Source of the DNA: Arachis hypogaea
Lineage: Eukaryota > Streptophyta > Magnoliopsida > Fabales > Fabaceae
Length of the DNA: 64,000 bases
Direction of reading: 5' to 3'
Assembly (NCBI RefSeq): GCF_003086295.3
Contig: NC_092048.1
Coordinates: forward strand, 68,242,841 to 68,306,840
Under the pieces are notes generated by a model. It made no database searches and was not told the origin of the DNA. It saw nothing but the letters and a program-made list of their open reading frames with translations. Positions 1 to 64,000 of the stretch are shown here, one piece after another; within the stretch, counting starts at the first letter, position 1; each line of letters begins with the position of its first letter. The translations under genes and the position numbers were made by a program.

Positions 1-132
1 ATCAATATAATTAAACTAAGTTCAGGGATAAATTTGAAACTCATGTAATTCTTGTTCTTTTGAATTAAAACAGTTTTTATTTTAAGAGAGGTGACGGATT
101 CATAGGACATTCATAACTTTAAGACAAAGTTA

Positions 133-458
133 CTAACTACTAATGATCATGTAATAAAGACACAAACATAGATAAGCACATAACATATAAAAACGAAAAA
201 AAAAAACAGAAGAAAGAAGAACAAGGAATGAATCCACCTTAGTGATGTCCTTGAGCTCTTCTATGTCTCTTCCTTGTCTTTGCTGCTCCTCCTTCATTGC
301 TTTTAGATCTTCTCTGATTTCATGAAGGATGATGGAGTGCTCTTGATGTTCCACCCTTAGTTGCTTCCAATAATTGTGTGGAAGAAAATGTATCCCCTGA
401 GGTATCTCAGGGATCTCTTGATTTGCAGTCAAATGTTCTACCACTGAGCTATAGATCC
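133..458 (-). CDS. Possible coiled-coil ORF downstream of gag in R1, partly built on a tRNA relic
   Basis: An open frame runs on the minus strand from just after a TAA near 461 to 133. It has no ATG near its start; the first usable codon is a GTG at 444. The first part translates the tRNA-Cys-like relic. The middle part is charged and helix-like, with repeated E, K, Q and R (for example EEQQRQGRDIEELKD), as expected for a short coiled coil. The last residues are hydrophobic and of poor quality. I do not recognise the product. It may be the remains of a second ORF of this element type, or chance. Confidence 0.3.
406..458 (-). pseudogene. tRNA-Cys(GCA)-like relic in R1
   Basis: Read from 458 down, the sequence matches from memory the first 53 bases of plant nuclear tRNA-Cys(GCA): acceptor 5' strand, the D-arm with TAGCTCAGTGGTAGA, an anticodon arm with GCA in the loop, and the variable loop. 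I count about five mismatches, all of which read as G-to-A on this strand. The T-arm is not that of a tRNA: a different hairpin (CCCTGAG, loop, CTCAGGG) follows, and the 3' acceptor strand is missing. It is therefore a truncated relic, not a working gene. It lies on the sense strand of R1. Confidence 0.7.
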
Positions 459-479
459 TTTACATAATTGTTTTACCAC

Positions 480-515
480 ACCAAACTTAGAATGTTGCTC
501 GCCCTCGAGCAAAAG
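480..515 (-). other. Stem-loop plus AAGTTTGGTGT motif, equivalent to the pre-3'-LTR region
   Basis: On the minus strand TTGCTCG, loop AGGG, CGAGCAA (495-512) forms a perfect 7-bp stem. It is followed by ATTCTAAGTTTGGTGTG. In R5, R6 and R7 the same arrangement stands directly before the 3' LTR. In R1 no LTR follows here; a tRNA-like relic comes next. Confidence 0.6.
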
Positions 516-698
516 AAGAAGGGATAGATGAAGAAGAAGATGTGGAAATAAAAACTACGATTATGAGGAGGTAAGGTGGGGATCCTGTGGGGTCCACAGA
601 TCCTGAGATGATCCTGTGGTGTCCACAGATCCTGAGGTGTCAAGGCATTTATATCCCTGCACCAATTTAGGCATGCAAAATGCCATTGCACACAACTC

Positions 699-869
699 TG
701 GGCGTTCAGCGCCAGGTTGGTGCCCATTTTGGGCGTTCAACGCCCCTTTGCTGCCATTTCTGGCGTTGAACACCAGAACCATGCTTGTTCTGGGCGTTCA
801 GCGCCAGGATGCTCCCATTCTGGGCGTTCAGCGCCAGAACTATGCTCTGTTCTGGCGTTTGAACGCCAG
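699..869 (-). repeat. GGCGTT-AACGCC palindrome array in R1 internal region
   Basis: Six copies of a 14-16 base palindrome of the type GGCGTTCAACGCC or GGCGTTCAGCGCC start near 700, 731, 761, 791, 821 and 852, a period of about 30. The bases between the palindromes vary more than the palindromes do. Here the array is downstream of the gag-protease frame and is non-coding. The same motif recurs in the R1 LTR. Confidence 0.85.
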
Positions 870-1009
870 ACGGATGCTCCTCCAGGGTGTGATTTTTCTT
901 CTGCTGTTTTTGATTCCGTTTTCAATTTTTTTTTTGTTTATTTTGTGACTCCACATGATCATGAACCTAAGAAAACATGAAAAACAATAAAAATAAGAAT
1001 TAGATAAAC

Positions 1010-1056
1010 GTTGGGTTGCCTCCCAACAAGCGCTTCTTTAATGTCAATAGCTTGAC
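1010..1056 (-). promoter_or_regulatory. Post-stop double hairpin of R1
   Basis: About 20 bases after the gag-protease stop (minus strand) comes hairpin 1, GTCA-AGCTAT-TGAC (1043-1056), then an AAAG-AAGCGCTT spacer, then hairpin 2, GTTGGG-AGGCAA-CCCAAC (1010-1027). The same layout is found in R4, R5, R6, R7 and R13. The role is unknown. Confidence 0.7.
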
Positions 1057-1075
1057 AGTGAGCTCTCATGGAGCC

Positions 1076-3373
1076 TCACAGATGTGCAGAGCTTTGTTGA
1101 GACTCTCCAACACCAAACTTAGAGTTTGGATATGGGAGTTCAACACCAAACTTAGAGTTTGGTTGTGGCCTCCCAACACCAAACTTAGAGTTTGACTGTG
1201 GGGGCTCTGGTTGACTCTGCTTGGAGAGAAGCTTTTTCTGCTTCCTCTCCATGGTTGCAGAGGGAGATCCTTGAGTTTTAAACACAAGGGAATCCTCATT
1301 CCATTGAAGGACTATTTCACCTCTGTCAACATCAATCACAGCTCTTGCTGTGGCCAGGAAAGGTCTTCCTAGGATGATGGATTCATCCTCTTTCTTTCCA
1401 GTATCCAGGACTATGAAATCAGCAGGGATGTAAAGGCCCTCAACTTTTACCAATACATCTTCTACGTGTCCATAAGCCTGTCTTCTTGAGCTGTCTGCCA
1501 TCTCTAGTGAGATTTTAGCAGCTTGCACCCCATAGATTCCCAGTTTCTCTATTACAGAGAGGGGCATGAGGTTTATACCTGAACCAAGGTCACACAGAGC
1601 TTTGAAGATCATGGTGCCTATGGTACAAGGTAGTATGAACTTTCCAGGATCCTGTCTCTTCTGAGGTAATGTCAGTTGATCCAGATCACTTAGTTCATTG
1701 ATGAACATGGGAGGTTCAACTTCCCAAGCATCAATGCCAAACAATTTGGCATATAGCTTCATGATTGCACCAAGAAACTTGGCAGTTTGCTCTTCAGTAA
1801 CATCCTCATTCTCTTCAGAAGAGGAATACTCATCAGAGCTCATGAAGGGCATAAGGAGGTTCAATAGGATCTCTATGGTCTCTAGATGAGCCTCAGAGTC
1901 CTTTGGTTCCCCAGAGGGAAGCTCCTTATTGATCACTGGACGTCCCAGGAGGTCTTCCTCCTTGGGATTCACGTCCTCTCCTCTCCTCACAGGTTCGGCC
2001 ATGGCGCTTATGTCAATGGCCTTGCACTCTCCTTTTGGGTTCTCTTCTGTATTGCTTGGGAGAGTACTAGGAGGGATTTCAGTGATCCTTTTACTCAGCT
2101 GGCCCACTTGTGCTTCCAGATTTCTAATGGAAGACTTTGTTTCATTCATGAAACGTACAGTGGCCTTAGATAGATCAGAGACTAGATTTGCTAAATTAGA
2201 AGTATTTTGTTCAGAGTTCTCTGTCTGTTGCTGAGTTGATGATGGAAAAGGTTTGCTATTGCTAAACCTGTTTCTTCCACCATTATTAAAGCCTTGTTGG
2301 GGCTTTTGATCCTTCCATGAGAAATTTGGATGATTTCTCCATGTTGAGTTATAGGTGTTTCCATAAGGTTCACCTAAGTAATTTACCTCTGCTATTGCAG
2401 GGTTCTCAGGATCATAGGCTTCTTCTTCAGAAGATGCCTCTTGAGTACTGTTGGATGCAGCTTACATTCCATGCAGACTCTGAGAGATCATATTGACTTG
2501 CTGAGTCAATATTTTATTCTGAGCCAATATGGCATTCAGAGTATTAATCTCAAGAACTCCCTTCTTCATAGGCGTCCCATTATTCACAGGATTCCTTTCA
2601 GAAGTGTACATGAACTGGTTATTAGCAACCATGTCAATGAGTTCTTGAGCTTCTGCAGGCATTTTCTTTAGGTGAATGGATCCACCTGCAGAAGTGTCCA
2701 GTGACATCTTTGATAGCTCAGATAAACCATCATAGAATATATCCAGGATGGTCCATTCTGAGAGCATGTCAGAAGGACACTTTTTGGTCAACTGTTTGTA
2801 TCTTTCCCAAGCTTCATAGAGGGATTCACCTTCTTTCTGTCTGAAGGTTTGAACATCCGCTCTAAGCTTGCTCAGCTTTTGAGGAGGAAAGTACTTGGCT
2901 AAGAAAGCCCTGACCAGCTTATCCCAAGAGTTCAGGCTGTCTTTGGGGTGAGAATCCAACCATAATCTAGCTCTGTCTCTTACAGCAAAAGGGAAAAGCA
3001 TGAGCCTGTAGACTTCAGGATCTATTCCATTAGTCTTAACAGTATCACATATCTGCAAGAATTCAGTCAAGAACTGAAAAGGATCTTCAGATGGAAGTCC
3101 ATGAAACTTGCAGTTCTGCTGCATCAGAGAAACTAATTGAGGTTTCAGCTCAAAGTTGTTTGCTCCAATGGCAGGAATAGAGATGCTTCTTCCATGTAAA
3201 TTGGAATTAGGTGCAGTAAAGTCACCAAGCATCCTCCTTGCATTATTATTATTTTCGACTGCCATCTCCTCTGCCTGTTCGAAAATTTCTGAAAGGTTAT
3301 CTCTGGATTGTTGTATTTTAGCTTCTCTTAATTTTCTCTTCAGAGTCCTTTCAGGTTCTGGATCTGCTTCCAC
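1076..3373 (-). pseudogene. gag: R1 gag-protease gene, one internal stop, no RT
   Basis: Two open stretches (3373-2462 and 2149-1076) lie in the same frame and are joined by readable coding sequence; the break is a TAA at 2462-2464. The N-terminal half has the retrotransposon gag domain (FELKPQL near residue 75, WLDSHPKDSLNSWD and FPPQKLSKLR further on). The second half has a retropepsin-like domain with CDLGSGINLMP and ILGRPFLATA. The end carries three NSKFGV repeats, 11 codons apart, made by the palindrome CCAAACTTAGAGTTTGG. No ATG opens the frame; it is preceded by another in-frame TAA at 3383. Gag would form the particle; the pol enzymes are absent, not just broken. Confidence 0.85.
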
Positions 3374-5094
3374 AGAGTGTTCTTATCCTTGCTCCTGCTC
3401 ATATGACAAGGAAGAATGGCCAGAAAAATAATGATAATAATAGAGATCCTTTATACCACAGTATAGGGATCCCTGTGTGAGTGGAAGAAGAGGGGGAGAC
3501 AAGGAATGTAATATAATGGAAGAAACACAACTGTGAGGATGGAATGAGGTGAAATGAGATGTTAGGATATGAATGAATAAATAGAATGAGATGGGAGAGG
3601 GATAATTTTCGAAAATTATTTTGAAAAAGGAGTTAGTGATTTTTGAAAATTGGTTTTTGAAAATTTGTTAGTATTTTTTCGAAAATTATGTTTTAAAAAT
3701 TAAAATATTTAATAAATTAAAAAGAAATTTTGAAAAAGGGGAGAGATATTTTCAAAAAATGAGAGAGAGAGAGTTAGTTAAGTGGTTTTGAAAAAGTTAA
3801 GAAACAAACAAAAAGTTAGTTAGTTAGTTGAAACAAATTTTGAAAAGATAAGTAGTTAGGAGGTTAGGAAAGATATTTTGAAAAGATATTTTTGAAAAAG
3901 ATAAGATAAGAAGATATTTTTGAAAAGATATGATTGAAATTAGTTTTGAAAAAGATTTGATTTTTAAAATCACAATTAATGCCTTGATTCATAAGAAATC
4001 ACAAAATATGATTCTAGAACTTAAAGTTTGAATTTTTCTTAACAAGCAAGTAACAAACTTCAAATTTTTGAATCAAAACATTAATTGTTTATGTTATTTT
4101 CGAAAATTATGATATAAAATAAGAAAAAGATTTTTGAAAAATATTTTTAAAATTTTCGAAAATAACTAAGAAATTTGAAAAAGATTTGATTTTTGAAAAA
4201 GATTTTGAAAAAGATAAGATTTTCAAATTGAAAATTTGATTTGACTCATAAGAAACAACTTGATTTTAAAATTTTTTGAAAAAGTCAATCCAAATTTTCG
4301 AATTTGAGGAGAGAAAAAGGGAAAGATATTTTTTTGATTTTTTGAATTTTTATGAAAACATGAAAATTATGCAATGCATGAAATTTTTAGATCAAAACAT
4401 GAATGTATGCAAGAATGCCATGAATGTCAAGATGAACACCAAGAACACTTTAAATGTCAAGATGAACATCAAGAACATATTTTGAAAAATTTTTAATGCA
4501 GAGAAACATGCAAGACACCAAACTTAGAATTCTTTAATGCTTAGACATTGAGAATTCAAGAATGCATATGATAAACATGAAAAGACACAAAACAAAAAAT
4601 CATCAAGATCAAACAAGAAGACTTACCAAGAACAACTTGAAGATCATGAAGAACACCATGAATGCATGAAATTTTCGAAAAATGCAAGATGCACATGCAA
4701 TTGACACCAAACTTATGATATGACTCAATACTCAAACAAGAAACAGAAAAATATTTTTGATTTTTATGATTTTCTGATTTTTTTTTTTTGGATTTTTGTA
4801 TAATTTTTTTGAAAACATTTGGGAAAAAGGAAGTAATGAATTCATAGTCCTCAATCAAAATCCTGGGAATTAGACATGGCTTCATGGCCAGTCAAGCTAA
4901 AACATGTTATATGAAACACTAGAATTCATTCTTAAAATTTTTGAAGAAAAATATATTTTTGAAAACATTTTTTTTTTCGAAAACAAGTGAGAAAATTTTG
5001 AAATATTTTTGAAAATTTTTTTGAAAAGAAAACAAAAAGAAAATTACCTAATCTGAGCAACAAGATGAACCGTCAGTTGTCCAAACCCGAACAA
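3374..5094 (-). other. R1 leader, rich in TTTTCAAAA repeats
   Basis: This 1.7-kb untranslated leader between primer site and gag is AT-rich and full of short copies of TTTTCAAAA and of TTTTCGAAAA variants on the minus strand. It has a GA-rich run near 3765 and several ACACCAAACTTA-type motifs (plus strand, for example near 4516 and 4710). Parts, such as the GAGAGA run followed by GTTAGTTAGTTAG (3765-3850), are closely matched in the R2 leader (11708-11780). I see no gene in it. Confidence 0.7.
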
Positions 5095-5112
5095 TCCGCG
5101 GCAACGGCGCCA
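5095..5112 (-). other. R1 primer-binding site (tRNA-Asp type)
   Basis: The minus strand reads TGGCGCCGTTGCCGCGGA, one base different from the exact complement of the 3' end of plant tRNA-Asp. It lies 6 bases inside the LTR edge. Confidence 0.85.
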
Positions 5113-5118
5113 AAAACT

Positions 5119-6857
5119 TGGTGGACGAAATTGTGTTCCATGTTCTTTGTACTTGTATGAGAGTAACAATATATAATCGTATTGAATCCTCATTGTGGCT
5201 CTATGTGTGGACACAACTCCGTTCAACTAACCAGCAAGTGTACTGGGTCGTCCAAGTAATAAACCTTACGTGAGTAAGGGTCGATCCCACAGAGATTGTT
5301 GGTATGAAGCAAGCTATGGTCACCTTGCAAATCTCAGTCAGGCGGATTTAAACATGATATTTTATTAGATTAAAATAAACAATAAAAGGGATAGAGATAC
5401 TTATGTAGATTTATTGGCAGGAATTTCAGATAAGCGAATGGAGATGCTTTTCGTTCCTCTGAATTTCTGCTTTCCTGCTATCTTCATCCAATCAGTCTTA
5501 CTCCTTTCTATGGCTGGCTTTATGTGATACATCACCACTGTCAATGGCTACTTTCGGTCATCTCTCGGGAAAATGATCCAATGCCCTATCACGGCACGGC
5601 TAATCGTCTGGAGGCATCACCTTTGTCAATGGCTTCATCTTATCCTCTCAGTGAATAATCTGCTCACGCACCCTGTCACGGCACGGCTATTCATCTGTCG
5701 GTTCTCGATCATGCTGGAATAGGATTTACTATCCTTTTGCGTCTGTCACTAACGCCCTGCAATTGCGAGTTCGGAGCTCGTCACAGTCATTCAATCATTG
5801 AGTCTTACTCAGAATACCACAGACAAGGTTTAGACCTTCCGGATTCTTTTGAATGCCGCCATCATTCTAGCTTACGCCACGAAGATTCTGGTTAGGAGAT
5901 CTAAGAGATACTCATTCTAGCTTAATTCATGTAGAACAGAAGTGTTTGTCAGGCACGCGTTCATAAGGGAGAAGGATGATGAGCGTCACACATAATCATC
6001 ACCTTCATCATGTTATTGGGTGCGAATGGATATCTTAGAAGCGAAATAAGAAGAATTGAATAGAAAACAGTAGTACTTTGCATTAATCTTTGAGGTACAG
6101 CAGAGCTCCACACCTTAATCTATGGAGTGTAGAAACTCTACCGTATGAAAATACATAAGTGAAGGTCCAGGCATGGCCGTGTGGCCAGCCCCCTATGATC
6201 TAAGAACCAGGCGTCCAAAGATGTCAAATACAATAGTAAGAGGTCCTATTTATAATAAACTAGCTACTAGGGTTTACATGAGTAAGTAATTGATGTACAA
6301 ATCCACTTCCGGAGCCCACTTGGTGCGTGCTTGGGCTTGGGCTTGAGTGTTACACGTGCAGAGGCCATTTGTGGAGTTGAACGCCAGTTTCTGTGCCAGT
6401 TTGGGCGTTCAACTCTGGTTTTGGATCCTTTTCTGGCGCTGGACGCCAGATTTGGGCAGAAGGCTGGCGTTGAACGCCAGTTTACGTCGTCAATTCTTGG
6501 CCAAAGTATGGACTATTATATATTGCTGGAAAGCCCTGGATGTCTACTTTCCAACGCAATTGGAAGCGCGCCATTTCGAGTTTTGTAGCTCCAGAAAAAA
6601 TCCACTTTGAGTGCAGGGAGGACAGAATCCAACAACATCAGCAGTCCTTTTTCAACCTCTGAATCTGATTTCTGCTCAAGTCTCTCAATTTCAGCCAGAA
6701 AATACCTGAAATCACAGAAAAACACACAAACTCATAGTAAAGTCCAGAAATGTGAATTTAACACAAAATCTATTAAAAACATCCCTAAAAGTAACTAGAT
6801 CCTACTAAAAACATACTAAAAACAATGTCAAAAAGCGTATAAATTATCCGCTCATCA
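5119..6857 (-). repeat. R1 5' LTR (1739 bp)
   Basis: The LTR starts TGATGAGCGG at 6857 and ends CA at 5119, next to the primer site. It has the same layout as the R2 LTR: the ATTATATA/TTTCCAACG module near 6507-6600, palindromes at 6372-6480, and a conserved stretch near its 3' end with TGGGATCGACC (about 5278-5296). The outer neighbour 6858-6862 (CTTAC) would be the target duplication; its partner is outside the window. Confidence 0.9.
6372..6480 (-). repeat. Palindrome array in R1 LTR
   Basis: Four copies of the TGGCGTTGAACGCCA type stand about 30 bases apart. They are the same motif as in the R1 internal array at 699-869. Confidence 0.8.
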
Positions 6858-9800
6858 CTTACCATACACGAGTTGGTATGGAGAGGTCCCTATAGGGGTC
6901 TTGAATGCTGTTCTGTAAGCCCACAAAGCATCATCCAAGCTCCTTGCCCAATCCTTTCTACGGGTATTTACTGTCCGTTCCAGGATTCTCTTTAATTCTC
7001 TGTTAGAGACTTCAGCTTGCCCATTGGTTTGTGGATGATATGGGGTGGCCACTTTGTGGCGAATTCCATACCGAACCATGGCAGAGTAAAGCTGTTTATT
7101 GCAGAAGTGAGTGCCCCCATCACTGATTAACACTCTAGGGACACCAAACCTGCTAAAGATATGTTTCTGGAGGAACTTCAGCACTGTTTTAGTATCATTA
7201 GTGGGAGTGGCAATAGCCTCAACCCATTTTGATACATAGTCAACTGCCACCAGAATATAAGTGTTTGAGTATGATGGTGGGAAAGGTCCCATGAAGTCAA
7301 TTCCCCATACATCAAACAACTCTATTTCCAAGATTCCTTGTTGAGGCATGGCGTAACCATGAGGCAGATTACCAGCTCTTTGGCAACTGTCACAATTACG
7401 TACAAACTCTCGGGAATCTTTATAGAGTGTGGGCCAATAGAAGCCACATTGGAGGACCTTGGTGGCTGTTCGCTCACCTTCGAAATGGCCTCCATATTGA
7501 GATCCATGGCAATGCCATAGGATTCTCTGTGCTTCCTCTCTGGGGACACACCTACGGATGATTCCGTCTGCACATCTCTTAAAGAGATAGGGTTCATCCC
7601 ACAAGTAGTACTTTGCATCAGTAACTAATTTTTTCTTTTGTATTCGATTGTACTCCTTGGGTATGAACCTTGCAGCTTTATAGTTTGCAATATTGGCAAA
7701 CCATGGTGCTTCCTGAATGGCAAATAGGTGCTCATCAGGGAACGTCTCAGAGATCTCAAGAAAGGGGAGGGACGTCCCTTCCACTGGCTCTATCCGGGAC
7801 AGATGATCAGCTACTTGGTTCTCTGTCCCTTTTCTGTCTCTTATTTCTATATCAAACTTTTGCAGGAGCAATACCCATCTAATGAGCCTGGGTTTTGAAT
7901 CCTGCTTTGTGAGTAGATACTTAAGAGCAGCATGGTCAGTGTACACAATCACCTTTGATCCTACTAAGTAGGATCTGAACTTGTCAATGGCGTAAACCAC
8001 TGCAAGTAATTCCTTTTCTGTGGTTGTGTAATTTTTCTGGGCATCATTTAAAACGCGACTGGCATAATAAATGACATGCAGAAGCTTGTCATGCCTCTGT
8101 CCCAATACTGCACCAATGGCATGATCACTGGCATCACACATTAACTCAAATGGCAATGTCCAGTCTGGTGCAGAAATGACTGGTGCTGTGACCAGCTTAG
8201 CTTTCAGCATTTCAAACGCCTGCAGGCATGCTGTGTCAAACACAAATGGCGTGTTAGCAGCTAGCAGGTTGCTCAGAGGTTTTGCGATTTTTGAAAAATC
8301 CTTTATAAACCTCCTATAGAATCCTGCATGCCCCAGAAAGATTCTGATTGCCTTAACATTGGCAGGTGGTGGTAATTTTTCAATTACCTCTATTTTTGCT
8401 TGATCCACCTCTATTCCCTTGTTTGAGATTTTATGCCCAAGAACAATTCCTTCAGTCACCATGAAGTGACACTTTTCCTAGTTTAAAACTAGGTTGGTTT
8501 CTTGGCATCTTTTCAGAACAAGTTTCAAGTGATCAAGACAGGAGCTGAATGAGTCTCCATATACTGAGAAGTCATCCATGAAGACTTCCAGAAATTTTTC
8601 CACCATATCAGAGAAAATAGAGAGCATGCATCTCTGGAAGGTTGCAGGTGCATTGCATAGCCCAAAGGGCATCCTTCTATAAGCAAACACTCCGGATGGA
8701 CATGTGAATGCTGTTTTCTCTTGATCCTGGGGATCTACTACAATCTGGTTGTAGCCTGAATAGCCATCCAAAAAACAGTAATAATCATGACCTGCTAGTC
8801 TCTCTAGCATCTGGTCTATGAATGGTAAAGGAAAATGATCCTTTCTGGTGGTTGTATTGAGCCTTCTGTAGTCAATACACATGCGCCACCCTGTAACTGT
8901 TCTTGTAGGAACCAGTTCATTTTTTTCATTATGAATCACTGTCATGCCTCCCTTTTTTGGGACGACTTGAACAGGGCTCACCCAGGGGCTATCAGAAATG
9001 GGATAAATAATCCCAGCCTCTAGTAATTTGGTGACCTCTTTCTGCACCACTTCCTTCATGGCTGGATTTAGCCGCCTCTGTGGTTGAACCACTGGTTTGG
9101 CATTATCCTCCAGTAGGATTTTGTGCATGCATCTAGCTGGGCTTATGCCCTTAAGGTCACCTATGGACCACCCAAGAGCTGTCTTGTGTGTCCTTAGCAC
9201 TTGAATAAGTGCTTCCTCTTCCTGTGAATTTAAAGCAGAGCTTATGATCACTGGAAAGGTGTCACCTTCTCCTAGAAATGCATATTTCAAGGATGGTGGC
9301 AGTGGCTTGAGCTCGGGTTTAGGAGGTTTTTCCTCTTTCAGAAGAAAGTTCAGAGGCTCTTTCATGTCCCCTGAATCCTCCAAATCAGGCTGAACATCTT
9401 TAAAGATGTCTTCCAACTCTGATTCGAGACTCTCAGCCATGTTGATCTCTTCTACCAAAGAGTCAATAAGATCAACTTTCATGCAGTCTGTTGATGTGTC
9501 TGGATGCTGCATGGCTTTGACAGCGTTCAACTTGAACTCGTCATCGTTGACTCTCAGGGTTATTTCCCCCTGTTGGACGTCAATGAGGGATCGTCCAGTT
9601 GCTAGGAAGGGTCTTCCTAGAATGAGAGTGGCACTCTTGTGCTCCTCCATTTCCAGCACAACAAAGTCAGTGGGAAAGGCGAATGGCCCAACTCTGACAA
9701 TCATGTCCTCAATCACGCCTGATGGGTATTTAGTGGAACCATCAGCAAGTTGGAGACATATCCGGGTTGGTTTAACTTCTTCAATTAAGCCAAGCTTCCT

Positions 9801-11507
9801 GATAGTGGATGCAGGTATTAGGTTGATGCTTGCCCCAAGATCGCATAAAGCTGTCTTGGTGCAATCACCTTCTAATATGCATGGTATCAAAAAACTCCCA
9901 GGGTCTTTAAGCTTTTCAGGAAAGCTTTTCAGAATGACTGCACTGCATTCTTCAGTGAGGAGAACTCTTTCTGTTTCTCTCCACTCCTTTTTATGACTCA
10001 AGATCTCTTTCATGAACTTGGCATAAGAAGGTATTTGCTCAAGTGCCTCTGCAAATGGAATCTTTATTTCAAGAGTCCTTAGATAATCTGCAAAGCGAGC
10101 AAATTGCTTATCCTGCTCCTCTTTCCGGAGTTTTTGAGGATAAGGTATCTTGGCTTTATATTCCTCAACCTTAGTGGTTAAAGAAGCCTTTTTAGAGGGG
10201 TTGTTGTCAGCACTTGTGTGTGTCTGATCCCTCACTGGCAATTGAATGCCAGAGTCAGAAGCTGGAGTGACGTTAGACGCCAGCTCACTGTCTGTTCCTG
10301 GCGCCTGAACGCCAGAAATGTGCCCCTGTTGGGCGTTCAACGCTGGATTATGCCCCATTTGGGCGTTCAACGCCAGATTCTTGCCCATTTCTGGCGTTGA
10401 ACGCCAATCCTGCCTTGTTTCTGGCGCTGAACGCCAGTTTTGGGCATGGTCTGGGCGTTCAGCGCCAGCCTTCCACCCATTTTCTGGCGTTTTAGTGCCA
10501 GAATTATTTTTCCCTGGGCTCTTACTGTCCTCAGGGAAATCTTTGGTGGGTTGCTCATTTCTTGAATTTTTGATGCCTTGAGGTGGGATATTTAATGTTT
10601 TCCCACTTCTTAATTGAACTGCTTGGCATTCTTCTGCTATTTGCTTTGATAGCTGCTGCTTTGTTTGCTTAAACTGTTCTTCCATATGTATATTAGCTAT
10701 CCTTGTCTCCTGTAACCTGTCTTTGAATTCAGCTAGCTGCTTTGTTAGAAAATCTAATTGCTGATTGAATTCAGCAGCTTGTTTTACAGTACTGAATTCA
10801 GCAGTTACTGTTTTAACCTCTTCATTCATGGAAGGGTTGCTGCTTAGATACAGATGCTGATTCCTGGCAACTGTATCAATGAGCTCTTGAGCTTCTTCAA
10901 TTGTCTTTCTCATATGGATAGATCCACCAGCTGAGTAATCTAAAGACATCTGAGCTCCTTCTGCAAGCCCATAGTAGAAGATGTCTAACTGAACCCACTC
11001 TGAAAACATTTCAGAGGGGCATTTTCGTAGCATCTCTCTGTATCTCTCCCAGGCATCATAAAGAGATTCATTATCTCCTTGTTTAAAGCCTTGGATGTCC
11101 AGCCTTAGCTGTGTCATCCTTTTTGGAGGGAAATATTGATTCAGGAATTTTTCTGTCAGCTGTTTCCATGTTCTTATGCTGGCCTTAGGTTGGTTATTTA
11201 ACCACCTCTTAGCTTGATCTTTTACAGCAAATGGAAACAGTAATAGTCTGTAGACATCCTGATCTATTTCCTTATCATGTACTGTGTCAGCAATTTGTAA
11301 AAATTGTGCCAGAAACTCTGTAGGTTCTTCCTGTGGAAGACCGGAATACTGGCAACTTTGCTGCACCATGATAATGAGCTGAGGATTCAACTCAAAGCTA
11401 CTAACTCCAATGGAGGGTATGCATATGCTACTCCCATACGAAGCAGTAGAGGGGTTAGAATATGACCCCAAAGTCCTCCTGGACTGTCCATCTCCACTTA
11501 TGTCCAT
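6858..11507 (-). pseudogene. gag-pol: R2 gag-pol polyprotein, one amber stop, 3' end lost to R1 insertion
   Basis: One frame of 1550 codons starts at an ATG (11505-11507). It has one internal stop, TAG at 8478-8480, where related copies have Trp (NLVLN-x-EKCHF). Order: gag domain (about residues 35-200), a repeat-coded stretch (340-415), retropepsin-like domain (CDLGASINLIP near 552, ILGRPFLATG), RT (YRRLN, MPFGLCNAPATFQR, FMDDFSVYGDS near 977), RNase H ([28 protein letters not shown]), integrase zinc motif ([18 protein letters not shown]) and integrase catalytic core ([25 protein letters not shown]). The frame ends at LVYGK, where the R1 LTR supplies the TGA. The integrase C-terminal part is therefore missing from this side. 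Confidence 0.92.
10270..10500 (-). repeat. Palindrome array translated inside R2 gag-pol
   Basis: Seven copies of the GGCGTTCAACGCC-type palindrome, 30-32 bases apart, lie between gag and protease in the open frame. Because the spacing is not always a multiple of three, the motif is read in three frames (as GAERP, RSAPE and ALNAQ) and is open in each. The same motif is non-coding in R1. Confidence 0.85.
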
Positions 11508-12182
11508 GATGGATATATGGATATAACTTGGACTGATTTATCTTTTTATTTATTTTATTTTATAAGAAGTAAATACTTAAATAAAATAAAATAACTAAAA
11601 AGAATTTGAATTTTGAAATAATAAATTTTTTTTTCGTAAAAAAAATTAAAAATAATTAGTTAAAAAAAGGAAATTTTTGAAAAAGAGGGAAGATATTTTC
11701 GAAAATTAGAGAGAGAGAGTTAGTTAGGTAGTTTTGAAAAAGTTAAGAAACAAACAAAAAGTTAGTTAGTTAGTTGAAACAAATTTTGAAAAGATAAGAA
11801 GTTAGGAAGTTAGAAGAGATATTTTGAAAAGATATTTTTGAATTTAGTGAGGAGAGAGAAAAACAATAAAATAGTACAAGATTTAAAATTTTTAGATCTA
11901 ATGCTCCTTGTTTTTGAAAATTTTGGAGGGAAAACACCAAGGAACACCAAACTTAAAAATTTTAAGATCAAGACACAAGGAAACTCAAGAACACTTTGAA
12001 GACTCACAAGAACACAAGAACATGAAGGAAGAACACCAAACTTAAAATTTTTAGAAAACCAAACCAAAATTTTCGAAAATCAAAGGGAAATCAACAAGAA
12101 AACACCAAACTTAAAGTTTGGCACAACTTTTAATAGAAAAAAAATATTTTTGAAAAAGAAAGTTTTGAAAAGAGTATAAAAG

Positions 12183-12242
12183 ATTCTAACCCAATTACCA
12201 AGAACACAGATTAACGCTCTAGCCAAATGAGTTATGGGACCT
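12183..12242 (-). pseudogene. tRNA-like relic 1 in R2 leader
   Basis: From 12242 down: GGTCCCA as acceptor strand, then TAACTCATTTGGCTAGAGCG, which resembles a tRNA D-arm (box A; GCTC changed to ACTC), and GGTTAGAATC at tRNA positions 51-60, one base from a box B (GGTTCGAATC). The spacing between the boxes is that of a tRNA gene. The anticodon arm is poor and no 3' acceptor strand is seen. The isoacceptor is uncertain. Confidence 0.5.
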
Positions 12243-12334
12243 TCAAAAATTTTAAGAAAGATTATTTTTGAAAACACCAAACTTAAAGTTTGGCACAGGA
12301 TTTAATAGAAAAATTATTTTTGAAAAAGGTTTTA

Positions 12335-12388
12335 AAAAATATGATAGCCAATTATCATGAACATAAACACCACGTTCTAAATAACTGA
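12335..12388 (-). pseudogene. tRNA-like relic 2 in R2 leader
   Basis: On the minus strand TATAGCTCAGTTATTTAGAACG has the form of a D-arm with box A, followed by GTGGTGTTTATGTTCATGATA as a possible anticodon arm. No box B is clear. This is weaker than relic 1, about 100 bases away, and on the same strand. Confidence 0.35.
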
Positions 12389-12509
12389 GCTATAAGTTTA
12401 AAGTATTTTAACAAGGGATAAATAATAAAAGACTCTAAACCAAAAAAAAAGAAAGATTTTTCCTAATCTAAGCAACAAAATAATCCGTCAGTTGTTCAAA
12501 CACGAACAA

Positions 12510-12527
12510 TCCCCGGCAACGGCGCCA
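12510..12527 (-). other. R2 primer-binding site (tRNA-Asp)
   Basis: The minus strand reads TGGCGCCGTTGCCGGGGA, an exact complement of the tRNA-Asp 3' end as I know it, 6 bases from the LTR edge. Confidence 0.9.
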
Positions 12528-12533
12528 AAAACT

Positions 12534-14074
12534 TGGTGCACGAATTGTGAATCACACTTTTCACAACGCATACCACTAACCAGCAAGTGCACTTGGTCGT
12601 CCAAGTAATACCTTACGTGAGTAAGGGTCGAATCCCACAGAGATTGTTGGTTTGAAGCAATCTATGGTTATCTTGTAAATCTTAGTCAGGAAGTCAATTA
12701 TGGTTATCAGTTGAATTGTGAATAACCAAGAGAGCATAAATTAAAGGTTACTTGTTGTGCAGTGATGGAGAATATGTTGGAGTTTTGGAGATGCTTTGTC
12801 TTCTGAATCTCTGCTTTCCTCTGTCTTCTGATTCACGCACGCACGTCCTCCTATGGCAAGCTGTGTGTTGGTGGATCACCGTTGTCAATGGCTACCTTCC
12901 ATCCTTCCAGTGAAAACTACGCTCACGCGCTCTGTCACAGCACGGCTAATCACCGGTTGGTTCTCGATCCGGTTGGAATAGGATTTACTATCCTTTTGCG
13001 TCTGTCACTAACGCCCAGCCTTCAGGAGTTTGAAGCTCGTCACAGTCATTCAATCCTTGAATCCTACTCGGAATACCACAGACAAGGTTTAGACTTTCCG
13101 GATTCTCATGAATGCCGCCATCAGTTCTAGCTTATACCACGGAGATTCTGATTAAGGAATCTAAGAGACACTCATTCAATCGGATATAGAACGGAGGTGG
13201 TTGTCAGGCACACGTTCGTGGGTTGAGGAAGGTGATGAATGTCACAGGTCATCACCTTCATCGCAGTTAAGCGCGAATGAACATCTTAGATAGGAACAAG
13301 CGTGTTTGAATGGAAAACAGAAATACTTGCATTAATTCATCGAGACACAGCAGAGCTCCTCACCCCCAACAATGGGGTTTAGAGACTCATGCCGTCAGAG
13401 AATACAAAGTTTAGATCTGAAATGTCATGAGATACAAAATAAGTCTCTAAAAGTTGTTTAAATACTAAACTAGTAGCCTAGGGTTACAAAATATGAGTGG
13501 ACTATGATGGATGATGCAGAGGTCCACTTCTGGGGCCCACTTGGTGTGTGCTGGGGCTGAGATTTGAGTGAGTCACGTGCAGAGGCCATTTGTGGAGTTG
13601 AACGCCAGTTTTTATGCCAGTTTGGGCGTTCAACTCCAGTTTTTGATCCTTTTCTGGCGCTGGACGCCAGAATTGGGCAGAGAACTGGCGTTGAACGCCA
13701 GTTTACGTCGTCTATCCTTGTGCAAAGTATGGACTATTATATATTTCTGGAAAGCCCTAGATGTCTACTTTCCAATGCAATTGGAAGCATGCCATTTCGA
13801 GTTCTGTAGCTCCAGAAAATCCAATTTGAGTGCAGGGAGGTCAGAATCCAACAGCATTAGCAGTCCTTTTTCAGCCTGAATCAGATTTTTGCTCAGCTCC
13901 TTCAATTTCAGCCAGAAAAATACCTGAAATTACAGAAAAACACACAACTCATAGTAAAGTCCAGAAATATGAATTTTTCCTAAAAACTACTAGAAATAGA
14001 CTAAAAACTAACTAAAACATACTCTAAACTATATGAAATTATCCCCAAAAAGCGTATAAAATATCCGCTCATCA
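12534..14074 (-). repeat. R2 5' LTR (1541 bp)
   Basis: It starts TGATGAGCGG at 14074 and ends CA at 12534. It is clearly related to the R1 LTR along its length. It carries palindromes (13594-13703), the ATTATATA/TTTCCAA module (13727-13820) and the TGGGATTCGACC-type stretch near its 3' end (about 12628). Confidence 0.9.
13594..13703 (-). repeat. Palindrome array in R2 LTR
   Basis: Four copies of the GGCGTT-AACGCC type, about 30 bases apart, in the same relative place as in the R1 LTR. They match the array inside R2 gag-pol. Confidence 0.8.
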
Positions 14075-16051
14075 TTGCCCTAGTTCATTCACTAATCCCC
14101 GTCTGTTTTTCTGTCATTAAAACTTTACTGACTTTTCTTTAGTTTCTGTCTTTTCTTTAACTTTTTATCTTTCATTTATCTTTGCCTCACTAACATGTTA
14201 TTACCAATCCCTAAGTGTTTTATGAAGGTAACTATGAGATTCTGCACTTAAAGTTGTCTTTCAAAAGCTTTTACGGAAAACTGCCTTTGCTGCATTATTT
14301 TATTATTTTTATTAAAATATTATTTTTAATTAAATATTATTATTTAATATTTTATTATTATTTATTATTTTATCATTAAATTTTCAAAAATTACCCCTTT
14401 TTAACCTTTAACCTTTAAAATTCACTTTCTACCACCCGTAACTTTTAATATTTCTACTTTAACCACCCTAACTTTCAGAAATTACCAAATAACCCCTCAA
14501 ACACCAAAATAATTACAACCTTGCCCTTTCTAAGATCTAAAAGGTGTTCTTCAATGTTTTTCACCACACTCAAAGTGTTCTTCGTGTTCTTCGTAAATTC
14601 TTCAGATTCTTTTTCTGTTTTTACCCGTTTTTCAGTCATTTCAGCAACCGATTTTTACCATAATTCATAATAAATTAGCAGCCACTAAAACCCCATCTTT
14701 TCCACATGATTTAAACAAAAATTGAACCCCCAATTTAAGCTATAGGGTTTCGTTTTCCAGTAGCCATAAGAACACACATTCATAGCTTGAATTTCATCAA
14801 ATTTCATCAAATTTTCACCAAAATTTCAACAAGAATTACTCATACAAACAATCAATTTCAAGCACAGCCAAACCATATCATAATCATACAACTCAAACAC
14901 AATCAATCAAGATTAAATTCGTCAAACCCTACCTGATTTTGCTGCTCCTAATTCAGTTAGACTTTCAGGTGGTCCTTTAGCACTTTTTCCTCCTAAATCA
15001 CATCAAGAACAACTTTAAATCCAAAAACCCTCAACTAACCAAATCTCCCTCAGCACGTTAGGAGGTGATTTCTAACCTTAGACTTGCTGGAAAGTCACGT
15101 TTCTTGGCCCTTAAGTCAAGTTAAGCATGATTCCTAAGGAAGAACATCAAGAAAACACATGTTTAAGCATGTTTCCTTGAAAACCGAATTGAAAGGGGAA
15201 AGGAACAGCCATCTCACCTTATTTTCAGCCTTGATAAGTTACATGGTTATGTAGAGGAAGAAGAGAGGATCATTTTGGTGAAATCGGATTTTTTATTTGA
15301 GTTTTAGTTCAAAAGAAATCAAGCTTTGAAGATTAAGTGTTCAAGAAAGTTTCTCTCTTTTCTCTCTTGTTATTTTCGGCCAAAGGGAGTAAATGACCAG
15401 CCTTGGAGTGTCTTGGGGGTGTAAGGTGAGTTGTGATTGGTTGGCTTGGAGGTGGGTTAAAATAATATTAAAATATCTCAGGTGTATAACTACTAAAACT
15501 AGATGTATTGGAATACTTGTAAAAATATCTCTAAAAATTATTTTCTGAGCTACTAGCATAAATGACACTAGTAACATATTTATCATGAGAATAGAACATG
15601 TATGATGAGGCCTTAGTATTGCTAAAGCCATCAGAGAGTGCTGGTGCTAAGCTGTACCAGTAAACTGTGAAACCAGTTAAACCGATTTCCTGTTTTTAAC
15701 TAAAACAGACCAGGTAACCTTATAATATCATTCAAGCATCTTCTAATACTAATGTAATGATAATATTATACTATTATCTCTCTTCTCTCATGAGTCAAGT
15801 CCGGTTCGTCAAACTGAGACTATTTACGAAAACTAGAATCAGTACTCCTAACCGATACGGTTCAAAAACTAGGTTCTTCGCGATTGCGTTGTCGGGCTTG
15901 TCTCAACTAAGGTCCTGAGTTAAAGATAATATAATGACAATGAGGATTGAGATGCTTGATGATACAGAAGAGGTGTTCCCTTTACTGATCTTTCGGAGAA
16001 ATCCGTGCCTTCAGAAAAGATCTCGCGTACTCGAAAATTAGGGTTGTTACA
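14075..16051 (-). mobile_element. R3: LTR fragment of a Del/Tekay-like Ty3/gypsy element
   Basis: The minus strand starts TGTAACAACCCTAATTTTCG at 16051, similar to the start of the R12 LTR (TGTAAGAACCGGAATTTTC), and is cut at 14075 by R2. No gene is seen. It contains a strongly AT-rich run at about 14290-14395 made of TTTATT/ATTTTA units. It is inserted in R4; the possible target duplication is CACAT (16052-16056). The lineage call rests on LTR resemblance alone. Confidence 0.6.
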
Positions 16052-16074
16052 CACATGGCGCTCCTGCGTGGATG

Positions 16075-16130
16075 GTAGAAAATGCTTGAGGCACGCGTAC
16101 GCGGCAGGTGCGCGCATGCACGGGTTGGTG
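16075..16130 (-). repeat. CG-rich palindrome cluster in R4 internal region
   Basis: It contains CACGCGTACGCG and GTGCGCGCATGCAC, short palindromes of the ACGCGTACGCGT type, at the place where R5 has a longer array (38631-38935). The cluster is cut short by R3. Confidence 0.6.
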
Positions 16131-16321
16131 CTCTATTTTTCAAAATTTTTCCATGTTCTTGCACCAATCCAAGCATTCTGAACCTCCAAACAGCTACCCA
16201 AACACCATAAAACCTTATTTAGCCTACTGAACTACCAATTATACTTAAAAAACTCAACAAAACATGAAATTAAACTAATTACCAATATATACAAAAGGGA
16301 AAAATGAAAAAAATTTACCAT

Positions 16322-16371
16322 GGTGGGGTGTCTCCCACCTAGCACTTTTGTTTATTGTCCTTAAGTTGGAC
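16322..16371 (-). promoter_or_regulatory. Post-stop double hairpin of R4
   Basis: On the minus strand hairpin 1 is GTCC-AACTTAA-GGAC (16357-16371) and hairpin 2 is GGTGGG-AGACAC-CCCACC (16322-16339). It begins 16 bases after the ORF stop at 16388. Confidence 0.75.
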
Positions 16372-16387
16372 TTATGGGGAGCTCCTC

Positions 16388-17977
16388 TCAAGGTGGCTTG
16401 TGCTTGAAGCTATCCTTGAACATCCACCAATGCTTGAGTCTCCAATAAGCTCCATTCTTCAATGTTAATATCTTTAAGCTTTGATGGAGTTCTTCACAAA
16501 CCATGAGCTCCCAAAGTTGATTTTCCTTGTGCGATCCAGGATCCCACACTTTGTTTTGACACCCATCTTCAAATTGATCATCATGATTCCAATTGGGTGG
16601 CATGACCTTAGAATTCTCAATTGAGCACCCAAATATTCTCCTAGACCCATGCCATTTGGGTTTACACTAACCATTGTAATCAAACTTTGAGCATGCAACC
16701 ATGATGAACTTAGAGTGATGTTTTCAACCACTACACAACTCTCTCCTACTCTTAGTTCCACAAAGAGCTCTAAGTTGACCATCATTTTCAATCAAACCAT
16801 ATTCAAGTGAGAAAGTGAAGCTTAGGGATAGAAATTTTACCCACTTGAATGTTTTGTAGGATGGTGACTTAGGAAGGGGTGGTCCCAATGATCTTGCAAG
16901 CTCCACTCCCTTGTGCTTTTCCTTGACTATCTCCACCTCTTTACAACTTTCCTCAACTTTAACCTCTTCCTTTTGGTGGCTTGCTTCCACTTCAATTTCT
17001 TCTTCATTGCTCACCAAAGGCATGAGAGGTTGTGCATCTTCTTCTTTGATCTCCATGGCAAACCCAATTGGAGAGAATTCAATTGTACATAAGAATTCTT
17101 CAATGATTGAATCCATCTCTTGGTCAACCTCTTCGAAGGCTTCAACCACTTCTTCCGGCTCAATTATCTTAACTTCCTCCTCTTATTGCACTCCTTGCTT
17201 CAACTCCTCTTCTTCACCTTGAAGCTCTAAATTCACTCCCTCACTAGGCTCCTTAATTGCTTCTCCACATTCGTCAATGGGAGTGCCTTGGTTGCTTAGG
17301 CTTAGTCGGGAGGAGGCCATATTACTAACGGCTTCCACTAGAATAACCATATTGGCTCCTAGCTCTTTAAACTTCTTTTCATCCTCCTCTTGTTGCCTTA
17401 AGATATGAGATTCAAGATCTCTCAATTCCAACATGGAGGCTTCGTCGGAGGGTGGTGGTGGAAGAGAGGGTTCATTGTTTGGGAAGGGAGTTTCATAATT
17501 GGAAGTTGGTTCATCTTGGTAAGGGTATGGAGATGGTGTATATTGAGGTGGTTCTTGATAGTAGTTGTGTTGGAATTGTTGTGGTTCCATGTATGGTTCA
17601 TATGGTTCATAAGGTGGTTGGTATGGTGCATATGGGTTGGGGTCATATGGAGGTGTTTGGTGAAAAGGGGCTTGTGAGTAAGGTGGTGCAAAATTATGTT
17701 GAGGAGGTAGTTCATAGGCATATGGTGGTGGTTGTTGACAATCACAATAAGGGTCACCACATCCATTAGATTGATATGCATTAGGATGAAAGTTATACCC
17801 ATAAGAATTTGGAGGGGGTTGTTGCCAAGAAGGGTGATCAATCCTTTGAGGCTCCTCCCACCTTTGATTGTTCCATCCTTGATGCATATCCTCATTGTAG
17901 CTCCCATTTTCTACAACATAATTTAAGCCAAACTCATAGCCAAAGTGATGAGAATTTATAATAGCAACTGAAAACAA
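16388..17977 (-). pseudogene. R4 ORF of unknown function (Pro/Tyr-rich, then acidic), broken
   Basis: Three open stretches lie in one frame, split by stops at 17183-17185 (TAA) and 16724-16726. The first stretch is rich in P, Y and Q (for example PPYEPYEPYMEPQQ), then helical and acidic. The second is acidic and ends with LRALCGTKSRRELCSG. The third has a WNHDDQFEDGCQNKVWD block and ends KHWWMFKDSFKHKPP. The ORF in R5 matches the last two blocks, so this is a conserved retrotransposon protein. I recognise no gag, protease or pol motif. It occupies the gag position and may be a replacement structural protein; that is a guess. Confidence 0.65.
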
Positions 17978-18087
17978 AAGCTACAAAAATAAGCAATAAG
18001 TCCTAAGTCTAACAAAAACTAGCAAATAAGCAAAAGGCAAACATATTCACATATTCACAATAGCCAACAACATAACACCATTGCAAC

Positions 18088-18105
18088 TCCCCGGCAACGG
18101 TGCCA
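18088..18105 (-). other. R4 primer-binding site
   Basis: The minus strand reads TGGCACCGTTGCCGGGGA, one base off the tRNA-Asp complement, 3 bases from the LTR edge. Confidence 0.85.
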
Positions 18106-18108
18106 TTT

Positions 18109-19793
18109 TGATTTAAGAAAATTGTCATGGTATAGAATTTCCTAAATTGAATGAATTCTCGTTGTAAAGTATAGTTCTACACCAACAAACAATCCTCCCA
18201 ATCAAAAATTTGGTTGTCACAAGTACAAACCCCAATAAATTTTTAACCGGAGTATTTAGACTCCGGGTCGTCTCACAAGGAATTGCAATGAAGTGCTCAA
18301 TTATTGGCTATGAAGATCAAGGGGGGTTTGGTTGATAAGAGGGCAAGAAAATAAATGACAAGTAAATCAAGCAATTAAAGAAAGCAATTAATAAAGAGAG
18401 ACATTCATGGCAAAGATTGAGATCATAGGCTTTCTATCCTAGTCATGCAATAATTAATTCATCTTATTTAGTCAACTCCAACAAATAGGGAGAAAGTCAA
18501 ACAAGACTAATCAATCATACCACAATAATAACAAGAATTTATCTTATTACGTCATCTCCAACATTGGAAGAAGGTATCATATTATCTTCCATGAGAGAAA
18601 GTCTAATAAGACTAGCTAATCTCAATCCAAAAGTCCGAATTAACTTACTAATTAAATTAGCAAAAGATTAGCGTCAATGAAAACAATATTAGCTAACAAC
18701 TCTAGATCACCAACATAAGTTGGGTTTTCATGACTCAAGATTGCCCAATTACTCTTTCCAAGCCAAGAATGCTCAAAATCTACTCTAAAGTCCAACCAAG
18801 CATTTTATCAAACACTTGGTGGGTAATAAAGGAAAGCATAATAAAAGTGCAAGAATAATAAATCTACCAACTACCAATTGTATGAAATCAACAATGGCAA
18901 TGAAGATAAACATGAGAGGGCATGGAAACATAAAATTGCATTGAAGAAAATTAAGATCCAACAATTGTTCATAAACATAAAAGAGAGTAAAACAAGAAAT
19001 TAACAAGAGAAACTAAGAAGATTGAGACAATAGAACACTAAAATATAATGAGAACTAAAATTAAAACAAGAATTGAAAGAAAAATTTGAATGTGATTAAC
19101 CTAACTTTACCCTAATTGCTATCCTAAATCTAGAGAGAGGAGAGAGCCTCTCTCTCTAGAATTCTACCCTAAAACATGATGAAAACTAAACTATGACTAC
19201 TTGGTTCATTTCCCTCCAATCCTTGGGTTCAATAGCATCAGAAATGAGTTGGATTGGGCCCAAAATGAGCTAGAAATCGCTGGCCACAATTTCTCTTTAG
19301 TGGACCCACGTGTTCCATCGGCACGCGCGCGTACATGGCGCGTGCGTGCCCCTATGCGTCAGGCAACATATGGCAAATTTTTATATCATTTCGAAGCCCC
19401 GGATGTTAGCTTTCCAACGCAACTAGAACCGCCTCATTTGGACTTTTTTAGCTCAAGTTATGGTCATTTGAGTGCGAAGAGGTCAGGCTTGACAACTTTA
19501 CGGTTCCTTCATTTCTTCATGAGTTCTCCGACTTTGCATGCTTTTCTCATCACTTCTTCCATCCAATACTTGCCCTATGAACCTGAAATTACTCAACAAA
19601 CATATCAAGGTATCGAATGGAATTAAAGTGAATTAAAATCATCAATTTTAGGGCCTAAAAAGCATGTTTTCACATTTAAGCACAAATCAAGGGAGAATTG
19701 CAAAACCATGCTATTTCATTGAATAAATGTGAGAAAAGTTGATAAAATCCCCCAAAATAAGCACAAGATAAACCACAAAATCGGGGTTTATCA
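18109..19793 (-). repeat. R4 5' LTR (1685 bp)
   Basis: It starts TGATAAACCCCGATTTTG at 19793 and ends CA at 18109. It carries a short CG-rich cluster with GCACGCGCGCGTAC (19315-19365), next to a TTTCCAACGC module (19395-19470) shared with the R1, R2, R6 and R8 LTRs. Its neighbour 19794-19798 (GAGTT) would be the target duplication. Confidence 0.88.
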
Positions 19794-19975
19794 GAGTTTG
19801 AAGTTGATATTGAGGAGGAGAGTGCACAACCTCTAAGACACAATGTGATTGAAGAATTGGAAGAAGTTTTCCAATCAATAGGCCCTCCTATTTATGATGA
19901 TTCCGCATCAACATATGATCCTCTTGAGCTTGAAGAATCCTTCCCCACTATGCTCAGGTTTGATGAGGAAGTAGA
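19794..19975 (+). pseudogene. R5 ORF, 5' fragment between the R4 and R6 insertions
   Basis: This plus-strand fragment is open in one frame from EFEVDIEEESAQPL to LRFDEEVD. If R6 and one copy of GTAGA are left out, the frame runs on without a break into the sequence at 37701 (FTQPPIYDEIDG). Its start lies outside the window. The product is the acidic middle part of the R4/R5-type protein. Confidence 0.8.
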
Positions 19976-21989
19976 TGATGGTATTTTTGTGGAAAACTGA
20001 ATTTCCCAAAACACCTAAAACTCACCGGCAAGTGTACCGGGTCGTATCAAGTAGTAAAACTCACTTAGAGTGAGGTCGATCCCACAGGGATTGATGGATC
20101 AAGCAACTTTAGTGGGTGATTAGTTTAGTCAAGCTAACATTGAGTGATTTGAGTGACAATTGAAGCAGCAGAAAGAAAATGACAAGAAATTATAAATTGC
20201 AGAAAGTAAATTGGACAGAAATTTAAAGAGCAAGAAATGTAAACTGCAAGAATATTAAATGACAAGAAATATAAATTGCATGAAATATAAAGGGGAATGG
20301 GTGCTGGAAATGTAAAATTCAACAGGAACGTGTAAATAGCAATCAAACAGAGAAGTAAAAGATGCAAAATCATGCAACAGATCTAACAGAAGAGTAAAAT
20401 GCCTTGAAGAATTTTAAGACAGAAAAGCAATGCTTAATTTGCAGCAAAGTAAAAGAGGTTGAAGATCTCAAGAGTGGAAGAGACTAGAAAACAAGTCTAG
20501 ATCTCAAATCCTTCCTTGATCCAACAAGAACAATTGAAGAATAAAGACAAATTGAAGCAGTAAGAGAACTTTGATTCAAATTGTAATTCACTGAAATTAT
20601 GCAGCAAGGCAAACAATGGGAAATCTCAGAGGGAGAATGAAACAGAACTACTTCAATTCTCCACCCAAGATTCAAAAACAAAGAAAAGAAAACTAAAGAG
20701 AGAGAGCTCTCTAATGCTAATGCTCCCTAGTGGAGCCAACCTCCTTTCTAATCGAGCTCCCTTTTGAAAATGAGAGTGATGCCTTTATATAGGCTTTTTA
20801 CAAAATAAAATGAAATTGAAATGAAAAACAAATTAAATGAAAATCCTAATTCTAGCTTGTTCTTGTGCCTTTGAGTGATGATGTGGGCTTTGCTTGCTTT
20901 GGATCTGAGGAGAAATGGGTTTGGTTGGCCTTGATTCAATTTGGAGAAGAATTGAATTTAAATGAAATTTTTATTCAATTTTTGGTCCATGGGTGTTGCT
21001 CCCAGGGGAAAGCTCAGTTGGAAAACCCAACTTAGCTTTCAAGTTGTGTTGTCCGCTTCATTTGATGCGCGTCCAGCCTTGGTTGTGTGCCAAAATTGTG
21101 CGCCAAAGTTCCTTGGTGCCTTGGGTCCGTGTCAATTTGTGGGGGAGAAGGGGGGAGATAGTGCTCAGTTGGAAAAACTAACTTAGCTTTCCTTTGTGGT
21201 GCCTAGCTTTGCACTCCAAGGTCCCAGGTTCAACTCTTGGTGGAAGCAAATGAGAATTTATTTTCCATGGAGGAGTGGAGAGTGAAGAGTGCTTGTACAA
21301 GGAAGCTCCAGGTTCGAACCTTGGGAGAGCCATCTTGGCTCATTTTCCTTTCAAGAGTAGCGCTCCTTCCTTGCAAGTGAGAGGCTCCCACTTCGAATCT
21401 TGGTGAAGCCACTTTGGTCTATTTTTGCTTGTTTTTGGCCCTTAAAGATGCCTTTCACTTGTGCCTCAATTTCATGCCAAATATAGACTATTATATATCG
21501 TTGGAAAGCTCTGAATGTCAGCTTTCCAACGCAATTAGAATCACATTAATTGGACGTCTGTAGCTCAAGTTATAGCCCTTTGAAGGAGGTATGGTCATGC
21601 TGTAAACGCCCAAGTTTTAACTTAGCGAAAATTCTTGCTTCCAAGCCAAGTTTTTCACGATAAAGCTAAGTTCACTTAGTGAACTGAGCTTTGTGATGCT
21701 GATTGTGAAACTTCCTTGATTTGGTCATGGGCCACGCTTTTAAAAGCGTGGCCTAAGGCTCCAAAGTGTGCTCCAACTTTAAAGTGTGCCCCAAAGCTCT
21801 TTTTTTCTCCTTTTTAGCTTATTTTGTGCTTCTTTGCTTCTTTTTCTTCTTATTTCCTACCAAATTTATAAAATTAAAAGATCAAGGAAATATACCATTT
21901 AAGCATAAAAGAATGCAATATTTAAGCACTAATTATCAATTTCTTGTATGAAAAAGCATAGAAAGAGGTGACATGATGACATGTCATCA
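19976..21989 (-). repeat. R6 3' LTR (left copy)
   Basis: Read on the minus strand it starts TGATGACATGTCATC at 21989 and ends CA at 19976. It contains a 24-base perfect palindrome at 21730-21753, a near-perfect palindrome around 21660-21700 (AGCTAAGTTCACT/AGTGAACTGAGCT), the 12-bp hairpin module at 21499-21531, and the TGTGGGATCGACC stretch near 20072-20095. Confidence 0.93.
21730..21753. repeat. 24-base perfect palindrome in R6 LTR
   Basis: GGCCACGCTTTT is followed directly by its exact complement, with no spacer. The second LTR keeps it unchanged at 37436-37459. Confidence 0.95.
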
Positions 21990-23760
21990 CAACACCAAAC
22001 TTAAACCTTGATTGTCCCCAAGCAAGAAAAGAATCATGCAATAAAGATTGACAATCCAAGGTAGGAAGAATAGCAAGTTAATGTTCATGGTAAGCTAGTT
22101 TTCTAAGCATGCTACAATCACAAAAGAAATGTAAATGATTGATGCTTCTATCTAGCTCAATTTATGAAATCTTTTTCTTGTATTTCTTCCTTGAAACAAG
22201 CTTTTGAATTTCTTTCTTTTTTTAGCTTCTCCTTTTGGGTGCTTTGTCCCATGAGTTAATAACAAAGCTACGATTCTAAATGCTTTGTTTTCAAGTATTA
22301 CCACTTGATACATAAGCACCACAAGCATTTGAATTAGAGGACTTCATTAAGCTCATTTTTCTTTTCTTTTCTTGACTCTCTAATCATTGATGCTCAGAAC
22401 CTTGAGCTTTGAGGGAGTACTTTTGCACTTGAGCCTAGCCTTGACTTCTAAGTGTTTCGTTTTCAAGCATTTGGCTTGATACATAAACACCACAAGTACT
22501 TAACAAATAAATTGCCATTGGTACTCAAAGCCTTCAGCTTTCTCATTCTTTCCCTTTTTCTTTTCTTGCTTTAATTGTATTTGCTTCTTCAAGGTTTTCA
22601 TGATTTTCAAAAGATTTCACAAAATGTACTAGATGAAAACTTCAATTAAATAAAATCCAATGCAATTGAGCAACAATTAATCATACTAGCTTTCCAATAC
22701 TTGTATGCACATGCTAATTTCTTCTTTAATGCCTTGTTTGTTTATGATCATGATAATTTATTGCTTTTGAACTCACAAACTCAAGTTGGTAGTCATAATG
22801 GCATGGCAACGTGTTACAAATCAAAATTCAAGCTATGCTTTATTCATACACACATGTAAACAGAAAATATGAAGACAATCATGTAATTTAAGTGCTGGAA
22901 ACAAATGAGAAGAAAAGGAACTCTACAACCTTGTAGTTCATCTTCATTATTGTTGTCCTTTTTCCTCTATTCTTCCTCTTTCCCTTGCCAAACTCAGAAT
23001 GCTTGCTCATCCTCAAGCAACAATTAGAACAATGGCTATGGGGCTAAGATGGATCATGAATGTCTCTCACAATGAAATGTTAGTAGTACATGTGTTTAAG
23101 CAAGCAAAATTAAAGATAATAATCAAGGCACAAGAGACAGAGACATTGTGATTGTAAACATAAGAAGGTGTGCATGATACATTGCATAAAGATATAAGTG
23201 GCACACCAAACTTAGTGTGACACTTTCACTTGGAATTAATGCAAGTATCTTGTAAGAATTGGAACCAAATTTTGTTGCATAGCAACACCAAACTTAGAAT
23301 GCAATCACATGTCAATTTATTTGAAAGAAAACTAAACGAAAGAAACTGTTATATGTTAAATACAATCACCAAGTTAAGAATCTGTCATGAATAAAGCTCT
23401 CTTGGTAGTGTATTAACAAACACAGTAAATAAAAGAAAGCATTTAAAACAAGGAAATGACTAAAAACAAAGAGAAAACTAAAATTGTCTAACTAAAAGAA
23501 AGATAACAGTGCAAAGAACATTATGATTATGCAAACAAGTGGTGTTGCTGAATGATTTGCATAGAAAAATAAGTGGCACACCAAACTTAGAATCTTGGTG
23601 TGTCACTTTCATTTTTTTGATTTGATGCAATCATCCAAAAAGATTGAAAACAATTTGTTGCAAGGCAACACCAAACTTAGAATGTAACCATATGCCAATT
23701 TATTGAATTTAAACAAAGCAAAGAAAAAGAAAACAAAGCAGAGAAGAAATGTTACCTATG
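21990..23760 (-). other. R6 internal spacer between ORF and 3' LTR
   Basis: This non-coding stretch has AT-rich text with several ACACCAAACTTAG motifs (plus strand; near 21993, 23206, 23287, 23579, 23670). Directly before the LTR (minus strand) stand an imperfect stem-loop TTGCTTG-GGGA-CAATCAA (22008-22025) and TTTAAGTTTGGTGTTG. The latter is where a polypurine tract should be. I see no gene. Confidence 0.65.
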
Positions 23761-23807
23761 GTTGGGTTACCTCCCAACAAGTGCTCTTTTAGTGTCATTA
23801 GCTTGAC
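23761..23807 (-). promoter_or_regulatory. Post-stop double hairpin of R6
   Basis: On the minus strand hairpin 1 is GTCA-AGCTAA-TGAC (23794-23807) and hairpin 2 is GTTGGG-AGGTAA-CCCAAC (23761-23778). The ORF stop TAA (23798-23800) falls in the loop and closing stem of hairpin 1. Confidence 0.72.
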
Positions 23808-24883
23808 ATGTTGTTCTTCACTTTCTTCCTCTTCTTCCAGTTTGTTAAGAGGAATGACCTCAAAGGAGGGAAAGATTCAGCTAGTGTCCCTTGTCTTGGT
23901 TTCCTCTCAGCAAGCTTTCTTTTGTACATGGCTTGATTGAGCTTACTTGCTGGATTAGGGACAGAATTGGTGTTCTTGCTAGTTGCCTTCACTTCTTTGG
24001 ATTCAAGACTTGGTTGCTGTGTGATTATTGGAGTTTTATATTCATCCAGAGCCTTTTGAATTGGTGGTTCCATGAACTCTTCCTTCATGTACTTCTCTGC
24101 CTCACTTGAGTGTAAATTTTCTGGAATGACTTTCTCACTTTCATGCTCCTCCCCTCCCAACATTTGACTTAATAGCTTTTTCATTGAGGAGGTTTGTTGA
24201 TCTTCCCAACATTTCTTCATCTCCTCTTCATATTTTTCAATCACAGATTCAATTGTTGAGAGTTTTTGGGTCAGGGAAGTTTGTGAGAGTTGTGAGTCTT
24301 CATGTTCCCTTGTCATCTCAAGTGCAGTCTCATTTTCAACCACCTCATTCTTCATTAAAAATCCACTTGACTCAGTAGCCTCTTCCTCTTGTTTTTCCTC
24401 CTTTTTCGTTGCACTCACCAATTGAGCTAGCTGCGCTTCCATGTTTTTGAAGGAGTTTTCTTGTTCTTTCCAAACTTTTGTTGTCTTCTCCTCATATCTT
24501 TTGAGCATGGACTCAAACTTTGAGAATCTTGAGTGGTTCATGGAAGTTTGTGTGGGTGGTGAGTTTTGAAAGGGGCTTTCTGTTGAAGCATGGTTAGTTG
24601 ATGATATCTTTGGATGAATATCATATGGAGTATTAGAATTCCCTTTCCAGCCACCATTAGAATCATGACTTGCATCATTTTATGGTGGAGGGAAATATCC
24701 CATATGGTTTTCTTGCTCATCTTGTGTCTCTGAAGCAAATCTCCATAAATTGGAGTGTTTAGAATTTGTATTTTCTTGGTGATATCCCCAGCCACCATTA
24801 AAGATTGGTGATGGTGGGTAATATCCCATAAAATTTGTTTGATCATAAGATGAGTTGAACTCCATTTGCATTTTGGAAAACAC
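23798..24883 (-). pseudogene. R6 coiled-coil ORF with one stop
   Basis: Two open stretches (24883-24680 and 24541-23798) share a frame and are split by a TAA at 24680-24682. The N-terminal part is rich in N, S, P and Y with repeats of the GGW/MGYYPP kind. The C-terminal 247 residues are charged with heptad-like segments (FESMLKRYEEKTTKVWKEQE; IESVIEKYEEEMKKCWEDQQ), so a coiled coil is likely. No gag, protease or pol motif is visible. It may be a reduced structural protein; I cannot name it. Confidence 0.55.
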
Positions 24884-25042
24884 AACACCAAGGAAAATTG
24901 AAATTACTCATATGAGAGATGAGAATTTCTTAGTGAGGCAAAAACTCAAACACCTTGGTTTCACTTTGAAACAGAAAACAAAAATAAAGAAAATGCTTGA
25001 TCTAGACTTCTCACCCACTTAATCATTGTTGATCTAAATCAA

Positions 25043-25060
25043 TCCCCGGCAACGGCGCCA
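25043..25060 (-). other. R6 primer-binding site (tRNA-Asp)
   Basis: The minus strand reads TGGCGCCGTTGCCGGGGA, 6 bases from the edge of the R6 5' LTR. Confidence 0.9.
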
Positions 25061-25066
25061 AAAACT

Positions 25067-25189
25067 TGATGGTATTTTTGTGGAAAACTGAATTTCCCAA
25101 AACACCTAAAACTCACCGGCAAGTATACCGGGTCGTATCAAGTAGTAAAACTCACTTAGAGTGAGGTCGATCCCACAGGGATTGATGGA
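25067..25189 (-). repeat. R6 5' LTR, part 1 (its 3' end), cut by R7
   Basis: These 123 bases match the left edge of the other R6 LTR with one difference seen. They end in ATGGA (25185-25189), the target copied by R7. Confidence 0.93.
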
Positions 25190-27091
25190 TGATGACAAGT
25201 CATCCTAGCCTATTTTAACTAGTCTTTTTCTTTTGTTTTCATTAGAATTATGCACTTTCCTGAACCATAAGCAAGCTAATTGAGTAGATTTTCATGTTTC
25301 CCTTGATTGAATCAACCATGTATGAATTCATGCCATTTCATGAGGTTTTATGCTATAATTGTTGCATATTATGATAGAATGAATATCTCATGTTTATGAG
25401 CATAGCTTTGATGTGTTTGGTTGATTAATCATAGGTGAAGAAAGCTTGGAGAAAGGTTGAAGCAAGAAGGAATGGCTAGGAGTGAAGAGAGGACAATGGA
25501 ATAAGTGAAACTGAACCAGGAAGCAAAAAGCTGGACCTAAAGTTAGCATCAAACTTTTGCACAAACTTTTGGTTGAAAAGTTAGCCCCCTAACTTGGAGG
25601 CTAACGTTGGAACTTGAAAATCACTCCCTGGGTACCAAAAGTTTGCGCCAACGTTAGCCCCCTAACTTTGAGGCTAACGTTGGCACATGAAATTCACCCC
25701 TGGGCACCAAAAGTTTGCGCCAACGTTAGCCCCCTAACTTTGAGGCTAACGTTGGCATGAAGAAAACCTCCCTGGGCACCAAAGGTTTGCGCCAACGTTA
25801 GCCCCCTAACTTGGTGGCTAACGTTGGCACATGAACATCACAAGGAGGAGCAAAAGTTTGCGCCAACGTTAGCCCCCTAACTTGGTGGCTAACGTTGGCG
25901 CCACAAGTACCCAAGGCAAGGCCAACGTTAGGGTCAAAGTTAGACCCCTAACGTTGGCACCAACGTTCACATCAGCAAAGTGGTGTTAGCTGATATGAAA
26001 AGTTGGAGCAAAAGTTAGACCCCTAACTTTTGCTCAAACTTTTGGTCCAACTTTTGCAAAACTCAAACCCGGTTCAATTGGTTCACTTTGGTTCTTCTCC
26101 AAACTTCAAGAGCAATCAACCAAGGCCTCTTTCAACCCAATTCCACCAAGAGCAAAGGCCCAACTCAAGGCTTGAAGATCATTGGAAGAAAGTGTATAAG
26201 TAGGAGAGAATTCAAGTTCTTCGGAGAGCTTTCTTTTGGAATTTTCATAATAGTTTTCGGAGAGCTTTTGATATTGAGTGATCTTTAATTTCTTTATCTT
26301 GGGGAAGGAGAATTCACTTCTCTTCCTCTCAGTTTTATTGCTTTCAATTTCAATTACAATTGTCTTGGATCTTGGGTTGGAGAATTGAAGAAATTCTGTT
26401 TCAATCTCATCCTTGGATCTCTCTGTTTCTTTACTGTTAATTGAATTTAATTTCTGTTAATTGCTCTTCATCTACTTTCTTTGCAATTTACAATTTCCTT
26501 GCAATTGTTCTTGTTAGATCTAGGAAGGCATTGAGATCTAGACTTGGTTCTCTAGTCTCTGGGTCCTGAGATCTGATTTCCCATTTTAATTCTCTGTTTA
26601 TTGCTTTATATGTTCATTTACTTTTCTGTTTCAGATCCGATTCAATCCCAATTCCCTTTTACTCTTCTGTTTAATGCAATTTAACTTTTCCTTGTTTAAA
26701 TCCAGCCCCAATCCCCTTTACATTTCAAGCCATTTATATTTCTTGCACTTTAAGATTCTGCAATTTACATTTCTTGCAATCTAAGTTTCCGCAATTTATG
26801 TTACTTGCACTTTAAGATTCAGCAATTTAATTCTCGTCCTCTTTAATTTCATGTCAATTACCCATTCCCTTTACTTTCTATGCAATTTAAATTCTGCAAA
26901 TCATAAATCTCTCAACCAAATCTTGATTCGCTTGACTAAATCAACCACTAAACTAAAATTGCTCAATCCTTCAATCCCTGTGGGATCGACCTCACTCCCG
27001 TGAGTTTTTATTACTTAATGCGACCCGGTGCACTTGCCGGTTAGATTTGTGTGTTTTGGGAGAAATTTATTTTTCACCAAAATACTCATCA
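25190..27091 (+). repeat. R7 5' LTR (1902 bp)
   Basis: It starts TGATGACAAGTC and ends ACTCATCA. It has a hairpin array at about 25560-26045, a stretch of T-rich CAATTTA repeats (about 26440-26900), and TGTGGGATCGACC at about 26987. Confidence 0.95.
25560..26045 (+). repeat. Hairpin array in R7 5' LTR
   Basis: About five units of roughly 72 bases each hold GCCAACGTTAGCC, a loop of about 12 bases, and GGCTAACGTTGGC. Two further hairpins follow, one with GCCAACGTTAGG/CCTAACGTTGGC arms and one with AGCAAAAGTTAG/CTAACTTTTGCT arms. The loop also reads CCCTAACTTTG, so arms and loops share the TAAC/GTTA core. Confidence 0.88.
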
Positions 27092-27097
27092 AGTTTT

Positions 27098-27115
27098 TGG
27101 CGCCGTTGCCGGGGA
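27098..27115 (+). other. R7 primer-binding site (tRNA-Asp)
   Basis: TGGCGCCGTTGCCGGGGA stands 6 bases after the LTR end. A short leader of about 170 bases follows before gag. Confidence 0.92.
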
Positions 27116-27285
27116 TTGATTAGATTGACAATGATTAAGTGAAGTGGTGATCTAGATCAAGCACTTTTCTTTAATTTTTGACTAACCCACTAACTGTTTG
27201 ATTTTTTGCTTAAACTAACTAACACTTCAATCTGGCAGTAAATTGAAGTGTCACTGATTTTGTGCATTTCTCATGCTCTGCTTGT

Positions 27286-30153
27286 ATGTCAGGTACAAGA
27301 AGAACCATACCCAATTTTCATGAACAAGACGAAAGAACTCTCAGGAGGTTAAGAAGAGCTGAAAGAGGGAAAAACATTGTTGGAGAAGAGGAATCAGACG
27401 AAGAATTCCAAGAGATGGAGGAACATTTAACCAATCCACCAGGTGGAGAAGACAACAACAATGACAACCCACCCCAGAGGAGAGTTTTGGCTTCCTATAC
27501 CTTTGCAAATCCTAGACATTGTGGGAGCAGTATCTTGGCTCCAAATGTCAATGCTAACAATTTTGAACTCAAACCACAACTCATCACCTTGGTTCAGAAC
27601 AATTGCTCTTTTGGTGGAGGACCACTTGAGGACCCACACCAACATTTATCCACTTTCTTGAGGATATGCAACACTGTCAAAACTAATGGAGTGCCCCCTG
27701 ACAGTTACAAGCTGATGCTATTCCCATTTTCCCTCAGGGACAAGGCCACTCAATGGTTGGAATCTTTTCCAAGGGACAGCATCAACAACTGGGATGATTT
27801 GGTAACCAAGTTTCTTGCCAAGTTTTATCCACCTCAGAGGATTATAAGGTTAAAGGCTGAGGTTCAAACCTTTACACAAATGGAGGCCGAACCCATCTAT
27901 GAGGCATGGGAGAGGTACAAGGCTCTGATAAGGAAATGTCCCCCTGGCATGTTTAATGAGTGGGAGAAGCTTCAAAACTTCTATGAAGGCTTAACACTGA
28001 AATCCCAGGAAGCTTTGGATCATTCAGCTGGAGGTTCCTTGCAACTCATGAAAACTGCAGAAGAGGCTCAAGAACTCATTGATATGGTGTCCAACAACCA
28101 ATATTTCTTTGCTCATCAAAGAGGCCGCCAACCATCACAAAGGAGAGGAGTAATGGAGCTAGAAGGAGTGGATTCAATCCTGGCTCAAAATAAGATGATG
28201 CAGCAGCAAATTCAACAACAATTTGAGCAAATGGCCAAGAGGATTGATAGTCTCCAAGTTGCAGCAGTTAACACCAGCCAACCATCAACCACATGGGGAC
28301 AGAGTGAAGAAACTCAAGAAGAACAACAACAAGAGCAAGTACAGTATATGCACAACCAAGGACCAAATGAAGTGTATGGTGATACATACAATCCATCCTG
28401 GAAAAACCACCCAAACCTCAGATGGGGAGATAACCATACCCAAAACCAACAACCATGGCAGAGGAACTCAAACCAACACAACCCAAGAAGCAACCAAAAC
28501 CACAACCAGCAGCAAACTAACCAAAACCCCTACAGAAAACCTCAAAACAACTACCCCAACCTCAACCAATACCAATCTAATAACCAACCCACCAACCAAA
28601 ATGCCTACCATCCACCACCCACATCTCATAACCCACCTCAAGTATCACCTGAAGCCCAAAGAATCACTCACTTGGAGGCCATGATAGAAAAAATGTTGAA
28701 ACACCAAGAAATGGTAACCAAGAATCAGGAAGCATCCCTGAAGAGCCTAGAGAGACAGATGGGGCAACTCTCCAAGCAAGTATCTGTTGAGAGACCTTCA
28801 AACTCACTGCCCAGTGACACAATTCCAAATCCCAAGGAGGAATGCAAGGCAATACAATTAAGGAGTGGGAGAACATTGATAAGCAACAATGGCACTACAA
28901 GGAAGCAAGCAGAGAACATCAAAGAACCAACGGAGGATGAGAATCAAACAAAGGCAGATGAGGCTAAGGAGCAAGTTGTGATGCCAAACAAAAGTACTGA
29001 GAAACTTAAAGAGAAGGACAACCAGCCGCATAGCTCAAAGGAAGGAGCTCAGGGACAGCAGCAATTAGGAAAGAGCATCACACCTCCACTGCCATATCCC
29101 CAGAGGTTTAACAAAGAGGTTAAAGACCAGCATTTTCACAAATTCCTTGAGATTTTTAAGAAGCTGGAAATCAATATTCCCTTGGCTGAAGCACTTGAGA
29201 AAATGCCTCTATATTCCAAGTTTCTGAAGGATCTTATCAACAAGAAAAGAAGCTGGGATGAGAAAGAAACCATAATGATTACTGAGGAATGCATGGCCTT
29301 GATTCAAAAGGGGCTTCCTCCCAAGCTTGAGGACCCAGGGAGCTTCCTGTTGCCTTGCACCATTGGGGAATTAACCATCACTAAAGCAATGTGCGATCTC
29401 AGAGCAAGTATTAACTTAATACCATCCTCCTTGGTGAAAAAGCTGCATATAGAGGAGGTCAAACCAGTACAAATGTCTCTGGAGCTGGTAGACAAGTCAA
29501 TGGTATACCCCAGGGGTGTAATTGAAAATCTTTTGGTCAAGGTGGACAGTTTTATATACCCTGCTGATTTTGTGGTTCTAGAATCAAACAATGATGATGG
29601 TGACTGTGTTATACTGGGAAGGCCATTCTTGGCCACTGCTAGAGCTATCATAGACGTAGAGGAAGGGGAATTAACTCTCAGGATGCATGACCAGAGTGTC
29701 ACTCTGAAGGTATTACCAGAGGCACAATTTAGCAAGGAAAAGAAAGATTATATGAAAAATGACCAGGAAAGTCACAGCAACATCCCAATGCTAAGGATTG
29801 TGCAGACTGATGAAAAAGCCCAAGAGGATATTAGAGTATTGGCCACTGAAAAGAGAGGTCCCCAAGGAAAACCTACGGCCAGAAAAGAAAGAACAACAAA
29901 AGGAAAGATGAAACGCAGAAACAAAGCAAAAAGGGGTTGGAAGAACAGAAAGATTCCAACAGAGGGGCTTTCCAAAGGTGACAAAGTGCAACTGATATAT
30001 CAACAGCTGGGGGCAAATCAACAAACCGAGGATTACTACACTGTCAGCAACATACTATCATTAGAGCATGCTGAAATTGAACACCAGAGAACAAAGAAGA
30101 GGATCACGGTCAGAGGAGACAAATTGAGGCCCTACAAGCACCAACCACCATAA
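27286..30153 (+). CDS. gag: R7 gag-protease protein with a short integrase-like tail, open frame
   Basis: The frame of 955 codons is open from ATG 27286 (MSGTRRTIPNF). A GTG eight codons upstream is less likely. The gag domain covers about residues 80-250 (FELKPQLITLVQ, WLESFPRDSINNWDD, FYPPQRIIRLK). A Q/N-rich stretch (about 340-470) precedes a coiled coil and the retropepsin-like domain. There the usual D-L-G-A reads CDLRASINLIP (near 702), a Gly to Arg change that probably kills the protease. The frame then skips RT, RNase H and the integrase core and ends in a basic stretch and SKGDKVQLIYQQLG ... VRGDKLRPY, which resembles an integrase C-terminal tail. Gag could still form particles; enzymes must come from elsewhere. 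Confidence 0.9.
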   Translation: MSGTRRTIPNFHEQDERTLRRLRRAERGKNIVGEEESDEEFQEMEEHLTNPPGGEDNNNDNPPQRRVLASYTFANPRHCGSSILAPNVNANNFELKPQLITLVQNNCSFGGGPLEDPHQHLSTFLRICNTVKTNGVPPDSYKLMLFPFSLRDKATQWLESFPRDSINNWDDLVTKFLAKFYPPQRIIRLKAEVQTFTQMEAEPIYEAWERYKALIRKCPPGMFNEWEKLQNFYEGLTLKSQEALDHSAGGSLQLMKTAEEAQELIDMVSNNQYFFAHQRGRQPSQRRGVMELEGVDSILAQNKMMQQQIQQQFEQMAKRIDSLQVAAVNTSQPSTTWGQSEETQEEQQQEQVQYMHNQGPNEVYGDTYNPSWKNHPNLRWGDNHTQNQQPWQRNSNQHNPRSNQNHNQQQTNQNPYRKPQNNYPNLNQYQSNNQPTNQNAYHPPPTSHNPPQVSPEAQRITHLEAMIEKMLKHQEMVTKNQEASLKSLERQMGQLSKQVSVERPSNSLPSDTIPNPKEECKAIQLRSGRTLISNNGTTRKQAENIKEPTEDENQTKADEAKEQVVMPNKSTEKLKEKDNQPHSSKEGAQGQQQLGKSITPPLPYPQRFNKEVKDQHFHKFLEIFKKLEINIPLAEALEKMPLYSKFLKDLINKKRSWDEKETIMITEECMALIQKGLPPKLEDPGSFLLPCTIGELTITKAMCDLRASINLIPSSLVKKLHIEEVKPVQMSLELVDKSMVYPRGVIENLLVKVDSFIYPADFVVLESNNDDGDCVILGRPFLATARAIIDVEEGELTLRMHDQSVTLKVLPEAQFSKEKKDYMKNDQESHSNIPMLRIVQTDEKAQEDIRVLATEKRGPQGKPTARKERTTKGKMKRRNKAKRGWKNRKIPTEGLSKGDKVQLIYQQLGANQQTEDYYTVSNILSLEHAEIEHQRTKKRITVRGDKLRPYKHQPP

Positions 30154-30167
30154 AAGAAAGCCTCAAT

Positions 30168-30214
30168 GTCAAGCTAATGACAATAAAAGAGCGCTCCATG
30201 GGAGGCAACCCATG
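30168..30214 (+). promoter_or_regulatory. Post-stop double hairpin of R7
   Basis: Hairpin 1 is GTCA-AGCTAA-TGAC (30168-30181); hairpin 2 is CATGGG-AGGCAA-CCCATG (30197-30214). It starts 14 bases after the gag stop. The stem of hairpin 2 differs from those of R1 and R6 on both sides. Confidence 0.78.
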
Positions 30215-31337
30215 CTTTAAGATTCATGTCATTTTAAATTCAATAAGTTATGATCAACTGAGCATGAATTCTTTTCTCTTTTCATGAACATGTCCATTAA
30301 CTGCATGCACTATTTTGAAACATATGCTAAGTTTGGTGTGCCTTCAAGCACACTAAACCAATGTTACAAATAATTCCATTTTGCATGCTTGGAGTATCTT
30401 GACAAAGCATATGGCCGAACACTAAGTTTGGTGTCCACATAGCTTCATGAAAAGTAGAAACTCATGCATCAATAATCATACAATTGTTGTTTTTCAAAAT
30501 CTTATAAATGAAAAAATTCTTTTCCGGTAATGAAGGCATTAATTGTGATGTACCCTTTGACAAGAAACAAGTTTGGTGTTCATCAAACCTTGATGCACCG
30601 ATTTAGGGATACAATTGATACTTCATGAAAAAAAAAAAGAGAAAAAGAAAGTATGATGAAAACAATTCTTATGAACATTTAACATTTGAATCTCACTAAT
30701 TGGAGGAAGATACTCATTTTCTTTATATATGACCAAACATTAAGTTTGGTGTCTTCAAGGGAGAGTGTCACGGTTCAAATGATATAAGAATTGTTGGTTC
30801 ACATAGTATTAATAAAAAGAACACTCTTGCTACGGTTGGATAAGACTAATGTATGTTGTCTTGTTGTGGTGACTAGGAGGTCAAAGAATCTTCAAAGAAA
30901 AAGACAAGACAAAGGAAAGCATAGCATGAAGACAAAATCCCATCACATGCCTCAAAAAAGAAATCTGCCACTCCTTGAGAATGATCACGGCAAAGGCAAG
31001 GGAAGGAGCAAACTTTGTCTTCATTCATCCTTACATGCATACCTTTGATCTCCATAAGTCTAATTGCATCCCAACCCTTCATTGCTCATTTAAAAGCATA
31101 CCACCTTCAAGCCATGCACATGACCGAATCACTCCAACCTTGTAAACTTCACTCCCTTCATCACTCCTCAACATAACAAGCTTTGTGCAACATTTCTCTT
31201 ACTTTAAACTCCAACCACTTAAACTTCTCTTCATCATTTCTTGTCATAAGCAATTCCGGTCTCAATTTCTTTTTGCTCCAAACACACATCAAACTCTCCA
31301 ACATTCTTCACACTCCTTCTCAACCAACCAAGTGACC
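30215..31337 (+). other. R7 spacer between the two genes
   Basis: No gene is seen. Four copies of (C/T)AAGTTTGGTGT stand near 30328, 30423, 30568 and 30743; the same motif stands directly before the 3' LTR. Confidence 0.65.
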
Positions 31338-32859
31338 ATGGCCTCCTCCTCAAGAACCAAACGAAGAAAAGGAAAAGATCCCATAGTGGAGGAAGACACA
31401 CATGAATATGACCAACGGAGATTCAAGTCTTGGTTTCATCAAATGCAAATTCAATGGATGAACGAGAAAAGAATCTATCCTGAAATTCCATTCTTGTTGC
31501 CGGATGATGGATGTCAAGAAATGAAGGGCAAAATTTGGAAGAGGAGGTGGGAGGAACTTGCATCACCAGCCACCCGAATCAATGCCAATATCGTAAGAGA
31601 GTTCTATGCAAATGTCCCAAGGCTTGACATGCGTGAGCCCCCAACGTACAAGAGCTATGTGCGGGGGGTGGAAGTAGACTTTGGCCCGGATGCAATCAAG
31701 AAAGTCTTGAAACTAAAGTCAGTCCGCTTTGATGAACCGGGATACCAACAAAGATTGAATGAGGATCAGGATTATGAGGAGATTGCGAGAGACATTTGTT
31801 TTGAGAACTCAGAGTGGGAAGGAGATAACAAGAACAGATACAAGTTCCTGAAGAGATGTAACCTCACTCCGGAAGCAAAAGGATGGTATGAGTTGATGAA
31901 AAGATCAATTCTGGGCACAGTGAACACCTCAGAAGTTAACAGGGAGAGAGCCGTGATGCTGCATTGCATCATTGTGGGAGGAGAGATAAGAGTTCATGAA
32001 ATCCTTGCAAAAGACATTCAAAAGCTAGAATTCGGCCGGATCTTGGTTGTACTATCCGAGTACCATTTGGAGGTTGTGTGCAAAGGCTAAAGTTCCAATG
32101 GAAGAGGAAAATCCAATGTGGTTAAGCCAAGGCATGCCCATAACCATTGAACGAATGATGATGCCCCTTGAAGCACATCAAGGCCGAAGACCACATGGAG
32201 GAAGGGAAAGAGAAGAACCAATGGAAGAAGATGAGCCACACATAGAAGAAGAACCACAAGAGGAGGAGGAACAGCCGCACTTTTTCCCACATGGCAATAT
32301 GGATATGACTCAAATGCAAGAAGCAATAGGAAGATTGTCTCAACAGTACACGAGAATCCAAGAAAGGCAAGAGGAATACCATTCTCTGTACATGAAAAAC
32401 CAACAAGCACAAGAAGAAAGGGAGCTAAGAATAATGAACAAACAAAGTGAATTCGAGTCAAGATTCCTTGTGATGCAAGAAGAACATGCCTTTCAATCTC
32501 ATGAATCTTTTGGGAAGTTGGAACAAATGCAAGCTGAAAATTTGAGGGCTCTCAAAGAGTTCACAACACTCCAAGATGCAAGGTATGAAGTGCAAGCCGA
32601 TTACAACATCAATAGCCAAATCAAACTGAACTATATTGGAGAACATTTGCACAACATGGATCCTGCTTTCCCAACTTTTGATGAATTCTTCAAAAAGAGA
32701 AGTGAGGTAGAAGTAAGCAGGGCTATGAGACTTGAAGATAGAGTGGAGGAGGCTATGAATAAGGCTGGCTTTTGGCAAGGTCAACAGGCACCAAACAAGG
32801 ATGGTGGGAACACTAGCAGCCAAGTGTATGAAAGGAGAAAGAAAAGGCATGACAAATGA
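31338..32859 (+). pseudogene. R7 second gene, resembling the plant 'putative transposon protein' domain, with one frameshift
   Basis: The start ATG at 31338 has a good context (ACCATGG). The first 250 codons begin with a basic segment (SSSRTKRRKGKD) and hold a globular part (FKSWFHQMQIQW, REFYANVP, YVRGVEVDF, LTPEAKGWYELMKRSI, ERAVMLHCIIVGGEI). The frame then shifts near 32040-32050, where the other frame reads LYYPSTIWRLC, and stays open to 32859. The second part is acidic (EEEPQEEEEQP), then a long helical, coiled-coil-like segment. From memory it resembles the plant-specific domain often labelled putative plant transposon protein (Pfam Transposase_32-like). The function is unknown; it is not a transposase with visible catalytic residues. 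Confidence 0.65.
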
Positions 32860-33885
32860 AAGGTGGACTTGCTCCTTGTTCATCACTACAAAGAAAAAAG
32901 CATGCATTCTATCTGTTCTAAGTTGTCTTTGCATTTTTAAGTAGTTCTTTTTAATTAAAAGTCTTTGCATTATGTTTGTTTCTTTTAAAATAAGTAGGCT
33001 AGTTTATGTGTGTGCTTGTGTGTTTATTTTCACTTGACAAGAAGCATGTGTTGTCCCCTGCATCTTTAAATTCAATAAAAGAAATGCTTGAATATGAAGT
33101 ACGATGGTCTCTGTTAGATAGAAGTAGAATAAAAGTAAGTGGTGGTATGTGTGTGATTGTATAATAGCTCACTTTTAGTGAATAAAGAGCCAGGATATCT
33201 CCTTCTAAGTAAAGAGTGGCCTACTGTCTATGAATCTCAATTAAATAAAAAATTCCTTGGTTAGAAAGAAAAACAAAAAGAAGGAAAGAAAAAAAGATAG
33301 CCAAAAAGTGACAGAACAAAAGAAAACAAAAAGAAACAAAGCTGGACACCAATAGCTTGAACTTTAAAATATATGCCTGTGATGTCTTTGTACTAGGATC
33401 TGCTTGGATTAGTAAGCTCTTAGCAGTGCCTCAACACTCGGTGACTTGGGTTAACTAATCCGGGATCATCAGCTGAAAGTCCACTATCAAGAGCAACCTA
33501 ACTACAAGGCATTTAGTAACCCAAAGAGGTGCTGGGCATCAATGTTTTAAGAAGGAATGTGAGCCAAGTGTCTATGGTGAATAATGTGTCAAGTATAAAG
33601 AAAAGAAAATGAACTTGCTACACATGACACTCAAATAAAGCTTATGAACAAAGTAATAGCCAAGGATAAAGGAATAATGAGAGGTCATAGAAGTATGTCA
33701 CTTGAAGCTTGAAGGAGACTTTCTAGGCCTAGGAGTCAATAAGAAGTGAGTATTTGCACATCCACACAAAATCCCATGAACTATCAATAATACTCTACTA
33801 GCATGAACATCCTCTTCCATCTCATTCTTTCTTCTCAATAAATCTTTTCTTGCTTAGGGACAAACAAGCTTTAAGTTTGGTGTTG
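32860..33885 (+). other. R7 3' spacer with pre-LTR motif
   Basis: It contains no gene. The end carries CTTGCTTAGGGACAAACAAG, a weak stem-loop, then CTTTAAGTTTGGTGTTG directly before the LTR. This tract, at the polypurine-tract position, contains many T residues. Confidence 0.65.
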
Positions 33886-35799
33886 TGATGACAAGTCATC
33901 CTAGCCTATTTTAACTAGTCTTTTTCTTTTATTTTCATTAGAATTATGCACTTTCTTGAACCATAAGCAAGCTAATTGAGTAGATTTTCATGTTTCCCTT
34001 GATTGAATCAACCATGTATGAATTCATGCCATTTCATGAGGTTTTATGCTACAATTGTTGCATATTATGATAGAATGAATATCTCATGATTATGAGCATA
34101 GCTTTGATGTGTTTGGTTGATTAATCATAGGTGAAGAAAGCTTGGAGAAAGGTTGAAGCAAGAAGGAATGGCTAGGAGTGAAGAGAGGACAATGGAATAA
34201 GTGAAACTGAACCAGGAAGCAAAAAGCTGGACCTAAAGTTAGCATCAAACTTTTGCACAAACTTTTGGTTGAAAAGTTAGCCCCAACGTTAGCCCCCTAA
34301 CTTGGAGGCTAACGTTGGAACTTGAAAATCACTCCCTGGGTACCAAAAGTTTGCGCCAACGTTAGCCCCCTAACTTTGAGGCTAACGTTGGCACATGAAA
34401 TTCACCCCTGGGCACCAAAAGTTTGCGCCAACGTTAGCCCCCTAACTTTGAGGCTAACGTTGGCATGAAGAAAACCTCCCTGGGCACCAAAAGTTTGCGC
34501 CAACGTTAGCCCCCTAACTTGGTGGCTAACGTTGGCACATGAACATCACAAGGAGGAGCAAAAGTTTGCGCCAACGTTAGCCCCCTAACTTGGTGGCTAA
34601 CGTTGGCGCCACAAGTACTCAAGGCAAGGCCAACGTTAGGGTCAAAGTTAGACCCCTAACGTTGGCACCAACGTTCACATCAGCAAAGTGGTGTTAGCTG
34701 ATATGAAAAGTTGGAGCAAAAGTTAGACCCCTAACTTTTGCTCAAACTTTTGGTCCAACTTTTGCAAAACTCAAACCCGGTTCAATTGGTTCACTTTGGT
34801 TCTTCTCCAAACTTCAAGAGCAATCAACCAAGGCCTCTTTCAACCCAATTCCACCAAGAGCAAAGGCCCAACTCAAGGCTTGAAGATCATTGGAAGAAAG
34901 TGTATAAGTAGGAGAGAATTCAAGTTCTTCGGAGAGCTTTCTTTTGGAATTTTCATAATAGTTTTCGGAGAGCTTTTGATATTGAGTGATCTTTAATTTC
35001 TTTGTCTTGGGGAAGGAGAATTCACTTCTCTTCCTCTCAGTTTTATTGCTTTCAATTTCAATTACAATTGTCTTGGATCTTGGGTTGGAGAATTGAAGAA
35101 ATTCTGTTTCAATCTCATCCTTGGATCTCTCTGTTTCTTTACTGTTAATTGAATTTAATTTCTGTTAATTGCTCTTCATCTACTTTCTTTGCAATTTACA
35201 ATTTCCTTGCAATTGTTCTTGTTGGATCTAGGAAGGCATTGAGATCTAGACTTGGTTCTCTAGTCTCTGGGTCCTGAGATCTGATTTCCCATTTCAATTC
35301 TCTGTTTATTACTTTATATGTTCATTTACTTTTCTGTTTCAGATCCGATTCAATCCCAATTCCCTTTTACTCTTCTGTTTAATGCAATTTAACTTTTCCT
35401 TGTTTAAATCCAGCCCCAATCCCCTTTAAATTTCAAGCCATTTATATTTCTTGCACTTTAAGATTCTGCAATTTACATTTCTTGCAATCTAAGTTTCCGC
35501 AATTTATGTTACTTGCACTTTAAGATTCAGCAATTTAATTCTCGTCCTCTTTAATTTCATGTCAATTACCCATTCCCTTTACTTTCTATGCAATTTAAAT
35601 TCTGCAAATCACAAATCTCTCAACCAAATCTTGATTCGCTTGACTAAATCAACCACTAAACTAAAATTGCTCAATCCTTCAATCCCTGTGGGATCGACCT
35701 CACTCCCGTGAGTTTTTATTACTTGATGCGACCCGGTGCACTTGCCGGTTAGATTTGTGTGTTTTGGGAGAAATTTATTTTTCACCAAAATACTCATCA
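33886..35799 (+). repeat. R7 3' LTR (1914 bp)
   Basis: It matches the 5' copy except for about 13 substitutions and 12 extra bases in the first hairpin (near 34281), which make that hairpin complete. The hairpin array lies at about 34252-34755. Confidence 0.95.
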
Positions 35800-35804
35800 A
35801 TGGA

Positions 35805-37695
35805 TCAAGCAACTTTAGTGGGTGATTAGTTTAGTCAAGCTAACGTTGAGTGATTTGAGTGACAATTGAAGCAGCAGAAAGTAAATGACAAGAAATTATA
35901 AATTGCAGAAAGTAAATTGGACAGAAAATTAAAGAGCAAGAAATGTAAATTGCAAGAATATTAAATGACAAGAAATATAAATTGCATGAAATATAAAGGG
36001 GAATGGGTGCTGGAAATGTAAAATTCAACAGGAACGTGTAAATAGCAATCAAACAGAGAAGTAAAAGATGCAAAATCATGCAACAGATCTAACAGAAGAG
36101 TAAAATGCCTTGAAGAATTTTAAGACAGAAAAGCAATGCTTAATTTGCAGCAAAGTAAAAGAGGTTGAAGATCTCAAGAGTGGAAGAGACTAGAAAACAA
36201 GTCTAGATCTCAAATCCTTCCTTGATCCAACAAGAACAATTGAAGAATAAAGACAAATTGAAGCAGTAAGAGAACTTTGATTCAAATTGCAATTCACTGA
36301 AATTATGCAGCAAGGCAAACAATGGGAAATATCAGAGGGAGAATGAAACAGAACTCCTTCAATTCTCCACCCAAGATTCAAAAACAAAGAAAAAAAAACT
36401 AAAGAGAGAGAGCTCTCTAATGCTAATGCTCCCTAGTGGAGCCAACCTCCTTTCTAATCGAGCTCCCTTTTGAAAATGAGAGTGATGCCTTTATATAGGC
36501 TTTTTACAAAATAAAATAAAATTGAAATGAAAAACAAATTAAATGAAAATCCTAATTCTAGCTTGTTCTTGTGCCTTTGAGTGATGATGTGGGCTTTGCT
36601 TGCTTTGGATCTGAGGAGAAATGGGTTTGGTTGGCCTTGATTCAATTTGGAGAAGAATTGAATTTAAATGGAATTTTTATTCAATTTTTGGTCCATGGGT
36701 GTTGCTCCCAGGGGAAAGCTCAGTTGGAAAACCCAACTTAGCTTTCAAGTTGTGTTGTCCGCTTCATTTGATGCGCGTCCAGCCTTGGTTGTGTGCCAAA
36801 ATTGTGCGCCAAAGTTCCTTGGTGCCTTGGGTCCATGTCAATTTGTGGGGGAGAAGGGGGGAGATAGTGTTCAGTTGGAAAAACCAACTTAGCTTTCCTT
36901 TGTGGTGCCTAGCTTTGCACTCCAAGGTCCCAGGTTCAACTCTTGGTGGAAGCAAATGAGAATTTATTTTCCTTGGAGGAGTGGAGAGTGAGGAGTGCTT
37001 GTACAAGGAAGCTCCAGGTTCGAACCTTGGGAGAGCCATCTTGGCTCATTTTCCTTTCAAGAGTAGCGCTCCTTCCTTGCAAGTGAGAGGCTCCCACTTC
37101 GAATCTTGGTGAAGCCACTTTGGTCTATTTTTGCTTGTTTTTGGCCCTTAAAGATTCCTTTCACTTGTGCCTCAATTTCATGCCAAATATGGACTATTAT
37201 ATATCGTTGGAAAGCTCTGAATGTCAGCTTTCCAATGCAATTAGAATCACATTAATTGGACGTCTGTAGCTCAAGTTATAGCCCTTTGAAGGAGGTATGG
37301 TCATGCTGTAAACGCCCAAGTTTTAACTTAGCGAAAATTCTTGCTTCCAAGCCAAGTTTTTCACGATAAAGCTAAGTTCACTTAGTGAACTGAGCTTTGT
37401 GATGCTGATTGTGAAACTTCCTTGATTTGGTCATGGGCCACGCTTTTAAAAGCGTGGCCTAAGGCTCCAAAGTGTGCTCCAACTTCAAAGTGTGCCCCAA
37501 AGCTCTTTTTTTCTCCTTTTTAGCTTATTTTGTGCTTCTTTGCTTCTTTTTCTTCTTATTTCCTACCAAATTTATAAAATTAAAAGATCAAGGAAATATA
37601 CCATTTAAGCATAAAAGAATGCAATATTTAAGCACTAATTATCAATTTCATGTATGAAAAAGCATAGAAAGAGGTGACATGATGACATGTCATCA
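35805..37695 (-). repeat. R6 5' LTR, part 2
   Basis: It continues the R6 LTR after R7 (with the target copy ATGGA at 35800-35804) and ends at 37695; its minus-strand start is TGATGACATGTCATC. The same palindrome (37436-37459) and hairpin module (about 37205-37240) as in the left LTR are present. Confidence 0.93.
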
Positions 37696-38370
37696 GTAGA
37701 CTTCACTCAACCTCCTATCTATGATGAGATTGATGGGGAAGAGATAGAAGAATTTGGTGAAGAAGAATGTGAACTTGAGGAAGCTTGGCAAGAGGTAGAG
37801 CTTGAAGAACCTTGCCAAGTGGTGGACGCCTCTAGAAGAGGATGGACGGGAGTAGAGTGCGCATTGTCAAGATCATTGGGAACTCTTCCACCTAGGTTGT
37901 TATCTAATTCTTCATTTGAGTGGGTAAAACTTCTAACTCTTAGCTTTATTATCCCACTTGAATTTGGTTTGCTTGAGACAGATGGCGAACTTAGGGCGCT
38001 TTACGGAATTAAGCGTAAAAGGAGGATGTTTAGTGGTTGGCGTTGTAAGTCTAGACTCATTATGGTTGAAGCTTCAAGGAGCAAAGGTTAGACTAGTGCT
38101 CAATTGGATGGGTCTAGGAGGATAGTTTGGTGCTTCCATGAGAATTCATCTCTCTTGCCACCCGGAGGAAATCACCATGATCAACTCAAGGACGGGTGTG
38201 AAAACAAAGTGTGGGATCTCGGATCGCACAAGGAAGATCAACTTTGGGAGTCTATGGTTTGTGGAGAACTCCATCAAAGCTTGGAGTTATTAACTCTGAT
38301 TGACGAAGCACAATGGAAGTCCAAGCATTGGTGGATGTTCAAGGATGGATTCAAGCACAAGCTACCTTGA
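37696..38370 (+). pseudogene. R5 ORF, 3' part, one internal stop
   Basis: The frame continues from 19975 after R6. It is acidic (EEIEEFGEEECELEEAWQEVE), then LGTLPPRLLSN, SFEWVKLL and LRALYGIKRKRRMFSGW. A TAG at 38089-38091 breaks it, and the rest (LPPGGNHHDQLKDGCENKVWD, KHWWMFKDGFKHKLP) runs to a TGA at 38368. The same blocks are found in R4. The protein is unknown; no enzyme motif is visible. 37696-37700 is the GTAGA copy made by R6. Confidence 0.75.
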
Positions 38371-38387
38371 TGAGGAGCTCCCCATAA

Positions 38388-38437
38388 GTCCAACTTAAGG
38401 ACAATAAACAAAAGTGCTAGGTGGGAGACAACCCACC
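38388..38437 (+). promoter_or_regulatory. Post-stop double hairpin of R5
   Basis: Hairpin 1 is GTCC-AACTTAA-GGAC (38388-38402); hairpin 2 is GGTGGG-AGACAA-CCCACC (38420-38437). It starts 17 bases after the ORF stop. Confidence 0.78.
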
Positions 38438-38630
38438 ATGGTAAACTCTTTCCTTTTTCTCTTTTGTACATATTGGTAAAATAAGTTTAATTTCATGTTT
38501 TGTTTAATTAGTTGAGTTTAATAGGGAGTCTAGTAGGTCAAATAAGGTTTTGTGATGTTTCGGTAGTTGTTTGGAGGTTGGGAATGCTTGGTTTAGTGCA
38601 AAAACATAGAAAATTTTTGAAAAACAGAGC

Positions 38631-38935
38631 ACCATCCACGCGCACGCGCACTCCACGCGTACGCGTGAATCAAGCAATTTCGACCATCCACGCGCACGTG
38701 CCATATACGCGTACACGTGGATTGATTTTTCCACCTCCCACATATTCACCCGAGAGTTGTGCCTGAAGTGTGCCAACTTTGTGCCCCAAGGCATGCGCAC
38801 GCGTGCCTTGCGCGTCCGCGTTGACTCTCTGCTTTGTTGCGCACGCATACGCGTCAGCCGCGCGTACGCGCTGCTTCCATTTCATCAATCCACGCTTACG
38901 CGCACATGACGCGCACGCGTGGATTGCCCTGTTTT
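38631..38935 (+). repeat. CG-rich palindrome array in R5 internal region
   Basis: Repeated CCACGCGTACGCGTG-type palindromes and variants (CACGCGCACGCG, ACGCGTCAGCCGCGCGTACG) stand about 30 bases apart. The local CpG density is far above the surroundings. The same motif occurs in the R5 LTR and in R4 and R13. Confidence 0.85.
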
Positions 38936-41577
38936 ACTCATCTTCTTTTCTTCTCTTCTTTCCATTTCTTTATTTCTTCTCTTTTCACTTCTTTTCTTTC
39001 CACCCTTCAAACATCATCCAACACTACCAAACATCATATAACACCATTTTCCTTTTACTTAGTTAGTTAAGTTTAATTTTTGTTTAATTTTTGTTTTCCA
39101 TTATAAATGTCGGATTACTAATCTTGTTTACTGTTTACTGCTGCCCACTACTAATAGGATGTTAGTTTAACATCATTGTTGTTAATTGTCATTGTTAGAT
39201 TCCTTTATTGAGGTTACAATTTATTACGTGGTTTTAGATCTTCATGTTGAACATTTGTGAATACCAAGTACATGTTACATTGCCTTCATGCATCTTAACT
39301 CTTTGAATTGTAGGTTTTAGCCACCATGCATTCATCATCTATTGTTAGGCAATTGTACATTATCAATGCATTTTTTTTAGGATGCTTGTTCTAATTGATC
39401 ATCACCTATTTCATGCATTAAGTTTGTGAAATTGTGATATTGGATCGAAAGCTTACCTAGTGACATATTTTTGAGCATTGTAAAGCTTTGTGAGCCATGC
39501 TTGCTATGTGATTGAGTTCCACTTCTATCTTCTTTTTCCTAAGTTCCATAGCATCCATGTGTTTCACCTCTATGTCACTTAGGTATTGCAACAACTTCGA
39601 TATGTGTCATTGATTGTTGTGTGAGTTTCATATACCATTTTGTTCACTAAGTTTACCTACACATCAATCAATGTCCATGCATTATCCAATTTCACAATTG
39701 CTTGATTTTTGCTTGAATGCTTTTATGCCTCTTCACTACTTGTTGGGTTGTTTTAGCCTACAAGTCTTTTAAAGTATCTCAAGCACACTAGAATGAGTGA
39801 AATGCGTGTTTTCTTTTGCGTAATTGTGACATAACTTTTTGTACTAGTGTGTGTGTATCCTAAACAACGCACAATTTTAGAACCCACACACCTATCTCTC
39901 ATTAATGTCACACCAATTCACCTACTCAATTCTAGTGATTCACCTCATTCTAACAATTCACGCTTCCTAACTTTTGTATGTTTTCATCTTACGGTGTTCA
40001 TTTTGTTTTTCGTGATTGATGCACCATAAGCAAAAATGGAAGCAGAAGGAAGAACACGCAGCAACCGGTTGACCTACCAGCTGAAGGTGGCAACTCGGAG
40101 AGTCGCCGTACCCCCTTATTCATCTTTGGATGAACCGAGGACGGTGCAAACTTTTAAGTGTGGGGAGGTCGTCCGACCACTCGGTGTTTTTGGGTAACAA
40201 GTTTCTAATCCCAACACTTTTGCATTTCATTTTAGGATTTTTAGTTGCATTTTCTTATTTTGCATATGTATATATTAAGCTTAGTCAAAATCATGATATT
40301 TTCCAAGGATTTTATCTATAGGGCACCCCAATTGATTAAAAACTTTTTTTTTAGAACTTGCTTGAAATATATACTTTGTGGATCATGTTTTGAGCTAAGA
40401 ACACAAGCATGTGAGGTTTGAGCCTAATTGTGTGGTTACATCATATATAACCACTTATTTTCATTCTTGTGTGCATTATTCTCTTCCTATGATTGTAATC
40501 TTTGATTTGTTTGATTCTTTATGTCTATTATTTTATGTATACATGCATTTATATGATTGAGGCCATTGTTCAAATAGCTCACTTACCCAAATAGCCTACC
40601 TTTTATCTTCCATTGTTAGCCAATTTTGAGCCTATGCTTAACCCATTTGTTCTTAATTGTAGCACATTACAAGCCTAAGTGAAAAACAACAAATGTTCTT
40701 AATTTGGATCTTTGATTAGCTTAGGCTAGTGAGAGTGTTTATCATTTGATTTTGGGAGAGTTGGGAACATTGGGTAGAGATAAAAGTGCATTTTTGTATT
40801 TGTGTTGAGAATCTTGGGAATTGGGTACATACTCATGTATTAATCATGTGTAAACCATATGCATTGATGTTCTTGTATATATTTTAGTTTTAAAAAATTA
40901 AAATAAAATAACAATAGAAATAGAAAAAGAAAGAAAAAGAATTACAATAAAAAGGGGACAAAAATGCCCCAAAGTCAAGGTTCAATAAAAATTAATGCAT
41001 ATGTATGGTGATCGAAAGAGAATGCATGAGTGTGTGAAAAAGTGAAGAATGGGTAGTTAGGTTTGTTTAGAATTGTATAGGTTGTCATAGGTTAGGTGGG
41101 AAGTTTAAGTTAATCAAAGATTCGAATTTCAAACTCACTTGACCATATGCATCCTACCTTGACCCTAGCCCCATTACAACCTATGGAAAAGTCCTCATGA
41201 TACTTGTATGCATGCATAAAGTAATTGTTGATTGTTAGATGAAAAACAAATCTTGGAAAGCATGATTAGGGGAGAATTGAGTGAATCAACCCCATACACT
41301 TGAGTGCCTAAAGCGGATACACATCCGGTAAGGGTTTGATCGCTCAATTACATGTTTCCACCCATGATCATCATTTCTTGCAAGTTTGTGAAATTTCTTG
41401 ATGATTCAATTCAATTGTGGGTTTGCTTTGATCGCTATTGCCTTAGCCCTTGTGCTTGCATGTATATTCTTGGAGATTGATTTATTTTAACTAAGCCATT
41501 GCATTCATATAGATAGATTGCATTTAGTTAGCTTGCATTGAATAAATGTTGATACCCTTTGCTTTTTTCTTGATTTT
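38936..41577 (+). other. R5 spacer before the 3' LTR
   Basis: No conserved gene is recognised. One small frame (40130-40321) holds a hydrophobic run (LLHFILGFLVAFSYFAYVYI) that could cross a membrane. It has no other support. Confidence 0.5.
40130..40321 (+). CDS. Small ORF with one hydrophobic segment in R5 spacer
   Basis: The ORF has 63 codons from ATG 40130. It has a basic, Ser-rich start and a hydrophobic stretch of about 22 residues. Some plant Athila-like elements have an envelope-like gene at this place, but a single hydrophobic run is weak evidence and chance is as likely. Confidence 0.2.
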   Translation: MNRGRCKLLSVGRSSDHSVFLGNKFLIPTLLHFILGFLVAFSYFAYVYIKLSQNHDIFQGFYL

Positions 41578-41614
41578 AGCATGAGGACATGCTTAGTTTA
41601 AGTGTGGGGAGATT
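41578..41614 (+). other. R5 pre-LTR stem-loop and polypurine tract
   Basis: AGCATG-AGGA-CATGCT (41578-41593) is a perfect 6-bp stem with the loop AGGA. It is followed by TAGTTTAAGTG and the purine-rich TGGGGAGA directly before the LTR, a plausible primer for plus-strand synthesis. Confidence 0.7.
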
Positions 41615-43262
41615 TGATAAACCCCGATTTCATGATTTATCTTGTGCTTATTTTAGGGGATTTTACCACTTTTTTCCCACATTTATTCAATGAAATAACA
41701 TGGTTTTGTAATTCTCCCTTGAATTGTGCTTAAGTGTAAAAACATGCTTTTTAGGCCCTTAAATTGGTGCTTTTGATTCACTTAAATTCCATTCGATGCC
41801 ATTGATATGTTTGTTTAGTGATTTCAGGATCATAAGGCAAGTATTGGATGGAAGAAATGAGGAGAAAAGCATGCAAAAGGGAGAATGCATGAAGAAACAA
41901 AGATTGGGAATGCATCGATGGACGCGCACGCGTACAAAGCGTGTACGCACAAAAGTGGTTTTGCATAGGCACGCGCACGCGTACATGATGCGTCTGCGCG
42001 GATGAAGAATTTGCCAATCGACGCACACGCGCACGTAGCGCGTACGCGCCGATACTCTCACGTGACCCACTTAAAGGCAAAATGCTGGGGGCGATTTCTG
42101 AGCTACCCAGGCCCAAATCCAACTTGTTTCTAAGTGTATTTTATGCAAAATTGAAGTCCAAGCAAAGGGGGAGCAATTAGTTGTAGGATTAGCATCATGT
42201 AGGGTAGTTTCTAGAGAGAGAAGCTCCCTCTTCTCTCTAGAATTAGGTTAGGTTAATTCTTCTAGATCTAGGTCCAATTTCATGTTTTCATCTTGTTTCT
42301 TTTATGATTTCTTACTTCTACTCCTTCATTCTCATGATTTGTAGTGTTAATTTTACATTTATGCTTCTTTTATGTTCATGAACCCATGTTGGATTTGGAT
42401 CTCTTTAATGCAAATTTATGTTTGATGTTCTTTTAATTGTTGATTTGAGCTGTGGATTTAATTTCCTTGCTATTTGTAGTTGTTAGATTTTACTATTTCT
42501 TGTCATTTATTATGCTTTCCTTTTATTCCTTCCAAGTGTTTGACAAAATGCTTGGAAGGATGTTAGAGTAGACTTTGAGCATTCTTGGCTTGGAAAGAGT
42601 AATTAGGCAATCTTGAGTCATCAAAATCCAACTTATGTTGGTGATCTAGAGTTGTTAGCTAGTATGATTTCCATTGACTCTAATCTTTTGCTAATTCTAT
42701 TAGTGAGTTGATTAGTACATTTGTATTGAGATTAGCTAGTCTTATTAGACTTTTTCCGAGTATGAGGATAACATGATGCTTTCTTCCATCTTCGGGGATG
42801 ACGTAATGAGATAAATTCTTGTTCATTATTGTAATATGATTAATTAGTCTTGTTTGACTTTCTCCCTATGTGTTGGAGTTGACTAAATAAGATGAATTAA
42901 TCATTGCATGACTAGGATAGAAAGCCTATGATCTCAACCCTTTCCATGAATGTCTCTCTTCTTTAATTGCTTCCTTTAATTGCTTGCTTGATTTACTTTT
43001 CTTGCACATTTAAATTCTCGTCCTCTCACCAATCAAAACCCCCTTACCCCTTCATAGCCAATAATCATACACTTCATTGCAATTCCTTGTGAGATGACCC
43101 GGAGTCCAAATACTCCGGTTAATTCTTATTTGGGGTTTGTTATTCGTGACAAAACCATATATTTTTGATTGCGAGGATTGTTTGTTGGTGTAGAACTATA
43201 CTTGTAATGAGAATTCATTCCTTTAAGGAAAATTCTATACCGACACGACAATTCTTCTTACA
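41615..43262 (+). repeat. R5 3' LTR (about 1648 bp)
   Basis: It starts TGATAAACCCCGATTTCATG and ends near TTCTTACA; the exact end is less sure because of the patch beyond it. It is related to the R4 LTR. A CG-rich palindrome array lies at 41920-42055 (ACGCGCACGCGTAC, GCGCGTACGCGC). Confidence 0.8.
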
Positions 43263-44035
43263 CGACAATACTTGTAACGAGAATTCATTCCTTTAATCCA
43301 TTGAAACACAGCAGAGCTCCTCACCCCGAACCATGGGGTTTAGAGACTCATGCCATTATAAATACAATATGAAGTGTAAAAAATGTCATAAGTTCCTAAA
43401 TGAATCTCTAAAAGTAGTTTTTATACTAGACTAGTAACCTAGGTTTACAGAAAATGAGTAACTAAGTGCAGATAGTACAGAAATCTACTTCTGGGACCCA
43501 CTTGGTGTGTGCCTGGGCTGAGCTTTCAAGCTTTCACGTTCATATGCCCAAAGTTGGTGTTAAACGCCACCCCAGGTGCCAGAATGGGCGTTTAACGCCG
43601 AAAAAGGTGCCAGTTTTGGCATTTTACGCGAGACAGTTTAAAGCTGACTTTGGACGCTAGTTTGGGCCTTCAAATCTCAGGCAAAGTAAGGACTATTATA
43701 TATTGCTGGAAAGCCCAGGATGTCTACGTTCCAACGCAATTCAGAGCGCGCAAATTTTGCATCCGTAGCTCGAGAAAATCCATTTCGAGTGCAGGAGGGT
43801 CAGAATCCAACAGCATCTGCAGTCCTTTTTCAGCCTCTGAATTAGATTTTTGCTCAAGTCCCTCAATTTCAGCCAAAAAATACCTAAAATTACAGAAAAA
43901 AACACAAACTCATAGTAAAGTCCAGAAATGTGATTTTTGAATAAAAACTAATAAAAATATAATAAAAAGTAAATAAAACATACTAAAAACTATGTAAAAA
44001 TAATGTCAAAAAGGGTATAAATTATCCGCTCATCA
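43263..44035 (-). repeat. R8: LTR fragment of the R1/R2 type
   Basis: The minus strand starts TGATGAGCGGATAATTT at 44035 and is related to the R1 and R2 LTRs up to about 43300, where R5 cuts it. It carries GGCGTTTAACGCC palindromes (43555-43680) and the ATTATATA/TTCCAACGC module (43690-43770). It is inserted in the R9 pol region; the possible target duplication is GTGCT (44036-44040). A patch copied from R5-like sequence stands at 43271-43295. Confidence 0.8.
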
Positions 44036-47000
44036 GTGCTGAGGAAAGCTTTTTCTTCAGAGTTTCAAAAGCTAGCATGCAATTCTGATCAAATACAAAA
44101 GGTGTATCAGAGACAAGTAGGTTACTAAAAGGTTTGGCTATTTTTGAAAAATCTCTGATAAACCTTCTATAAAATCCAGCATGTCCTAAGAAACTCCTAA
44201 TTGCCTTCACATTACTAGGTGGAGGTAATTTCTCAATTAATTCCACCTTAACTCTGTCTACCTCATGCCTTGGTTAGAGACCTTATGACCAAGAACTATT
44301 CCTTCTGTCACCATAAAATGGCATTTCTCCCAATTCAAAACCATATTGGTTTCTTGGCATCTTTTCAGTACCAAGGCCAGGTGATTTAGGAAATTAGGGA
44401 AAGAATCCCCAAATACTAAAAAGTCGTCCATAAAGACTTCAATAAATTTTTCAATCATGTCTGAAAAGATAGATAACATGCAGCGTTGGAAGGTTGCAGG
44501 CGCATTGCACAGCCCAAATGGCATGCCCCTGTAAGCAAAGACTCCATATGGACAAGTGAATGATGTTTTCTCCTGGTCTCTTGGATCAACCACTATTTGA
44601 TTGTATCCTGAATAGCCATCCAAAAAGTAATAATATGCATGTCCTGCAAGCTGTTCTAGCATCTGGTCCATGAAAGGAAGTGGGAAGTGATCTTTTCTTG
44701 TAGCTTCATTGAGCTTTCTATAATCAATGCACATCCTCCATCCTGTGATAGTTTTTGTAGGGATCAGTTCATTCTTTTTATTGGGCACTACAGTGATGTC
44801 TCCCTTCTTAGGAACCACTTGGACAGGGCTCACCCATGGGCTATCTGAAATTGGGTAGATTATCCCTACCTGCCAAAGCTTCATAATCTCTTTTTGCACC
44901 ACTTCTTTCATGACTGGATTCAATCTTCTTTGGGCTTGAATGGAGGGTTTAGCATCTTCTTCCAACAGGATTTTATGCATGCATATGGATGAGCTTATTC
45001 CTTTCAAATCAGCAAGGGTCCATCCAATGGCATCTTGATGCTTTTGTAACACCTTGATTAACTCCTCTTCCTGTTCTTGGCTAAGAGCAGAATTGATGAT
45101 CACTGGGTAACTTCCATCACTTCCCAAGTATGCATACTTGAGGGTAGGAGGCAATGCTTTCAGTTCAAGTTTGGGTGCTTCTTTCTCTTTTTTCTTCTCC
45201 TCTGATGTGCTTGGAATGGGCACTTCAGCTGATTTGACATCAACAGCATCAACAATTAACGTGGAATCATCTTCTGTCACTTCTTCAAGTGCTTCTTCAA
45301 AGGTTTCTTGCACCACAATTTCCACTGCATCCAACCTCATACATTCTCCTAGTGACTCCTGTGGGTAGCTCATGGCCTTGAACACATTAAATACCATTTT
45401 CTCATCATGTAGCCTAAGGATAAGTTCACCCTTTTGGACATCAATGATGGCTCCAGCAGTAGCTAAAAATGGCCTTCCCAAAATTATTGAAGTCTTAGCT
45501 TCTTCCTCCATATCTAACACCACAAAGTCAGCCAGGAAGATGAAGTCTCCCACCTTTACCAACAAATCCTCTACAACTCCATGAGGGAATTTGAATGATC
45601 TGTCTGCCAATTGGAGGGCCATTCTTGTTGGTTTGGCTTCCACAATCTTTATTCGTTTCATCATTGCTACAGACATCGAATTTATGTTGGCTCCCAAATC
45701 ATATAAGGCTTTCTCCATAATGATTTCTCCTATGATGCAAGGAATTTGGAAGCTCCCTGGGTCCTTCAATTTTTGAAGCAGTTTGTGTTGGATGATAGCA
45801 CTACATTCTTTAGTCAGCACCACAGTTTCATCATTCCTCCAGCTTCTCTTCTTGGTCATTAATTCCTTAAAAAATTTAGCATAGAGCGGCATTTGCTCTA
45901 ATGCTTCAGCAAAAGGGATGTTGATCTGAAGTTTCTTAAAAATCTCCAAGAATTAGGAGAATTGGCCGTCCTTTGCATTCTTCATTAGGCGCTGAGGGTA
46001 AGGAGCTTTAGGGACATATGGCCTTAGGACTTCCTTCTCTTAAGGTGGATTGGGAGCCTGTGCTTGTGCTTCTTCCTTGTCACTTGAACTCCCCTCTGCT
46101 TCCTCATCTTGAGTTTCCTTTGAGGTTTCTTTAAGTTCTTTTCTACTTCTGAGAGTGATAGCTTTGCATTCCACTCTCGAAGTTGTCTTAGTGGCATTAC
46201 AAGAACTATGGCCAGGGGCTTGCTTAGACAAGTATCCAATTCGTGCTTCAAGTTTCTGAATGGCAGCATCTTAATTTTGCAGATTGGATCTCACCTCCTC
46301 CTTGAAATTTTTCATGGCTTGAGAATCCTTGCATAGGTTGGTGAGCATAGCTTCAATCCTAGATAGTTTGTCCTCTGATGGTGGAGTTGGAATTGGATGT
46401 TGAGGCTGATTGGCTTGGGCTTGATATGGTGGATGAGAAGAATTGTTGTATGGGTGTTGATATGATCTTGGATTGGATTGTTGGTATGTGTACTGGTTAG
46501 GATTACGAGGTTTCTGATCTTGGCCTTGGTTTTGTTGGTTTTCCCACCCAAAGTTTGGGTGGTTCCTCTAACCGAGGTTATAGGTTTTAGAATATGGATA
46601 ATGAGCTTGCCTATATGAATTTCCAAGGCAATTAGCTTCCTCCCAGTTAACTCCTTCCTCTGTGTCCAACTCTCCTGAAGGTGATGGTTGAGTATGAATG
46701 GCTGTGGCCTAATTCTTCTCTATTTGCTTGGTTAAATCAGCCAGTTGCTTGGTGATCATCTTATTTTAGGCCAGGATTGCATCCATATGGTTTAATTCCT
46801 TGACTCCCCTGTTGTTGCTTTTGTCTGAGACATAAAAATCCTCATTGTCAGCCACTATTTTTATGACATCAATGGCTTCTTCAATGGTCTTCTTCTTGTT
46901 AAGGGAGCCTCCAGATGAGTGGTCTACAACCCTTTTTGATTCATAGGAAAGCCCTTCATAAAAGATATACAATTGCACCCACTCATTAAACATCTCAAGT

Positions 47001-47640
47001 GGAGATTTCCTTGTCAGATCTTTGAATCTCTCCCAGGCTTCATACAAGGTTTCACCATCCTACTGTCCGAATGTCTGCACCTCAGTTCTCAGTCTATTCA
47101 CTCTCTGAGGAGGGTAGAACCTTGCTAAGAATCTATTCACCATATCCTCCCAAGTTGTCAAGCTTTCTTTGGGAAATGATTCTAGCCATTTGGTTGCTTT
47201 GTCCCTCAAAGAGAATGGAAACAATAGCAACTTATAGGTGTCAGGATGAACACCATTAGATTTAACTGTATCACAAATCCTTAGGAATGTAGTGAGATGC
47301 TGATCAGGGTCTTCTTGGGCACTTCCTCTGAAAGAACAATTGTTTTGGACAAGAGTGATGAGCTGAGGCTTCAATTCGAAGTTATTAGCATAGATGGTTG
47401 GCTTTTGAATGCTGCTACCATAGTTTCCTGGATTTGGATTGATGTAGGAGCCTAGAACTCTCATCTCTTATCCAGCAAGGTTGGCTGCACCTCCTCTGGC
47501 ATGATTGTTCACCTCTCCTTCATGATGGTTTTCCATATCATCCACCATGTTTATATCCAAGTCTTCCTCCTCTTCTTCTGTACCAATAGCCTTCTTTCCT
47601 CTTGCTTTCTTTCTGATTCACTGTCAAAAGAGGTAGCAAC
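44036..47640 (-). pseudogene. gag-pol: R9 gag-protease-RT pseudogene
   Basis: From about 47640 down, one frame carries gag (FELKPQLITLVQNNCSF, WLESFPKESLTTWED, FYPPQRVNRLR), protease (YDLGANINSMS, ILGRPFLATA) and RT (YRKLN, MPFGLCNAPATFQR, FMDDFLVFGDS). Premature stops lie at 47468, 47060, 46766, 46709, 46568, 46271, 46040 and 45953 (lowest base of each). Most fit one transition in a Gln or Trp codon. A one-base loss near 44263 shifts the frame at the start of the linker after RT (LGHKVSNQG); the next frame reads [27 protein letters not shown]. The RNase H and integrase parts are beyond the R8 insertion, outside the window. Confidence 0.88.
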
Positions 47641-47887
47641 CTGCAAGTGAAGATTTCACAGTAAATGAAAAAGTGTGGTTAGAGTAATTGAGGCAATTAA
47701 TCAAACAGTTAATGAGTTAGTGGAATAGTTTTACTAGATAGTAAGGATATAAAGAAAAATAAAGAGAAACAACAAAAATTGCAGAAAAATAAATGTAACA
47801 GCAGAAATTGAAATTCAATTAACAAAAGAAAAGAAAAATGCTCAATCTAGTTATCCTCCAATTTAGTAATTGTCAATACAAAACCAA

Positions 47888-47905
47888 TCCCCGGCAACGG
47901 TGCCA
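47888..47905 (-). other. R9 primer-binding site
   Basis: The minus strand reads TGGCACCGTTGCCGGGGA, one base from the tRNA-Asp complement, 6 bases from the LTR edge. The 250-base leader between it and gag holds nothing recognisable. Confidence 0.85.
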
Positions 47906-47911
47906 TAAACT

Positions 47912-48060
47912 TGATGTCCTAAAAACTGTCCCTCAACAATTTTCTACTGGCAAGTGCACCGGATTGTCGTTAAGTAAAAACTCACTGTAGAATGAGGTCG
48001 AATCTCACAGGGATTGGTTGGTTGATCTAATGGCTAGCTTATGAGCCTAAAGCACTTTTT
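47912..48060 (-). repeat. R9 LTR, 3' end fragment
   Basis: About 150 bases remain, ending CATCA at 47912 (minus strand) and including a degenerate TGTGAGATTCGACC stretch. The sequence then changes abruptly to pol coding sequence at about 48060; no LTR start is present. Confidence 0.65.
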
Positions 48061-48189
48061 GTTCAATTCTTCTTCCTCTTGCTCACTCAAAGAAGAGCTA
48101 ATAATCACCGGAAGAGTGTTATTAGGACCTATGAAAGGATATTTGATTGTTGGAGATAGTGGCTTCAACTCAAGAGTGGGTGGTGTGCT
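48061..48189 (-). pseudogene. R10: short pol fragment (protease-RT linker)
   Basis: The minus strand reads LELKPLSPTIKYPFIG and LPVIISSSLSEQEEEL in one frame, which is the linker just before RT seen in R2, R9 and R13. It is bounded by the R9 LTR fragment on one side and by the R11 LTR on the other. It is similar to, but not the same as, the R9 linker. Confidence 0.75.
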
Positions 48190-49471
48190 TGATGCGTGAG
48201 CATCTTGTACACTTTATTCATTTATTTTCTAGTTATTTTCAGTTAAGTTTTATTAAGGTTTACTATAATTTAGTGCAAAAATCCTCTTTGGATGCTACTT
48301 TGAGTTGTTTTAGTATTTTTATGATTTCAGGTGAAATTCGGAGCAATTTGGCAGAGTTTGGAGAAAAAAGAAAAAAAGCTGAAGCTACCCCCCGCTTAGG
48401 CGCTAAAAGCCAAGCTGGCGTTTAGCGCCATCAAGCTTCGAAATAAACAACACTCTGCCCCCTTATGGGAGCTAAATGTCCATCTGGCGTTTAGCGCCAG
48501 GCAATCCAAATCCAAGGCCCACTCTTGGAGCATCTCTAGTTGAATTTTGCCGTTATTAGTTATCTTAGCTTTTATCCTTGTGATTTTTATTTACAAACAA
48601 TATCTTTTAGTTTTAGGATTTATTATTTTATTTCATTTCCAATTCAAATTAGGTATGATATAAAAGGGAAGAGATTCATCCTTTAGGGGGCATCTTAGAA
48701 TCTTTTCCCTTCCGCACTTTTTAGAACCCTAGTTTTTTCTCTGTAAGTTATGAGCCACTAAACCTTCTTGGTTAAGGTTAGGAGGTCTGTTTATTTCTAT
48801 GGATTGACACTATTACTCTTCTATTTTAATTAATGCATTGATTCAATTTCAAGGATTACTTTAATTCTTAATTTTATGAATCTGGGTGGAATGAGAGTAT
48901 GACCCTTATTCTATATGTGTTTGTGCGATCCTCGAGAGAGGTCTCTCACATGAACAATAGCTTGAAAGTAAATTCCTCCTAAATTGCTAATTACTTGAAC
49001 TAATCTGGATATGTGACACATAATCCGTTAGCTTAGGGTAATTAGGGTTTTTGTTGCCATAATCTAGATTTGAACTTAACCCTCTAATCGGAATTAGGTG
49101 ACCAAGAGATTGGCGGTTGATCAACTAAGAAAATAGGGTTAGTCAATTACAGTTTTCCGTAAAATGAATCTTACAGGTTTAAAATAGTTGGTAAGAAATT
49201 TTAATTCGGAAAAGTAAACATCTCCGACACCTTAACTGTTTCCTCTCACTTTTTTTACACCAAACGCATATTTGCTTTCTTCACTCTAAATTCACTATTT
49301 AATGCTTTCAAAACCCACCAACAATCTTTTCTGTTTGCCTGACTAAGCCAACCAGTTAGCCATTGTTACTCAGTTCCTCAGTCCTCGTAGGATCGACCCT
49401 CACTCACCTGAGGTATTACTTGGACGACCTGGTGCACTTGCCAGTTAAGTTGTGGATATTCTAAATCCGCA
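48190..49471 (+). repeat. R11 5' LTR (about 1282 bp)
   Basis: It starts TGATGCGTGAGCATCTTG and ends near CCGCA before the primer site. It has two palindromes, TGGCGTTTAGCGCCA (48416-48430) and CTGGCGTTTAGCGCCAG (48484-48500), and the GTAGGATCGACC stretch near 49389. Confidence 0.82.
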
Positions 49472-49480
49472 CCCTATTTT

Positions 49481-49498
49481 TGGTGCCGTTGCCGGAGA
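49481..49498 (+). other. R11 primer-binding site
   Basis: TGGTGCCGTTGCCGGAGA has two differences from the tRNA-Asp complement. A T-rich leader (49499-49850) without genes follows. Confidence 0.75.
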
Positions 49499-49850
49499 TT
49501 GACTGTAATTGACAACTACTAGTTGTTTGGTTGCTTATATTAGGTATTTTTCTTAGTTTTTCTTGTCTATTTTTTATTTTATTTTATTTTCCTTTACATT
49601 TTCAAATTTAGATTTATTTATTTTTCTTTAATTTTTTATTTTAAGTTTGTTGTCCCGTTAGTGATTTTTCTTTTCTAAGTTTTTTGAATTTATTAGTATT
49701 TTTTCTCTGTTTAATTTTTGAAAATTTTAGTTCACCTTTTCTTATTAGTTTTCGAAAATTTTAGTTTAATTACTTGCTTTATTTTATTTTAATTCGTTTT
49801 ACATAAGATATCTCATTGGGATAAAGAACAGGGATAAATAACCCCTTCTT

Positions 49851-50945
49851 GAATTTGATCCTAAACCTGAGAGGACCTTGAGACACCATTTGCAACAAGC
49901 TAAAGCTTATAAAGCCGGTGAGAATCTCAGGGATGCTTTTGAGAAGGAGGACATGGATCCTAACAATCTCAATAATGGAAGGAATCCAAATGAGCACGCT
50001 AGGAGGACTCTGAGCTCCTACACTGCCACCACTCCTGACTTTTATAGGCACAGTATTTTAGTACCTGCTATTGGTGCTAATAATTTTGAGCTGAAGCCAC
50101 AGTTGATCACTCTGGTGCAACAAAATTTCGAGTTTCATGGACTCCTACAGAAGGACCCGAATTTATTTATCTATAATTTCCTGCAGATATGTGACACTGT
50201 GAAGACTAATGTAGTGAATCCTTATATCTACAAGCTCATGCTCCTCCTGTTTGCTGTGAGGGACAGAGCAAAGCAGTGGTTGGACACGCAACCAAAGGAG
50301 AGCTTGGACTCTTGGGACAAGGTGGTTAATGGATTTCTGACCAAGTTTTTTCCACCTCAAAAGCTAACTAAGCTAAGGGTGGATGTTCAAATTCTCAGGC
50401 AGAAAGATGGAGAGTCCATTTATGAAGTCTGGGAGAGATACAAGCAGATGATCAGGAAGTGTCCCCCAGACATGTTTTCAGATTGGACCAAGCTAAAGAT
50501 CTTCTATGATGACCTTTCTGAGATGGCTAAGATGTCTCTAGACAACTTGCAGGAGGTTCCTTGCATATGAAGAAAATGCCTAAAAAGGCTAATGAGCTCA
50601 TTGAGATATGCTAACAAATAATATCCTTAGTCTTCTAAAAGGAATCCTGTGAATTCTGGTAATCCGGTAAAGAAAGAAGTTATGGAAGTGGACACCTTGG
50701 ATGCCTTTCTAGCTCAAAACAAGATCATGTCATAGCAGATCAGTATGATTTCTCAGCACTTGAGTGGGATGCAAGTCTCACCTATCAGCACTCAAGATGC
50801 ATTTTATGACATGAGTGGAGGCATCAACCAAGGTGAGAAACATAATTATGATCAAACCACTCCTGAGCAAGTAAACTACATGGAGAATTCCTCCAGAAAT
50901 CCCAATAATGACCCCTATTCGAATACATTCAATCAGGGGTGGAGG
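49851..50945 (+). pseudogene. gag: R11 gag pseudogene, cut by R12
   Basis: Coding similarity starts near 49851 (EFDPKPERTLR); no good ATG is present. The gag domain is clear (FELKPQLITLVQQ, WLDTQPKESLDSWD, FFPPQKLTKLR). A one-base loss near 50544, in the MSLDN/AGGS region, shifts the frame, and more stops follow (for example near 50733). The last readable part is NPNNDPYSNTFNQGW, where R12 begins. This gag resembles that of R1 more than that of R2. Confidence 0.83.
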
Positions 50946-52879
50946 TGTAAGAACCGGAATTTTCACGTAAAACCATTTTAATAAAATAATTTTAGTGCTC
51001 AGAATAGATTCAAAATTTGGAAGTTTTAATTTGCAAATAAAAAGGTGAAATTTGATTTTAATAAAATTTTCTGAGTTGGAAAACGTATCTTTTTCGAAAA
51101 GATTTTGTAAAAATGCGTACTGGCGTTTAAGGCGGCAGTATCGGCTCTAGTCTGTCCAGATTGCATATTTTGGAAAATAAGATTTTGAAAGTTGATTTAT
51201 TGTTTTGAAAGGAAAAAAATAATTTAGAATCGAAAACCGGGCACTAATCTTAAAGGTTTTGGCCCAAAATGGGCCGACCGGACCAAAAATACTAACGAGT
51301 TGGACCAGACCCAAACCGGACCCAAGGCCCAAAATATATAAGCTCATTAAATGAGCTTTGAGCTCATTTTTCTATCCCAAAGAGAGGGAGATGCGTGTAT
51401 TGAGAGAGAGGAGGTGGTGGTACTATTCATCATCACCTTCTGGGAGCCATAACTTGAGCTACGGACCTTCGATTGACGAGCCGTTTGCAGCCACGCGAAG
51501 CTCTTGTCGAACTCTTCGATTATATTTAAGCAAACCTGGTAAGAAATCGCGTCTCACTCTCTAGTTTCAAGCCCTAGAGTTCTGCATTTTTGGGGTTATG
51601 ATTTTGAGTAGATTTTGTGGTTTTGCTTGTTTAGGTGATCTCTAGTAGCGGGTAATTATTGGATTTTACCCCTAATCTCATTGGTTAAGGTAAGGTTTTT
51701 CTAAACCCTTGTGTTTAGTTGTTTTGTGTAACTTAGGTTTTGATCTTGGTATATATATGATGTTAGTTTGAGTTTTGGTGGCTTGTTGGTAAGATTGAAA
51801 GCTTGTTGGATTCCAATCTTGGTATGGCGAGCATTTTGGGGAACGACAAGGTATCGTTTTGGTCTCCTCTGTGTAATATGTAATATTCATGGACATTTAG
51901 GCTAGTTGATCTTAAGATAGGTTAAAAGGTGTGATTGTATGGTTAATTGTATATAAATGTATGTTTGATGATGATTATTGATGAGTTGTTTTGGTGGGTG
52001 TTGAGATTGGAAGATGGGTATTGATGATGATTTTTTATTGTTGGTTGTTATTGATTGTGGTGGTTGATGATAATGGTTGGAAATTATTGGTGTGGATGAG
52101 TATTGATGGTGATTGATTATATTGATGACTCATGAGGATTGTGAAAACTCATGGTAATATGTAAATGTACAATGTTTATAATGGATTACAATTATGAATA
52201 TGTGACCTATTAATTGATGAATAGGCGGTTGGTGATAATGGAGATTATGATGATATTGTTGAATTATGATGTTGAATAGTGATGATTGTGTGGAAGAATA
52301 ACAACTATGATTTGTTGATGTTGCAATTGGATTATTGTGATCATGTGAAATTATGATGAGATAGGGTAGATGATGCCTATGAGTAGTGGAATTATGTTAA
52401 AGTTGATTATGTTGGATTATTGATGTAGGAATAGTGTGAATTGTTGATGATTGAGGATTATGGTTTTGTGTTGATTTATGGTGAAATGTTATATGATCTA
52501 GGTTGGATTTAGCCTTGTTGAATGGTTTAGGAGGTTGTGTGATTGAGAAAATAGTTAGAGCAATGCTTGGTATGAATTTTGGGTTGCTTTGGTATGGTTG
52601 AAAAGTATTTGAGTTGGTTTTTGGATTGAGAGTTGGTTAAATTTGAGTTTCTAGAGTTTTTGGTAAAAACAGATTTTTGGTGAATTTTGACGGATCATAA
52701 CTCGAGCCTCATTTTTCAAATTTTGTTGAAATTTACTTTAAATTAAAGTTCATTGAAAACTCTTTAAATTGATATAAAGTTTGTAACAATTGGAATTTTG
52801 TAGAGGAAGTTATGATCATTCAAAGTTGGGTGTCAAAATCGGAAATTATGCGAAGTTGCAGATATTTGTGATTTCTAGT

Positions 52880-53225
52880 ATGTGCGCACGCACAGCCTTG
52901 TGTGCACACACACTCCTGTGAACTTTTAAACCTGTGCACATGGACAGCCTTGTGCGTACACACACACAGGGGAAGGCTAAGTATTTAGATCACTAGCACA
53001 ACCAGTGCGCGCGCATAACCAATGAAGTTTTACAACTTGTGTGCACGCACAATCCTGTACGCACGCACACGTTGGAAGGTGCACTCTGTTGAGAGCGTTC
53101 GCACACCTTGTGCGGATGATAGAGTTAAATTTTTTACTTCCTGTGCGTACGAACACCTCTATGCTTATGCACACATTTGAAAACTTCCTGGGCATGCGCG
53201 CGCACACCCCTTTATGTATGCACAC
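52880..53225 (+). repeat. GTGCGCACGCAC-type array in R12 LTR
   Basis: Repeated GTGCGCACGCAC, GTGCACGCAC and GTACGCACGCACAC words stand about 30-45 bases apart. It is a different motif from those of the Athila-like elements but has the same style: alternating purine/pyrimidine, CpG-rich and palindromic. Confidence 0.7.
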
Positions 53226-53718
53226 GCCCTGTTTCTCAAACTTAAACTTTGTTTTCAACTATTTCACCTTCTCAACAAGCTTGTAAGCTTCTGTGACACC
53301 ATTTTAATACTCTTGGGCTTATCTTCGGGTATTGAAACATGGGAAATGTCCTAGGAGTTTTGATTTGGTGTTATTTTGAAAAGTTAAAGAACGGAGGCAT
53401 AGGTTTCTAGTGTACTGATAATGGGTTTCGTGGATTGCGAAGGGAGAATGGTATATGAATTGAGAAATTGACGAACTAGTGAGTTCGGAACGGAAAGTTA
53501 TGAATTGATGATGGATGTGATGAGTTGAAAACTTGGTAATGAATGATTATGGTTGATGGAATGAGTATGAGTGGAAGTGTACTATGAGGAGGGGCCTCTG
53601 AGATTGAATACGTGATTATGATATGCATTGTTATCCGTTGTAGGGGGCTATGACATTTTCCCGCCTACATTCGGATGTGAGGCTTGAAGCTGGGTTTCTC
53701 ACTCATGTTTATCGCTCA

Positions 53719-53960
53719 AGAGGAAGGTGGTAGGGAACTAACTCTCCCTCAGAATGGTTTTCCTCTGAAAGGAGAAAGTGGTAGGGCACTCATCCCTCGG
53801 AATTAAACCTCCTGAGCGTGTGTTTTCTCTCTTGTTGCAAGGTGGTAGGGCACTATCCCTCAGAATTATGCGGCATCCAGAGGAAGGTGGTAGGGCACTC
53901 TCCCTCGGAATATTTCCCTCTGAAAGGAGGTGGTAGGGCACTATCCCTCGTAATTATTCC
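53719..53960 (+). repeat. Degenerate tandem repeat in R12 LTR
   Basis: About five units of 40-65 bases share GGTGGTAGGGCACT, TCCCTCGGAAT and CCTCTGAAAGGA blocks. Confidence 0.8.
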
Positions 53961-54992
53961 TCCTGAGTATGTGCAACAAAGAGACTAATCCGGGAGTTAC
54001 TGATCGGATTATGAGTCGGGTTTGGCACTAAAACCGACATATGATATCACAACCAATAGGACAGACATTCATCATGTGCATCTTCTATATGTTTGCTTGC
54101 TTTAATTACTTGAGTTTGTCTAATTTTATAATATGCCTACTTGCTTCTTGAATTACTTGTTATATATATGAATACTACCTGTGTTTTCCTTGCTTGCATT
54201 ATCTGTGTTTGTTTGGTGCTGAAGAGGTTAGGTAGGCGGCGGCGATGAGATTGCACAGAGGGTAGGTTGGTGAAGGCTGTAGGACAGCGGTGACTAGTTT
54301 TAGTTAGAAATTCCCTAAGATTAGATACCTTGTTTATTATTCATGGTTTAAGTTATTTATTTCGTTAAGTTTGGATATCTGTTTGGTATGAAGCTCTAGG
54401 ATTGCCTCTGGCATCCCAGGGTCTTACATCTTACATTACTGGGTACTGTTACCATATTGAGAACCTCTGGTTCTCATTCCATATGTTGTTGTTATTTTTC
54501 AGATGCAGGTTGCAACCCACCTCAGTGAGTTGCTTGATGGTAGCAGCGTGGAGGATCTTAATCTCTTTTTGTTGTCATTTTGGTTATTTTGATTAGTACT
54601 CTCACTTTTGTATTTACTTTTTCCTTAGAGGCTTACTTTGAGAGTGATATTTTGTATAAGCTGTTTTACTTTCAAAACTCTGTATGTCTGTATTTAATTA
54701 GTCGGCCTAAACTCCGCAGGCTTAGACTAGTATCTTATGATTATCATACTCTTGTATAACTACATATATCTTGTACCTTAAGTAGTGGATCTTATCTTTT
54801 ACGCTTGTAGCTCGTGTGAACGTTCGTGCTTTGTAATGCTATATTTGAGCTTATTTTATTCATCGAGCTTCTAGAATGATTATTCCTTCTATATATATAA
54901 TTATGTATGAGCCTTAGAATTGTCGTAACTCTTGATTAACCTTTGTTTTACGGCATGAGGTCAAGCTTAGGGTAATAGGGTGTTACATTTAG

Positions 54993-55004
54993 TGGTATCA
55001 GAGC
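54993..55004 (+). other. R12 primer-binding site (initiator tRNA-Met)
   Basis: TGGTATCAGAGC, complementary to the 3' end of initiator tRNA-Met, stands 5 bases after the LTR end. It is typical of Del/Tekay-type elements. Confidence 0.9.
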
Positions 55005-55211
55005 GGTTCGTCCTGTGAGCCTGAGGGATAGACCGATTGTGCTTCATTGCATACTCTGTGTCATTTTTCTTTCATGCTATTTAGGTTATCTACTTGATAT
55101 TTCATAGCATGCTTGTTTGTGAGTGCCTTTTTGGGATAATTGAAGCACTAGGCTTTTGATATTGAGGCTGATCACCTTGATATCGAATGGTTGGTGTAGA
55201 CAGGAACCCTA

Positions 55212-56134
55212 GTAGCTACTCGCGGACGAGGTCGTACACGTTCACGAAGAGAGAGTAGAAATGAGCAACCGGCCGATAACCATGCCAAGTTCATGGAGGC
55301 AATGGCGAATCTTGCAAACACCATAGAGGCAAATGCTGCTGCGACTCTGCAAGTTGTGCAGAGGCTGGGTCAACTGGAGGAAAACGGGAACGGTAACGAA
55401 AATGGGAGCGAACATGCGGAAGGAAATAGTAATGACTTGGGAGATGCTCTAATGAACTTGGCTATATTTCTGAAATTTCACCCATCGACTTTCAGAGGTT
55501 CAAATAACCCTACTGAGGCGGATAATTGGTTTCAAGGTATGGAGCGTGCGTTGCAAGCTCAGCATGTCCTGACTAACTAATACGTGGAGTTTGCGGCTTA
55601 TCAACTGTTAGGAGAGGCACAACATTGGTGGCAAAGAGAGCGCCAGTTGATGCAACTTCCGAATGCAGAAATCCCTTGGGATGCATTTCAAACGGCGTTC
55701 TATAAGAAGTACTTTCCTAAATCTGCAAGGAAAGCAAAGAAAATGGAACTTATGCAACTAAAGCAAGGTTCCTTGTCTGTGGCGGAGTATACTAGCCAAT
55801 TTGAGGAGCTCTGTAGGTTCTCTAGGGCGTGTCAGGGTGCCCCAGAGACCTATGAAAGTTGGAAATAAATCAAGTATCAAAGGTGCTTGAAGGATAACAT
55901 CATGACTGTTGTGGCTCTTTTAGAGATTCGGATTTTCTCTGATCTAGTGAACATGGTGAGAGTTGTTGAGGAATATGCAAAGACGGTAGCTTCGTCAAGG
56001 GACACTCGTGGAGGAAACACTAGTAGGGAACGTGATGATTACCTTGGACCAAGGAGACAACACTTCAAGAGAAATGGTGAGCGGAAGCAGTTAAGAGCTT
56101 ACTCCCCTGATATGAAATGTTAGGAGTGTGGAAA
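55212..56134 (+). pseudogene. gag: R12 gag pseudogene, cut by R13
   Basis: One frame begins with VATRGRGRTRSRRES (a GTA stands where a start codon is expected) and reads a chromovirus-type gag: FLKFHPSTFRGSNNP, AAYQLLGEAQHWW, FYKKYFPKSARKAKKMEL, FEELCRFS, VVEEYAKT. Stops lie at 55578, 55866 and 56121. The last, TAG, is inside the expected zinc knuckle (KC-stop-ECG), after which R13 begins at 56135. All later R12 sequence is outside the window. Confidence 0.88.
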
Positions 56135-57663
56135 TGATAAACCACTATTTTATGGTTTACATTGTATTTAATTGAGTGGTTTCATCAAGTCTTCACCCAC
56201 TTATTCATACCAATTGCATGATTTTATAATTCCTTCCTAATATTGTTTTATGGATGAAAACTTGCTTCCTAGAGATCTTTAAATTGTATATTTTAATTCT
56301 CCTTTATACCATTCGATTCCGTGATCCGTGTGTTAAGTGTTTTAGGTTTCATAGGGCAGGAATGGCTTAGAGAATGGAGAGAAAGCTTGCAAAAATGGAA
56401 GGAACACAAGAAATTAAGGAGATGACCAGCGAACACTGACGCGCGCGCATAGCTCACGCGAGCGCACGGAATAGAGAAAATCGCAGCGACGCGTGCGCGT
56501 GCCCTACGCGTACGCGCGGATTGGGGTCTGCAAGTATAACGCGAATGCGTGGACGACGCGTGCGCGTGACAAGGAAAATCTCTGAATGACGCGAACGTGT
56601 GACTGATGCGTACGCGTGACCTGTGCGATCTGCAAAATTAACAGAAAACACTGGGGGCGATTTCGGGCCATGTTTTGACCCAGTTTTCGGCCCGAAAACA
56701 CAGAATAAAGCCAGGGAACATGCAAAAACTCAACACACATCCTAGACATAATAGACATACAGTTTTAGATACATTAGGATAGTTTTTAGGTTTTTAGATC
56801 TGAATTTAGAGAGGATTACTTTCCCTCTAGGTTCACTTTACATTCATTGCTTTCGCTTTTGGTTATTGAAGAGCCATTACTTCCGTTGAAGACATTATTC
56901 TAGTTTGTTTCTTTACTTACTCTTTTATTTATTTATAACATATTCTTAATTCTTACTTAAAGTAGTAATTGGATTATTTTCATGGATTGTTAATGCAAAG
57001 GAATACTTTTACTTTTAATTAATTTTATTTAATTTATCATGTCTTCTTCTTATATTTTTATCAGCGTTATATTCAGGTCAATGGAGTAGATTTCCCAAAC
57101 TAGACATGGGGGTTGATTAAGAGGAGACACTTGAGTTGGAAGGCTTAAGTGTTGGTTAAATTGGAAGTTGTTGTCTAGTTCTGTATTTACTAACGCTGAA
57201 CCTTCCCAAGGGAGAGGACTAGGATTTGCGAATAAGGATTAGCTCAATCACTTGACTTTCCTTTATTTAGTAAGGGTTAACTAAGTGAAAACAATAACCT
57301 TTTTGATACCACACTTAAGAGATCCCAACAAGGATAGAACTTCCAATTAATCATTCCCCCAGTCAAGGCTTTTTATTAAAATATTAATAATCATTCTTAG
57401 TTTTATTGCTTTAATTTATAATTATTTAATTGCTCATTATCCAAACTCAAACTCTCTCGGAAAATTCCTAATTAATAAATTAGCATCATTTTTCGCAACT
57501 CGTTGGGAGACGACCTGGGACTCATACTCCCAGTATTTTTATTTCTAAAATTTCGTGACAACTTTTCTAAATTGACAAGGCGGATCCTAGCTGGTTAAGA
57601 ACTATACTCTCAACGCATTCTCTATATGGATTTCTTAATTTGCCAACTTCTGCCCTCACGTCA
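56135..57663 (+). repeat. R13 5' LTR (1529 bp)
   Basis: It starts TGATAAACCACTATTTTATG and ends CTCACGTCA. It has a CG-rich array at 56430-56620 (GACGCGTGCGCGTG, GATGCGTACGCGTGAC) with copies 25-35 bases apart, followed by ACTGGGGGCGATTTCGG; a similar phrase follows the array in R5. Confidence 0.88.
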
Positions 57664-57668
57664 ATTTT

Positions 57669-57686
57669 TGGCGCCGTTGCCGGGGA
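57669..57686 (+). other. R13 primer-binding site (tRNA-Asp)
   Basis: TGGCGCCGTTGCCGGGGA, 5 bases after the LTR end. About 100 bases of leader precede gag. Confidence 0.9.
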
Positions 57687-57789
57687 GTTGCAATAGTGTG
57701 CTAAATTATTAATAAGTATACATGATTTATTTTATTTGCATATTTTATTTTTATTTTTTTTACCATGAGCTATATATTTTTCTCATTGA

Positions 57790-60700
57790 ATGACGTGTTC
57801 ATTGCCTGATCCGAGCTTAGTTGCATTTGATCCTGAAATTGAAAGAACTCTTTCACGTATTAGGCGAGCTCGGCACAGGATAGCCTCTGAGGGTGGTGAA
57901 GATATTGTTATCAATTCACCAGTCTCATCTGAAGGCAAAACTGAACCGCCATCTGAGAGCGAACCAAGCTCCTTTACTACTGATTCAGTTGATTCACGCG
58001 CAGGTAACATGGTAGCACCTAGGAGGATTACTCTCCTAGAGGCTGGAGCCCCAGATTTTACACTGCAGCCGTATCAAGTACATCATCCGACTCTGGCTGC
58101 AAATTTTGAGCTGAAGACTGCACTAATCAACTTGATGCCCAAATTTCATGGCTTACCTGCTCAGGAGCCTATCAAGCACCTAAGGGATTTCCAGACAGCC
58201 TGTTCTACTGTTAGGCATAATGGTGCAGATGAAACTTCTATTTTGTTAACCGCCTTCCCGTTTTCTCTTGAGGGAAAGGCAATGGAGTAGTACTACTCCC
58301 AACCTGAAGTGACTGTTACCAACTGGGATACGCTCAGGAGAGAATTTTTGGAAAAATACTTTCCAGCTGAAGTCACAGATAGACTGAGGAAAGAGATCTC
58401 CTGCATTGTTCAAGGAGAATCAGAGTCTCTTTATGAGTACTGAGAGTGCTTTAAAAACCTTCTATACGCATGCCCCCATCACATGATTGACAGACTGGTG
58501 TTGACCAGCTACTTCACACAAGGCATGAAGCCTCAGGATAAAACTACACTGGATGGTGCTAGTAATGGTTCTATGAAAAAGTACAAGACTGCAGATGAAG
58601 TATGGCAACTGATCAGCGATTTAGCTGAGTCCACTAGGAATCACAGGCACAGGCACATCCACTCAAAATCTGTTGCAGAGGTTTCCTCTAGCATTAAGAC
58701 TACTGCTCTTACACAAAGTATATGTGAAATGACCAACCTACTAAAGCAAATGCAGTTGAACCAACAACAACAAGCTCAGCCTCACCCACCACAACAGAGC
58801 CAACAGTTAGTCCCACAAAGAGTATGTGGAATCTATGCTGATTATAGTCATTATACTGATGAATGTCCGCAGCTCCAACAAGAAGACAACACTGTGGCAG
58901 CTACTCATAACTTCTATGACCGCCAGAATCAAGGATACAATCAACAAGGCGGCAATTACAACCAAGGTTGAAACTATAACCAAGGATGGCAGGACAACTC
59001 CAACCAGGGTTGGAAAGATAATTTCAACCATGGCTGGAGGGACAGCTATAACAGAGGATGCAGAGAAAATAATGGAAACCAGAGGTGGAATAACAACAAC
59101 AGACAGCAGAATTAGAACCAGCCTTATAGAGCACCTTACCTAAGACAATCTCAAGGATCCCATCATAACCAACAACAAGTTCCTCAGATCACTTATCCTA
59201 ATTCCTCATCAAATGACGAGATGCTTCGTTCTCTTGCACAAGGGCAACAAGACATGCAGATGCAGCTGAACTCTACTTTAAATGGTCTGAATGCCACTTT
59301 ACAAGCTCTCGCCTCCAGGATAGATTCATTACCTAATTCCACTAACCAACCTTTAAGCTCCAGTGGAATTCCTTCTCAAACCTTACCTAATCCCAAGGGT
59401 GGCATCAATGCCATCACTTTGAGGTCCAGAACCACACTACAAGAGAGGAACCATGAGGAGCCAAGTCCAATAGAACATGCCCCAACTGAGAATGTGGTAG
59501 AAGTGGAAGACACTGAAGAGGAAGAGGACGTACAAGACATGGTTGAAGAAGAAACAGATCAACCAAGGAATGGAGAACCAAAAGAAGCTAAAGTTATAAA
59601 AGACACCATTCCTATCCCATTTTCACACCATGCAAAGAAGTCCAAGAAGCAGATGGAACTTGACCCCAAAATGGTAGAAATATTCAAAAAGGTTGAGGTA
59701 ATTGTTCCCCTTTTTGATGTCATTCAGCAGGTACCTAAATACACAAAGTTTCTGAAGGATTTATGCATTCATAAAGATAAAATTAATGAGTTAGAAACTA
59801 TTCCTTTAGGTAGTTCTTTATCTGCTTTAATGGGAAGTATACCTGAAAAATGTAGTGATCCAGGTCCATGCATGGTTAACTGTACCATTGGAGGTGTAAT
59901 ATTTTTTTATTGCATGTGTGACTTACGAGCGTGTGTTAGTATAATTCCATTGTCTATATATGATACCGTGAGGCTCCCTCCCTTAAAAAGCTCGACAACT
60001 TGTTTTGTGTTAGCAGATAAAAGTATTATTACAGTAGTTGGAATTGCTGAAGATGTATTAGTGAGCATTAAGGGGCTCACATTTCCTATTGACTTCTATA
60101 TCCTGGAAATGCTCCCTAATGACTCAGGAAAACCATCATCAATCCTGCTTGGAAGACCATTCCTGAAGACTTCAAAGTTCAAGTTGCATGCATTCTCAGG
60201 AACTTACTCCTTTGAGATAGATGGCAGAATAGCGAATTTCAGTTTAAATGAAGCTATGAAGCACCCTCCGGAAGATCGTTCTATCTTTCAGTGCGACATC
60301 ATTGATGAAACTGTAGTTGAAGTTCACCAAGAAGAAATAGAAGAGAAGCACATAGAGCAAGATCCAAGTGTGGGGACACCCTCTGAACACAATGAGGACC
60401 ATTTGCCATTATCATTAATCCCGGATGATCCAGAGCCTAACCATGAGCAGAAATTGGAATTAAAGCCCCTCCCTCCACACCTCAAGTACGCTTACCTTGA
60501 GGATAATCAGAAGTTTCCAGTTATCATTGCAAGGGAAGTCACTTCTCAACAAAAAGAGCCACTGCTCAGAGTGCTGAGAAAACATAAGAAAGTAATTGGA
60601 TGGAGCTTGGCGGATATAGTAGGTATCAACCCTCAAGTTTGTGAACAAAAAATATTCCTAGAAGAGGGAGCAAAGCTTATCCGTCAACCCAAAGAAGATT

Positions 60701-63365
60701 GAATCCCACCATCTTAGAAGTTGTCAAGAAAGAAGTGACCAGGCTACTTGAAGCAGATATCATTTACCCCATTTCAGATAGTGAGTGGGTCAGTCTAGTA
60801 CAAGTGGTGCCCAAGAAGTCTGGAGTCACAACAATAAAGAATGAGCATGGAGAGCTCCTGACAACTAGAGTGCAGAATTTATGGAGAGTTTGCATTGACT
60901 ATAGGCGTCTCAACCAAGCCACTCGCAAGGATCGTTACCCCTTGCCATTCATTGATCAGATTCTTGATCGCCTGTCAGGTAAATCCCATTATTACTTTTT
61001 AGATGGTTATACAGGCTACTTTCAAATTCATATAGCTCCTGAAGATCAGGAGAAGACTACTTTTACATGTCCCTTTGGAACGTATGCATACAAAAGGATG
61101 CCCTTTGGTTTATGTAATGCACCGGCTACTTTCCAAAGATGCATGATGAGCATCTTTTCAGATCTTATTGAGAACTGTATGGAAGTTTTTATGGATGATT
61201 TTAGCATATATGGTGATTCATTTAGCCTTTGCTTGGATAGTTTATCTAGAGTATTAGACAGGTGTATTATTACAAACCTTGTATTGAATTTTGAAAAATG
61301 TCACTTTATGGTAAAACAAGGAATTGTACTAGGACACATTGTATCTAATACTGGTATTTCTATAGATCCAGCAAAGGTAGATGTCATTTCTAGTTTACCT
61401 TACCCTTCCTCTGTGAGGGAAGTCCGTTCGTTCCTTGGCCACGCAGGTTTTTTACAGGAGATTCATTAAGGACTTCAGTAAGGTAGCGTTACCTTTATCC
61501 AGATTGCTGCAGAAAGATATTGAGTTTGAGTTCAGTGAGGATTGCATGCAAGCATTTGATAAGCTGAAGATCGCCCTGACTCAAGCTCCGATTGTGAGAA
61601 GACCAGACTGGAGCCAGCCATTTGAAATTATCTGTGATGCCTCCAACCATGCAGTAGGAGCGGCGGTGGCTCAGCACGAAGGTAATGATCCTTTTGTAAT
61701 TGCTTATGTGTCTAAAACTTTAGACGCTGCTCAGTCTAATTACACTACTACTGAAAAAGAGCTTCTAGCTAATTTTTTGCTATGGATAAATTCTGAGCCT
61801 ATTTACTTGGTACTAAGGTGGTAGTGTACTCAGATCATGCAACTCTAAAATATTTATTAGCTAAAAAAGAGTCCAAACCAAGGCTAATACGTTGGATATT
61901 GCTGCTACAAGAATTTGATTTAGAAATTAAGGATAGGAGTGGTAACCAGTATTTAGTGGCAAACTACCTGAGTCGCGTTAAGCACATTAAGGATGACTCC
62001 ACTCCTATCAATGATACTTTCCCATTTGATAACTTGTATGCAGTGTCTGAGGTAGTTCCTTGGTATGCACCTGTAGCTAATTATCTAGTTAGCCACACTT
62101 TCCCTCCAAATTTTACTAAGCATCAAAGAGACAAGCTGAAAAGCGAGTATAAATATTATATATGGGATGATCCATATTTATGGAGGTGTGGTGCTGACCA
62201 GGTAATTAGACGATGTGTACCACAATCAGAATTCCAGTCTATTTCAGAGGCCTGCCACTCATCTGAGAGTGGAGGACATTTTAGCCCGCAAAGAACAGCT
62301 AGAAAAATCTTAGACTGTGGATTCTGGTGGCCTACTCTTTTTAAAGATGCTGCTGAATTTTGTAAATCTTGTTCCCCATGCCAAAGGTTTGGTAATATAT
62401 CCAAGAGGGATGAGATGCCTCAACAGATTATGCTTTTCTGTGAAATTTTTTATGTTTGGGGCATTGACTTCATGGGTCCATTCCCAAACTCTAATGGGTA
62501 CCTTTATATATTGTTAGCTGTAGATTATGTTTCTAAATGGGTAGAAGCAATTCCTACCCGTACTGATGATGCTAACGATGTTGTTTCCTTTGTTAGAAAC
62601 TATATTATTTGTCGCTTTGGATCACCACGAGCAATCGTGAGTGATCAAGGCACTCACTTTTGTAATAGGAGACTGACAGGATTACTGAAAAAGCATGGAA
62701 TTATTCATAAAGTAGCAATAGCTTATCATCCCCAGACCAATGGACAAGAAGAAGTGCCTAACAGGGAGATTAAACGTATTCTGGAGAAGATAGTGAAGCC
62801 TCATAGGAAGGACTAGTGTGCCAGGCTACAAGATGCACTCTGGGCATATAGAACAGCATACAAGACACCCATTGGGATGAGCCCCTTCCGTTTAGTGTAC
62901 GAAAAAGCTTGACACCTTCCAGTGGAGGTGGAACACAAGGCTTTCTGGGCTGTGAGGGAGTGCAATATGAATTTTGAAGAAGCTAGTGCTGAAAGGAAGC
63001 TGCAACTAGCAGAATTGGAGAATCTTCGCCTAGAAGCATATGACAACTCCAGGCGATACAAAGAAATGATGAAGGCTGTCCATGACAAGCACATAAAAAG
63101 GAGAGAATTCAGACCAGGGGAGTTAGTTCTTCTTTACAACTCCAGGCTGAGGCTCATGCCAGGTAAACTGAGATCAAGATGGGAAGGTCCATACAGAGTA
63201 GAAAAGGCAGAGCCAAACGGAGTTTTCCACTTGCGTAATCCTTCTAGCTCCAAATTCATTAAGGCCAATGGACATTGCCTAAAGCTTTATCATGGAGAGA
63301 AGATGAAGGATCACAAAGAACTAGAGGTTTTCCTCTTGGAAGATCTACCAACAAAAGCAGAATGA
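57790..63365 (+). pseudogene. gag-pol: R13 gag-pol pseudogene, full length
   Basis: From ATG 57790: gag (FELKTALINLMPKFHG, YFTQGMKPQDKTTLDGAS), N/Q-rich repeats (NYNQGW), protease (CDLRACVSIIP, ILLGRPFLKT), RT (YRRLNQATRKD, MPFGLCNAPATFQR, FMDDFSIYGDS), RNase H ([28 protein letters not shown]), integrase zinc motif ([15 protein letters not shown]), catalytic core ([26 protein letters not shown]) and C-terminal domain (GELVLLYNSRL). Breaks: stops at 58288, 58441, 58969, 59113, 62814 and 62911; frameshifts near 60688 (C run one short), 61450 (T run one long) and 61765-61800. Four of the six stops are in Trp positions. Several breaks lie at homopolymers. Confidence 0.9.
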
Positions 63366-63374
63366 GCCTAAAGA

Positions 63375-63426
63375 ACGTCCAACTTAAGGACGTAAAAGCA
63401 AAGTGCTAGGTAGGAGACAACCCACC
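63375..63426 (+). promoter_or_regulatory. Post-stop double hairpin of R13
   Basis: Hairpin 1 is ACGTCC-AACTTAA-GGACGT (63375-63393, 6 bp); hairpin 2 is GGTAGG-AGACAA-CCCACC (63409-63426, one mismatch). It starts 9 bases after the gag-pol stop. Confidence 0.75.
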
Positions 63427-63559
63427 ATGGTATGATCGTTCCGTTTTAGTCTTAGTTTTATTTTAATTTATTCTATTATGATTTTGTTAATGACTCTTCT
63501 CATAATCTCTGCATATAGTCTGCATTTACATTTGCATTTGCATTCTGCATATAAAAAAA

Positions 63560-64000
63560 ATGCACGCGACGCGCAAGCGTCGCTGACGTGTTCGCGTCAT
63601 AAGTGCATTCGGAAGAAAAGAGAATTGAACAGAAAGTCACGCGGGAGCGTGGCTGGAGGCGTGCCTTAGGCACAAATACGCCCACGCGAACGCGTCGCTG
63701 ACGCGTCCGTGTCGTTTGCGAAACCAGCCTTCCACGCGTGCACGTCAACCACGCGCACGCGTGACCCTGCAAAAATCGACGTAAATGGGTGTATGGCAGC
63801 AAGTTGTGATGGAGTGGGGCTGGACTCGTGCTAGAAGCACAAGCCTTACCACGTGAACGCGTACCCCATCCGTCCGCGTCAGTTTTCAAAATAACACCTT
63901 TCACGCGTATGCGTCACCCACGCACACGCGTCACCCAGATTTTTGGCAAAATGCATTTAAAACAGAGAGTTGTGCGTACGCGAGGCTGCACTCACGCCAA
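63560..64000 (+). repeat. CG-rich palindrome array in R13 internal region
   Basis: Many ACGCGTNNGCGT-type words (CCACGCGTGCACGTC, CACGCGCACGCGTGAC, GTGCGTACGCGAGG) stand 25-40 bases apart to the window edge. They are the same type as in the R13 LTR (56430-56620), R4 and R5. The preceding 63427-63559 holds only T-rich text with a short GCATTT repeat. Confidence 0.85.

Follow-up and report, generated by a model that had tools for sequence, protein, structure and literature searches.

The window (the whole 64,000-nt stretch analysed, from Arachis hypogaea contig NC_092048.1) contained eight tRNA-Asp-type primer binding sites with 0–2 mismatches to an 18-nt tRNA-Asp query, among them sites near elements R4 and R6, and the order gag–protease–RT–RNase H–integrase was found in the element 11507–6855 (− strand) and in R13. 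A PF20167 (Transposase_32) sense ORF occupied the env-like position between pol and the 3′ LTR. Diaspora and Calypso also use tRNA-Asp (PMC1142308, available in part). The two-hairpin module studied here belongs to tRNA-Asp-primed, Athila-like Ty3/gypsy elements, autonomous as well as parasitic. A Retand assignment for R13 was tried and rejected: its antisense ORF 63500–63904 gave no Pfam match at E up to 1 and hence no sign of TRP28.

Six modules were confirmed by direct check of the window sequence at the coordinates and with the stems of the initial annotation (Table 1), and when both strands of the window were scanned with the module core, these six copies scored 19–20 of 20 positions, while everything else reached at most 15. 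The layout was hairpin 1, an A-rich linker containing AGYRCT, and hairpin 2, together about 47–52 nt. One correction applied to R13, whose hairpin 2 was GGTAGG/CCCACC. The linker hexamer was AGTGCT in R4, R5, and R13, whereas of the 18 R6-type copies that carried the module, 17 had AGCACT; most copies retained UGGGA on the 5′ side of the hairpin-2 stem; and the R4 module terminated in CCACC, followed by ATGGTA. In the L025-type family, which was absent from the window, the fourth pair of hairpin 1 was broken, leaving three.

Table 1. Modules, adjacent ORFs, and primer binding sites in the window
Feature	Position	Strand	Remarks
R1 module	1010..1056	−	GTCA..TGAC, linker, GTTGGG-AGGCAA-CCCAAC
R1 gag-pro 3′ ORF	1076..2149	−	aspartyl protease, Pfam match under its cut-off; without RT/integrase; stop 19 nt ahead of module
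R4 module	16322..16371	−	GTCC..GGAC, GGTGGG-AGACAC-CCCACC
R6 module	23761..23807	−	TAA stop of ORF within hairpin-1 loop
R6 ORF	23798..24541	−	large-family member, listed at 247 aa; C-terminus ..NNMSS* falls within hairpin 1
R7 primer binding site (tRNA-Asp type)	27098..27115	+	
R7 gag-pro ORF	27262..30153	+	963 aa; protease by similarity to 8478-11507 ORF; without RT/integrase; stop 14 nt ahead of module
R7 module	30168..30214	+	GTCA..TGAC, CATGGG-AGGCAA-CCCATG
PF20167 sense ORF	31185..32090	+	971 nt downstream of R7 module
R5 module	38388..38437	+	GTCC..GGAC, GGTGGG-AGACAA-CCCACC
R13 C-terminal integrase tail	62922..63365	+	assigned by position behind integrase and relatives at other loci; itself without a Pfam match; stop 9 nt ahead of module (to ACGTCC)
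R13 module	63375..63426	+	ACGTCC..GGACGT; a single A.C mismatch in hairpin 2
Other tRNA-Asp-type primer binding sites	57669, 49481	+	
Other tRNA-Asp-type primer binding sites	47905, 25060, 18105, 12527, 5112	−	

Position of the module relative to ORF ends

The modules had been described as lying at or just behind gag or gag-pol stops, which held in part: R13 was the only window element whose module adjoined a gag-pol end, and R1 and R7 carried gag-pro, but the ORFs of R4, R5, and R6 were of other kinds, with no gag-pol similarity found, the conserved R6 ORF being different from that of R4/R5. The gap of 9–20 nt between stop and hairpin 1 proposed for five elements was borne out (16 nt in R4 and 17 nt in R5; the other three in Table 1), as was the overlap in R6, whose family had hairpin 2 beginning 19 nt past the stop. 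In entries whose stop could be located, the distance from it to the module was usually 9–19 nt (18 nt in entry L026), and stop identity differed among entries (TAA, TGA, or TAG). Two entries departed from this arrangement: integrase similarity extended to the module in L017, with no stop found ahead of it, and hairpin 1 was not recognised in L012. The ORFs on whose stops modules directly followed were unrelated to one another (integrase tail, gag-pro, HWW..KHK.P ORF, and R6 ORF), which supported the claim that the module is not a coding signal.

The 60 nt past the module contained 40–59% T depending on the group (lowest in the L025-type pol family), compared with 19–28% upstream and 31% in the window; this U-rich stretch usually followed the module, and its sequence was not conserved. 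The tail from the module to the 3′ LTR measured 3.7 kb in R7 and 1.8 kb in R6, and PF20167 similarity began about 0.8–1.3 kb downstream of the module in at least 20 of 41 entries (best five matches per entry).

Conservation, pairing, and copy number

The sequence comparison of 18 R6-family copies gave a per-pair divergence of 0.95% in the module, 7.8% in the adjacent coding sequence, and 17% in the downstream DNA, i.e., 8- to 18-fold lower in the module than in its two flanks; 20 ends without internal stops had been chosen for identity range among the 150 matches listed, and the two that lacked the module were not used. R4 and R5 likewise shared 98% identity in the module and 81–82% in the flanks. 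Pairing exceeded a tree-based null in both hairpins: (i) 0.864 against 0.629 in hairpin 1, with 4 of 1000 simulations reaching the observed value, and (ii) 0.963 against 0.690 in hairpin 2, reached by none of 1000. Each hairpin contributed one of the two top-ranked covarying column pairs, with p of 0.0009 and 0.0028; after correction for all column pairs both lost significance (E 1.3 and 4.0), and single-pair covariation support was moderate. The covariation set comprised 59 of 63 distinct rows, leaving out L004, L012, L035, and L112; L035 was a false match within integrase, and L128 had the same false match.

Exact matches to the module core numbered 69,443 in the 2.56-Gb peanut genome, the one plant genome searched, and those to the hairpin-1/linker pattern numbered 59,840, each with a control of 0 (reversed pattern for the core). 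Among 30 loci picked by hairpin 1 and linker alone (24 of them overlapping the set L009–L038), the hairpin-2 segment was present in all 30, and at least five of the six hairpin-2 pairs formed in 29. Copy L129 lay in a contig resembling DNA of another plant, and its hairpin 1 was not formed by folding energy (z +0.6). A 716-copy R6 lineage lacked the module, which is therefore not strictly essential in R6 elements.

Because of its conservation, its pairing above the tree-based null, and its placement behind unrelated ORF ends, the module is very probably a selected RNA element, as the initial annotation had proposed. Rfam gave no match at the six modules at E up to 1, the module pattern had 0 matches in viral_contigs, and a protein scan found no relative. 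Peptides translated past the stop retrieved 12 short ENA proteins, of which the three examined resembled the peanut L025-type frame, with no cross-species gain. The module motif strings occurred in a single, unrelated paper, and the literature search found no description of the module; the original Athila and Bagy2 papers, which were outside that search, may carry one.

Candidate functions

Translation end or restart, RNA stability, packaging, and 3′ processing had been offered as functions; none was established, and termination at one fixed distance was argued against. The favoured reading, at a probability of roughly one in three, is that the module might be a stop-proximal element that stabilises long-tailed genomic RNA. 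Ribosomes reading the full-length RNA would stop at the module with a long tail still ahead; the hairpins and the U-rich stretch would hold a protein–RNA complex right beside the ribosome as it terminates; and this complex would shield the genomic RNA from nonsense-mediated decay, so that the RNA is retained both as genome and as mRNA, much as with the stability element (RSE) behind the Rous sarcoma virus gag stop. The core-match counts with their zero controls, the conservation contrast, the pairing, the placement behind stops of unrelated ORFs, the U-rich downstream sequence, the long 3′ tails, and the RSE precedent (PMC2925335 and PMC4764554, each available in part) are consistent with such a role. 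Against it stand the module-less R6 lineage, the R6 hairpin 1 that a terminating ribosome would cover, L017 and L012, the unfolded hairpin 1 of L129, the L025-type copies with their low downstream T content and three-pair hairpin 1, the module size far below that of the minimal RSE, and the opposite effect of a stable hairpin near the turnip crinkle virus (TCV) coat-protein stop, which abolished decay resistance in plants according to the available part of PMC6277124.

A signal for packaging, trafficking, or nuclear export of full-length RNA, situated immediately beyond the translated region to avoid unfolding by ribosomes and kept by parasites for carriage by autonomous partners, is a possible though doubtful alternative. 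It would account for the module in R4, R5, and R6, which lack Gag-Pol similarity while tRNA-Asp-type primer sites lie near R4 and R6, and BARE2, which is unable to make Gag, enters BARE1 particles (PMC3735527, available in part); yet the R6 lineage without the module still spread. Dimerisation through an AGCGCT palindrome was rejected, the hexamer not being retained in R6-type or R4-type copies or in R5 and R13 (see above). Pairing of the hairpin-2 loop GGCAAC with the primer-site GUUGCC was likewise discarded, as it comprised just 6 bp and was not retained in R4 and R13, where the loops are AGACAA/AGACAC. The longest exact complements between module and leader in five window elements were 6–9 nt, with no common site.

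It is rather unlikely that the module forms part of a splice acceptor yielding an mRNA for the downstream PF20167 ORF, its hairpins restraining splicing so that enough RNA stays unspliced. A U-rich tract followed by YAG/G was found well above shuffled expectation in 41 of 47 R1-type copies (2.2 expected; about 45 nt 3′ of the module), 6 of 20 L025-type copies (0.5), and 4 of 12 other copies (0.2), the PF20167 similarity lies downstream, and splicing has been reported for barley Bagy2 (PMC7264820, available in part). The R1-type copies are related, however, and hence not independent counts, and since YAG/G was missing from all 13 R4-type and all 6 CCGTCA-type copies, the acceptor is restricted to certain families, unlike the module, which is general.

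Three further explanations carry little weight. A relic of common descent, spread by hitch-hiking and now without function, would fit the lineage that tolerates module loss, but this is improbable given the divergence contrast in the R6 family and the pairing above the tree null. Still less probable is translation of the downstream ORF through termination–reinitiation or internal entry: the UGGGA of hairpin 2 also occurs in calicivirus termination-upstream ribosome binding sites, but the PF20167 ORF lies about 0.8–1.3 kb further on, and the ATG behind the R4, R5, and R13 modules opened no long frame by eye. Stimulation of stop-codon readthrough or recoding, the least probable of all, would suit a hairpin 9–19 nt past a stop with the frame open for 24–67 codons in 20 of 33 entries (R1-type, L025-type, and L010), but as a general function it was ruled out by frames closed within 0–8 codons in the other 13 (L009, L016, L024, R7, R6, R13, and seven R4-type), stop identity varying and the R6 stop lying inside hairpin 1, though individual families could nonetheless use it.

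LTR retrotransposons form much of large plant genomes, and to our knowledge, their cis-acting RNA structures have been little mapped. Occurring about 70,000 times in a single crop genome and linked to the stops of unrelated genes, a module of about 50 nt offers a handle on RNA translation, stability, splicing, and packaging, with the module-less R6 lineage as a natural deletion for comparison. Extending the stability reading, one may speculate, with some reserve, that the module represents a flowering-plant-wide post-termination RNA family, a counterpart of the retroviral stability element that would be common to autonomous endogenous-retrovirus-like elements and unrelated-protein parasites and would sometimes be shed by lineages escaping its cost or dependence.

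Comparison with known systems

The Rous sarcoma virus RSE lies directly behind the gag stop, and the peanut module, found also behind non-gag ORFs, matches it in position only. According to the available parts of PMC2925335 and PMC4764554, the RSE contains pyrimidine-rich sequence, the identity of the stop is immaterial, its minimum is 155 nt (against 47–52 nt for the conserved peanut block), and it protects against UPF1-dependent decay by way of PTBP1 sites; the peanut module combines conserved hairpins with an unconserved U-rich flank. TCV provides plant RNA features behind a stop that confer resistance to nonsense-mediated decay, one a readthrough structure and the other an unstructured region in the available part of PMC6277124, whereas the peanut module consists of stable hairpins with no open frame behind in 13 of 33 entries. 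The splice acceptors of Athila and Bagy2 occupy the same region as the module, between pol and the env-like ORF (PMC2829016 and PMC7264820, available in part), but that feature is a splice site instead of a hairpin pair, and the acceptor-like sites in peanut are family-specific. Sirevirus elements are Ty1/copia, with motifs at other positions and no two-hairpin module described in the available part of PMC2829016; like the module, however, their PPT repeats and inverted repeats, one of the latter at the gag/pol boundary, are short conserved non-coding blocks in otherwise divergent plant LTR retrotransposons.

Build and genomic abundance of the two-hairpin module

The module of 47-52 nt displayed the same sense order in all six window elements R1, R4, R5, R6, R7, and R13: hairpin 1 (GTCN–loop–NGAC), a linker holding TAAA (TAAAA in R13) and AGYRCT, and a six-pair hairpin 2 closing the loop AGRYAM, the loop given in the initial annotation. 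In a both-strand scan of the window, the six modules scored 19-20 of 20 positions and the next best at most 15. Two hairpins had been claimed for every copy; energy folding returned both in five of the six, but R13 had an intact hairpin 1 and an A.C mismatch in hairpin 2. Shuffle z-scores ranged from -1.1 (R7) to -4.2 (R5), and thus folding energy by itself was not decisive for every copy. None of the six modules had an Rfam match at E up to 1, and the module belongs to no Rfam family.

Pattern searches covered the host genome (2.557 Gb in 440 contigs), giving the following matches on the two strands: (i) 34,774 and 34,669 for the exact core AGYRCTNNNNGGGAGRYAACCC (reversed-pattern control 0), (ii) 29,959 and 29,881 for the hairpin-1/linker pattern (control 0), and (iii) 8,312 and 8,237 for the R4-type pattern (control 9 and 8). 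Thirty loci were selected on hairpin 1 and linker alone (24 of them being also among the copies L009-L038); all contained the hairpin-2 segment, and 29 kept at least five of its six pairs. Near-regular spacing of module copies at two places (see table) suggests tandem arrays of elements.

Evidence beyond the host genome was a single sequence, L129: a 23-nt module pattern had one match among bacterial and archaeal genomes, in contig LFMX01000071.1 of a bacterial symbiont assembly labelled Candidatus Burkholderia humilis. Because this contig encodes a transposase of the tnp2 (CACTA) type as well as a gag-protease ORF, it looks like DNA of the symbiont's host plant, which we take to be Psychotria. 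L129 had GTCAGGCTGGTGAC and AGCGCTTCTTGGGAGGCAACCC, beginning 15 nt behind a stop; hairpin 1 was not its lowest-energy fold, and its hairpin 2 had a mismatch. The ORF ending before it matched no query ORF from the window and had no good Pfam match (best E 0.077), and thus this stop may be meaningless.

Conservation and covariation

Among 18 R6-type copies, divergence per pair was 0.0095 in the module, 0.0776 in the adjacent coding 73 nt, and 0.171 in the next 50 nt; between R4 and R5, identity was 98% over the module and 81-82% over the flanking sequence.

Covariation was assessed with 59 distinct modules on a tree (4 of 63 rows dropped), and null columns matched for number of changes were simulated 60 times on that tree. 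Among the column pairs compared, the top two were 1-18 in the hairpin-1 flank (p 0.0009) and 38-53 in hairpin 2 (TA/CG/GC/AT; p 0.0028); corrected over all column pairs, neither was significant (E 1.3 and 4.0, respectively). Multiplication by the 13 tabulated structure pairs gave 0.012 and 0.037, a correction to be read with the structure having first been noticed in six of the same sequences. Pair 1-18 was standard in just 38 of the 59 rows, and the fourth hairpin-1 pair (5-14) in 47. Whole-stem pairing exceeded the tree null in both hairpins: 96.3% of cells vs 69.0% simulated in hairpin 2 (reached in 0 of 1000 simulations) and 86.4% vs 62.9% in hairpin 1 (4 of 1000). Extra standard pair types were not unusual in hairpin 1 (763 of 1000 simulations reached the count) and marginal in hairpin 2 (59 of 1000); L009-L098 were selected by a pattern fixing GGG and CCC, and thus the three inner hairpin-2 pairs carried little information.

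Carrier elements and stop codons

The window contained eight tRNA-Asp-type primer sites, the type described for Diaspora and Calypso in PMC1142308, and the best-named gag relatives were from Arachis, which points to peanut as the probable host; by their primer sites and ORF content, the window elements appear Athila-like. The module had been placed at gag or gag-pol stops, and this fitted R13 (preceded by integrase) and R1 and R7 (behind gag-pro ORFs without RT or integrase) but not R4 and R5, behind an ORF of no assigned kind, or R6, behind yet another ORF. Side observations on these elements are collected in the table; the snoR71 matches may reflect a conserved part of gag that resembles this RNA by chance.

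Features observed beside the module (window coordinates unless a host-genome contig is named)
Feature	Position	Strand	Basis or remark
Unnamed ORF family of non-autonomous elements, conserved tail HWW..KHK.P ending just ahead of module	16724-17977	-	Also in L026
Same ORF family	37687-38437	+	Non-autonomous element
Frame antisense behind module	63500-63904	-	Antisense relatives in L016, L017, and L026 (37-48% identity); no Pfam match
Near-palindromes like GGCGTTTAAACGCC	732, 854, 10362, 43587		Also downstream of R1-type modules
snoR71 matches in gag regions	46988-47095, 2766-2869		Rfam, above gathering score
Weaker snoR71 matches	27854, 50370, 58381		Rfam
Near-regular module spacing, ~5 kb	C2:43192646-43227402		Host genome
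Near-regular module spacing, 6.66 kb	C1:16541501-16554851		Host genome

An automatic rule, applied to 41 entries comprising 35 loci plus the six copies of the window, placed stops as follows: (i) 11-34 nt ahead of hairpin 1 in 29; (ii) inside hairpin 1 in R6, agreeing with the overlap claimed for it; (iii) at an earlier frame, 72-296 nt away, in eight R4-type entries; and (iv) nowhere in L012, L017, and R13. The ORF end put the R13 stop 9 nt before the module, and the R4-type tail HWW...D..KHK.P was followed by a stop 16 nt (R4), 17 nt (R5), or 18 nt (L026) before hairpin 1. In the families where a stop could be placed, one or other hairpin thus begins about 9-19 nt behind it, barring the R1-type loci L020, L022, and L024 (27 and 34 nt), while in L017 integrase similarity reached the module with no stop found, and this copy does not fit the pattern. 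Gag-pro tails such as F.VRG...Y resembled integrase tails by eye, and thus some stops were probably inherited from pol and not independent.

The R6 ORF family had 150 scored matches (73-100% identity) among 12,535 candidates, about 90 of them without internal stop as counted by eye. Twenty C-terminal ends without internal stops were taken from the 150 for their identity range: 18 continued into the module with TAA within the hairpin-1 loop and hairpin 2 starting 19 nt behind the stop, while two (L144 and L148) shared one junction and had no module in the fetched stretch. This junction had 341 and 375 copies in the host genome (716 in all, up to 3 mismatches; control 0), and the matching module-bearing pattern had 939 and 1,021 (control 0), a rough ratio, since these patterns are not equivalent in sequence or location. 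The 85 exact copies, counted from the list, lay on C1-C10 (84) and C145 (1), with none on C11-C20, consistent with spread of the module-less lineage in one ancestral subgenome, which it may mark; this distribution rests on the exact copies, the other 631 mostly having no listed place. The module was apparently lost from this lineage rather than never present. With 716 junction copies lacking it, the module is useful yet not strictly required, at least in the R6-type parasite.

Downstream sequence and possible function

In the 60 nt behind the module, T made up 59% in R1-type (47 distinct), 57% in R4-type (13), 56% in CCGTCA-type (6), 52% in other (12), and 40% in L025-type copies (20), compared to 19-28% upstream and 31% window-wide. 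In at least 20 of the 41 entries, sense PF20167 similarity was present from about 0.8-1.3 kb downstream of the module, and the tail before the 3' LTR measured 3.7 kb in R7 and 1.8 kb in R6.

Packaging and splice control each explain parts of the data and stay as rival readings. YAG/G with a pyrimidine tract was found in 41/47 R1-type, 6/20 L025-type, and 4/12 other copies (shuffles 2.2, 0.5, and 0.2, respectively) and in 0/13 R4-type and 0/6 CCGTCA-type copies (shuffles 0.8 and 0.1); a looser YAG rule, with a background of 10.7% of random window stretches, gave 43/47, 8/20, 7/12, 2/13, and 5/6 in the same order. Readthrough does not hold up as a general function: of 33 entries, 13 (L009, L016, L024, R7, R6, R13, and seven of R4 type) had a frame behind the stop that closed after 0-8 codons, although the remaining 20 kept it open for 24-67 codons.

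The literature consulted gave no account of the module; older work on the lineage may describe it. The module would be compatible with a role like that of the Rous sarcoma virus RNA stability element (RSE). Plant evidence from TCV (PMC6277124) cuts both ways: a readthrough structure protects, but protection was lost when a hairpin was introduced downstream of another stop. The RSE itself, according to PMC2925335 and PMC4764554, lies directly behind gag, is indifferent to stop identity, and acts through PTBP1, and the module recalls it in its structure near the stop, the U-rich sequence after, and the long tail ahead.
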